From NCBI GenBank assembly GCA_026018925.1, contig JAKSZU010000166.1, forward strand, positions 186,001 through 250,000: DNA of 64,000 nt. The letters run 5' to 3'. Positions 1-64,000 of the stretch are shown piece by piece (within the stretch, counting starts at the first letter, position 1; every line of letters begins with the position of its first letter). The notes beneath the pieces are model-generated. The model ran no database searches and was not told where the DNA came from. It worked only from the letters and a program-made list of their open reading frames with translations. Both the position numbers and the translations under genes were made by a program. This DNA is from Tupaia tana (taxonomy: Eukaryota > Chordata > Mammalia > Scandentia > Tupaiidae).

Positions 1-571
1 AGAGAGAACAGAGACCTCAGAGACACAGAGACAGGGATAGAAGGCCAGAGGGGCTCCCTACCACACTAGCTTTGCTTGCTGGAGGCTGAATTATGAGTAG
101 AAAATCTTCATTTCGCCTGTGCCCTGAAATATCTAGTTCCCAGTATCCATGTGGAATCTTCTCAGAGAATGGCTCAACTCTCCTGCCTGGGAGAAAGGAG
201 CAGAAGGGCTTATTAACAAAACAAAAGATGGAGCTGAGAGCCAGAGAGAAATTCTACCTTTAAAAACATCGTAAAAAGGAAAAATTACCAAAAAAAAATG
301 AGGAGACCGGAGCAGAGAGAACAGAGACCTCAGAGACACAGAGACAGGGATAGAAGGCCAGAGGGGCTCCCTACCACACTAGCTTTGCTTGCTGGAGGCT
401 GAATTATGAGTAGAAAATCTTCATTTCGCCTGTGCCCTGAAATATCTAGTTCCCAGTATCCATGTGGAATCTTCTCAGAGAATGGCTCAACTCTCCTGCC
501 TGGGAGAAAGGAGCAGAAGGGCTTATTAACAAAACAAAAGATGGAGCTGAGAGCCAGAGAGAAATTCTACC

Positions 572-611
572 TTTAAAAAAATCGTAAAAAGGAAAAATTA
601 CCAAAAAAAAA
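572..611 (+). other. A-tract block within monomer
   Basis: This example of the A-rich block is present in every monomer. Four A runs of 7, 5, 5 and 8 bases are separated by TCGT, GG and TTACC. Their centres lie roughly 10, 7 and 11 bases apart. A-tracts near the helical repeat are known to curve DNA, and curvature is common in satellite monomers. Curvature here is inference. This is also where most length differences between monomers fall, for example extra or missing A, AAAACATCG, AAAACAATG and AATATGAGG variants. Confidence 0.6.
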
Positions 612-612
612 T

Positions 613-680
613 GAGGAGACAGGAGCAGAGAGAGACAGAGACCTCAGAGACACAGAGACAGGGATAGAAGGCCAGAGGGG
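613..680 (+). other. Polypurine block within monomer
   Basis: About 68 bases are strongly purine-biased on the + strand and built from overlapping CAGAGAC / GAGACAG motifs, such as CAGAGACCTCAGAGACACAG. It recurs once per monomer. Three alternative spellings of one short stretch mark monomer classes: GAGAGAGACAGAG, GAGAGACACAGAG and GAGAGAACAGAG. The low-complexity composition suggests it arose from expansion of a short purine repeat inside an ancestral monomer. Any triplex-forming or protein-binding role is speculation. Confidence 0.55.
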
Positions 681-3600
681 CTCCCTACCACACTAGCTTT
701 GCTTGCTGGAGGCTGAATTATGAGTCGAAAGTCTTCATTTCGCCTGTGCCCTTAAATGTCTAGTTCCCAGTATCCATGTGGAAACTTCTCAGAGAATGGC
801 TCAACTCTCCTGCCTGGGAGAAAGGAGCAGAAGGGCTTATTAACAAAACAAAAGATGGAGCTGAGAGCCAGAGAGAAATTCTACCTTTAAAAAAATCGTA
901 AAAAGGAAAAATTACCAAAAAAAATGAGGAGACAGGAGCAGAGAGAGACAGAGACCTGAGAAACACAGAGACAGGGATAGAAGGCCAGAGGGGCTCCCTA
1001 CCACACTAGCTTTGCTTGCTGGAGGCTGAATTATGAGTAGAAAATCTTCATTTCGCCTGTACCCTGAAATATCTAGTTCCCAGTATCCATGTGGAATCTT
1101 CTCAGAAATTGCTCAACTCTCCTGCCTCGGAGAAAGGAGCAGAAGGGCTTATTAACAAAACAAAAGATGGAGGCTGAGAGCCAGAGAGAAATTCTACCTT
1201 TAAAAAAATCGTAAAAAGGAAAAATTAACAAAAAAAATGAGGAGACAGGAGCAGAGAGACACAGAGACCTCAGAGACACAGAGACACGGATAGAAGCCAG
1301 AGGGGGTCCCTACCACACTAGCTTTGCATGCTGGAGGCTGAATTATCAGTAGAAAATCTTCATTTCGCCTGTGCCCTGAAATATCTAGTTCCCAGTATCC
1401 ATGTGGAAACTTCTCAGAGAATGGCTCAACTCTCCTGCCTGGGAGAAAGGAGCAGAAGGGCTTATTAACAAAACAAAAGATGGAGCTGATAGCCACAGAC
1501 AAATTCTACCTTTAAAAAATCGTAAAAAGGAAAATTACCAAAAAAAATGAGGATACAGGAGCAGAGAGAGACAGAGACCTCAGAGACACAGAGACAGGGA
1601 TAGAAGGCCAGAGGGGCTCCCTACCACACTAGCTTTGCTTGCTGGAGGCTGAATTATGAGTAGAAAATCTTCATTTCGCCTGTGCCCTGAAATATCTAGT
1701 TCCCAGTATCCATGTGGAATCTTCTCAGAAATGGCTCAACTCTCCTGCCTCGGAGAAAGGAGCAGAAGGGCTTATTAACAAAACAAAAGATGGAGCTGAG
1801 AGCCAGAGAGAAATTCTACCTTTAAAAACATCGTAAAAAGGAAAAATTACCAAAAAAAATGAGGAGACAGGAGCAGAGAGAACAGAGACTTCAGAGACAC
1901 AGAGACAGGGATAGAAGGCCAGAGGGGCTCCCTACCACACTAGCTTTGCTTGCTGGAGGCTGAATTATGAGTAGAAAATCTTCATTTCGCCTGTGCCCTG
2001 AAATATCTAGTTCCCAGTATCCATGTGGAATCTTCTCAGAGAATGGCTCAACTCTCCTGCCTGGGAGAAAGGAGCAGAAGGGCTTATTAACAAAACAAAA
2101 GATGGAGCTGAGAGCCAGAGAGAAATTCTACCTTTAAAAAAATCGTAAAAAGGAAAAATTAACAAAAAAAATGAGGAGACAGGAGCAGAGAGACACAGAG
2201 ACCTCAGAGACACAGAGACACGGATAGAAGCCAGAGGGGGTCCCTACCACACTAGCTTTGCATGCTGGAGGCTGAATTATCAGTAGAAAATCTTCATTTC
2301 GCTGTGCCCTGAAATATCTAGTTCCCAGTATCCATGTGGAATCTTCTCAGAGAATGGCTCAACTCTCCTGCCTGGGAGAAAGGAGCAGAAGGCTTTATTA
2401 ACAAAACAAAAGATGGAGCTGATAGCCACAGACAAATTCTACCTTTAAAAAAAATCGTAAAAAGGAAAAATTACCAAAAATTGAGGAGACAGGAGCAGAG
2501 AGAGACAGAGACCCTCAGAGACACAGAGACAGTGATAGAAGGCCAGAGGGGCTCCCTACCTCACTAGCTTTGCTTGCTGGAGGCTGAATAATGAGTAGAA
2601 AATCTTCATTTCGCCTGTGCCTGAAATATCTTGTTCCCAGTATCCTTGTGGAATCTTCTCAGAGAATGGCTCTACTCTCCTGCCTGGGAGAAAGGAGCAG
2701 AAGGGCTTATTAACAAAACAAAAGATGGAGCTGAGAGCCAGAGAGAAATTCTACCTTTAAAAAAATCGTAAAAAGGAAAAATTACCAAAAAAATGAGGAG
2801 ACAGGAGCAGAGAGAGACAGAGACCTCAGAGACACAGAGACAGGGATAGAAGGCCAGAGGAGCTCCCTACCACACTAGCTTTGCTTGCTGGAGGCTGAAT
2901 TATGAGTAGAAAATCTTCATTTCGCCTGTGCCCTGAAATATCTAGTTCCCAGTATCCATGTGGAATCTTCTCAGAGAATGGCTCAACTCTCCTGCCTGGG
3001 AGAAAGGAGCAGAAGGGCTTATTAACAAAACAAAAGATGGAGCTGAGAGCCAGAGAGAAATTCTACCTTTAAAAAAATCGTAAAAAGGAAAAATTACCAA
3101 AAAATGAGGAGATAGGAGCAGAGAGACACAGAGACCTCAGAGACACAGAGACAGGGATAGAAGGCCAGAGGGGCTCCCTACCACACTAGCTTTGCTTGCT
3201 GGAGGCTGAATTATGAGTAGAAAATCTTCATTTCGCCTGTGCCCTGAAATATCTAGTTCCCAGTATCCATGTGGAATCTTCTCAGAGAATGGCTCAACTC
3301 TCCTGCCTGGGAGAAAGGAGCAGAAGGGCTTATTAACAAAACAAAAGATGGAGCTGAGAGCCAGAGAGAAATTCTACCTTTAAAAAAATCGTAAAAAGGA
3401 AAAATTACCAAAAAAAGGAGGAGACAGGAGCAGAGAGACACAGAGACCTCAGAGACACAGAGACAGGGATAGAAGGCCAGAGGGGCTCCCTACCACACTA
3501 GCTTTGCTTGCTGGAGGCTGAATTATGAGTAGAAAATCTTCATTTCGCATGTGCCCTGAAATATCTAGTTCCCAGTATCCATGTGGAATCTTCTCAGAGA

Positions 3601-5078
3601 ATGGCTCAACTCTCCTGCCTGGGATAAAGGAGCAGAAGGGCTTATTAACAAAACAAAAGATGTAGCTGAGAGCCAGAGAGAAATTCTACCTTTAAAAAAA
3701 TCGTAAAAAGGAAAAATTACCAAAAAAAATGAGGAGACAGGAGCAGAGAGAACAGAGACCTCAGAGACACAGAGACAGTGATAGAAGGCCAGAGGGGCTC
3801 CCTACCTCACTAGCTTTGCTTGCTGAAGGCTGAATTATGAGTAGAAAATCTTCATTTCGCCTGTGCCCTGAAATATCTAGTTCCCAGTATCCATGTGGAA
3901 TCTTCTCAGAGAATGGCTCAACTCTCCTGCCTGGGAGAAAGGAGCAGAAGGGCTTATTAACAAAACAAAAGATGGAGCTGAGAGCCAGAGAGAAATTCTA
4001 CCTTTAAAAAAATCGAAAAAAAGGAAAAATTACCAAAAAAAATGAGGAGACAGGAGCTGAGAGAGACAGAGACCTCAGAGACACAGAGACAGGATAGAAG
4101 GCCAGAGGGGCTCCCTACCACACTAGCTTTGCTTGCTGGAGGCTGAATTATGAGTAGAAAATCTTCATTTCGCCTGTGCCCTGAAATATCTAGTTCCCAG
4201 TATCCATGTGGAATCTTCTCAGAGAATGGCTCAACTCTCCTGCCTGGGAGAAAGGAGCAGAAGGGCTTATTAACAAAACAAAAGATGGAGCTGAGAGCCA
4301 GAGAGAAATTCTACCTTTAAAAAAATCGTAAAAAGGAAAAATTACGAAAAAAATATGAGGAGACAGGAGCAGAGAGACACAGAGACCTCAGAGACACAGA
4401 GACAGGGATAGAAGGCCAGAGGGGCTCCCTACCACACTAGCTTTGCTTGCTGGAGGCTGAATTATGAGTAGAAAATCTTCATTTCGCCTGTGCCCTGAAA
4501 TATCTAGTTCCCAGTATCCATGTGGAAACTTCTCAGAGAATGGCTCAACTCTCCTGCCTGGGAGAAAGGAGCAGAAGGGCTTATTAACAAAACAAAAGAT
4601 GGAGCTGAGAGCCAGAGAGAAATTCTACCTTTAAAAAAATCGTAAAAAGGAAAAATTACCAAAAAAAATGAGGAGACAGGAGCAGAGAGAGACAGAGACC
4701 TCAGAGACACAGAGACAGGGATAGAAGGCCAGAGGGGCTCCCTACCACACTACCTTTGCTTGCTGGAGGCTGAATTATGAGTAGAAAATCTTCATTTCGC
4801 CTGTGCCCTGAAATATCTAGTTCCAGTATCCATGTGGAATCTTCTCAGAGAATGGCTCAACTCTCCTGCCTGGGAGAAAGGAGCAGAAGGGCTTATTAAC
4901 AAAACGAAAGATGGAGCTGAGAGCCAGAGAGAAATTCTACCTTTAAAAAAATCGTAAAAAAGGAAAAATTACCAAAAAAAAATGAGGAGACTGGAGCAGA
5001 GAGAGACAGAGACCTCAGAGACACAGAGACAGGGATAGAAGGCCAGAGGGGCTCCCTACCACACTAGCTTTGCTTGCT

Positions 5079-7272
5079 GGAGGCTGAATTATGAGTAGAA
5101 AATCTTCATTTCGCCTGTGCCCTGAAATATCTAGTTCCAGTATCCATGTGGAACCTTCTCAGAGAATGGCTCAACTCTCCTGCCTGGGAGAAAGGAGCAG
5201 AAGGGCTTATTAACAAAACAAAGATGGAGCTGAGAGCCAGAGAGAAATTCTACCTTTAAAAAAATCGTAAGAAGGAAAAAATACCAAAAAAAAATGAGGA
5301 GACAGGAGCAGAGAGACACAGAGACCTCAGAGACACAGAGACAGGAATAGAAGGCCAGAGGGGCTCCCTACCACACTAGCTTTGCTTGCTGGAGGCTGAA
5401 TTATGTGTAGAAAATCTTCATTTCGCCTGTGCCCTGAAATATCTAGTTCCCAGTATCCATGTGGAATCTTCTCAGAGAATGGCTCAACTCTCCTGCCTGG
5501 GAGAAAGGAGCAGAAGGGCTTATTAACAAAACAGAAGATGGAGCTGAGAGCCAGAGAGAAATTCTACCTTTAAAAAAATCGTAAAAAGAAAAAAATTACC
5601 AAAAAAAAATTAGGAGACAGGAGCAGAGAGAGACAGAGACCTCAGAGACACAGAGACACGGATAGAAGGCCAGAGGGGCTCCCTACCACACTAGCTTTGC
5701 TTGCTGGAGGCTGAATTATGAGTAGAAAATCTTCATTTCGCCTGTGCCCTGAAATATGTAGTTCCCCGGATCCATGTGGAATCTTCTCAGAGAATGGCTC
5801 AACTCTCCTGCCTGGGAGAAAGGAGCAGAAGGGCTTATTAACAAAACAAAAGATGAAGCTGAGAGCCAGAGAGAAATTCTACCTTTAAAAAAATCGTAAA
5901 AAGGAAAAATTAACAAAAAAAATGAGGAGACAGGAGCAGAGAGACACAGAGACCTCAGAGACACAGAGACAGGGATAGAGGGCCAGAGGGGCTCCCTACC
6001 ACACTAGCTTTGCTTGCTGGAGGCTGAATTATGAGTAGAAAATCTTCATTTCGCCTGTGCCCTGAAATGTCTAGTTCCCAGTATCCATGTGGAAACTTCT
6101 CAGAGAATGGCTCAACTCTCCTGCCTGGGAGAAAGGAGCAGAAGGGCTTATTAACAAAACAAAAGATGGAGCTGAGAGCCAGAGAGAAATTCTACCTTTA
6201 AAAAAATCGTAAAAAGGAAAAATTACCAAAAAAAATGAGGAGACAGGAGCAGAGAGAGACAGAGACCTCAGAGACACAGAGACAGGGATAGAAGGCCAGA
6301 GGGGCTCCCTACCACACTAGCTTTGATTGCTGGAGGCTGAATTATGAGTAGAAAATCTTCATTTCGCCTGTGCCCTTAAATGTCTAGTTCCCAGTATCCA
6401 TGTGGAAACTTCTCAGAGAATGGCTCAACTCTCCTGCCTGGGAGAAAGGAGAAGAAGGGCTTATTAACAAAACAAAATATGGAGCTGAGAGCCAGAGAGA
6501 AAATTCTACCTTTAAAAAAATCGTAAAAAGGAAAAATTACCAAAAAAAATGAGGAGACAGGAGCAGAGTGACACAGAGGCCTCAGAGACACAGAGACAGG
6601 GATAGAAGGCCAGAGGGGCTCCCTACCACACTAGCTTTGCTTGCTGGAGGCTGAATTATGAGTAGAAAATCTTCATTTCGCCTGTGCCCTGAAATATCTA
6701 GTTCCCAGTATCCATGTGGAATCTTCTCAGAGAATGGCTCAACTCTCCTGCCTGGAGAAAGGAGCAGAAGGGCTTATTAACAAAACGAAAGATGGAGCTG
6801 AGAGCCAGATAGAAATTCTACCTTTAAAAAAATTGTAAAAAGGAAAAATTACCCAAAAAAATGAGGAGACAGGAGCAGAGAGAGACAGAGACCTCAGAGA
6901 CACAGAGACAGGGGGTAGAAGGACAGAGGGGCTCCCTACCACACTAGCTTTGCTTGCTGGAGGCTGAATTATGAGTAGAAAATCTTCGTTTTGCCTGTGC
7001 CCTGAAATATCTAGTTCCCAGTATCCATGTGGAATCTTCTCAGAGAATGGCTCAACTCTCCTGCTTGGGAGAAAGGAGCAGAAGGGCTTATTAACAAAAT
7101 AAAAGATGGAGCTGAGAGCCAGAGAGAAATTCTACCTTTAAAAAAACCGTAAAAAGGAAAAATTACCAAAAAAATATGAGGAGACAGGAGCAGAGAGAGA
7201 CAGAGACCTCAGAGACACAGAGACAGGGATAGAAGGCCAGAGGGGCTCCCTACCACACTAGCTTTGCTTGCT
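5079..7272 (+). repeat. 7-monomer block 1 in HOR copy 1
   Basis: Seven monomers (2194 bp) opening with the CGTAAGAAGG monomer and then the TTATGTGTAG monomer. It continues with ATGTAGTTCCCCGGATCC (5756), a class-C monomer (TTTGATTGCTGG, 6322), the TTACCC / GGTAGAAGG monomer and the CTTCGTTTTGCC monomer (near 6985). Block-1 private variants are AGCCAGATAG (near 6802) and AGAAGGACAGAGG (near 6916). Both recur in block 1 of HOR copies 2 and 3. Confidence 0.88.
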
Positions 7273-9463
7273 GGAGGCTGAATTATGAGTAGAAAATCTT
7301 CATTTCGCCTGTGCCCTGAAATATCTAGTTCCCAGTATCCATGTGGAAACTTCTCAGAGAATGGCTCAACTCTCCTGCCTGGGAGAAAGGAGCAGAAGGG
7401 CTTATTAACAAACAAAAGATGGAGCTGAGAGCCAGAGAGAAATTCTACCTTTAAAAAAATCGTAAGAAGGAAAAAATACCAAAAAAAAAATGAGGAGACA
7501 GGAGCAGAGAGACACAGAGACCTCAGAGACACAGAGACAGGAATAGAAGGCCAGAGGGGCTCCCTACCACACTAGCTTTGCTTGCTGGAGGCTGAATTAT
7601 GTGTAGAAAATCTTCATTTCGCCTGTGCCCTGAAATATCTAGTTCCCAGTATCCATGTGGAATCTTCTCAGAGAATGGCTCAACTCTCCTGCCTGGGAGA
7701 AAGGAGCAGAAGGGCTTATTAACAAAACAGAAGATGGAGCTGAGAGCCAGAGAGAAATTCTACCTTTAAAAAAATCGTAAAAAGAAAAAAATTACCAAAA
7801 AAAATTAGGAGACAGGAGCAGAGAGAGACAGAGACCTCAGAGACACAGAGACACGGATAGAAGGCCAGAGGGGCTCCCTACCACACTAGCTTTGCTTGCT
7901 GGAGGCTGAATTATGAGTAGAAAATCTTCATTTCGCCTGTGCCCTGAAATATGTAGTTCCCCGGATCCATGTGGAATCTTCTCAGAGAATGGCTCAACTC
8001 TCCTGCCTGGGAGAAAGGAGCAGAAGGGCTTATTAACAAAACAAAAGATGAAGCTGAGAGCCAGAGAGAAATTCTACCTTTAAAAAAATCGTAAAAAGGA
8101 AAAATTACCAAAAAAAATGAGGAGACAGGAGCAGAGAGACACAGAGACCTCAGAGACACAGAGACAGGGATAGAGGGCCAGAGGGGCTCCCTACCACACT
8201 AGCTTTGCTTGCTGGAGGCTGAATTATGAGTAGAAAATCTTCATTTCGCCTGTGCCCTGAATGTCTAGTTCCCAGTATCCATGTGGAAACTTCTCAGAGA
8301 ATGGCTCAACTCTCCTGCCTGGGAGAAAGGAGCAGAAGGGCTTATTAACAAAACAAAAGATGGAGCTGAGAGCCAGAGAGAAATTCTACCTTTAAAAAAA
8401 TCGTAAAAAGGAAAAATTACCAAAAAAAATGAGGAGACAGGAGCAGAGAGAGACAGAGACCTCAGAGACACAGAGACAGGGATAGAAGGCCAGAGGGGCT
8501 CCCTACCACACTAGCTTTGATTGCTGGAGGCTGAATTATGAGTAGAAAATCTTCATTTCGCCTGTGCCCTTAATGTCTAGTTCCCAGTATCCATGTGGAA
8601 ACTTCTCAGAGAATGGCTCAACTCTCCTGTCTGGGAGAAAGGAGAAGAAGGGCTTATTAACAAAACAAAATATGGAGCTGAGAGCCAGAGAGAAATTCTA
8701 CCTTTAAAAAAATCGTAAAAAGGAAAAATTACCAAAAAAAATGAGGAGACAGGAGCAGAGTGACACAGAGGCCTCAGAGACACAGAGACAGGGATAGAAG
8801 GCCAGAGGGGCTCCCTACCACACTAGCTTTGCTTGCTGGAGGCTGAATTATGAGTAGAAAATCTTCATTTCGCCTGTGCCCTGAAATATCTAGTTCCCAG
8901 TATCCATGTGGAATCTTCTCAGAGAATGGCTCAACTCTCCTGCCTGGGAGAAAGGAGCGAAGGGCTTATTAACAAAACGAAAGATGGAGCTGAGAGCCAG
9001 AGAGAAATTCTACCTTTAAAAAAATTGTAAAAAGGAAAAATTACCCAAAAAAATGAGGAGACAGGAGCAGAGAGAGACAGAGACCTCAGAGACACAGAGA
9101 CAGGGGTAGAAGGCCAGAGGGGCTCCCTACCACACTAGCTTTGCTTGCTGGAGGCTGAATTATGAGTAGAAAATCTTCGTTTTGCCTGTGCCCTGAAATA
9201 TCTAGTTCCCAGTATCCATGTGGAATCTTCTCAGAGAATGGCTCAACTCTCCTGCTTGGGAGAAAGGAGCAGAAGGGCTTATTAACAAAATAAAAGATGG
9301 AGCTGAGAGCCAGAGAGAAATTCTACCTTTAAAAAAACCGTAAAAAGGAAAAATTACCAAAAAAATATGAGGAGACAGGAGCAGAGAGAGACAGAGACCT
9401 CAGAGACACAGAGACAGGGATAGAAGGCCAGAGGGGCTCCCTACCACACTAGCTTTGCTTGCT
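7273..9463 (+). repeat. 7-monomer block 2 in HOR copy 1
   Basis: Seven monomers (2191 bp) in the same order as block 1. Private block-2 variants are CTCCTGTCTGGG (near 8624) and AAAGGAGCGAAGG (near 8951). The next two monomers (9464-10092) repeat the first two positions of the block. The order then leaves the 7-mer at the GAGGAGAAAAT monomer, so a third block is truncated after two monomers. Confidence 0.88.
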
Positions 9464-12400
9464 GGAGGCTGAATTATGAGTAGAAAATCTTCATTTCGCC
9501 TGTGCCCTGAAATATCTAGTTCCCAGTATCCATGTGGAAACTTCTCAGAGAATGGCTCAACTCTCCTGCCTGGGAGAAAGGAGCAGAAGGGCTTATTAAC
9601 AAAACAAAAGATGGAGCTGAGAGCCAGAGAGAAATTCTACCTTTAAAAAAATCGTAAGAAGGAAAAAATACCAAAAAAAAATGAGGAGACAGGAGCAGAG
9701 AGACACAGAGACCTCAGAGACACAGAGACAGGAATAGAAGGCCAGAGGGGCTCCCTACCACACTAGCTTTGCTTGCTGGAGGCTGAATTATGTGTAGAAA
9801 ATCTTCATTTCGCCTGTGCCCTGAAATATCTAGTTCCCAGTATCCATGTGGAATCTTCTCAGAGAATGGCTCAACTCTCCTGCCTGGGAGAAAGGAGCAG
9901 AAGGGCTTATTAACAAAACAGAAGATGGAGCTGAGAGCCAGAGAGAAATTCTACCTTTAAAAAAATCGTAAAAAGAAAAAAATTACCAAAAAAAAATTAG
10001 GAGACAGGAGCAGAGAGAGACAGAGACCTCAGAGACACAGAGACACGGATAGAAGGCCAGAGGGGCTCCCTACCACACTAGCTTTGCTTGCTGGAGGCTG
10101 AATTATGAGGAGAAAATCTTAATTTCGCCTGTGCCCTTAAATGTCTAGTTCCCAGTATACATGTGGAATATTCTCAGGGAATGGCTCAACTCTCCTGCCT
10201 GGGAGAAAGGAGCAGAAGGCTTATTAACAAAACAAAAGATGGAGCTGAGAGCCAGAGAGAAATTCTACCTTTAAAAAAATCGTAAAAAGGAAAAATTACC
10301 AAAAAAATGAGGAGACAGGAGCAGAGAGAGACAGAGACCTCAGAGACACAGAGACAGTGATAGAAGGCCAGAGGGGCTCCCTACCACATTAGCTTGGCTT
10401 GCTGGAGGCTTAATTATGAGTAGAAAATCTTCATTTCGCCTGTGCCCTGAAATATCTAGTTCCCAGTATCCATGTGGAATCTTCTCAGAGAATGGCTCAA
10501 CTCTCCTGCCTGGGAGAAAGGAGCAGAAGGGCTTATTAACAAAACGAAAGATGGAGCTGAGAGCCAGAGAGAAATTCTACCTTTAAAAAAATCGTAAAAA
10601 GGAAAAATTACCAAAAAAGATGATGAGACAGGAGCAGAGAGAGACAGAGACCTCAGAGACACAGAGATAGGGATAGAAGGCCAGAGGGGCTCCCTACCAC
10701 ACTAGCTTTGCTTGCTGGAGGCTGAATTATGAGTAGAAAATCTTCATTTCGCCTGTGCCCTGAAATGTCTAGTTCCCAGTATCCATGTGGAAACTTCTCA
10801 GAGAATGGCTCAACTCTCCTGCCTGGGAGAAAGGAGCAGAAGGGCTTATTAACAAAACAAAAGATGGAGCTGAGAGCCAGAGAGAAATTCTACCTTTAAA
10901 AAAATCGTAAAAAGGAAAAATTACCAAAAAAAATGAGGAGACAGGAGCAGAGAGAGACAGAGGACCTCAGAGACACAGAGACAGGGATAGAAGGCCAGAG
11001 GGGCTCCCTACCACACTAGCTTTGATTGCTGGAGGCTGAATTATGAGTAGAAAATCTTCATTTCGCCTGTGCCCTTAAATGTCTAGTTCCCAGTATCCAT
11101 GCGGAAACTTCTCAGAGAATGGCTCAACTCTCCTGCCTGGGAGAAAGGAGAAGAAGGGCTTATTAACAAAACAAAATATGGAGCTGAGAGCCAGAGAGAA
11201 ATTCTACCTTTAAAAAAATCGTAAAAAGGAAAATTACCAAAAATAATGAGGAGACAGGAGCAGAGAGACACAGAGGCCTCAGAGACACAGAGACAGTGAT
11301 AGAAGGCCAGAGGGGCTCCCTACCACACTAGCTTTGCTTGCTGGAGGCTGAATTATGAGTAGAAAATCTTCATTTCGCCTGTGCCCTGAAATATCTAGTT
11401 CCCAGTATCCATGTGGAATCTTCTCAGAGATGGCTCAACTCTCCTGCCTGGGATAAAGGAGCAGAAGGGCTTATTAACAAAACGAAAGATGGAGCTGAGA
11501 GCCAGAGAGAAATTCTACCTTTAAAAAATCGTAAAAAGGAAAAATTACCAAAAAAAATGAGGAGACAGGAGCAGAGAGAACAGAGACCTCAGAGACACAG
11601 AGACAGTGATAGAAGGCCAGAGGGGCTCCCCTACCTCACTAGCTTTGCTTGCTGAAGGCTGAATTATGAGTAGAAAATCTTCATTTCGCCTGTGCCCTGA
11701 AATATCTAGTTCCCAGTATCCATGTGGAATCTTCTCAGAGAATGGCTCAACTCTCCTGCCTGGGAGAAAGGAGCAGAAGGGCTTATTAACAAAACAAAAG
11801 ATGGAGCTGAGAGCCAGAGAGAAATTCTACCTTTAAAAAAATCGAAAAAAGGAAAAATTACCAAAAAAAATGAGGAGACAGGAGCTGAGAGAGACAGAGA
11901 CCTCAGAGACACAGAGACAGAGATAGAAGGCCAGAGGGGCTCCCTACCACACTAGCTTTGCTTGCTGGAGGCTGAATTATGAGTAGAAAATCTTCATTTC
12001 GCCTGTGCCCTGAAATATCTAGTTCCCAGTATCCATGTGGAATCTTCTCAGAGAATGGCTCAACTCTCCTGCCTGGGAGAAAGGAGCAGAAGGGCTTATT
12101 AACAAAACAAAAGATGGAGCTGAGAGCCAGAGAGAAATTCTACCTTTAAAAAAATCGTAAAAAGGAAAAATTACGAAAAAAATATGAGGAGACAGGAGCA
12201 GAGAGACACAGAGACCTCAGAGACACAGAGACAGGGATAGAAGGCCAGAGGGGCTCCCTACCACACTAGCTTTGCTTGCTGGAGGCTGAATTATGAGTAG
12301 AAAATCTTCATTTCGCCTGTGCCCTGAAATATCTAGTTCCCAGTATCCATGTGGAAACTTCTCAGAGAATGGCTCAACTCTCCTGCCTGGGAGAAAGGAG

Positions 12401-12904
12401 CAGAAGGGCTTATTAACAAAACAAAAGATGGAGCTGAGAGCCAGAGAGAAATTCTACCTTTAAAAAAATCGTAAAAAGGAAAAATTACCAAAAAAAATGA
12501 GGAGACAGGAGCAGAGAGAGACAGAGACCTCAGAGACACAGAGACAGGATAGAAGGCCAGAGGGGCTCCCTACCACACTACCTTTGCTTGCTGGAGGCTG
12601 AATTATGAGTAGAAAATCTTCATTTCGCCTGTGCCCTGAAATATCTAGTTCCCAGTATCCATGTGGAATCTTCTCAGAGAATGGCTCAACTCTCCTGCCT
12701 GGGAGAAAGGAGCAGAAGGGCTTATTAACAAAACGAAAGATGGAGCTGAGAGCCCGAGAGAAATTCTACCTTTAAAAAAATCGTAAAAAGGAAAAATTAC
12801 CAAAAAAAAATGAGGAGACTGGAGCAGAGAGAGACAGAGACCTCAGAGACACAGAGACAGGATAGAAGGCCAGAGGGCTCCCTACCACACTAGCTTTGCT
12901 TGCT

Positions 12905-15099
12905 GGAGGCTGAATTATGAGTAGAAAATCTTCATTTCGCCTGTGCCCTGAAATATCTAGTTCCCAGTATCCATGTGGAACCTTCTCAGAGAATGGCTCA
13001 ACTCTCCTGCCTGGGAGAAAGGAGCAGAAGGGCTTATTAACAAAACAAAAGATGGAGCTGAGAGCCAGAGAGAAATTCTACCTTTAAAAAAATCGTAAGA
13101 AGGAAAAAATACCAAAAAAAAATGAGGAGACAGGAGGCAGAGAGACACAGAGACCTCAGAGACACAGAGACAGGAATAGAAGGCCAGAGGGGCTCCCTAC
13201 CACACTAGCTTTGCTTGCTGGAGGCTGAATTATGTGTAGAAAATCTTCATTTCGCCTGTGCCCTGAAATATCTAGTTCCCAGTATCCATGTGGAATCTTC
13301 TCAGAGAATGGCTCAACTCTCCTGCCTGGGAGAAAGGAGCAGAAGGGCTTATTAACAAAACAGAAGATGGAGCTGAGAGCCAGAGAGAAATTCTACCTTT
13401 AAAAAAATCGTAAAAGAAAAAAATTACCAAAAAAAAATTAGGAGACAGGAGCAGAGAGAGACAGAGACCTCAGAGACACAGAGGACACGGATAGAAGGCC
13501 AGAGGGGCTCCCTACCACACTAGCTTTGCTTGCTGGAGGCTGAATTATGAGTAGAAAATCTTCATTTCGCCTGTGCCCTGAAATATGTAGTTCCCCGGAT
13601 CCATGTGGAATCTTCTCAGAGAATGGCTCAACTCTCCTGCCTGGGAGAAAGGAGCAGAAGGGCTTATTAACAAAACAAAAGATGAAGCTGAGAGCCAGAG
13701 AGAAATTTACCTTTAAAAAAATCGTAAAAAGGAAAAATTACCAAAAAAAATGAGGAGACAGGAGCAGAGAGACACAGAGACCTCAGAGACACAGAGACAG
13801 GGATAGAGGGCCAGAGGGGCTCCCTACCACACTAGCTTTGCTTGCTGGAGGCTGAATTATGAGTAGAAAATCTTCATTTCGCCTGTGCCCTGAAATGTCT
13901 AGTTCCCAGTATCCATGTGGAAACTTCTCAGAGAATGGCTCAACTCTCCTGCCTGGGAGAAAGGAGCAGAAGGGCTTATTAACAAAACAAAAGATGGAGC
14001 TGAGAGCCAGAGAGAAATTCTACCTTTAAAAAAATCGTAAAAAGGAAAAATTACCAAAAAAAATGAGGAGACAGGAGCAGAGAGAGACAGAGACCTCAGA
14101 GACACAGAGACAGGGATAGAAGGCCAGAGGGGCTCCCTACCACACTAGCTTTGATTGCTGGAGGCTGAATTATGAGTAGAAAATCTTCATTTCGCCTGTG
14201 CCCTTAAATGTCTAGTTCCCAGTATCCATGTGGAAACTTCTCAGAGAATGGCTCAACTCTCCTGCCTGGGAGAAAGGAGAAGAAGGGCTTATTAACAAAA
14301 CAAAATATGGAGCTGAGAGCCAGAGAGAAATTCTACCTTTAAAAAAATCGTAAAAAGGAAAAATTACCAAAAAAAATGAGGAGACAGGAGCAGAGTGACA
14401 CAGAGGCCTCAGAGACACAGAGACAGGGATAGAAGGCCAGAGGGGCTCCCTACCACACTAGCTTTGCTTGCTGGAGGCTGAATTATGAGTAGAAAATCTT
14501 CATTTCGCCTGTGCCCTGAAATATCTAGTTCCCAGTATCCATGTGGAATCTTCTCAGAGAATGGCTCAACTCTCCTGCCTGGGAGAAAGGAGCAGAAGGG
14601 CTTATTAACAAAACGAAAGATGGAGCTGAGAGCCAGATAGAAATTCTACCTTTAAAAAAATTGTAAAAAGGAAAAATTACCCAAAAAAATGAGGAGACAG
14701 GAGCAGAGAGAGACAGAGACCTCAGAGACACAGAGACAGGGGTAGAAGGACAGAGGGGCTCCCTACCACACTAGCTTTGCTTGCTGGAGGCTGAATTATG
14801 AGTAGAAAATCTTCGTTTTGCCTGTGCCCTGAAATATCTAGTTCCCAGTATCCATGTGGAATCTTCTCAGAGAATGGCTCAACTCTCCTGCTTGGGAGAA
14901 AGGAGCAGAAGGGCTTATTAACAAAATAAAAGATGGAGCTGAGAGCCAGAGAGAAATTCTACCTTTAAAAAAACCGTAAAAAGGAAAAATTACCAAAAAA
15001 ATATGAGGAGACAGGAGCAGAGAGAGACAGAGACCTCAGAGACACAGAGACAGGGATAGAAGGCCAGAGGGGCTCCCTACCACACTAGCTTTGCTTGCT
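12905..15099 (+). repeat. 7-monomer block 1 in HOR copy 2
   Basis: Same seven-monomer order as the first block of copy 1. It carries the block-1 private variants AGCCAGATAG (near 14630) and AGAAGGACAGAGG (near 14745), and the CCCCGGATCC monomer at 13585. Confidence 0.88.
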
Positions 15100-17295
15100 G
15101 GAGGCTGAATTATGAGTAGAAAATCTTCATTTCGCCTGTGCCCTGAAATATCTAGTTCCCAGTATCCATGTGGAAACTTCTCAGAGAATGGCTCAACTCT
15201 CCTGCCTGGGAGAAAGGAGCAGAAGGGCTTATTAACAAAACAAAAGATGGAGCTGAGAGCCAGAGAGAAATTCTACCTTTAAAAAAATCGTAAGAAGGAA
15301 AAAATACCAAAAAAAAAATGAGGAGACAGGAGCAGAGAGACACAGAGACCTCAGAGACACAGAGACAGGAATAGAAGGCCAGAGGGGCTCCCTACCACAC
15401 TAGCTTTGCTTGCTGGAGGCTGAATTATGTGTAGAAAATCTTCATTTCGCCTGTGCCCTGAAATATCTAGTTCCCAGTATCCATGTGGAATCTTCTCAGA
15501 GAATGGCTCAACTCTCCTGCCTGGGAGAAAGGAGCAGAAGGGCTTATTAACAAAACAGAAGATGGAGCTGAGAGCCAGAGAGAAATTCTACCTTTAAAAA
15601 AATCGTAAAAAGAAAAAAATTACCAAAAAAAAATTAGGAGACAGGAGCAGAGAGAGACAGAGACCTCAGAGACACAGAGACACGGATAGAAGGCCAGAGG
15701 GGCTCCCTACCACACTAGCTTTGCTTGCTGGAGGCTGAATTATGAGTAGAAAATCTTCATTTCGCCTGTGCCCTGAAATATGTAGTTCCCCGGATCCATG
15801 TGGAATCTTCTCAGAGAATGGCTCAACTCTCCTGCCTGGGAGAAAGGAGCAGAAGGGCTTATTAACAAAACAAAAGATGAAGCTGAGAGCCAGAGAGAAA
15901 TTCTACCTTTAAAAAAATCGTAAAAAGGAAAAATTACCAAAAAAAATGAGGAGACAGGAGCAGAGAGACACAGAGACCTCAGAGACACAGAGACAGGGAT
16001 AGAGGGCCAGAGGGGCTCCCTACCACACTAGCTTTGCTTGCTGGAGGCTGAATTATGAGTAGAAAATCTTCATTTCGCCTGTGCCCTGAAATGTCTAGTT
16101 CCCAGTATCCATGTGGAAACTTCTCAGAGAATGGCTCAACTCTCCTGCCTGGGAGAAAGGAGCAGAAGGGCTTATTAACAAAACAAAAGATGGAGCTGAG
16201 AGCCAGAGAGAAATTCTACCTTTAAAAAAATCGTAAAAAGGAAAAATTACCAAAAAAAATGAGGAGACAGGAGCAGAGAGAGACAGAGACCTCAGAGACA
16301 CAGAGACAGGGATAGAAGGCCAGAGGGGCTCCCCTACCACACTAGCTTTGATTGCTGGAGGCTGAATTATGAGTAGAAAATCTTCATTTCGCCTGTGCCC
16401 TTAAATGTCTAGTTCCCAGTATCCATGTGGAAACTTCTCAGAGAATGGCTCAACTCTCCTGTCTGGGAGAAAGGAGAAGAAGGGCTTATTAACAAAACAA
16501 AATATGGAGCTGAGAGCCAGAGAGAAATTCTACCTTTAAAAAAATCGTAAAAAGGAAAAATTACCAAAAAAAATGAGGAGACAGGAGCAGAGTGACACAG
16601 AGGCCTCAGAGACACAGAGACAGGGATAGAAGGCCAGAGGGGCTCCCTACCACACTAGCTTTGCTTGCTGGAGGCTGAATTATGAGTAGAAAATCTTCAT
16701 TTCGCCTGTGCCCTGAAATATCTAGTTCCCAGTATCCATGTGGAATCTTCTCAGAGAATGGCTCAACTCTCCTGCCTGGGAGAAAGGAGCGAAGGGCTTA
16801 TTAACAAAACGAAAGATGGAGCTGAGAGCCAGAGAGAAATTCTACCTTTAAAAAAATTGTAAAAAGGAAAAATTACCCAAAAAAATGAGGAGACAGGAGC
16901 AGAGAGAGACAGAGACCTCAGAGACACAGAGACAGGGGTAGAAGGCCAGAGGGGCTCCCTACCACACTAGCTTTGCTTGCTGGAGGCTGAATTATGAGTA
17001 GAAAATCTTCGTTTTGCCTGTGCCCTGAAATATCTAGTTCCCAGTATCCATGTGGAATCTTCTCAGAGAATGGCTCAACTCTCCTGCTTGGGAGAAAGGA
17101 GCAGAAGGGCTTATTAACAAAATAAAAGATGGAGCTGAGAGCCAGAGAGAAATTCTACCTTTAAAAAAACCGTAAAAAGGAAAAATTACCAAAAAAATAT
17201 GAGGAGACAGGAGCAGAGAGAGACAGAGACCTCAGAGACACAGAGACAGGGATAGAAGGCCAGAGGGGCTCCCTACCACACTAGCTTTGCTTGCT
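15100..17295 (+). repeat. 7-monomer block 2 in HOR copy 2
   Basis: Second seven-monomer block of copy 2, with block-2 private variants CTCCTGTCTGGG (near 16454) and AAAGGAGCGAAGG (near 16782). A two-monomer fragment of a third block follows at 17296-17926. Confidence 0.88.
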
Positions 17296-20200
17296 GGAGG
17301 CTGAATTATGAGTAGAAAATCTTCATTTCGCCTGTGCCCTGAAATATCTAGTTCCCAGTATCCATGTGGAAACTTCTCAGAGAATGGCTCAACTCTCCTG
17401 CCTGGGAGAAAGGAGCAGAAGGGCTTATTAACAAAACAAAAGATGGAGCTGAGAGCCAGAGAGAAATTCTACCTTTAAAAAAATCGTAAGAAGGAAAAAA
17501 TACCAAAAAAAAAATGAGGGAGACAGGAGCAGAGAGACACAGAGACCTCAGAGACACAGAGACAGGAATAGAAGGCCAGAGGGGCTCCCTACCACACTAG
17601 CTTTGCTTGCTGGAGGCTGAATTATGTGTAGAAAATCTTCATTTCGCCTGTGCCCTGAAATATCTAGTTCCCAGTATCCATGTGGAATCTTCTCAGAGAA
17701 TGGCTCAACTCTCCTGCCTGGGAGAAAGGAGCAGAAGGGCTTATTAACAAAACAGAAGATGGAGCTGAGAGCCAGAGAGAAATTCTACCTTTAAAAAAAT
17801 CGTAAAAAGAAAAAAATTACCAAAAAAAAATTAGGAGACAGGAGCAGAGAGAGACAGAGACCTCAGAGACACAGAGACACGGATAGAAGGCCAGAGGGGC
17901 TCCCTACCACACTAGCTTTGCTTGCTGGAGGCTGAATTATGAGGAGAAAATCTTAATTTCGCCTGTGCCCTTAAATGTCTAGTTCCCAGTATACATGTGG
18001 AATATTCTCAGGGAATGGCTCAACTCTCCTGCCTGGGAGAAAGGAGCAGAAGGGCTTATTAACAAAACAAAAGATGGAGCTGAGAGCCAGAGAGAGAAAT
18101 TCTACCTTTAAAAAAATCGTAAAAAGGAAAAATTACCAAAAAAATGAGGAGACAGGAGCAGAGAGAGACAGAGACCTCAGAGACACAGAGACAGTGATAG
18201 AAGGCCAGAGGGGCTCCCTACCACATTAGCTTGGCTTGCTGGAGGCTTAATTATGAGTAGAAAATCTTCATTTCGCCTGTGCCCTGAAATATCTAGTTCC
18301 CAGTATCCATGTGGAATCTTCTCAGAGAATGGCTCAACTCTCCTGCCTGGGAGAAAGGAGCAGAAGGGCTTATTAACAAAACGAAAGATGGAGCTGAGAG
18401 CCAGAGAGAAATTCTACCTTTAAAAAAATCGTAAAAAGGAAAAATTACCAAAAAAGATGATGAGACAGGAGCAGAGAGAGACAGAGACCCTCAGAGACAC
18501 AGAGATAGGGATAGAAGGCCAGAGGGGCTCCCTACCACACTAGCTTTGCTTGCTGGAGGCTGAATTATGAGTAGAAAATCTTCATTTCGCCTGTGCCCTG
18601 AAATGTCTAGTTCCCAGTATCCATGTGGAAACTTCTCAGAGAATGGCTCAACTCTCCTGCCTGGGAGAAAGGAGCAGAAGGGCTTATTAACAAAACAAAA
18701 GATGGAGCTGAGAGCCAGAGAGAAATTCTACCTTTAAAAAAATCGTAAAAAGGAAAAATTACCAAAAAAATGAGGAGACAGGAGCAGAGAGAGACAGAGA
18801 CCTCAGAGACACAGAGACAGGGATAGAAGGCCAGAGGGGCTCCCTACCACACTAGCTTTGATTGCTGGAGGCTGAATTATGAGTAGAAAATCTTCATTTC
18901 GCCTGTGCCCTTAAATGTCTAGTTCCCAGTATCCATGCGGAAACTTCTCAGAGAATGGCTCAACTCTCCTGCCTGGGAGAAAGGAGAAGAAGGGCTTATT
19001 AACAAAACAAAATATGGAGCTGAGAGCCAGAGAGAAATTCTACCTTTAAAAAAATCGTAAAAAGGAAAAATTACCAAAAATAATGAGGAGACAGGAGCAG
19101 AGAGACACAGAGGCCTCAGAGACACAGAGACAGTGATAGAAGGCCAGAGGGGCTCCCTACCACACTAGCTTTGCTTGCTGGAGGCTGAATTATGAGTAGA
19201 AAATCTTCATTTCGCCTGTGCCCTGAAATATCTAGTTCCCAGTATCCATGTGGAATCTTCTCAGAGAATGGCTCAACTCTCCTGCCTGGGATAAAGGAGC
19301 AGAAGGGCTTATTAACAAAACGAAAGATGGAGCTGAGAGCCAGAGAGAAATTCTACCTTTAAAAAAATCGTAAAAAGGAAAAATTACCAAAAAAAATGAG
19401 GAGACAGGAGCAGAGAGAACAGAGACCTCAGAGACACAGAGACAGTGATAGAAGGCCAGAGGGGCTCCCTACCTCACTAGCTTTGCTTGCTGAAGGCTGA
19501 ATTATGAGTAGAAAATCTTCATTTCGCCTGTGCCCTGAAATATCTAGTTCCCAGTATCCATGTGGAATCTTCTCAGAGAATGGCTCAACTCTCCTGCCTG
19601 GGAGAAAGGAGCAGAAGGGCTTATTAACAAAACAAAAGATGGAGCTGAGAGCCAGAGAGAAATTCTACCTTTAAAAAAATCGAAAAAAGGAAAAATTACC
19701 AAAAAAAAATGAGGAGACAGGAGCTGAGAGAGACAGAGACCTCAGAGACACAGAGACAGAGATAGAAGGCCAGAGGGGCTCCCTACCACACTAGCTTTGC
19801 TTGCTGGAGGCTGAATTATGAGTAGAAAATCTTCATTTCGCCTGTGCCCTGAAATATCTAGTTCCCAGTATCCATGTGGAATCTTCTCAGAGAATGGCTC
19901 AACTCTCCTGCCTGGGAGAAAGGAGCAGAAGGGCTTATTAACAAAACAAAAGATGGAGCTGAGAGCCAGAGAGAAATTCTACCTTTAAAAAAATCGTAAA
20001 AAGGAAAAATTACGAAAAAAATATGAGGAGACAGGAGCAGAGAGACACAGAGACCTCAGAGACACAGAGACAGGGATAGAAGGCCAGAGGGGCTCCCTAC
20101 CACACTAGCTTTGCTTGCTGGAGGCTGAATTATGAGTAGAAAATCTTCATTTCGCCTGTGCCCTGAAATATCTAGTTCCCAGTATCCATGTGGAAACTTC

Positions 20201-20745
20201 TCAGAGAATGGCTCAACTCTCCTGCCTGGGAGAAAGGAGCAGAAGGGCTTATTAACAAAACAAAAGATGGAGCTGAGAGCCAGAGAGAAATTCTACCTTT
20301 AAAAAAATCGTAAAAAGGAAAAATTACCAAAAAAAATGAGGAGACAGGAGCAGAGAGAGACAGAGACCTCAGAGACACAGAGACAGGGATAGAAGGCCAG
20401 AGGGGCTCCCTACCACACTACCTTTGCTTGCTGGAGGCTGAATTATGAGTAGAAAATCTTCATTTCGCCTGTGCCCTGAAATATCTAGTTCCCAGTATCC
20501 ATGTGGAATCTTCTCAGAGAATGGCTCAACTCTCCTGCCTGGGAGAAAGGAGCAGAAGGGCTTATTAACAAAACGAAAGATGGAGCTGAGAGCCCGAGAG
20601 AAATTCTACCTTTAAAAAAATCGTAAAAAGGAAAAATTACCAAAAAAAAATGAGGAGACTGGAGCAGAGAGAGACAGAGACCTCAGAGACACAGAGACAG
20701 GGATAGAAGGCCAGAGGGCTCCCTACCACACTAGCTTTGCTTGCT

Positions 20746-22940
20746 GGAGGCTGAATTATGAGTAGAAAATCTTCATTTCGCCTGTGCCCTGAAATATCTA
20801 GTTCCCAGTATCCATGTGGAACCTTCTCAGAGAATGGCTCAACTCTCCTGCCTGGGAGAAAGGAGCAGAAGGGCTTATTAACAAAACAAAAGATGGAGCT
20901 GAGAGCCAGAGAGAAATTCTACCTTTAAAAAAATCGTAAGAAGGAAAAAATACCAAAAAAAAATGAGGAGACAGGAGCAGAGAGACACAGAGACCTCAGA
21001 GACACAGAGACAGGAATAGAAGGCCAGAGGGGCTCCCTACCACACTAGCTTTGCTTGCTGGAGGCTGAATTATGTGTAGAAAATCTTCATTTCGCCTGTG
21101 CCCTGAAATATCTAGTTCCCAGTATCCATGTGGAATCTTCTCAGAGAATGGCTCAACTCTCCTGCCTGGGAGAAAGGAGCAGAAGGGCTTATTAACAAAA
21201 CAGAAGATGGAGCTGAGAGCCAGAGAGAAATTCTACCTTTAAAAAAATCGTAAAAAGAAAAAAATTACCAAAAAAAAATTAGGAGACAGGAGCAGAGAGA
21301 GACAGAGACCTCAGAGACACAGAGACACGGATAGAAGGCCAGAGGGGCTCCCTACCACACTAGCTTTGCTTGCTGGAGGCTGAATTATGAGTAGAAAATC
21401 TTCATTTCGCCTGTGCCCTGAAATATGTAGTTCCCCGGATCCATGTGGAATCTTCTCAGAGAATGGCTCAACTCTCCTGCCTGGGAGAAAGGAGCAGAAG
21501 GGCTTATTAACAAAACAAAAGATGAAGCTGAGAGCCAGAGAGAAATTCTACCTTTAAAAAAATCGTAAAAAGGAAAAATTACCAAAAAAAATGAGGAGAC
21601 AGGAGCAGAGAGACACAGAGACCTCAGAGACACAGAGACAGGGATAGAGGGCCAGAGGGGCTCCCTACCACACTAGCTTTGCTTGCTGGAGGCTGAATTA
21701 TGAGTAGAAAATCTTCATTTCGCCTGTGCCCTGAAATGTCTAGTTCCCAGTATCCATGTGGAAACTTCTCAGAGAATGGCTCAACTCTCCTGCCTGGGAG
21801 AAAGGAGCAGAAGGGCTTATTAACAAAACAAAAGATGGAGCTGAGAGCCAGAGAGAAATTCTACCTTTAAAAAAATCGTAAAAAGGAAAAATTACCAAAA
21901 AAAATGAGGAGACAGGAGCAGAGAGAGACAGAGACCTCAGAGACACAGAGACAGGGATAGAAGGCCAGAGGGGCTCCCTACCACACTAGCTTTGATTGCT
22001 GGAGGCTGAATTATGAGTAGAAAATCTTCATTTCGCCTGTGCCCTTAAATGTCTAGTTCCCAGTATCCATGTGGAAACTTCTCAGAGAATGGCTCAACTC
22101 TCCTGCCTGGGAGAAAGGAGAAGAAGGGCTTATTAACAAAACAAAATATGGAGCTGAGAGCCAGAGAGAAATTCTACCTTTAAAAAAATCGTAAAAAGGA
22201 AAAATTACCAAAAAAAATGAGGAGACAGGAGCAGAGTGACACAGAGGCCTCAGAGACACAGAGACAGGGATAGAAGGCCAGAGGGGCTCCCTACCACACT
22301 AGCTTTGCTTGCTGGAGGCTGAATTATGAGTAGAAAATCTTCATTTCGCCTGTGCCCTGAAATATCTAGTTCCCAGTATCCATGTGGAATCTTCTCAGAG
22401 AATGGCTCAACTCTCCTGCCTGGGAGAAAGGAGCAGAAGGGCTTATTAACAAAACGAAAGATGGAGCTGAGAGCCAGATAGAAATTCTACCTTTAAAAAA
22501 ATTGTAAAAAGGAAAAATTACCCAAAAAAATGAGGAGACAGGAGCAGAGAGAGACAGAGACCTCAGAGACACAGAGACAGGGGTAGAAGGACAGAGGGGC
22601 TCCCTACCACACTAGCTTTGCTTGCTGGAGGCTGAATTATGAGTAGAAAATCTTCGTTTTGCCTGTGCCCTGAAATATCTAGTTCCCAGTATCCATGTGG
22701 AATCTTCTCAGAGAATGGCTCAACTCTCCTGCTTGGGAGAAAGGAGCAGAAGGGCTTATTAACAAAATAAAAGATGGAGCTGAGAGCCAGAGAGAAATTC
22801 TACCTTTAAAAAAACCGTAAAAAGGAAAAATTACCAAAAAAATATGAGGAGACAGGAGCAGAGAGAGACAGAGACCTCAGAGACACAGAGACAGGGATAG
22901 AAGGCCAGAGGGGCTCCCTACCACACTAGCTTTGCTTGCT
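20746..22940 (+). repeat. 7-monomer block 1 in HOR copy 3
   Basis: Same order, with block-1 private variants AGCCAGATAG (near 22471) and AGAAGGACAGAGG (near 22585). Confidence 0.88.
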
Positions 22941-25137
22941 GGAGGCTGAATTATGAGTAGAAAATCTTCATTTCGCCTGTGCCCTGAAATATCTAGTTCC
23001 CAGTATCCATGTGGAAACTTCTCAGAGAATGGCTCAACTCTCCTGCCTGGGAGAAAGGAGCAGAAGGGCTTATTAACAAAACAAAAGATGGAGCTGAGAG
23101 CCAGAGAGAAATTCTACCTTTAAAAAAATCGTAAGAAGGAAAAAAATACCAAAAAAAAAATGAGGAGACAGGAGCAGAGAGACACAGAGACCTCAGAGAC
23201 ACAGAGACAGGAATAGAAGGCCAGAGGGGCTCCCTACCACACTAGCTTTGCTTGCTGGAGGCTGAATTATGTGTAGAAAATCTTCATTTCGCCTGTGCCC
23301 TGAAATATCTAGTTCCCAGTATCCATGTGGAATCTTCTCAGAGAATGGCTCAACTCTCCTGCCTGGGAGAAAGGAGCAGAAGGGCTTATTAACAAAACAG
23401 AAGATGGAGCTGAGAGCCAGAGAGAAATTCTACCTTTAAAAAAATCGTAAAAAGAAAAAAAATTACCAAAAAAAAATTAGGAGACAGGAGCAGAGAGAGA
23501 CAGAGACCTCAGAGACACAGAGACACGGATAGAAGGCCAGAGGGGCTCCCTACCACACTAGCTTTGCTTGCTGGAGGCTGAATTATGAGTAGAAAATCTT
23601 CATTTCGCCTGTGCCCTGAAATATGTAGTTCCCGGATCCATGTGGAATCTTCTCAGAGAATGGCTCAACTCTCCTGCCTGGGAGAAAGGAGCAGAAGGGC
23701 TTATTAACAAAACAAAAGATGAAGCTGAGAGCCAGAGAGAAATTCTACCTTTAAAAAAATCGTAAAAAGGAAAAATTACCAAAAAAAATGAGGAGACAGG
23801 AGCAGAGAGACACAGAGACCTCAGAGACACAGAGACAGGGATAGAGGGCCAGAGGGGCTCCCTACCACACTAGCTTTGCTTGCTGGAGGCTGAATTATGA
23901 GTAGAAAATCTTCATTTCGCCTGTGCCCTGAAATGTCTAGTTCCCAGTATCCATGTGGAAACTTCTCAGAGAATGGCTCAACTCTCCTGCCTGGGAGAAA
24001 GGAGCAGAAGGGCTTATTAACAAAACAAAAGATGGAGCTGAGAGCCAGAGAGAAATTCTACCTTTAAAAAAATCGTAAAAAGGAAAAATTACCAAAAAAA
24101 ATGAGGAGACAGGAGCAGAGAGAGACAGAGACCTCAGAGACACAGAGACAGGGATAGAAGGCCAGAGGGGCTCCCTACCACACTAGCTTTGATTGCTGGA
24201 GGCTGAATTATGAGTAGAAAATCTTCATTTCGCCTGTGCCCTTAAATGTCTAGTTCCCAGTATCCATGTGGAAACTTCTCAGAGAATGGCTCAACTCTCC
24301 TGTCTGGGAGAAAGGAGAAGAAGGGCTTATTAACAAAACAAAATATGGAGCTGAGAGCCAGAGAGAAATTCTACCTTTAAAAAAATCGTAAAAAGGAAAA
24401 ATTACCAAAAAAAATGAGGAGACAGGAGCAGAGTGACACAGAGGCCTCAGAGACACAGAGACAGGGATAGAAGGCCAGAGGGGCTCCCTACCACACTAGC
24501 TTTGCTTGCTGGAGGCTGAATTATGAGTAGAAAATCTTCATTTCGCCTGTGCCCTGAAATATCTAGTTCCCAGTATCCATGTGGAATCTTCTCAGAGAAT
24601 GGCTCAACTCTCCTGCCTGGGAGAAAGGAGCGAAGGGCTTATTAACAAAACGAAAGATGGAGCTGAGAGCCAGAGAGAAATTCTACCTTTAAAAAAATTG
24701 TAAAAAGGAAAAATTACCCAAAAAAATGAGGAGACAGGAGCAGAGAGAGACAGAGACCTCAGAGACACAGAGACAGGGGTAGAAGGCCAGAGGGGCTCCC
24801 TACCACACTAGCTTTGCTTGCTGGAGGCTGAATTATGAGTAGAAAATCTTCGTTTTGCCTGTGCCCTGAAATATCTAGTTCCCAGTATCCATGTGGAATC
24901 TTCTCAGAGAATGGCTCAACTCTCCTGCTTGGGAGAAAGGAGCAGAAGGGCTTATTAACAAAATAAAAGATGGAGCTGAGAGCCAGAGAGAAATTCTACC
25001 TTTAAAAAAACCGTAAAAAGGAAAAATTACCAAAAAAATATGAGGAGACAGGAGCAGAGAGAGACAGAGACCTCAGAGACACAGAGACAGGGATAGAAGG
25101 CCAGAGGGGCTTCCCTACCACACTAGCTTTGCTTGCT
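22941..25137 (+). repeat. 7-monomer block 2 in HOR copy 3
   Basis: Same order, with block-2 private variants CTCCTGTCTGGG (near 24295) and AAAGGAGCGAAGG (near 24625). The CCCCGGATCC site has lost one C here (CCCGGATCC near 23631). The two-monomer third-block fragment follows at 25138-25766. Confidence 0.88.
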
Positions 25138-27021
25138 GGAGGCTGAATTATGAGTAGAAAATCTTCATTTCGCCTGTGCCCTGAAATATCTAGTTCCCAG
25201 TATCCATGTGGAAACTTCTCAGAGAATGGCTCAACTCTCCTGCCTGGGAGAAAGGAGCAGAAGGGCTTATTAACAAAACAAAAGATGGAGCTGAGAGCCA
25301 GAGAGAAATTCTACCTTTAAAAAAATCGTAAGAAGGAAAAAATACCAAAAAAAAATGAGGAGACAGGAGCAGAGAGACACAGAGACCTCAGAGACACAGA
25401 GACAGGAATAGAAGGCCAGAGGGGCTCCCTACCACACTAGCTTTGCTTGCTGGAGGCTGAATTATGTGTAGAAAATCTTCATTTCGCCTGTGCCCTGAAA
25501 TATCTAGTTCCCAGTATCCATGTGGAATCTTCTCAGAGAATGGCTCAACTCTCCTGCCTGGGAGAAAGGAGCAGAAGGGCTTATTAACAAAACAGAAGAT
25601 GGAGCTGAGAGCCAGAGAGAAATTCTACCTTTAAAAAAATCGTAAAAAGAAAAAAATTACCAAAAAAAAATTAGGAGACAGGAGCAGAGAGAGACAGAGA
25701 CCTCAGAGACACAGAGACACGGATAGAAGGCCAGAGGGGCTCCCTACCACACTAGCTTTGCTTGCTGGAGGCTGAATTATGAGGAGAAAATCTTAATTTC
25801 GCCTGTGCCCTTAAATGTCTAGTTCCCAGTATACATGTGGAATATTCTCAGGGAATGGCTCAACTCTCCTGCCTGGGAGAAAGGAGCAGAAGGGCTTATT
25901 AACAAAACAAAAGATGGAGCTGAGAGCCAGAGAGAAATTCTACCTTTAAAAAAATCGTTAAAAAGGAAAAATTACCAAAAAAAATGAGGAGACAGGAGCA
26001 GAGAGAGACAGAGACCTCAGAGACACAGAGACAGTGATAGAAGGCCAGAGGGGCTCCCTACCACATTAGCTTGGCTTGCTGGAGGCTTAATTATGAGTAG
26101 AAAATCTTCATTTCGCCTGTGCCCTGAAATATCTAGTTCCCAGTATCCATGTGGAATCTTCTCAGAGAATGGCTCAACTCTCCTGCCTGGGAGAAAGGAG
26201 CAGAAGGGCTTATTAACAAAACGAAAGATGGAGCTGAGAGCCAGAGAGAAATTCTACCTTTAAAAAAATCGTAAAAAAGGAAAAATTACCAAAAAGATGA
26301 TGAGACAGGAGCAGAGAGAGACAGAGACCTCAGAGACACAGAGATAGGGATAGAAGGCCAGAGGGGCTCCCTACCACACTAGCTTTGCTTGCTGGAGGCT
26401 GAATTATGAGTAGAAAATCTTCATTTCGCCTGTGCCCTGAAATGTCTAGTTCCCAGTATCCATGTGGAAACTTCTCAGAGAATGGCTCAACTCTCCTGCC
26501 TGGGAGAAAGGAGCAGAAGGGCTTATTAACAAAACAAAAGATGGAGCTGAGAGCCAGAGAGAAATTCTACCTTTAAAAAAATCGTAAAAAGGAAAAATTA
26601 CCAAAAAAAATGAGGAGACAGGAGCAGAGAGAGACAGAGACCTCAGAGACACAGAGACAGGGATAGAAGGCCAGAGGGGGCTCCCTACCACACTAGCTTT
26701 GATTGCTGGAGGCTGAATTATGAGTAGAAAATCTTCATTTCGCCTGTGCCCTTAAATGTCTAGTTCCCAGTATCCATGCGGAAACTTCTCAGAGAATGGC
26801 CTCAACTCTCCTGCCTGGGAGAAAGGAGAAGAAGGGCTTATTAACAAAACAAAATATGGAGCTGAGAGCCAGAGAGAAATTCTACCTTTAAAAAAATCGT
26901 AAAAAGGAAAAATTACCAAAAATAATGAGGAGACAGGAGCAGAGAGACACAGAGGCCTCAGAGACACAGAGACAGTGATAGAAGGCCAGAGGGGCTCCCT
27001 ACCACACTAGCTTTGCTTGCT

Positions 27022-27337
27022 GGAGGCTGAATTATGAGTAGAAAATCTTCATTTCGCCTGTGCCCTGAAATATCTAGTTCCCAGTATCCATGTGGAATCT
27101 TCTCAGAGAATGGCTCAACTCTCCTGCCTGGGAGAGAAAGGAGCAGAAGGGCTTATTAACAAAACGAAAGATGGAGCTGAGAGCCAGAGAGAAATTCTAC
27201 CTTTAAAAAAATCGTAAAAAGGAAAAATTACCCAAAAAAAATGAGGAGACAGGAGCAGAGAGAGACAGAGACCTCAGAGACACAGAGACAGGGGTAGAAG
27301 GCCAGAGGGGCTCCCTACCACACTAGCTTTGCTTGCT
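27022..27337 (+). repeat. Chimeric monomer at end of 25-mer HOR domain
   Basis: The 5' part follows copy 3 in the place where unit position 1 is expected, and keeps AAAATCGTAA as in position 1. From about 27230 the sequence instead has TTACCC and GACAGGGGTAG, which belong to a late 7-mer-block monomer (compare near 24715-24780). The following monomers (27338-28283) continue in that later order, including CTTCGTTTTGCC near 27364 and TTATGTGTAG at 27978. The switch therefore skipped to a different point of the HOR within one monomer. GGGAGAGAAAGG (near 27129) is a small private duplication. Confidence 0.8.
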
Positions 27338-28283
27338 GGAGGCTGAATTATGAGTAGAAAATCTTCGTTTTGCCTGTGCCCTGAAATATCTAGTTCCCAG
27401 TATCCATGTGGAATCTTCTCAGAGAATGGCTACAACTCTCCTGCTTGGGAGAAAGGAGCAGAAGGGCTTATTAACAAAATCAAAGATGGAGCTGAGAGCC
27501 AGAGAGAAATTCTACCTTTAAAAAAACCGTAAAAAGGAAAAATTACCAAAAAAATATGAGGAGACAGGAGCAGAGAGAGACAGAGAACTCAGAGACACAG
27601 AGACAGGGATAGAAGGGCCAGAGGGGCTCCCTACCACACTAGCTTTGCTTGCTGGAGGCTGAATTATGAGTAGAAAATCTTCATTTCGCCTGTGCCCTGA
27701 AATATCTAGTTCCCAGTATCCATGTGGAAACTTCTCAGAGAATGGCTCAACTCTCCTGCCTGGGAGAAAGGAGCAGAAGGGCTTATTAACAAAACAAAAT
27801 ATGGAGCTGAGAGCCAGAGAGAAATTCTACCTTTAAAAAAATCGTAAGAAGGAAAAAATACCAAAAAAAAATGAGGAGACAGGAGCAGAGAGACACAGAG
27901 ACCTCAGAGACACAGAGACAGGGATAGAAGGCCAGAGGGGCTCCCTACCACACTAGCTTTGCTTGCTGGAGGCTGAATTATGTGTAGAAAATCTTCATTT
28001 CGCCTGTGCCCTGAAATATCTAGTTCCCAGTATCCATGTGGAATCTTCTCAGAGAATGGCTCAACTCTCCTGCCTGCGGAGAAAGGAGCAGAAGGGCTTA
28101 TTAACAAAACAAAAGATGGAGCTGAGAGCCAGAGAGAAATTCTACCTTTAAAAAAATCGTAAAAAGAAAAAAATTACCAAAAAAAAATGAAGAGACAGGA
28201 GCAGAGAGAGACAGAGACCTCAGAGACACAGAGACAGGGATATAACGCCAGAGGGGCTCCCTACCACACTAGCTTAGCTTGCT
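27338..28283 (+). repeat. Tail of 25-mer-derived monomers
   Basis: Three monomers derived from the end of a 7-mer block, in order: CTTCGTTTTGCC monomer, CGTAAGAAGG monomer, TTATGTGTAG monomer. They carry private changes not seen in the three HOR copies (CAAAATCAAAG near 27475, CTGCGGAG near 28073, GGATATAACGCC near 28229), so this edge copy is more diverged than the HOR interior. Confidence 0.8.
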
Positions 28284-29200
28284 GGAGGCTGAATTATGAG
28301 TAGAAAATCTTCATTTCGCCTGTGCCCTGAATTATCTAGTTCATAGTAACCATGAGGAATCTTCTCAGAGAATGGCTGAACTCTCCTGCCTGGGAGAAAG
28401 GAGCAGAAGGGCTTATTAACAAAATAAAAGATGGAGCTGAGAGCCAGAGAGAAATTCTACCTTTAAAAAAATCGTAAAAAGGAAAAATTACCAAAAAAAA
28501 TGATGAGACAGGAGCAGAGAGAGACAGAGACCTCAGAGACACAGAGACAGTGATAGAAGGCCAGAGGGGCTCCCTACCACACTAGCTTTGCTTGCTGGAG
28601 GCTGAATTATGAGTAGAAAATCTTCATTTCGCCTGTGCCCTTAAATGTCTAGTTCCAGTATCCATGTGGAATATTCTCAGGGAATGGCTCAACTCTGCCT
28701 GCCTGGGAGAAAGGAGCAGAAGGGCTTATTAACAAAACAAAAGATGGAGCTGAGAGCCAGAGAGAAATTCTACCTTTAAAAAAATCGTAAAAAGAAAAAT
28801 TACCAAAAAAAAATGAGGAGACAGGAGCAGAGAGAGACAGAGACCTCAGAGACACAGAGACAGTGATAGAAGGCCAGAGGGGCTCCCTACCACATTAGCT
28901 TGGCTTGCTGGAGGCTGAATTATGAGTAGAAAATCTTCATTTCGCCTGTGCCCTGAAATATCTAGTTCCCAGTATCCATGTGGAATCTTCTCAGAGAATG
29001 GCTCAACTCTCCTGCCTGGGAGAAAGGAGCAGAAGGGCTTATTAACAAAACGAAAGATGGAGCTGAGAGCCAGAGAGAAATTCTACCTTTAAAAAAATCG
29101 TAAAAAGGAAAAATTACCAAAAAAGATGATGAGACAGGAGCAGAGAGAGACAGAGACCTCAGAGACACAGAGACAGGGATAGAAGGCAGAGAGGCTCCCT
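27530..29200 (+). repeat. 12-monomer-spaced segment, copy 1
   Basis: About 5.3 monomers that recur 12 monomers (about 3.76 kb) downstream. Shared markers are GAGAACTCAG, a TTATGTGTAG monomer, AGCTTAGCTTG, TTCATAGTAACC (28328 region), ATATTCTCAGGG (28671), CACATTAGCTTGG (28891) and GAGAGGCTCCC. The neighbouring sequence on the right side (from 29223) does not match its counterpart. Confidence 0.82.
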
Positions 29201-29534
29201 ACCACACTAGCTTTGCTTGCTGGAGGCTGAATTATGAGTAGAAAGTCTTCATTTCGCCTGTGCCCTGAAATATCTAGTTCCCAGTATCCATGTGGAATCT
29301 TCTCAGAGAATGGCTCAACTCTCCTGCCTGGGAGAAAGGAGCAGAAGGGCTTATTAACAAAACGAAAGATGGAGCTGAGAGCCAGAGAGAAATTCTACCT
29401 TTAAAAAAATCGTAAAAAGGAAAAATTACCAAAAAAGATGAGGAGACAGGAGCAGAGAGAGTCAGAGACCTCAGAGACACAGAGACAGGGATAGAAGGCC
29501 AGAGGGGCTCCCTACCACACTAGCTTTGCTTGCT

Positions 29535-30474
29535 GGAGGCTGAATTATGAGTAGAAAATCTTCATTTCGCCTGTGCCCTGAAATATCTAGTTCCCAGGAT
29601 CCATGTGGAATCTTCTCAGAGAATGGCTCAACTCTCCTGCCTGGGAGAAAGGAGCAGAAGGGCTTATTAACAAAACAAAAGATGGAGCTGAGAGCCAGAG
29701 AGAAATTCTACCTTTAAAAAAATCGTAAAAAGGAAAAATTACCAAAAAAAAATGAGGAGACAGGAGCAGAGAGACACAGAGACCTCAGAGACACAGAGAC
29801 AGGGATAGAAGGCCAGAGGGGCTCCCTACCACACTAGCTTTGCTTGCTGGAGGCTGAATTATGAGTAGAAAATCTTCATTTCGCCTGTGCCCTGAAATGT
29901 CTAGTTCCCAGTATCCATGTGGAAACTTCTCAGAAAATGGCTCAACTCTCCTGCCTGGGAGAAAGGAGCAGAAGGGCTTATTAACAAAACAAAAGATGGA
30001 GCTGAGAGCCAGAGAGAAATTCTACCTTTAAAAAAATCGTAAAAAGGAAAAATTACCAAAAAAAATGAGGAGACAGGAGCAGAGAGAGACAGAGACATCA
30101 GAGACACAGAGACAGGGATAGAAGGCCAGAGGGGCTCCCTACCACACTAGCTTTGATTGCTGGAGGCTGAATTATGAGTAGAAAATCTTCATTTCGCCTG
30201 TGCCCTTAAATGTCTAGTTCCCAGTATCCATGTGGAAACTTCTCAGAGAATGGCTCAACTCTCCTGCCTGGGAGAAAGGAGAAGAAGGGCTTATTAACAA
30301 AACAAAATATGGAGCTGAGAGCCAGAGAGAAATTCTACCTTTATAAAAATCGTATAAAGGAAAAATTACCAAAAAAATTGAGGAGACAGGAGCAGAGAGA
30401 CACAGAGGCCTCAGAGACACAGAGACAGGGATAGAAGGCCAGAGGGGCTCCCTACCACACTAGCTTTGGTTGCT
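29535..30474 (+). repeat. 3-monomer twin A, copy 1
   Basis: Three monomers (940 bp) in the order CCCAGGATCC type, ATGTCTAG/GGAAAC type, class C. The class-C monomer carries TTTATAAAAATCG (near 30341). Confidence 0.78.
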
Positions 30475-31414
30475 GGAGGCTGAATTATGAGTAGAAAATC
30501 TTCATTTCGCCTGTGCCCTGAAATATCTAGTTCCCAGGATCCATGTGGAATCTTCTCAGAGAATGGCTCAACTCTCCTGCCTGGGAGAAAGGAGCAGAAG
30601 GGCTTATTAACAAAACAAAAGATGGAGCTGAGAGCCAGAGAGAAATTCTACCTTTAAAAAAATCGTAAAAAGGAAAAATTACCAAAAAAAATGAGGAGAC
30701 AGGAGCAGAGAGACACAGAGACCTCAGAGACACAGAGACAGGGATAGAAGGCCAGAGGGGCTCCCTACCACACTAGCTTTGCTTGCTGGAGGCTGAATTA
30801 TGAGTAGAAAATCTTCATTTCGCCTGTGCCCTGAAATGTCTAGTTCCCAGTATCCATGTGGAAACTTCTCAGAGAATGGCTCAACTCTCCTGCCTGGGAG
30901 AAAGGAGCAGAAGGGCTTATTAACAAAACAAAAGATGGAGCTGAGAGCCAGAGAGAAATTCTACCTTTAAAAAAATCGTAAAAAGGAAAAATTACCAAAA
31001 AAAATGAGGAGACAGGAGCAGAGAGAGACAGAGATCTCAGAGACACAGAGACAGGGATAGAAGGCCAGAGGGGCTCCCTACCACACTAGCTTTGATTTCT
31101 GGAGGCTGAATTATGAGTAGAAAATCTTCATTTCGCCTGTGCCCTTAAATGTCTAGTTCCCAGTATCCATGTGGAAACTTCTAAGAGAATGGCTCAACTC
31201 TCCTGCCTGGGAGAAAGGAACAGAAGGGCTTATTAACAAAACAAAATATGGAGCTGAGAGCCAGAGAGAAATTCTACCTTTAAAAAAACCGTAAAAAGGA
31301 AAAATTACCAAAAAAATATGAGGAGACAGGAGCAGAGAGAGACAGAGAACTCAGAGACACAGAGACAGGGATAGAAGGCCAGAGGGGCTCCCTACCACAC
31401 TAGCTTTGCTTGCT
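30475..31414 (+). repeat. 3-monomer twin A, copy 2
   Basis: Same order as the preceding 940 bp. Its third monomer (31101-31414) begins as class C (TTTGATTTCTGG, GGAACAGAAGG, AATATGG). It ends with AAAACCGTAAAAAGG and GAGAACTCAG, which are features of the monomer at 27338. It is therefore a chimera, and its 3' half belongs to the 12-monomer-spaced segment. Confidence 0.75.
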
Positions 31415-32955
31415 GGAGGCTGAATTATGAGTAGAAAATCTTCATTTCGCCTGTGCCCTGAAATATCTAGTTCCCAGTATCCATGTGGAAACTTCTCAGA
31501 GAATGGCTCAACTCTCCTGCCTGGGAGAAAGGAGCAGAAGGGCTTATTAACAAAACAAAATATGGAGCTGAGAGCCAGAGAGAAATTCTACCTTTAAAAA
31601 AATCGTAAGAAGGAAAAAATACCAAAAAAAAATGAGGAGACAGGAGCAGAGAGACACAGAGGCCTCAGAGACACAGAGACAGGGATAGAAGGCCAGAGGG
31701 GCTCCCTACCACACTAGCTTTGCTTGCTGGAGGCTGAATTATGTGTAGAAAATCTTCATTTCGCCTGAGCCCTGAAATATCTAGTTCCCAGTATCCATGT
31801 GGAATCTTCTCAGAGAATGGCTCAACTCTCCTGCCTGGGAGAAAGGAGCAGAAGGGCTTATTAACAAAACAAAAGATGGAGCTGAGAGCCAGAGAGAAAT
31901 TCTACCTTTAAAAAAATCGTAAAAAGAAAAAAATTACCAAAAAAAATGAGGAGACAGGAGCAGAGAGAGACAGAGACCTCAGAGACACAGAGACAGGGAT
32001 ATAAGGCCAGAGGGGCTCCCTACCACACTAGCTTAGCTTGCTGGAGGCTGAATTATGAGTAGAAAATCTTCATTTCGCCTGTGCCCTGAATTATCTAGTT
32101 CATAGTAACCATGTGGAATCTTCTCAGAGAATGGCTCAACTCTCCTGCCTGGGAGAAAGGAGCAGAAGGGCTTATTAACAAAATAAAAGATGGAGCTGAG
32201 AGCCAGAGAGAAATTCTACCTTTAAAAAAATCGTAAAAAGGAAAAATTACCAAAAAAAATGATGAGACAGGAGCAGAGAGAGACAGAGACCTCAGAGACA
32301 CAGAGACAGTGATAGAAGGCCAGAGGGGCTCCCTACCACACTAGCTTTGCTTGCTGGAGGTTGAATTATGAGTAGAAAATCTTCATTTCGCCTGTGCCCT
32401 TAAATGTCTAGTTCCCAGTATCCATGTGGAATATTCTCAGGGAATGGCTCAACTCTCCTGCATGGGAGAAAGGAGCAGAAGGGCTTATTAACAAAACAAA
32501 AGATGGAGCTGAGAGCCAGAGAGAAATTCTACCTTTAAAAAAATCGTAAAAAGAAAAATTACCAAAAAAAAATGAGGAGACAGGAGCAGAGAGAGACAGA
32601 GACCTCAGAGACACAGAGACAGTGATAGAAGGCCAGAGGGGCTCCCTACCACATTAGCTTGGCTTGCTGGAGGCTGAATTATGAGTAGAAAATCTTCATT
32701 TCGCCTGTGCACTGAAATATCTAGTTCCCAGTATCCATGTGGAATCTTCTCAGAGAATGGCTCAACTCTCCTGCCTGGGAGAAAGGAGCAGAAGGGCTTA
32801 TTAACAAAACGAAAGATGGAGCTGAGAGCCAGAGAGAAATTCTACCTTTAAAAAAATCGTAAAAAGAAAAATTACCAAAAAAGATGATGAGACAGGAGCA
32901 GAGAGAGACAGAGACCTCAGAGACACAGAGACAGGGATAGAAGGCCAGAGAGGCT
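31288..32955 (+). repeat. 12-monomer-spaced segment, copy 2
   Basis: Second copy, with CTGAATTATC at 32086 (offset 3758), ATATTCTCAGGG at 32431 (offset 3760) and CACATTAGCTTGG at 32650 (offset 3759). The left edge lies inside a monomer, so the segment was placed by exchange within a monomer rather than at a fixed monomer boundary. Confidence 0.82.
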
Positions 32956-32980
32956 CCCTACCACACTAGCTTTGCTTGCT

Positions 32981-33605
32981 GGAGGCTGAATTATGAGTAG
33001 AAAATCTTCATTTCGCCTGTGCCCTGAAATATGTAGTTCCCAGGATCCATGTGGAATCTTCTCAGAGAATGGCTCAACTCTCCTGCCTGGGAGAAAGGAG
33101 CAGAAGGGCTTATTAACAAAACAAAAGATGGAGCTGAGAGCCAGAGAGAAATTCTACCTTTAAAAAAATCGTAAAAAGGAAAAATTACCAAAAAAATGAG
33201 GAGACAGGAGCAGAGAGAGACAGAGACCTCAGAGACACAGAGACAGGGATAGAAGGCCAGAGGGGCTCCCTACCACACTAGCTTTGCTTGCTGGAGGCTG
33301 AATTATGAGTAGAAAATCTTCATTTCGCCTGTGCCCTGAAATATCTAGTTCCCAGTATCCATGTGGAATCTTCTCAGAGAATGGCTCAACTCTCCTGCCT
33401 GGGAGAAAGGAGCAGAAGGGCTTATTAACAAAACGAAAGATGGAGCTGAGAGCCAGAGAGAAATTCTACCTTTAAAAAAATCGTAAAAAGGAAAAATTAC
33501 CAAAAAAGATGAGGAGACAGGAGCAGAGAGACACAGAGACCTCAGAGACACAGAGACAGTGATAGAAGGCCAGAGGGGCTCCCTACCACACTAGCTTTGC
33601 TTGCT
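32981..33605 (+). repeat. 2-monomer segment repeated at 5-monomer spacing, copy 1
   Basis: An ATGTAGTTCCCAGGATCC monomer (33031) is followed by a monomer with AACGAAAGATGG and AAAAAAGATGAGG. The pair recurs 1564 bp downstream. Confidence 0.72.
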
Positions 33606-34544
33606 GGAGGCTGAATTATGAGTAGAAAATCTTCATTTCGCCTGTGCCCTGAAATGTCTAGTTCCCAGTATCCATGTGGAAACTTCTCAGAGAATTGCTC
33701 AACTCTCCTGCCTGGGAGAAAGGAGCAGAAGGGCTTATTAACAAAACAAAAGATGGAGCTGAGAGCCAGAGAGAAATTCTACCTTTAAAAAAATCGTAAA
33801 AAGGAAAAATTACCAAAAAAAATGAGGAGACAGAGCAGAGAGAGACAGAGGCCTCAGAGACACAGAGACAGGGATAGAAGGCCAGAGGGGCTCCCTACCA
33901 CACTAGCTTTGCTTGCTGGAGGCTGAATTATGAGTAGAAAATCTTCATTTCGCCTGTGCCCTCAAATGTCTTGTTCCCAGTATCCATGTGGAAACTTCTC
34001 AGAGAATGGCTCAACTCTCCTGCCTGGGAGAAAGGAGCAGAAGGGCTTATTAACAAAACAAAAGATGGAGCTGAGAGCCAGAGAGAAATTCTACCTTTAA
34101 AAAAATCGTAAAAAGGAAAAATTACCAAAAAAAAATGAGGAGACAGCAGCAGAGAGACACAGAGAGCTCAGAGACACAGAGACAGGGATAGAAGGCCAGA
34201 GGGGCTCCCTACCACACTAGCTTTGCTGGCTGGAGGCTGAATTATGTGTAGAAAATCTTCATTTCGCCTGTGCCCTGAAATATCTAGTTCCCAGTATCCA
34301 TGTGGAATCTTCTCAGAGAATGGCTCAACCCCCCTGCCTGGGAGAAAGGAGCAGAAGGGCTTATTAACAAAACGAAAGATGGAGCTGAGAGCCAGAGAGA
34401 AATTCTACCTTTAAAAAAATCGTAAAAAGGAAAAATTACCAAAAAAGATGATGAGACAGGAGCAGAGAGAGACAGAGACCTCAGAGACACAGAGACAGGG
34501 ATAGAAGGCCAGAGGGGCTCCCTACCACACTAGCTTTGCTTGCT

Positions 34545-35169
34545 GGAGGCTGAATTATGAGTAGAAAATCTTCATTTCGCCTGTGCCCTGAAATATGTAG
34601 TTCCCAGGATCCATGTGGAATCTTCTCAGAGAATGGCTCAACTCTCCTGCCTGGGAGAAAGGAGCAGAAGGGCTTATTAACAAAACAAAAGATGGAGCTG
34701 AGAGCCAGAGAGAAATTCTACCTTTAAAAAAATCGTAAAAAGGAAAAATTACCAAAAAAATGAGGAGACAGGAGCAGAGAGAGACAGAGACCTCAGAGAC
34801 ACAGAGACAGGGATAGAAGGCCAGAGGGGCTCCCTACCACACTAGCTTTGCTTGCTGGAGGCTGAATTATGAGTAGAAAATCTTCATTTCGCCTGTGCCC
34901 TGAAATATCTAGTTCCCAGTATCCATGTGGAATCTTCTCAGAGAATGGCTCAACTCTCCTGCCTGGGAGAAAGGAGCAGAAGGGCTTATTAACAAAATGA
35001 AAGATGGAGCTGAGAGCCAGAGAGAAATTCTACCTTTAAAAAAATCGTAAAAAGGAAAAATTACCAAAAAAGATGAGGAGACAGGAGCAGAGAGAGTCAG
35101 AGACCTCAGAGACACAGAGACAGGGATAGAAGGCCAGAGGGGCTCCCTACCACACTAGCTTTGATTTCT
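34545..35169 (+). repeat. 2-monomer segment repeated at 5-monomer spacing, copy 2
   Basis: ATGTAGTTCCCAGGATCC at 34595, then a monomer with AAAAAAGATGAGG. AACGAAAG has become AATGAAAG here, a CpG-to-TpG change. GAGAGTCAGAG links this second monomer also to the one near 29450. Confidence 0.72.
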
Positions 35170-35795
35170 GGAGGCTGAATTATGAGTAGAAAATCTTCAT
35201 TTCGCCTGTGCCCTTAAATGTCTAGTTCCCAGTATCCATGTGGAAACTTCTCAGAGAATGGCTCAACTCTCCTGCCTGGGAGAAAGGAACAGAAGGGCTT
35301 ATTAACAAAACAAAATATGGAGCTGATAGCCAGAGAGAAATTCTACCTTTAAAAAAATCGTAAAAAGGAAAAATTACCAAAAAAAATGAGGAGACAGGAG
35401 CAGAGAGACACAGAGGCCTCAGAGACACAGAGACAGGGATAGAAGGCCAGAGGGGCTCCCTACCACACTAGCTTTGCTTGCTGGAGGCTGAATTATGAGT
35501 AGAAAATCTTCATTTCGCCTGTGCCCTGAAATATCTAGTTCCCAGTATCCATGTGGAATCTTCTCAGAGAATGGCTCAACCCTCCTGCCTGGGAGAAAGG
35601 AGCAGAGGGGCTTATTAACAGAACAAAAGATGGAACTGAGAGCCAGAGAGAAATTCTACCTTTAAAAAAATCATAAAAAGGAAAAATTACCAAAAAAAAT
35701 GAGGAGACAGGAGGAGAGAGAGACAGAGACCTCAGAGACACAGAGACAGTGATAGAAGGCCAGAGGGGCTACCTACCACACTAGCTTTGCTTGCT

Positions 35796-36736
35796 GGAGG
35801 CTGAATTATGAGTAGAAAATCTACATTTCGCCTGTGCCCTGAAATGTCTAGTTCCCAGTATCCATGTGGAAACTTCTCAGAGAATGGCTCAACTCTCCTG
35901 CCTGGGAGAAAGGAGCAGAAGGGCTTATTAACAAAACAAAAGATGGAGCTGAGAGCCAGAGAGAAATTCTACCTTTAAAAAAATCGTAAAAAGGAAAAAT
36001 TACCAAAAAAAAATGAGGAGACAGCAGCAGAGAGACACAGAGAGCTCAGAGACACAGAGACAGGGATAGAAGGCCAGAGGGACTCCCTACCACACTAGCT
36101 TTGCTGGCTGGAGGCTGAATTATGTGTAGAAAATCTTCATTTCGCCTGTGCCCTGAAATATCTAGTTCCCAGTATCCATGTGGAATCTTCTCAGAGAATG
36201 GCTCAACCCCCCTGCATGGGAGAAAGGAGCAGAAGGGCTTATTAACAAAGCAAAAGATGGAGCTGAGAGCCAGAGAGAAATTCTACCTTTAAAAAAATCG
36301 TAAAAAGGAAAAATTACCAAAAAAACTGAGGAGACAGGAGCAGAGAGAGACAGAGACCTCAGAGACACAGAGACAGGGATAGAAGGCGAGAGGGGCTCCC
36401 TACCACACTAGCTTTGCTTGCTGGAGGCCGAATTATGAGTAGAAAATCTTCATTTCGCCTGTGCCCTGAAATATCTAGTTCCCAGTATCCATGTGGAATC
36501 TTCTCAGAGAATGGCTCAACTCTCCTGCCTGGGAGAAAGGAGCAGAAGGGCTTATTAACAAAACAAAAGATGGAGCTGAGAGCCAGAGAGAAATTCTACC
36601 TTTAAAAAAATCGTAAAAAGGAGAAATTACCAAAAAAAAATGAGGAGACAGGAGCAGAGAGAGACAGAGACCTCAGAGACACAGAGACAGTGATAGAAGG
36701 CCAGAGGGGCTACCTACCACACTAGCTTTGCTTGCT
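35796..36736 (+). repeat. 3-monomer twin B, copy 1
   Basis: Three monomers, 941 bp. Markers: AAATCTACATTTCGCC near 35817, GGACTCCCTACC near 36081, GCTGGCTGG at 36103 with CAACCCCCCTGCATGG, GGCGAGAGGGG near 36386 and GGAGGCCGAATTATGAG near 36423. GGGGCTACCTACC lies just before the unit. Confidence 0.88.
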
Positions 36737-37677
36737 GGAGGCTGAATTATGAGTAGAAAATCTACATTTCGCCTGTGCCCTGAAATGTCTAGTTCCCAGT
36801 ATCCATGTGGAAACTTCTCAGAGAATGGCTCAACTCTCCTGCCTGGGAGAAAGGAGCAGAAGGGCTTATTAACAAAACAAAAGATGGAGCTGAGAGCCAG
36901 AGAGAAATTCTACCTTTAAAAAAATCGTAAAAAGGAAAAATTACCAAAAAAAAATGAGGAGACAGCAGCAGAGAGACACAGAGAGCTCAGAGACACAGAG
37001 ACAGGGATAGAAGGCCAGAGGGACTCCCTACCACACTAGCTTTGCTGGCTGGAGGCTGAATTATGTGTAGAAAATCTTCATTTCGCCTGTGCCCTGAAAT
37101 ATCTAGTTCCCAGTATCCATGTGGAATCTTCTCAGAGAATGGCTCAACCCCCCTGCATGGGAGAAAGGAGCAGAAGGGCTTATTAACAAAACAAAAGATG
37201 GAGCTGAGAACCAGAGAGAAATTCTACCTTTAAAAAAATCGTAAAAAGGAAAAATTACCAAAAAAACTGAGGAGACAGGAGCAGAGAGAGACAGAGAACT
37301 CAGAGACACAGAGACAGGGATAGAAGGCGAGAGGGGCTCCCTACCACACTAGCTTTGCTTGCTGGAGGCCGAATTATGAGTAGAAAATCTTCATTTCGCC
37401 TGTGCCCTGAAATATCTAGTTCCCAGTATCCATGTGGAATCTTCTCAGAGAATGGCTCAACTCTCCTGCCTGGGAGAAAGGAGCAGAAGGGCTTATTAAC
37501 AAAACAAAAGATGGAGCTGAGAGCCAGAGAGAAATTCTACCTTTAAAAAAATCGTAAAAAGGAGAAATTACCAAAAAAAAATGAGGAGACAGGAGCAGAG
37601 AGAGACAGAGACCTCAGAGACACAGAGACAGGGATAGAAGGCCAGAGGGGCTCCCTACCACACTAGCTTTGCTTGCT
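36737..37677 (+). repeat. 3-monomer twin B, copy 2
   Basis: Same length (941 bp) and the same rare markers at exactly +941: AAATCTACATTTCGCC near 36758, GCTGGCTGG at 37044, GGCGAGAGGGG near 37327, GGAGGCCGAATTATGAG near 37364. Very few differences were noticed (for example AAAGCAAAAG near 36247 against AAAACAAAAG), so this is among the most recent duplications in the window. Confidence 0.88.
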
Positions 37678-39870
37678 GGAGGCTGAATTATGAGTAGAAA
37701 ATCTTCATTTCGCCTGTGCCCTGAAATGTCTATTTCACAGTATCCATGTGGAAACTTCTCAGAGAATGGCTCAACTCTCCTGCCTGGGAGAAAGGAGCAG
37801 AAGGGCTTATTAACAAAACGAAAGATGGAGCTGAGAGCCAGAGAGAAATTCTACCTTTAAAAAAATCGTAAAAAGGAAAAATTACCAAAAAAGATGAGGA
37901 GACAGGAGCAGAGAGAGACAGAGACCTCAGAGACACAGAGACAGGGATAGAAGGCCAGAGGGGCTCCCTACCACACTAGCTTTGCTTGCTGGAGGCTGAA
38001 TAATGAGTAGAAAATCTTCATTTCGCCTGTGCCCTGAAATATGTAGTTCCCAGGATCCATGTGGAAACTTCTCAGAGAATGGCTCAACTCTCCTGCCTGG
38101 GAGAAAGGAGCAGAAGGGCTTATTAACAAAAGAAAAGATGGGGCTGAGAGCCAGAGAGAAATTCTACCTTTAAAAAAATCGTAAAAAGGAAAAATTACCA
38201 AAAAAAATGAGGAGACAGGAGCAGAGAGAGACAGAGACCTCAGAGACACAGAGACAGGGATAGAAGGCCAGAGGGGCTCCCTACCACACTAGCTTTGCTT
38301 GCCGGAGGCTGAATTATGAGTAGAAAATCTTCATTTCGCCTGTGCCCTGAAATATCTAGTTCCCAGTATCCATGTGGAATCTTCTAAGAGAATGGCTCAA
38401 CTCTCCTGCCTGGGAGAAAGGAGCAGAAGGGCTTATTAACAAAACAAAAGATGGAGCTGAGAGCCAGAGAGAAATTGTACCTTTAAAAAAATCGTAAAAC
38501 GGAAAAATTACCAAAAAACAATGAGGAGACAGGAGCAGAGAGAGACAGAGACCTCAGAGGCACAGAGACAGTGATAGAAGGCCAGAGGGGCTCCCTACCA
38601 CACTAGTTTTGCTTGCTGGAGGCTGAATTATGAGTAGAAAATATTCATTTCGCCTGTGCCCTGAAATATGTAGTTCCCAGGATCCATGTGGAATCTTCTC
38701 AGAGAATGGCTCAACTCTCCTGCCTGGGAGAAAGGAGCAGAAGGGCTTATTAACAAAACAAAAGATGGAGCTGAGAGCCAGAGAGAAATTCTACCTTTAA
38801 AAAAATCGTAAAAAGTAAAAATTACCAAAAAAAAAGAGGAGACAGGAGCAGAGAGAGACAGAGACCTCAGAGACACAGAGACAGGGATAGAAGGCCAGAG
38901 GGGCTCCCTACCACACTAGCTTTGCTTGCTGGAGGCTGAATTATGAGTAGAAAATCTTCATTTCGCCTGTGCCCTGAAATATCTAGTTCCCAGTATCCAT
39001 GTGGAATCTTCTCAGAGAATGGCTCAACCCGCCTGCCTGGGAGAAAGGAGCAGAAGGGCTTATTAACAAAACAAAAGATGGAGCTGAGAGCCAGAGAGAA
39101 ATTCTACCTTTAAAAAAATCGTAAAAAGGAAAAATTACCAAAAAACAATGAGGAGACAGGAGCAGAGAGAGACAGAGACCTCAGAGACACAGAGACAGGG
39201 ATAGAAGGCCAGAGGGGCTCCCTACCACACTAGCTTTGCTTGCTGGAGGCTGAATTATGAGTAGAAAATCTTCATTTCGCCTGTGCCCTGAAATGTCTAG
39301 TTCCCAGTATCCATGTGGAATCTTCTCAGAGAATGGCTCAACTCTCCTGCCTGGGAGAAAGGAGCAGAAGGGCTTATTAACAAAACAAAAGATGGAGCTG
39401 AGAGCCAGAGAGAAATTCTACCTTTAAAAAAATCGTAAAAAGGAAAAATTACCAAAAAAAATGAGGAGACAGGAGCAGAGAGAGACAGAGACCTCACAGA
39501 CACAGAGACAGGGATAGAAGGCCAGAGGGGCTCCCTACCACACTAGCTTTGCTTGCTGGAGGCTGAATTATGAGTAGAAAATCTTCATTTCGCCTGTGCC
39601 CTGAAATATCTAGTTCCCAGGATCCATGTGGAATCTTCTCAGAGAATGGCTCAACTCTCCTGCCTGGGAGAAAGGAGCAGAAGGGCTTATTAACAAAACA
39701 AAAGATGGAGCTGAGAGCCAGAGAGAAATTCTACCTTTAAAAAAATCGTAAAAAGGAAAAATTACCAAAAAAAATGAGGAGACAGGAGCAGAGAGACACA
39801 GAGACCTCAGAGACACAGAGACAGGGATAGAAGGCCAGAGGGGCTCCCTACCACACTAGCTTTGCTTGCT
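37678..39870 (+). repeat. Seven monomers without a local repeat partner
   Basis: Mixed classes. They include TCTATTTCACAG (near 37730), a GAATAATGAG monomer (near 37998), GTAAAACGG (near 38494), AATATTCATTTCGCC (38641 region) and CAACCCGCC (near 39026). The last three recur in the same order at 52.58-53.12 kb, 45 monomers downstream, so this stretch is a distant source or sister of the 9-mer region. Confidence 0.75.
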
Positions 39871-40184
39871 GGAGGCTGAATTATGAGTAGAAAATCTTCA
39901 TTTCGCCTTTGCCCTGAAATGTCTAGTTCCCAGTATCCATGTGGAATCTTCTCAGAGAATGGCTCAACCCTCCTGCCTGGGAGAAAGGAGCAGAGGGGCT
40001 TATTAACAAAACAAAAGATGGAACTGAGAGCCAGAGAGTAATTCTACCTTTAAAAAAATCATAAAAAGGAAAAATTACCAAAAAAAAATGAGGAGACAGG
40101 AGCAGAGAGAGACAGAGATCTCAGAGACACAGAGACAGTGATAGAAGGCCAGAGGGGCTCCCTACCACACTAGCTTTGCTTGCT
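39871..40184 (+). repeat. Fusion monomer
   Basis: The 5' part has CGCCTTTGCCCTGAAATGTC (39904), as in the monomer at 44.6 kb. The 3' part has GGAATC, CAACCCTCC and GAACTGAGAG (40021), as in the monomer two positions later (45192 on). The switch lies in 39922-39947, a stretch identical in both parents. The same two markers are 15 monomers apart across one interval and 17 across the other, which shows the two-monomer difference. Confidence 0.82.
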
Positions 40185-43100
40185 GGAGGCTGAATTATGA
40201 GTAGAAAATCTTCATTTCGCCTGTGCCCTGATATGTCTAGTTCCCAGTATCCATGTGGAAACTTCTCAGAGAATGGCTCAACTCTCCTGCCTGGAGAAAG
40301 GAGCAGAAGGGCTTATTAACAAAACAAAAGATGGAGCTGAGAGCCAGAGAGAAATTCTACCTTTAAAAAAATCGTAAAAAGGAAAAATTACCAAAAAAAA
40401 TGAGGAGACAGAGCAGAGAGAGACAGAGGCCTCAGAGACACAGAGACAGGGATAGAAGGCCAGAGGGGCTCCCTACCACACTAGCTTTGCTTGCTGGAGG
40501 CTGAATTATGAGTAGAAAATCTTCATTTCGCCTGTGCCCTCAAATGTCTTGTTCCCAGTATCCATGTGGAAACTTCTCAGAGAATGGCTCAACTCTCCTG
40601 CCTGGGAGAAAGGAGCAGAAGGGCTTATTAACAAAACAAAAGATGGAGCTGAGAGCCAGAGAGAAATTCTACCTTTAAAAAAATCGTAAAAAGGAAAAAT
40701 TACCAAAAAAATGAGGAGACAGCAGCAGAGAGACACAGAGACCTCAGAGACACAGAGAAAGGGATAGAAGGCCAGAGGGGCTCCCTACCACACTAGCTTT
40801 GCTTGCTGGAGGCCGAATTTTGAGTAGAAAATCTTCATTTCGCCTGTGCCCTGAAATATCTAGTTCCCAGTATCCATGTGGAATCTTCTCAGAGAATGGC
40901 TCAACTCTCCTGCCTGGGAGAAAGGAGCAGAAGGGCTTATTAACAAAACAAAAGATGGAGCTGAGAGCCAGAGAGAAATTCTACCTTTAAAAAAATCGTA
41001 AAAAGGAAAAATTACCAAAAAAAAATGAGGAGACAGCAGCAGAGAGACACAGAGACCTCAGAGACACAGAGACAGGGATAGAAGGCCAGAGGGGCTCCCT
41101 ACCACACTAGCTTTGCTTGCTGGAGGCTGAATTATGAGTAGAAAATCTTCATTTCGCCTGTGCCCTGAAATATCTAGTTCCCAGTATCCATGTGGAATCT
41201 TCTCAGAGAATGGCTCAACTCTCCTGCCTGGGAGAAAGGAGCAGAAGGGCTTATTAACAAAACAAAAGATGGAGCTGAGAGCCAGAGAGAAATTCTACCT
41301 TTAAAAAAATCGTAAAAAGAAAAAAATTACCAAAAAAAATGAGGAGACAGGATCAGAGAGAGACAGAGACCTCAGAGACACAGAGACAGGGATAGAAGGC
41401 CAGAGGGGCTCCCTACCACACTAGCTTTGCTTGCTGGAGACTGAATTATGAGTAGAAAATCTTCATTTCGCCTGTGCCCTGAATTATCTAGATCATAGTA
41501 ACCATGTGGAATCTTCTCAGAGAATGGCTCAACTCTCCTGCCTGGGAGAAAGGAGCAGAAGGGCTTATTAACAAAATAAAAGATGGAGCTGAGAGCCAGA
41601 GAGAAATTCTACCTTTAAAAAATCGTAAAAAGGAAAAATTACCAAAAAAAATGAGGAGACAGGAGCAGAGAGAGACAGAGACCTCAGAGACACAGAGACA
41701 GTGAAAGAAGGCCAGAGGGGCTCCCTACCACACTAGCTTTGCTTGCTGGAGGCTGAATTATGAGTAGAAAATCTTCATTTCGCCTCTGCCCTGAAATATC
41801 TAGTTCCCAGTATCCATGTGGAATCTTCTCAGAGAATGGCTCAACTCTCCTGCCTTGGAGAAAGGAGCAGAAGGGCTTATTAACAAAACAAAAGATGGAG
41901 CTGAGAGCCAGAGAGAAATTCTACCTTTAAAAAAATCGTAAAAAGGAAAAATTACCAAAAAAATGAGGAGACAGGAGCAGAGAGAGACAGAGACCTCAGA
42001 GACACAGAGACAGGGATAGAAGGCCAGAGGGGCTCCCTACCACACTAGCTTTGCTTGCTGGAGGCTGAATTATGAGTAGAAAATCTTCATTTCGCCTGTG
42101 CCCTGAAATATCTAGTTCCCAGTATCCATGTGGAATCTTCTCAGAGAATGGCTCAACTCTCCTGCCTGGGAGAAAGGAGCAGAAGGGCTTATTAACAAAC
42201 GAAAGATCGAGCTGAGAGCCAGAGAGAAATTCTACCTTTAAAAAAATCGTAAAAAGGAAAAATTACCAAAAAAGATGAGGAGACAGGAGCAGAGAGAGAC
42301 AGAGACCTCAGAGACACAGAGACAGGGATAGAAGGCAAGAGGGGCTCCCTACCATACTAGCTTTGCTTGCTGGAGGCTGAATTATGAGTAGAAAATCTTC
42401 ATTTCGCCTTTGCCCTGAAATATGTAGTTCCCAGGATCCATGTGGAATCTTCTCAGAGAATGGCTCAACTCTCCTGCCTGGGAGAAAGGAGCAGAAGGGC
42501 TTATTAACAAAACAAAAGATGGAGCTGAGAGCCAGAGAGAAATTCTACCTTTAAAAAAATCGTTAAAAGGAAAAATTACCAAAAAAATGAGGAGACAGGA
42601 GCAGAGAGAGACAGAGACCTCAGAGACACAGAGACAGGGATAGAAGGCCAGAGGGGCTCCCTACCACACTAGCTTTGCTTGCTGGAGGCTGAATTATGAG
42701 TAGAAAATCTTCATTTCGCCTGTGCCCTGAAATGTCTAGTTCCCAGTATCCATGTGGAAACTTCTCAGAGAATGGCTCAACTCTCCTGCCTGGGAGAAAG
42801 GAGCAGAAGGGCTTATTAACAAAACAAAAGATGGAGCTGAGAGCCAGAGAGAAATTCTACCTTTAAAAAAATCGTAAAAAGGAAAAATTACCAAAAAAAA
42901 TGAGGAGACAGGAGCAGAGAGACACAGAGACCTCAGAGACACAGAGACAGGGATAGAAGGCCAGAGGGGCTCCGTACCAAACTAGCTTTGATTTCTGGAG
43001 GCTGAATTATGAGTAGAAAATCTTCATTTCGCCTGTGCCCTTAAATGTCTAGTTCCCAGTATCCATGTGGAAACTTCTCAGAGAATGGCTCAACTCTCCT

Positions 43101-43310
43101 GCCTGGGAGAAAGGAACAGAAGGGCTTATTAACAAAACAAAATATGGAGCTGAGAGCCAGAGAGAAATTCTACCTTTAAAAAAATCGTAAAAAGGAAAAA
43201 TTACCACAAAAAAATGAGGAGACAGGAGCAGAGAGACACAGAGGCCTCAGAGACACAGAGACAGGGATAGAAGGCCAGAGGGGCTCCCTACCACACTAGC
43301 TTTGCTTGCT
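39871..43310 (+). repeat. 11-monomer unit, copy 1
   Basis: Eleven monomers, 3440 bp. The unit opens with a GAACTGAGAG/AGAGTAATTC monomer (40021). It continues with CTGATATGTC, CTCAAATGTCTTG (40539), GGCCGAATTTTGAG (near 40812) and GAGACTGAATTATG. Then come CTGAATTATCTAGATCATAG (41479), CGCCTCTGCCC (41781), AAAGATCGAG (near 42203) and CGCCTTTGCCC (42405). Toward the end it has a class-C monomer (TTTGATTTCTGG near 42986). Confidence 0.88.
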
Positions 43311-45191
43311 GGAGGCTGAATTATGAGTAGAAAATCTTCATTTCGCCTGTGCCCTGAAATATCTAGTTCCCAGTATCCATGTGGAATCTTCTCAGAGAAT
43401 GGCTCAACCCTCCTGCCTGGGAGAAAGGAGCAGAGGGGCTTATTAACAAAACAAAAGATGGAACTGAGAGCCAGAGAGTAATTCTACCTTTAAAAAAATC
43501 ATAAAAAGGAAAAAATTACCAAAAAAAAAATGAGGAGACAGGAGCAGAGAGAGACAGAGATCTCAGAGACACAGAGACAGTGATAGAAGGCCAGAGGGGC
43601 TCCCTACCACACTAGCTTTGCTTGCTGGAGGCTGAATTATGAGTAGAAAATCTTCATTTCGCCTGTGCCCTGATATGTCTAGTTCCCAGTATCCATGTGG
43701 AAACTTCTCAGAGAATGGCTCAACTCTCCTGCCTGGAGAAAGGAGCAGAAGGGCTTATTAACAAAACAAAAGATGGAGCTGAGAGCCAGAGAGAAATTCT
43801 ACCTTTAAAAAAATCGTAAAAAGGAAAAATTACCAAAAAAAATGAGGAGACAGAGCAGAGAGAGACAGAGGCCTCAGAGACACAGAGACAGGGATAGAAG
43901 GCCAGAGGGGCTCCCTACCACACTAGCTTTGCTTGCTGGAGGCTGAATTATGAGTAGAAAATCTTCATTTCGCCTGTGCCCTCAAATGTCTTGTTCCCAG
44001 TATCCATGTGGAAACTTCTCAGAGAATGGCTCAACTCTCCTGCCTGGGAGAAAGGAGCAGAAGGGCTTATTAACAAAACAAAAGATGGAGCTGAGAGCCA
44101 GAGAGAAATTCTACCTTTAAAAAAATCGTAAAAAGGAAAAATTACCAAAAAAAAATGAGGAGACAGGAGCAGAGAGAGACAGAGACCTCACAGACACAGA
44201 GACAGGGATAGAAGGCCAGAGGGGCTCCCTACCACACTAGCTTTGCTTGCTGGAGGCTGAATTATGAGTAGAAAATCTTCATTTCGCCTGTGCCCTGAAA
44301 TATCTAGTTCCCAGGATCCATGTGGAATCTTCTCAGAGAATGGCTCAACTCTCCTGCCTGGGAGAAAGGAGCAGAAGGGCTTATTAACAAAACAAAAGAA
44401 TGGAGCTGAGAGCCAGAGAGAAATTCTACCTTTAAAAAAATCGTAAAAAGGAAAAATTACCAAAAAAAATGAGGAGACAGGAGCAGAGAGACACAGAGAC
44501 CTCAGAGACACAGAGACAGGGATAGAAGGCCAGAGGGGCTCCCTACCACACTAGCTTTGCTTGCTGGAGGCTGAATTATGAGTAGAAAATCTTCATTTCG
44601 CCTTTGCCCTGAAATGTCTAGTTCCCAGTATCCATGTGGAAACTTCTCAGAGAATGGCTCAACTCTCCTGCCTGGGAGAAAGGAGCAGAAGGGCTTATTA
44701 ACAAAACAAAAGATGGAGCTGAGAGCCAGAGAGAAATTCTACCTTTAAAAAAATCGTAAAAAGGAAAAATTATCAAAAAAAATGAGGAGACAGGAGCAGA
44801 GAGAGACAGAGACCTCAGAGACACAGAGACAGGGATAGAAGGCCAGAGGGGCTCCCTACCACACTAGCTTTGATTGCTGGAGGCTGAATTATGAGTAGAA
44901 AATCTTCATTTCGCCTGTGCCCTTAAATGTCTAGTTCCCAGTATCCATGTGGAAACTTCTCAGAGAATGGCTCAACTCTCCTGCCTGGGAGAAAGGAGAA
45001 GAAGGGCTTATTAACAAAACAAAATATGGAGCTGAGAGCCAGAGAGAAATTCTACCTTTATAAAAATCGTAAAAAGGAAAAATTACCAAAAAAATTGAGG
45101 AGACAGGAGCAGAGAGACACAGAGGCCTCAGAGACACAGAGACAGGGATAGAAGGCCAGAGGGGCTCCCTACCACACTAGCTTTGCTTGCT
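43311..45191 (+). repeat. 6-monomer unit sharing the 11-mer's first three monomers
   Basis: Six monomers, 1881 bp. The first three match the opening of the 11-mer (GAACTGAGAG at 43461, CTGATATG near 43671, CTCAAATGTCTTG at 43981). It then switches to CTCACAGACAC, CCCAGGATCC, CGCCTTTGCCCTGAAATGTC (44599) and a class-C monomer with TTTATAAAAATCG. Together with the preceding 11-mer it makes a 17-monomer period of 5321 bp. Six of six marker pairs checked between 40 and 49 kb are offset by 5321-5322. Confidence 0.85.
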
Positions 45192-48100
45192 GGAGGCTGA
45201 ATTATGAGTAGAAAATCTTCATTTCGCCTGTGCCCTGAAATATCTAGTTCCCAGTATCCATGTGGAATCTTCTCAGAGAATGGCTCAACCCTCCTGCCTG
45301 GGAGAAAGGAGCAGAGGGGCTTATTAACAAAACAAAAGATGGAACTGAGAGCCAGAGAGTAATTCTACCTTTAAAAAAATCATAAAAAGGAAAAATTACC
45401 AAAAAAAAATGAGGAGACAGGAGCAGAGAGAGACAGAGATCTCAGAGACACAGAGACAGTGATAGAAGGCCAGAGGGGCTCCCTACCACACTAGCTTTGC
45501 TTGCTGGAGGCTGAATTATGAGTAGAAAATCTTCATTTCGCCTGTGCCCTGATATGTCTAGTTCCCAGTATCCATGTGGAAACTTCTCAGAGAATGGCTC
45601 AACTCTCCTGCCTGGAGAAAGGAGCAGAAGGGCTTATTAACAAAACAAAAGATGGAGCTGAGAGCCAGAGAGAAATTCTACCTTTAAAAAAATCGTAAAA
45701 AGGAAAAATTACCAAAAAAAATGAGGAGACAGAGCAGAGAGAGACAGAGGCCTCAGAGACACAGAGACAGGGATAGAAGGCCAGAGGGGCTCCCTACCAC
45801 ACTAGCTTTGCTTGCTGGAGGCTGAATTATGAGTAGAAAATCTTCATTTCGCCTGTGCCCTCAAATGTCTTGTTCCAAGTATCCATGTGGAAACTTCTCA
45901 GAGAATGGCTCAACTCTCCTGCCTGGGAGAAAGGAGCAGAAGGGCTTATTAACAAAACAAAAGATGGAGCTGAGAGCCAGAGAGAAATTCTACCTTTAAA
46001 AAAATCGTAAAAAGGAAAAATTACCAAAAAAATGAGGAGACAGCAGCAGAGAGACACAGAGACCTCAGAGACACAGAGACAGGGATAGAAGGCCAGAGGG
46101 GCTCCCTACCACACTAGCTTTGCTTGCTGGAGGCCGAATTTTGAGTAGAAAATCTTCATTTCGCCTGTGCCCTGAAATATCTAGTTCCCAGTATCCATGT
46201 GGAATCTTCTCAGAGAATGGCTCAACTCTCCTGCCTGGGAGAAAGGAGCAGAAGGGCTTATTAACAAAACAAAAGATGGAGCTGAGAGCCAGAGAGAAAT
46301 TCTACCTTTAAAAAAATCGTAAAAAGGAAAAATTACCAAAAAAAAATGAGGAGACAGCAGCAGAGAGACACAGAGACCTCAGAGACACAGAGACAGGGAT
46401 AGAAGGCCAGAGGGGCTCCCTACCACACTAGCTTTGCTTGCTGGAGGCTGAATTATGAGTAGAAAATCTTCATTTCGCCTGTGCCCTGAAATATCTAGTT
46501 CCCAGTATCCATGTGGAATCTTCTCAGAGAATGGCTCAACTCTCCTGCCTGGGAGAAAGGAGCAGAAGGGCTTATTAACAAAACAAAAGATGGAGCTGAG
46601 AGCCAGAGAGAAATTCTACCTTTAAAAAAATCGTAAAAAGAAAAAAATTACCAAAAAAAATGAGGAGACAGGATCAGAGAGAGACAGAGACCTCAGAGAC
46701 ACAGAGACAGGGATAGAAGGCCAGAGGGGCTCCCTACCACACTAGCTTTGCTTGCTGGAGACTGAATTATGAGTAGAAAATCTTCATTTCGCCTGTGCCC
46801 TGAATTATCTAGATCATAGTAACCATGTGGAATCTTCTCAGAGAATGGCTCAACTCTCCTGGCTGGGAGAAAGGAGCAGAAGGGCTTATTAACAAAATAA
46901 AAGATGGAGCTGAGAGCCAGAGAGAAATTCTACCTTTAAAAAATCGTAAAAAGGAAAAATTACCAAAAAAAATGAGGAGACAGGAGCAGAGAGAGACAGA
47001 GACCTCAGAGACACAGAGACAGTGAAAGAAGGCCAGAGGGGCTCCCTACCACACTAGCTTTGCTTGCTGGAGGCTGAATTATGAGTAGAAAATCTTCATT
47101 TCGCCTCTGCCCTGAAATATCTAGTTCCCAGTATCCATGTGGAATCTTCTCAGAGAATGGCTCAACTCTCCTGCCTTGGAGAAAGGAGCAGAAGGGCTTA
47201 TTAACAAAACAAAAGATGGAGCTGAGAGCCAGAGAGAAATTCTACCTTTAAAAAAATCGTAAAAAGGAAAAATTACCAAAAAAATGAGGAGACAGGAGCA
47301 GAGAGAGACAGAGACCTCAGAGACACAGAGACAGGGATAGAAGGCCAGAGGGGCTCCCTACCACACTAGCTTTGCTTGCTGGAGGCTGAATTATGAGTAG
47401 AAAATCTTCATTTCGCCTGTGCCCTGAAATATCTAGTTCCCAGTATCCATGTGGAATCTTCTCAGAGAATGGCTCAACTCTCCTGCCTGGGAGAAAGGAG
47501 CAGAAGGGCTTATTAACAAAACGAAAGATCGAGCTGAGAGCCAGAGAGAAATTCTACCTTTAAAAAAATCGTAAAAAGGAAAAATTACCAAAAAAGATGA
47601 GGAGACAGGAGCAGAGAGAGACAGAGACCTCAGAGACACAGAGACAGGGATAGAAGGCAAGAGGGGCTCCCTACCATACTAGCTTTGCTTGCTGGAGGCT
47701 GAATTATGAGTAGAAAATCTTCATTTCGCCTTTGCCCTGAAATATGTAGTTCCCAGGATCCATGTGGAATCTTCTCAGAGAATGGCTCAACTCTCCTGCC
47801 TGGGAGAAAGGAGCAGAAGGGCTTATTAACAAAACAAAAATGGAGCTGAGAGCCAGAGAGAAATTCTACCTTTAAAAAAATCGTTAAAAGGAAAAATTAC
47901 CAAAAAAATGAGGAGACAGGAGCAGAGAGAGACAGAGACCTCAGAGACACAGAGACAGGGATAGAAGGCCAGAGGGGCTCCCTACCACACTAGCTTTGCT
48001 TGCTGGAGGCTGAATTATGAGTAGAAAATCTTCATTTCGCCTGTGCCCTGAAATGTCTAGTTCCCAGTATCCATGTGGAAACTTCTCAGAGAATGGCTCA

Positions 48101-48631
48101 ACTCTCCTGCCTGGGAGAAAGGAGCAGAAGGGCTTATTAACAAAACAAAAGATGGAGCTGAGAGCCAGAGAGAAATTCTACCTTTAAAAAAATCGTAAAA
48201 TGGAAAAATTACCAAAAAAAAATGAGGAGCCAGGAGCAGAGAGACACAGAGACCTCAGAGACACAGAGACAGGGATAGAAGGCCAGAGGGGCTCCCTACC
48301 ACACTAGCTTTGCTTGCTGGAGGCTGAATTATGAGTAGAAAATCTTCATTTCGCCTGTGCCCTGAAATATCTAGTTCCCAGTATCCATGTGGAATCTTCT
48401 CAGAGAATGGCTCAACTCTCCTGCCTGGGAGAAAGGAGCAGAAGGGCTTATTAACAAAAGAAAAGATGGAGCTGAGAGCCAGAGAGAAATTCTACCTTTA
48501 AAAAAATCGTAAAAAGGAAAAATTACCAAAAAAAATGAGGAGACAGGAGCAGAGAGAGACAGAGACCTCAGAGACACAGAGACAGGGATAGAAGGCCAGA
48601 GGGGCTCCCTACCACACTAGCTTTGCTTGCT
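45192..48631 (+). repeat. 11-monomer unit, copy 2
   Basis: Exactly 3440 bp, as in copy 1. Markers: GAACTGAGAG 45342, CTCAAATGTCTTG 45860, CTGAATTATCTAGATCATAG 46800, CGCCTCTGCCC 47102, CGCCTTTGCCC 47727. One position differs as a whole: where copy 1 has a class-C monomer (near 43000), copy 2 has an ordinary ATATCTAG/GGAATC monomer with AAAAGAAAAG (near 48320-48620). That looks like replacement of one monomer by conversion. Confidence 0.86.
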
Positions 48632-51449
48632 GGAGGCTGAATTATGAGTAGAAAATCTTCATTTCGCCTGTGCCCTGAAATATCTAGTTCCCAGTATCCA
48701 TGTGGAATCTTCTCAGAGAATGGCTCAACCCTCCTGCCTGGGAGAAAGGAGCAGAGGGGCTTATTAACAAAACAAAAGATGGAACTGAGAGCCAGAGAGT
48801 AATTCTACCTTTAAAAAAATCATAAAAAGGAAAAAATTACCAAAAAAAAAATGAGGAGACAGGAGCAGAGAGAGACAGAGATCTCAGAGACACAGAGACA
48901 GTGATAGAAGGCCAGAGGGGCTCCCTACCACACTAGCTTTGCTTGCTGGAGGCTGAATTATGAGTAGAAAATCTTCATTTCGCCTGTGCCCTGATATGTC
49001 TAGTTCCCAGTATCCATGTGGAAACTTCTCAGAGAATGGCTCAACTCTCCTGCCTGGAGAAAGGAGCAGAAGGGCTTATTAACAAAACAAAAGATGGAGC
49101 TGAGAGCCAGAGAGAAATTCTACCTTTAAAAAAATCGTAAAAAGGAAAAATTACCAAAAAAAATGAGGAGACAGAGCAGAGAGAGACAGAGGCCTCAGAG
49201 ACACAGAGACAGGGATAGAAGGCCAGAGGGGCTCCCTACCACACTAGCTTTGCTTGCTGGAGGCTGAATTATGAGTAGAAAATCTTCATTTCGCCTGTGC
49301 CCTCAAATGTCTTGTTCCCAGTATCCATGTGGAAACTTCTCAGAGAATGGCTCAACTCTCCTGCCTGGGAGAAAGGAGCAGAAGGGCTTATTAACAAAAC
49401 AAAAGATGGAGCTGAGAGCCAGAGAGAAATTCTACCTTTAAAAAAATCGTAAAAAGGAAAAATTACCAAAAAAAATGAGGAGACAGCAGCAGAGAGACAC
49501 AGAGACCTCAGAGACACAGAGACAGGGATAGAAGGCCAGAGGGGCTCCCTACCACACTAGCTTTGCTTGCTGGAGGCCGAATTTTGAGTAGAAAATCTTC
49601 ATTTCGCCTGTGCCCTGAAATATCTAGTTCCCAGTATCCATGTGGAATCTTCTCAGAGAATGGCTCAACTCTCCTGCCTGGGAGAAAGGAGCAGAAGGGC
49701 TTATTAACAAAACAAAAGATGGAGCTGAGAGCCAGAGAGAAATTCTACCTTTAAAAAAATCGTAAAAAGGAAAAATTACCAAAAAAAAATGAGGAGACAG
49801 CAGCAGAGAGACACAGAGACCTCAGAGACACAGAGACAGGGATAGAAGGCCAGAGGGGCTCCCTACCACACTAGCTTTGCTTGCTGGAGGCTGAATTATG
49901 AGTAGAAAATCTTCATTTCGCCTCTGCCCTGAAATATCTAGTTCCCAGTATCCATGTGGAATCTTCTCAGAGAATGGCTCAACTCTCCTGCCTGGGAGAA
50001 AGGAGCAGAAGGGCTTATTAACAAAACAAAAGATGGAGCTGAGAGCCAGAGAGAAATTCTACCTTTAAAAAAATCGTAAAAAGGAAAAATTACCAAAAAA
50101 ATGAGGAGACAGGAGCAGAGAGAGACAGAGACCTCAGAGACACAGAGACAGGGATAGAAGGCCAGAGGGGCTCCCTACCACACTAGCTTTGCTTGCTGGA
50201 GGCTGAATTATGAGTAGAAAATCTTCATTTCGCCTGTGCCTTGAAATATCTAGTTCCCAGTATCCATGTGGAATCTTCTCAGAGAATGGCTCAACTCTCC
50301 TGCCTGGGAGAAAGGAGCAGAAGGGCTTATTAACAAAACGAAAGATCGAGCTGAGAGCCAGAGAGAAATTCTACCTTTAAAAAAATCGTAAAAAGGAAAA
50401 ATTACCAAAAAAGATGAGGAGACAGGAGCAGAGAGAGACAGAGACCTCAGAGACACAGAGACAGGGATAGAAGGCAAGAGGGGCTCCCTACCATACTAGC
50501 TTTGCTTGCTGGAGGCTGAATTATGAGTAGAAAATCTTCATTTCGCCTGTGCCCTGAAATATGTAGTTCCCAGGATCCATGTGGAATCTTCTCAGAGAAC
50601 GGCTCAACTCTCCTGCCTGGGAGAAAGGAGCAGAAGGGCTTATTAACAAAACAAAAGATGGAGCTGAGAGCCAGAGAGAAATTCTACCTTTAAAAAAATC
50701 GTTAAAAGGAAAAATTACCAAAAAAATGAGGAGACAGGAGCAGAGAGAGACAGAGACCTCAGAGACACAGAGACAGGGATAGAAGGCCAGAGGGGCTCCC
50801 TACCACACTAGCTTTGCTTGCTGGAGGCTGAATTATGAGTAGAAAATCTTCATTTCGCCTGTGCCCTGAAATGTCTAGTTCCCAGTATCCATGTGGAAAC
50901 TTCTCAGAGAATGGCTCAACTCTCCTGCCTGGGAGAAAGGAGCAGAAGGGCTTATTAACAAAACAAAAGATGGAGCTGAGAGCCAGAGAGAAATTCTACC
51001 TTTAAAAAAATCGTAAAAAGGAAAAATTACCAAAAAAAATGAGGAGACAGGAGCAGAGAGAGACAGAGATCTCAGAGACACAGAGACAGGGATAGAAGGC
51101 CAGAGGGGCTCCGTACCACACTAGCTTTGATTTCTGGAGGCTGAATTATGAGTAGAAAATCTTCATTTCGCCTGTGCCCTTGAATGTCTAGTTCCCAGTA
51201 TCCATGTGGAAACTTCTCAGAGAATGGCTCAACTCTCCTGCCTGGGAGAAAGGAACAGAAGGGCTTATTAACAAAACAAAATATGGAGCTGAGAGCCAGA
51301 GAGAAATTCTACCTTTAAAAAAATCGTAAAAAGGAAAAATTACCAAAAAAAAATGAGGAGACAGGAGCAGAGAGACACAGAGGCCTCAGAGACACAGAGA
51401 CAGGGATAGAAGGCCAGAGGGGCTCCCTACCACACTAGCTTTGCTTGCT
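48632..51449 (+). repeat. 11-monomer unit, copy 3, shortened to 9
   Basis: Nine monomers, 2818 bp. It starts like the 11-mers (GAACTGAGAG 48782, CTCAAATGTCTTG 49302, GGCCGAATTTTGAG near 49575). It then passes directly to CGCCTCTGCCC (49919), AAAGATCGAG and the ATGTAG/CAGGATCC monomer. The two monomers that carry AAAAAGAAAAAAATTACC with GGATCAGAG, and GAGACTGAATTATG with TAGATCATAG, are missing. The class-C monomer (TTTGATTTCTGG near 51126) is present, as in copy 1. Confidence 0.85.
49886..50197 (+). repeat. Junction monomer of a two-monomer deletion
   Basis: It follows the CAGCAGCAGAGAG monomer, like the eighth-last monomer of the 11-mer, but carries CGCCTCTGCCC (49919), which in the intact 11-mers lies two monomers further on. 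It has GCCTGGGAG where the full 11-mers have GCCTTGGAG. The join lies between about 49800 and 49920. Confidence 0.78.
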
Positions 51450-52705
51450 GGAGGCTGAATTATGAGTAGAAAATCTTCATTTCGCCTGTGCCCTGAAATA
51501 TCTAGTTCCCAGTATCCATGTGGAATCTTCTCAGAGAATGGCTCAACCCTCCTGCCTGGGAGAAAGGAGCAGAGGGGCTTATTAACAAAACAAAAGATGG
51601 AACTGAGAGCCAGAGAGTAATTCTACCTTTAAAAAAATCATAAAAAGGAAAAATTACCAAAAAAAAAAATGAGGAGACAGGAGCAGAGAGAGACAGAGAT
51701 CTCAGAGACACAGAGACAGTGATAGAAGGCCAGAGGGGCTCCCTACCACACTAGCTTTGCTTGCTGGAGGCTGAATTATGAGTAGAAAATCTTCATTTCG
51801 CCTGTGCCCTCATATGTCTAGTTCCCAGTATCCATGTGGAAACTTCTCAGAGAATGGCTCAACTCTCCTGCCTGGAGAAAGGAGCAGAAGGGCTTATTAA
51901 CAAAACAAAAGATGGAGCTGAGAGCCAGAGAGAAATTCTACCTTTAAAAAAATCGTAAAAAGGAAAAATTACCAAAAAAAATGAGGAGACAGAGCAGAGA
52001 GAGACAGAGACCTCAGAGACACAGAGACAGGGATAGAAGGCCAGAGGGGCTCCCTACCACACTAGCTTTGCTTGCTGGAGGCTGAATTATGAGTAGAAAA
52101 TCTTCATTTCGCCTGTGCCCTCAAATGTCTTGTTCCCAGTATCCATGTGGAAACTTCTCAGAGAATGGCTCAACTCTCCTGCCTGGGAGAAAGGAGCAGA
52201 AGGGCTTATTAACAAAACAAAAGATGGAGCTGAGAGCCAGAGAGAAATTCTACCTTTAAAAAAATCGTAAAAAGGAAAAATTACCAAAAAAAAATGAGGA
52301 GACAGCAGCAGAGAGACACAGAGACCTCAGAGACACAGAGAAAGGGATAGAAGGCCAGAGGGGCTCCCTACCACACTAGCTTTGCTTGCTGGAGGCCGAA
52401 TTTTGAGTAGAAAATCTTCATTTCGCCTGTGCCCTGAAATATCTAGTTCCCAGTATCCATGTGGAATCTTCTCAGAGAATGGCTCAACTCTCCTGCCTGG
52501 GAGAAAGGAGCAGAAGGGCTTATTAACAAAACAAAAGATGGAGCTGAGAGCCAGAGAGAAATTCTACCTTTAAAAAAATCGTAAAACGGAAAAAATTACC
52601 AAAAAACAATGAGGAGACAGGAGCAGAGAGAGACAGAGAACTCAGAGGCACAGAGACAGTGATAGAAGGCCAGAGGGGCTCCCTACCACACTAGCTTTGC
52701 TTGCT
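51450..52705 (+). repeat. Start of a fourth unit, first four monomers
   Basis: Opens with GAACTGAGAG (51600), CTCATATGTC (a variant of CTGATATG), CTCAAATGTCTTG (52120) and GGCCGAATTTTGAG (near 52394). The fourth monomer ends with GTAAAACGG (near 52583) and CAGAGGCACAG, shared with the monomer near 38495, so the order switches into the 9-mer domain here. Confidence 0.8.
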
Positions 52706-55526
52706 GGAGGCTGAATTATGAGTAGAAAATATTCATTTCGCCTGTGCCCTGAAATATGTAGTTCCCAGGATCCATGTGGAATCTTCTCAGAGAATGGCTC
52801 ACCTCTCCTGCCTGGGAGAAAGGAGCAGAAGGGCTTATTAACAAAACAAAAGATGGAGCTGAGAGCCAGAGAGAAATTCTACCTTTAAAAAAATCGTAAA
52901 AAGTAAAAATTACCAAAAAAAATGAGGAGACATGAGCAGAGAGAGACAGAGACCTCAGAGACACAGAGACAGGGATAGAAGGCCAGAGGGGCTCCCTACC
53001 ACACTAGCTTTGCTTGCTGGAGGCTGAATTATGAGTAGAAAATCTTCATTTCGCCTGTGCCCTGAAATATCTAGTTCCCAGTATCCATGTGGAATCTTCT
53101 CAGAGAATGGCTCAACCCGCCTGCCTGGGAGAAAGGAGCAGAAGGGCTTATTAACAAAACAAAAGATGGAGCTGAGAGCCAGAGAGAAATTCTACCTTTA
53201 AAAAAATCGTAAAAAGGAAAAATTACCAAAAAACAATGAGGAGACAGGAGCAGAGAGAGGACAGAGACCTCAGAGACACAGAGACAGGGGATAGAAGGCC
53301 AGAGGGGCTCCCTACCACACTAGCTTTGCTTGCTGGAGGCTGAATTATGAGTAGAAAATCTTCATTTCGCCTGTGCCCTGAAATGTCTAGTTCCCAGTAT
53401 CCATGTGGAATCTTCTCAGAGAATGGCTCAACTCTCCTGCCTGGGAGAAAGGAGCAGAAGGGCTTATTAACAAAACAAAAGATGGAGCTGAGAGCCAGAG
53501 AGAAATTCTACCTTTAAAAAAATCGTAAAAAGGAAAAATTACCAAAAAAAATGAGGAGACAGGGAGCAGAGAGAGACAGAGACCTCAGAGACACAGAGAC
53601 AGGGAAGAAGGCCAGAGGGGCTCCCTACCACACTAGCTTTGCTTGCTGGAGGCTGAATTATGAGTAGAAAATCTTCATTTCGCCTGTGCCCTGAAATATC
53701 TAGTTCCCAGTATCCATGTGGAATCTTCTAAGAGAATGGCTCAACTCTCCTGCCTGGATAAAGGAGCAGAAGGGCTTATTAACAAAACAAAAGATGGAGC
53801 TGAGAGCCAGAGAGAAATTCTACCTTTAAAAAAATCGTAAAAAGGAAAAATTACCAAAAAAAAAATGAGGAGACAGGAGCAGAGAGAGACAGAGACCTCA
53901 GAGACACAGAGGACAGGGATAGAAGGCCAGAGGGGCTCCCTAACCACACTAGCTTTGCTTGCTGGAGGCTGAATTATGAGTAGAAAATCTTCATTTCGCC
54001 TGTGCCCTGAATTATATAGTTTCCCAGTATCCATGTGGAATCTTCTCAGAGAATGGCTCAACTCTCTTGCCTGGGAGAAAGGAGCAGAAGGGCTTATTAA
54101 CAAAACAAAAGATGGAGCTGAGAGCCAGAGAGAAATTCTACCTTTAAAAAATCGTAAAAAGGAAAAATTACCAAAAAAAAATGAGGAGACAGGAGCAGAG
54201 AGAGAAAGAGACCTCAGAGACACAGAGACTGGGATAGAAGGCCAGAGGGGCTCCCTACCACACTAGCTTTGCTTTCTGGAGGCTGAATTATGAGTAGAAA
54301 ATCTTCATTTCGCCTGTGCCCTGAAATATCTAGTTCCCAGTATCCATGTGGAATCTTCTCAGAGAATGGCTCAACTCTCCTGCCTGGGAGAAAGGAGAAG
54401 AAGGGCTTATTAACAAAACGAAAGATGGAGCTGAGAGCCAGAGAGAAATTCTACCTTTAAAAAAATCATAAAAAGGAAAAATTACCAAAAAAGATGAGGA
54501 GACAGAGCAGAGAGAGACAGAGACCTCAGAGACACAGAGACAGGGATAGAAGGCCAGAGGGGCTCCCTACCACACTAGCTTTGCTTGCTGGAGGCTGAAT
54601 TATGAGTAGAAAATCTTCATTTCGCCTGTGCCCTGAAATGTCTAGTTCCCAGTATCCATGTGGAAACTTCTCAGAGAATGGCTCAACTCTCCTGCCTGGG
54701 AGAAGGAGCAGAAGGGCTTATTAACAAAACAAAAGATGGAGCTGAGAGCCAGAGAGAAATTCTACCTTAAAAAAATCGTAAAAAGGAAAAATTACCAAAA
54801 AAAAATGAGGAGACAGAGCAGAGAGAGACAGAGGCCTCAGAGACACAGAGACAGGGATAGAAGGCCAGAGGTGCTCCCTACCACACTAGCTTTGCTTGCT
54901 GGAGGCTGAATTATGAGTAGAAAATCTTCATTTCGCCTGTGCCCTCAAATGTCTTGTTCCCAGTATCCATGTGGAAACTTCTCAGAGAATGGCTCAACTC
55001 TCCTGCCTGGGAGAAAGGAGCAGAAGGGCTTATTAACAAAACAAAAGATGGAGCTGAGAGCCAGAGAGAAATTCTACCTTTAAAAAAATCGTAAAAAGGA
55101 AAAATTATCAAAAAAAAATAGGAGACAGCAGCAGAGAGACACAGAGACCTCAGAGACACAGAGACAGGGATAGAAGGCCAGAGGGGCTCCCTACCACACT
55201 AGCTTTGCTGGCTGGAGGCTGAATTATGTGTAGAAAATCTTCATTTCGCCTGTGCCCTGAAATATCTAGTTCCCAGTATCCATGTGGAAACTTCTCAGAG
55301 AATGGCTCAACCCCCTGCCTGGGAGAAAGGAGCAGAAGGGCTTATTAACAAAACAAAAGATGGAGCTGAGAGCCAGAGAGAAATTCTACCTTTAAAAAAA
55401 TCGTAAAAAGGAAAAATTACCAAAAAAAAATGAGGAGACAGGAGCAGAGGGAGACAGAGACCTCAGAGGCACAGAGACAGTGATAGAAGGCCAGAGGGGC
55501 TCCCTACCACACTAGCTTTGCTTGCT
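52706..55526 (+). repeat. 9-monomer HOR, copy 1
   Basis: Nine monomers, 2821 bp. Markers in order: AATATTCATTTCGCC (52729), CAACCCGCC (near 53115), ATGTCTAG/GGAATC monomer, TTCTAAGAGAATGG (near 53727), GAATTATATAG (54009) with CTCTCTTGCC, GACACAGAGACTGGG, AACGAAAG with AAAAAAGATGAGG, CTCAAATGTCTTG (54944) and GCTGGCTGG with CAACCCCCTGCC (near 55208-55315). Confidence 0.87.
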
Positions 55527-58351
55527 GGAGGCTGAATTATGAGTAGAAAATATTCATTTCGCCTGTGCCCTGAAATATGTAGTTCCCAGGATCCATGTGG
55601 AAATCTTCTCAGAGAATGGCTCACCTCTCCTGCCTGGGAGAAAGGAGCAGAAGGGCTTATTAACAAAACAAAAGATGGAGCTGAGAGCCAGAGAGAAATT
55701 CTACCTTTAAAAAAATCGTAAAAAGTAAAAATTACCAAAAAAAATGAGGAGACATGAGCAGAGAGAGACAGAGACCTCAGAGACACAGAGACAGGGATAG
55801 AAGGCCAGAGGGGCTCCCTACCACACTAGCTTTGCTTGCTGGAGGCTGAATTATGAGTAGAATATCTTCATTTCGCCTGTGCCCTGAAATATCTAGTTCC
55901 CAGTATCCATGTGGAATCTTCTCAGAGAATGGCTCAACTCTCCTGCCTGGGAGAAAGGAGCAGAAGGGCTTATTAACAAAACAAAAGATGGAGCTGAGAG
56001 CCAGAGAGAAATTCTACCTTTAAAAAAATCGTAAAAAGGAAAAATTACCAAAAAACAATGAGGAGACAGGAGCAGAGAGAGACAGAGACCTCAGAGACAC
56101 AGAGACAGGGATAGAAGGCCAGAGGGGCTCCCTACCACACTAGCTTTGCTTGCTGGAGGCTGAATTATGAGTAGAAAATCTTCATTTCGCCTGTGCCCTT
56201 AAATGTCTAGTTCCCAGTATCCATGTGGAATCTTCTCAGAGAATGGCTCAACTCTCCTGCCTGGGAGAAAGGAGCAGAAGGGCTTATTAACAAAACAAAA
56301 GATGGAGCTGAGAGCCAGAGAGAAATTCTACCTTTAAAAAAATCGTAAAAAGGAAAAATTACCAAAAAAAAATGAGGAGACAGGAGCAGAGAGAGACAGA
56401 GACCTCAGAGACACAGAGACAGGGATAGAAGGCCAGAGGGGCTCCCTACCACACTAGCTTTGCTTGCTGGAGGCTGAATTATGAGTAGAAAATCTTCATT
56501 TCGCCTGTGCCCTGAAATATCTAGTTCCCAGTATCCATGTGGAATCTTCTAAGAGAATGGCTCAACTCTCCTGCCTGGGAGAAAGGAGCAGAAGGGCTTA
56601 TTAACAAAACAAAAGATGGAGCTGAGAGCCAGAGAGAAATTCTACCTTTAAAAAAATCGTAAAAAGGAAAAATTACCAAAAAAAAAATGAGGAGACAGGA
56701 GCAGAGAGACACAGAGACCTCAGAGACACAGAGACAGGGATAGAAGGCCAGAGGGGCTCCCTACCACACTAGCTTTGCTTGCTGGAGGCTGAATTATGAG
56801 TAGAAAAACTTCATTTCGCCTGTGCCCTGAATTATATAGTTCCCAGTATCCATGTGGAATCTTCTCAGAGAATGGCTCAACTCTCTTGCCTGGGAGAAAG
56901 GAGCAGAAGGGCTTATTAACAAAACAAAAGATGGAGCTGAGAGCCAGAGAGAAATTCTACCTTTAAAAAATCGTAAAAAGGAAAAATTACCAAAAAAAAA
57001 ATGAGGAGACAGGAGCAGAGAGAGAAAGAGACCTCAGAGACACAGAGACTGGGATAGAAGGCCAGAGGGGCTCCCTACCACACTAGCTTTGCTTGCTGGA
57101 GGCTGAATTATGAGTAGAAAATCTTCATTTCGCCTGTGCCCTGAAATATCTAGTTCCCAGTATCCATGTGGAATCTTCTCAGAGAATGGCTCAACTCTCC
57201 TGCCTGGGAGAAAGGAGCAGAAGGGCTTATTAACAAAACGAAAGATGGAGCTGAGAGCCAGAGAGAAATTCTACCTTTAAAAAAATCGTAAAAAGGAAAA
57301 ATTACCAAAAAAGATGAGGAGACAGGAGCAGAGAGAGACAGAGACCTCAGAGACACAGAGACAGGGATAGAAAGCCAGAGGGGCTCCCTACCACACTAGC
57401 TTTGCTTGCTGGAGGCTGAATTATGAGTAGAAAATCTTCATTTCGCCTGTGCCCTGAAATGTCTAGTTCCCATTATCCATGTGAAAACTTCTCAGAGAAT
57501 GGCTCAACTCTCCTGCCTGGGAGAAAAGAGCAGAAGGGCTTATTAACAAAACAAAAGAAGGAGCTGAGAGCCAGAGAGAAATTCTACCTTTAAAAAAATC
57601 GTAAAAAGGAAAAATTACCAAAAAAAATGAGGAGACAGAGCAGAGAGAGACAGAGGACTCAGAGACACAGAGACAGGGATAGAAGGCCAGAGGTGCTCCC
57701 TACCACACTAGCTTTGCTTGCTGGAGGCTGAATTATGAGTAGAAAATCTTCATTTCGCCTGTGCCCTCAAATGTCTTGTTCCCAGTATCCATGTGGAAAC
57801 TTCTCAGAGAATGGCTCAACTCTCCTGCCTGGGAGAAAGGAGCAGAAGGGCTTATTAACAAAACAAAAGATGGAGCTGAGAGCCAGAGAGAAATTCTACC
57901 TTTAAAAAAATCGTAAAAAGGAAAAATTACCAAAAAAAAAATGAGGAGACATCAGCAGAGAGACACAGAGACCTCAGAGACACAGAGACAGGGATAGAAG
58001 GCCAGAGGGGCTCCCTACCACACTAGCTTTGCTGGCTGGAGGCTGAATTATGTGTAGAAAATCTTCATTTCGCCTGTGCCCTGAAATATCTAGTTCCAAG
58101 TAACCATGTGGAAACTTCTCAGAGAATGGCTCAACCCCCCTCCCTGGGAGAAAGGAGCAGAAGGGCTTATTAACAAAACAAAAGATGGAGCTGAGAGCCA
58201 GAGAGAAATTCTACCTTTAAAAAAATCGTAAAAAGGAAAAATTACCAAAAAAAAATGAGGAGACAGGAGCAGAGGGAGACAGAGACCTCAGAGACACAGA
58301 GACAGGGATAGAAGGCCAGAGGGGCTCCCTACCACACTAGCTTTGCTTGCT
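55527..58351 (+). repeat. 9-monomer HOR, copy 2
   Basis: Same order, 2825 bp: AATATTCATTTCGCC (55550), TTCTAAGAGAATGG (near 56547), GAATTATATAG (56829), GACACAGAGACTGGG, CTCAAATGTCTTG (57766), GCTGGCTGG (near 58030). Offsets are 2820-2822. CAACCCGCC of copy 1 is CAACTCTCC here, and CCTGAAATGTC is CCTTAAATGTC. Confidence 0.87.
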
Positions 58352-58664
58352 GGAGGCCGAATTATGAGTAGAAAATCTTCATTTCGCCTGTGCCCTGAAA
58401 TATCTAGTTCCCAGTATCCATGTGGAATCTTCTCAGAGAATGGCTCAACTCTCCTGCCTGGGAGAAAGGAGCAGAAGGGCTTATTAACAAAACAAAAGAT
58501 GGAGCTGAGAGCCAGAGAGAAATTCTACCTTTAAAAAAATCGTAAAAAGTAAAAATTACCAAAAAAAATGAGGAGACAGGAGCAGAGAGAGACAGAGACC
58601 TCAGAGACACAGAGACAGGGATAGATGGCCAGAGGGGCTCCCTACCACACTAGCTTTGCTTGTT

Positions 58665-60227
58665 GGAGGCTGAATTATGAGTAGAAAATCTTCATTTCGC
58701 CTGTGCCTGAAATATCTAGTTCCCATATCCATGTGGAATCTTCTCAGAGAATGGCTCAACCCGCCTGCCTGGGAGAAAGGAGCAGAAGGGCTTATTAACA
58801 AAACAAAAGATGGAGCTGAGAGCCAGAGAGAAAATCTACCTTTAAAAAATCGTAAAAAGGAAAAATTACCAAAAAACAATGAGGAGACAGGAGCAGAGAG
58901 AGACAGAGACCTCAGAGACACAGAGACAGGGATAGAAGGCCAGAGGGGCTCCCTACCACACTAGCTTTGCTTGCTGGAGGCTGAATTATGAGTAGAAAAT
59001 CTTCATTTCGCCTGTGCCCTGAAATGTCTAGTTCCCAGTATCCATGTGGAATCTTCTCAGAGAATGGCTCAACTCTCCTGCTGGGAGAAAGGAGCAGAAG
59101 GGCTTATTAACAAACAAAGATGGAGCTGAGAGCCAGAGAGAAATTCTACCTTTAAAAAAAATCGTAAAAAGGAAAAATGACCAAAAAAAAATGAGGAGAC
59201 AGGAGCAGAGAGAGACAGAGACCTCAGAGACACAGAGACAGGGATAGAAGGCCAGAGGGGCTCCCTACCACACTAGCTTTGCTTGCTGGAGGCTGAATTA
59301 TGAGTAGAAAATCTTCATTTCGCCTGTGCCCTTAAATGTCTAGTTCCCAGTATCCATGTGGAAACTTCTCAGAGAATGGCTCAACTCTCCAGCCTGGGAG
59401 AAAGGAGCAGAAGGGCTTATTAACAAAACAAAAGATGGAGCTGAGAGCCAGAGAGAAATTCTACCTTTAAAAAAATCGTAAAAAGGAAAAATTACGAAAA
59501 AAAAATGAGGAGACAGGAGCAGAGAGACACAGAGACCTCAGAGACACAGAGACAGGGATAGAAGGCCAGAGGGGCTCCCTACCACACTAGCTTTGCTTGC
59601 TGGAGGCTGAATTATGAGTAGAAAATCTTCATTTCGCCTGTGCCCTGAAATATCTAGTTCCCAGTATACATGTGGAATCTTCTCAGAGAATGGCTCAACT
59701 CTCCTGCCTGGGAGAAAGGAGCAGAAGGGCTTATTAACAAAACAAAAGATGGAGCTGAGAGCCAGAGAGAAATTCTACCTTTAAAAAAATCGTAAAAGGA
59801 AAAATTACCAAAAAACAATGAGGAGACAGGAGCAGAAAGAGACAGAGACCTCAGAGACACAGAGACAGGGATAGAAGGCCAGAGGGGCTCCCTACCACAC
59901 TAGCTTTGCTTGCTGGAGGCTGAATTATGAGTAGAAAATCTTCATTTCGCCTGTGCCCTGAAATATCTAGTTCCCAGTATCCATGTGGAACCTTCTCAGA
60001 GAATGGCTCAACTCTCCTGCCTGGGAGAAAGGAGCAGAAGGGCTTATTAACAAAACAAAAGATGGAGCTGAGAGCCAGAGAGAAATTCTACCTTTAAAAA
60101 AATCGTAAAAAGGAAAAATTACCAAAAAAAATGAGGAGACAGGAGCAGAGAGAGACAGAGACCTCAGAGACACAGAGACAGGGATAGATGGCCAGAGGGG
60201 CTCCCTACCACACTAGCTTTGCTTGTT
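58665..60227 (+). repeat. 5-monomer twin, copy 1
   Basis: Five monomers, 1563 bp, entered through GCTTGTTGGAGG. Markers in order: CAACCCGCC (near 58760), AAAAATGACC (near 59174), TCTCCAGCCTGGG (near 59386) with TTACGAAAA, CAGTATACATGTGG (near 59664) with AGCAGAAAGAG, GTGGAACCTTC (near 59986). Confidence 0.86.
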
Positions 60228-61797
60228 GGAGGCTGAATTATGAGTAGAAAATCTTCATTTCGCCTGTGCCCTGAAATATCTAGTTCCCAGTATCCATGTG
60301 GAATCTTCTCAGAGAATGGCTCAACCCGCCTGCCTGGGAGAAAGGAGCAGAAGGGCTTATTAACAAAACAAAAGATGGAGCTGAGAGCCAGAGAGAAATT
60401 CTACCTTTAAAAAAATCGTAAAAAGGAAAAATTACCAAAAAACAATGAGGAGACAGGAGCAGAGAGAGACAGAGACCTCAGAGACACAGAGACAGGGATA
60501 GAAGGCCAGAGGGGCTCCCTACCACACTAGCTTTGCTTGCTGGAGGCTGAATTATGAGTAGAAAATCTTCATTTCGCCTGTGCCCTGAAATGTCTAGTTC
60601 CCAGTATCCATGTGGAATCTTCTCAGAGAATGGCTCAACTCTCCTGCCTGGGAGAAAGGAGCAGAAGGGCTTATTAACAAAACAAAAGATGGAGCTGAGA
60701 GCCAGAGAGAAATTCTACCTTTAAAAAAATCGTAAAAAGGAAAAATGACCAAAAAAAAATGAGGAGACAGGAGCAGAGAGAGACAGAGACCTCAGAGACA
60801 CAGAGACAGGGATAGAAGGCCAGAGGGGCTCCCTACCACACTAGCTTTGCTTGCTGGAGGCTGAATTATGAGTAGAAAATCTTCATTTCGCCTGTGCCCT
60901 TAAATGTCTAGTTCCCAGTATCCATGTGGAAACTTCTCAGAGAATGGCTCAACTCTCCAGCCTGGGAGAAAGGAGCAGAAGGGCTTATTAACAAAACAAA
61001 AGATGGAGCTGAGAGCCAGAGAGAAATTCTACCTTTAAAAAAATCGTAAAAAGGAAAAATTACGAAAAAAAAATGAGGAGACAGGAGCAGAGAGACACAG
61101 AGACCTCAGAGACACAGAGACAGGGATAGAAGGCCAGAGGGGCTCCCTACCACACTAGCTTTGCTTGCTGGAGGCTGAATTATGAGTAGAAAATCTTCAT
61201 TTCGCCTGTGCCCTGAAATATCTAGTTCCCAGTATACATGTGGAATCTTCTCAGAGAATGGCTCAACTCTCCTGCCTGGGAGAAAGGAGCAGAAGGGCTT
61301 ATTAACAAAACAAAAGATGGAGCTGAGAGCCAGAGAGAAATTCTACCTTTAAAAAAATCGTAAAAAGGAAAAATTACCAAAAAACAATGAGGAGACAGGA
61401 GCAGAAAGAGACAGAGACCTCAGAGACACAGAGACAGGGATAGAAGGCCAGAGGGGCTCCCTACCACACTAGCTTTGCTTGCTGGAGGCTGAATTATGAG
61501 TAGAAAATCTTCATTTCGCCTGTGCCCTGAAATATCTAGTTCCCAGTATCCATGTGGAACCTTCTCAGAGAATGGCTCAACTCTCCTGCCTGGGAGAAAG
61601 GAGAAGAAGGGCTTATTAACAAAACAAAAGATGGAGCTGAGAGCCAGAGAGAAATTCTACCTTTAAAAAAATCGTAAAAAGGAAAAATTACCAAAAAACA
61701 ATGAGGAGACAGGAGCAGAGAGAGACAGAGACCTCAGAGACACAGAGACAGGGATAGAAGGCCAGAGGGGCTCCCTACCACACTAGCTTTGCTTGCT
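60228..61797 (+). repeat. 5-monomer twin, copy 2
   Basis: Same five monomers in order, 1570 bp: CAACCCGCC (near 60324), AAAAATGACC (near 60742), TCTCCAGCCTGGG (near 60954), CAGTATACATGTGG (near 61232), GTGGAACCTTC (near 61555). The last monomer differs from its twin by GAGAAGAAGG and AAAACAATGAGG. Copy 1 has several small losses (CCTGCTGGG, AACAAACAAAG, TGCCTGAAATATC) that copy 2 lacks. Confidence 0.86.
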
Positions 61798-62742
61798 GGA
61801 GGCTGAATTATGAGTAGAAAATCTTCATTTCGCCTGTGCCCTGAAATATCTAGTTCCCAGTATCCATGTGGAACCTTCTCAGAGAATGGCTCAACTCTCC
61901 TGCCTGGGAGAAAGGAGCAGAAGGGCTTATTAACAAAACAAAAGATGGAGCTGAGAGCCAGAGAGAAATTCTACCTTTATAAAAATCGTAAAAAGGAAAA
62001 ATTACCAAAAAAATATGAGGAGACAGGAGCAGAGAGAGACAGAGACCTCAGAGACACAGAGACAGGGATAGAAGGCCAGAGGGGCTCCCTACCACACTAG
62101 CTTTTGCTTTGTCTGGAGGCTGAATTATGAGTAGAAAATCTTCATTTCGCCTGTGCCCTGAAATATCTAGTTCCAAGTATCCATGTGGAATCTTCTCAGA
62201 GAATGGCTCAACTCTCCTGCCTGGGAGAAAGGAGCAGAAGGGCTTATTAACAAAACAAAAGATGGAGCTGAGAGCCAGAGAGAAATTCTACCTTTAAAAA
62301 AATCGTAAAAAGGAAAAATTACCAAAAAAAAATGAGGAGACAGGAGCAGAGAGACACAGAGACCTCAGAGACACAGAGACAGGGATAGAAGGCCAGAGGG
62401 GCTCCCTACCACACTAGCTTTGCTTGCTGGAGGCTGAATTATGAGTAGAAAATCTTCATTTCGCCTGTGCCCTGAATTATATAGTTCCCAGTATCCATGT
62501 GGAATCTTCTCAGAGAATGGCTCAACTCTCTTGCCTGGGAGAAAGGAGCAGAAGGGCTTATTAACAAAACAAAAGATGGAGCTGAGAGCCAGAGAGAAAT
62601 TCTACCTTTAAAAAATCGTAAAAAGGAAAAATTACCAAAAAAAAAATGAGGAGACAGGAGCAGAGAGAGACAGAGACCTCAGAGACACAGAGACAGGGAT
62701 AGAAGGCCAGAGGGGCTCCCTACCACACTAGCTTTGCTTGCT

Positions 62743-63053
62743 GGAGGCTGAATTATGAGTAGAAAATCTTCATTTCGCCTGTGCCCTGAAATATCTAGTT
62801 CCCAGTATCCATGTGGAACCTTCTCAGAGAATGGCTCAACTCTCCTGCCTGGGAGAAAAGAGCAGAAGGGCTTATTAACAAAACAAAAGAAGGAGCTGAG
62901 AGCCAGAGAGAAATTCTACCTTAAAAAAATCGTAAAAAGGAAAAATTACCAAAAAAAATGAGGAGACAGAGCAGAGAGAGACAGAGGACTCAGAGACACA
63001 GAGACAGGGATAGAAGTCCAGAGGTGCTCCCTACCACACTAGCTTTGCTTGCT
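62743..63053 (+). repeat. Chimeric monomer closing the right 17-mer
   Basis: The first half has GTGGAACCTTC, as in the 5-mer twin's last monomer. The second half has GGGAGAAAAGAGC, AAAGAAGGAGC, CAGAGGACTCAG and GAGGTGCTCCC, as in the monomer at 57.4 kb. It joins the 5-mer domain back to the start of the 17-mer and may be the exchange point that created the 17-mer period. Confidence 0.75.
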
Positions 63054-64000
63054 GGAGGCTGAATTATGAGTAGGAAATCTTCATTTCGCCTGTGCCCTCA
63101 AATGTCTTGTTCCCAGTATCCATGTGGAAACTTCTCAGAGAATGGCTCAACTCTCCTGCCTGGGAGAAAGGAGCAGAAGGGCTTATTAACAAAACAAAAG
63201 ATGGAGCTGAGAGCCAGAGAGAAATTCTACCTTTAAAAAAATCGTAAAAAGGAAAAATTACCAAAAAAAAATGAGGAGACATCAGCAGAGAGACACAGAG
63301 ACCTCAGAGACACAGAGACAGGGATAGAAGGCCAGAGGGGCTCCCTACCACACTAGCTTTGCTGGCTGGAGGCTGAATTATGTGTAGAAAATCTTCATTT
63401 CGCCTGTGCCCTGAAATATCTAGTTCCAAGTAACCATGTGGAAACTTCTCAGAGAATGGCTCAACCCCCCTCCCTGGGAGAAAGGAGCAGAAGGGCTTAT
63501 TAACAAAACAAAAGATGGAGCTGAGAGCCAGAGAGAAATTCTACCTTTAAAAAAATCGTAAAAAGGAAAAATTACCAAAAAAAAATGAGGAGACAGGAGC
63601 AGAGGGAGACAGAGACCTCAGAGACACAGAGACAGGGATAGAAGGCGAGAGGGGCTCCCTACCACACTAGCTTTGCTTGCTGGAGGCCGAATTATGAGTA
63701 GAAAATCTTCATTTCGCCTGTGCCCTGAAATATCTAGTTCCCAGTATCCATGTGGAATCTTCTCAGAGAATGGCTCAACTCTCCTGCCTGGGAGAAAGGA
63801 GCAGAAGGGCTTATTAACAAAACAAAAGATGGAGCTGAGAGCCAGAGAGAAATTCTACCTTTAAAAAAATCGTAAAAAGTAAAAATTACCAAAAAAAATG
63901 AGGAGACAGGAGCAGAGAGAGACAGAGACCTCAGAGACACAGAGACAGGGATAGATGGCCAGAGGGGCTCCCTACCACACTAGCTTTGCTTGTTGGAGGC
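63054..64000 (+). repeat. 17-monomer unit, copy 2 (cut by window end)
   Basis: Three monomers and six bases, matching the first three monomers of the preceding unit. It includes the rare TTCCAAGTAACC, CCCCCCTCCCTGG, ATAGATGGCC (63951) and GCTTGTTGGAGGC at the window edge. The repeat clearly continues beyond the window. Confidence 0.86.

Follow-up and report, generated by a model that had tools for sequence, protein, structure and literature searches.

The window, by which we mean the whole 64,000-nt stretch of Tupaia tana DNA that was analysed, is filled by a single satellite. Wrap-around alignment to a 313-bp consensus was used to divide it into monomers, which differed by a mean of 11.14 per pair over all pairs of the 204 full monomers; arbitrary monomers were ~96.4% identical to each other. 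In the sampled contig, the mean monomer-monomer distance was 9.5 substitutions (about 3%). No Rfam family matched positions 1-10000 of the window at E 0.1 or better, and the consensus contained no perfect hairpin arms of at least 6 with loops of 3-24 bases. Monomers 12-86 (3484-26992) were found to be three adjoining copies of a 25-monomer block of ~7.83 kb, as seen from lag-25 comparison and copy identity.

1-64000, + strand: uninterrupted 313-bp satellite array, 204 full monomers and two partial ones, one orientation (consensus alignment)
3484-11313, + strand: 25-monomer block, copy 1, monomers 12-36
11314-19150, + strand: 25-monomer block, copy 2, monomers 37-61
19151-26992, + strand: 25-monomer block, copy 3, monomers 62-86

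Among lags 1-159, the lowest mean difference was at lag 25 (8.47). When monomers 12-61 were compared with monomers 37-86, the 50 pairs showed a mean of 1.38 differences and a maximum of 5, compared with 11.14 over all pairs. The observed lag-25 run scored 190 when only substitutions were counted, and none of 60 shuffles of the monomer order reached 12. The pairwise identities of the whole copies were 99.48%, 99.64% and 99.55%, and the blocks lie in whole-monomer register; the match of copy 3 may continue over as many as ~140 bases of monomer 87. On either side, the 25-monomer period ended after three copies within the window. The initial annotation had proposed a 25-monomer repeat of ~7.83 kb in three copies and had named, as what would support it, copies more than 97-98% identical with clearly lower identity among neighbours; our comparison agreed with this (99.5-99.6% between copies, ~96.4% between arbitrary monomers). 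Its bounds of 3513-27021 and those set here by monomer phase enclose the same 75 monomers.

Rare markers had been reported at constant spacing across the block, and their positions were exact. Within the window, GGGATAAAGG matched only at 3621, 11450 and 19288, and GAGGAGAAAAT only at 10107, 17941 and 25781. There were 17 occurrences of TTATGTGTAG on the + strand, nine of which formed three triplets offset by 7828-7842; this marker is repeated within each 25-monomer block because the block itself contains a 7-monomer tandem duplication, identified by monomer comparison. A search of the 2.95-Gb assembly with a block-specific 40-mer gave three matches, all in the window (contig positions 196384, 204221 and 212061), and this sequence is thus confined to the 25-monomer block in the assembly. 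A second block marker matched copy 1 and had two further matches on a 113-Mb contig (C264). The kinship hinted at by these matches was rejected as coincidence, since the C264 monomers were 12-13 substitutions away.

3621-3630, + strand: marker GGGATAAAGG in copy 1, exact match, found also at 11450 and 19288
10384-10423, + strand: block-specific 40-mer
5050-10063, + strand: 7-monomer tandem duplication nested in copy 1, made up of 7 + 7 + 2 monomers (5050-7243, 7244-9434, 9435-10063)
12876-17897, + strand: nested 7-monomer duplication in copy 2
20717-25737, + strand: nested 7-monomer duplication in copy 3

The three copies differed at nine substitution-type sites, seven of which separated copy 1 from copies 2 and 3. 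The other two amounted to one AG/GA swap beside an indel, that is, copy 2 was one A short, leaving zero secure substitutions between copies 2 and 3. The 43 indel sites did not follow this split, as the odd copy was copy 1, 2 or 3 in 17, 15 and 11 cases, respectively. The difference between the two classes (7/7 substitutions against 17/43 indels singling out copy 1) gave a Fisher p of 0.003, which became 0.06 once the swap was counted as two substitutions. The indels are probably for the most part sequencing or assembly errors, and the separation of copy 1 from copies 2 and 3 may reflect the order of events. The inner 7-monomer copies were four substitutions apart over nine monomers when the majority of the three blocks was scored; therefore, the 7-monomer duplication is older than the 25-monomer one.

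These differences bear on two other explanations of the block. The first is that one or two real copies were multiplied by misjoined noisy long reads. In its favour are the error-like indels between the copies and, with no secure substitution separating copies 2 and 3, an assembly join could have added one copy. However, seven substitutions mark copy 1, which makes two or more of the copies appear distinct. Moreover, copies 2 and 3 have different indels and so are not a single sequence inserted twice, and the contig has repeated runs at further lags too. We therefore consider an assembly artefact unlikely. Somewhat less likely still is excision of a 7.8-kb satellite circle, followed by its rolling-circle replication and reinsertion, which would account for a whole number of tandem block copies and for the near identity of copies 2 and 3; copy 1 is unlike the other two, favouring stepwise events over a single burst.

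Duplicated runs were also sought in samples of the contig that carries the window, which is 425 kb long and of which about 196 kb lie outside the sample. The window itself contains a second, separate duplication of this kind.

39842-50168, + strand: separate near-tandem duplication of 17 monomers, 39842-44849 compared with 45163-50168 in 16 monomer pairs

Its pairs showed a mean of 2.38 differences; one pair had 13, and the final three had 4-6 each. In a contiguous 104 kb (331 monomers), there were 30 duplicated runs, those classed as tandem by the test applied being at lags 25, 7, 5 and 4, and in a contiguous 45 kb (143 monomers), there were 11, with tandem ones at lags 24, 8 and 5. Monomers inside duplicated runs numbered 219 of 331 and 90 of 143, respectively, while 60 shuffles of the monomer order per stretch gave zero runs. 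A separate comparison of the sampled stretches listed 41 runs, four of which linked stretches 325-361 kb apart at 2.6-3.5 differences per monomer, one joining the 10-kb block at 1 with that at 330001 and three joining 50001 with 380001; exchange was therefore not restricted to neighbours. Of the tandem blocks found on the contig, the two largest were the 25-mer, in which a 7-mer is nested, and a 24-mer containing an 8-mer in the same way. It is improbable that both arose by one coupled mechanism and not by unrelated unequal exchanges, and the same holds for the example we considered, in which break-induced replication would switch templates repeatedly within one region. A likeness between 7 + 7 + 2 and 8 + 8 + 2 monomers in the nested duplications was discarded, as the end of the 8-mer was blurred (8 to 10 pairs depending on the limit).

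The runs also bear on whether the 25-mer is the unit of an array-level higher-order repeat (HOR) of which the window shows just a fragment. Identity between copies far exceeds monomer-monomer identity, as such a repeat would predict. However, the period stops at either end within the window, no run in the list of 41 ties the block to a further stretch of the sample, the sampled contig has runs at other lags, and the 40-mer has only three matches in the assembled sequence. An array-wide HOR was rejected for the assembled sequence on the period end, the other lags and the 40-mer, the parts of the contig outside the sample being covered by the 40-mer alone, and we regard even the fragment reading as highly improbable. 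The pattern on the contig is one of stochastic segmental duplication and not of a canonical alpha-satellite-type HOR.

The likely explanation is a recent stepwise duplication of the 7.83-kb block within an array in which blocks of several monomers are duplicated in register, the process by which the 313-bp satellite would be turned over and renewed. A 7-monomer tandem duplication would have arisen first in one stretch. A duplication of the surrounding 25 monomers (7.83 kb) would then have produced copy 1 and a second block, from which copies 2 and 3 would descend by a further duplication. These steps could have been caused by unequal exchange between sister chromatids, or by break-induced replication that resumed out of register within that array. 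One point against is that the nested arrangement of 7 + 7 + 2 monomers is not produced by one unequal exchange. The 25-mer triplication looks like a private duplication among others of various sizes, mostly ordinary satellite turnover. The initial annotation had suggested that the repeat might be the main structural result if the family was undescribed. For the window this is fair, although events of this kind are common in the contig and the repeat is a single example.

One satellite 37-mer had 196,927 exact matches in a pattern search of the assembly, and the satellite was extrapolated to ~94 Mb, or ~3% of the assembly. On C264, where sampling covered 12 points between 59.0 and 62.0 Mb, one 10-kb stretch and the two contig ends, it was present at 7 of the points and in the 10-kb stretch, and at neither end. 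Contig C220 carried it in the first 800 bases and not in the last 800, and among contigs of which only ends were sampled, none was found on C231 (both ends), C275 (both ends) or C864 (one end). The satellite has array-specific variants, as seen between the window contig (C271) and C264. Globin exons, set against solved structures, agreed with a mammalian source, the best single beta match being 3fh9, and an alpha-globin sequence may point to a tree shrew. Its position suggests that it is possibly centromeric. The core of the CENP-B box is NTTCGNNNNANNCGGGN; on both strands of the window, there were 0 sites with at most one mismatch in its nine fixed bases and 6 with two. Among the papers listed, no title or abstract opening described this satellite. 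If confirmed, the satellite could be used as a centromere marker. The locus shows how a mammalian, possibly centromeric, satellite is renewed through fresh multi-monomer duplications of several sizes, with a relative order in time and without a fixed higher-order unit.

The 25-mer is one instance of an already known kind of event. As defined in the TRASH paper (PMC10199239), a HOR consists of two blocks, each of 3 or more monomers, between which equivalent monomers have at most 5 differences. Here, 50 consecutive lag-25 pairs had at most 5 differences each in our own alignment, which was not made with TRASH. The HOR label of the initial annotation thus holds in this operational sense, but not for a unit that organizes the array, given three copies, a confined 40-mer and other lags elsewhere. 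Melters et al. (2013, PMC4053949) reported multi-monomer units, as seen here, in centromere-candidate tandem repeats across animals and plants; the main text of that paper contains none of the terms 'Tupaia', 'tree shrew' or '313'. As in the chromosome-specific HORs of human alpha satellite, block copies are closer to each other than are monomers within the block, and there are array-specific variants; in contrast, there are only three copies at one spot of the assembly, the monomers are about 3% apart, and no CENP-B box was found in the window. The unit of a canonical alpha-satellite-type HOR is iterated through the array and its monomers are strongly diverged, with 20-40% between monomers in classical alpha-satellite HORs. 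The block here has three copies, with three matches to its 40-mer, and 11.2 differences per 313 between monomers within one block, indels included. To our knowledge, Arabidopsis CEN178 arrays have no one fixed unit. In the TRASH account of CEN178 (PMC10199239), HORs are, as here, pairs of multi-monomer duplications in a homogeneous satellite, identified with no division of the monomers into classes; our likening of the two concerns organization and not sequence, and the present case is that of a mammal with a 313-bp monomer.

A single period-313 array, containing two short period-8 rows of 33 bases each, was found by Tandem Repeats Finder to span the entire window, and wrap-around alignment with an iterated consensus gave 204 full and two partial monomers. 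Monomers compared at a distance, or lag, of 25 monomers showed one long run of unusually similar pairs:

Window 3484-26992: monomers 12-61 against monomers 37-86, 50 consecutive pairs at lag 25

These pairs had 1.38 differences per pair, compared to 11.1 for all pairs in the window. The three copies (window 3484-11313, 11314-19150 and 19151-26992) were 99.48% (1-2), 99.64% (2-3) and 99.55% (1-3) identical, whereas monomers inside one copy differed on average by 11.2 and adjacent monomers by 11.5. Thus, the three-copy 25-monomer block proposed in the initial annotation (window 3513-27021) was borne out, its bounds were good, and its copies exceeded the expected 97-98% identity with neighbours lower. 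When scored by substitutions only, the run comprised 51 pairs because monomer 87 is free of mismatches to monomer 62 before position 141. The observed score was 190, and in 60 shuffles of monomer order no run reached a score of 12.

Nine substitution-type sites were found among the three copies. Copy 1 was the odd one against copies 2 and 3 at seven of them, and the remaining two were neighbouring positions, an AG/GA swap next to an indel in copy 2, most plausibly explained by copy 2 having one A fewer. The odd copy at the 43 indel sites, 15 of which touched homopolymers of four or more, was copy 1 in 17, copy 2 in 15 and copy 3 in 11. Indels thus lacked the copy split of the substitutions (Fisher p = 0.003; 0.06 with the swap counted as two substitutions), although descent predicts the same split, and we infer that most indels between copies are assembly errors, at about 0.2% per base. 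Once indels are set aside as errors, copies 2 and 3 are practically identical. Copy 1 stands seven substitutions away over some 7,832 bases (0.09%). Assuming a neutral rate for mammals close to 2 x 10^-9 per site per year, the divergence would have a rough, order-of-magnitude age of ~0.2 million years. Each block also contained a nested lag-7 match (block monomers 6-14 against 13-21) with 4 substitutions in total across the nine monomers when each letter was decided by the majority of the three blocks, so the 7-monomer duplication predates that of the 25-mer block. The layout of the nested duplication was 7+7+2 monomers, so it took more than one simple exchange. Between near-identical copies at window 3484-26992, indel sites (43) exceeded substitution sites (7-9), which together with the missing copy split suggests residual indel error in the assembly.

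The window occupies positions 186001-250000 of contig C271, whose length is 425,188 bp; the assembly totals 2.95 Gb in 1198 contigs. Another 17 stretches of C271 (L001-L017; 165,188 bases) were 313-bp satellite throughout, oriented as in the window. Coverage was complete in 12 of 13 tested stretches and 99.9% in one, and segmentation of all 17 gave inner monomers of 306-321 bp with a sole exception of 303 bp. A further 5 kb (L039) was fully covered, and the 1.2 kb sampled at each contig end was also satellite. With about 234 kb of the 425 kb examined, window included, C271 is thus probably a fragment of a longer array.

Duplicated runs, scored by substitutions only, were common in C271. An unbroken 104 kb that includes the window (331 monomers) held 30 runs at lags of 4 to 75 monomers, and an unbroken 45 kb at the end of the contig (143 monomers) held 11 at lags of 5 to 65, placing 219/331 and 90/143 monomers, respectively, inside such runs. 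Lags 18, 32, 43, 50 and 57 derive from 25 and 7, and many lags repeat the same events. By the script's test for tandem copies (run length at least the lag minus one), the 104-kb stretch had tandem lags of 25, 7, 5 and 4, and the 45-kb one had 24, 8 and 5; runs failing the test were displaced copies. A different listing, made across all the sampled stretches, contained 41 runs, of which four linked sites 325-361 kb apart:

C271:5099-9482 with 330022-334405
C271:55586-59346 with 417078-420209, 390171-392362 and 393931-396124

These runs were 7-14 monomers long with 2.6-3.5 differences per monomer, so copying has reached across long distances within the array as well.

None of the 41 runs linked the 25-mer block to outside stretches, and a block-specific 40-mer had three matches assembly-wide, one per copy. 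A 50-mer marker matched once in copy 1 and twice in C264, another contig; kinship with C264 was rejected and the match taken for coincidence, since the C264 monomers were 12-13 substitutions from the block's first monomer. A canonical higher-order repeat was also rejected, because duplicated runs occur at many lags and the 40-mer is confined to the block. The observation of a three-copy block stands, but what had been called a higher-order repeat is apparently a recent, private duplication among others at various lags. Its best explanation is unequal exchange between sister chromatids, or replication that restarted out of register.

Exact matches to a 37-mer of the satellite numbered 95,138 forward and 101,789 reverse in the assembly. 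In the 229,188 bases of C271 examined, it occurred 477 times, in about 65% of monomers; if equally frequent in other arrays, this extrapolates to ~300,000 monomers, 94 Mb or 3.2% of the assembly. On C264 (112.95 Mb), twelve samples of 800 bases each were taken between 59.0 and 62.0 Mb: the seven at 60.0 to 60.8 Mb were satellite, and satellite was absent from the five outside and from both sampled ends. Of the other sampled ends, the start of C220 carried satellite, and the opposite end and five further ends (both of C231, both of C275, one of C864) lacked it. This distribution suits a centromere, and the satellite may be centromeric. A search of the window for CENP-B boxes gave no site at up to one mismatch and six at two mismatches. 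One C264 stretch was compared with C271:

C264:60484001-60494000 (L037): 10 kb of satellite, 31 monomers

Letters other than those in C271 were nearly fixed here at monomer positions 63, 70, 104 and 290, and mean substitutions were 14.2 between C264 and C271 compared to 9.5 within C271 and 12.3 within the C264 sample; thus, the two arrays were homogenised separately. Variants were seen elsewhere. At C7:14400-15400 (L060), a tandem 134-bp unit resembled about positions 3-137 of the monomer at ~95% identity, a truncated monomer amplified anew, and at C9:200-1300 (L061) a spacing of about 308-311 bp marked a shorter subfamily. Globin exons identified in the assembly by family search resembled mammalian ones, probably placental, and the alpha-globin exon may be close to that of a tree shrew (Tupaia); comparison with solved structures pointed to no particular species. 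Papers listed on tree-shrew satellites, centromeres or telomere-to-telomere assemblies, or on a 313 bp satellite, did not describe the family, judged by titles and abstract starts, and the main text of Melters et al. 2013 (PMC4053949) contained none of 'Tupaia', 'tree shrew' and '313'.

A second nested duplication was found in C271:

C271:400824-415520 (L013, L016): 24-monomer tandem pair, 23 monomer pairs averaging 0.26 substitutions, and an 8-monomer duplication nested inside

The match covered 23 of 24 monomers, and the near end of the nested duplication was not sharp. A 7-8-monomer duplication nested in a 24-25-monomer one is the least ordinary feature of the array, and two places are insufficient for a rule; the 24/8 block and the 25/7 block of the window are alike in design.
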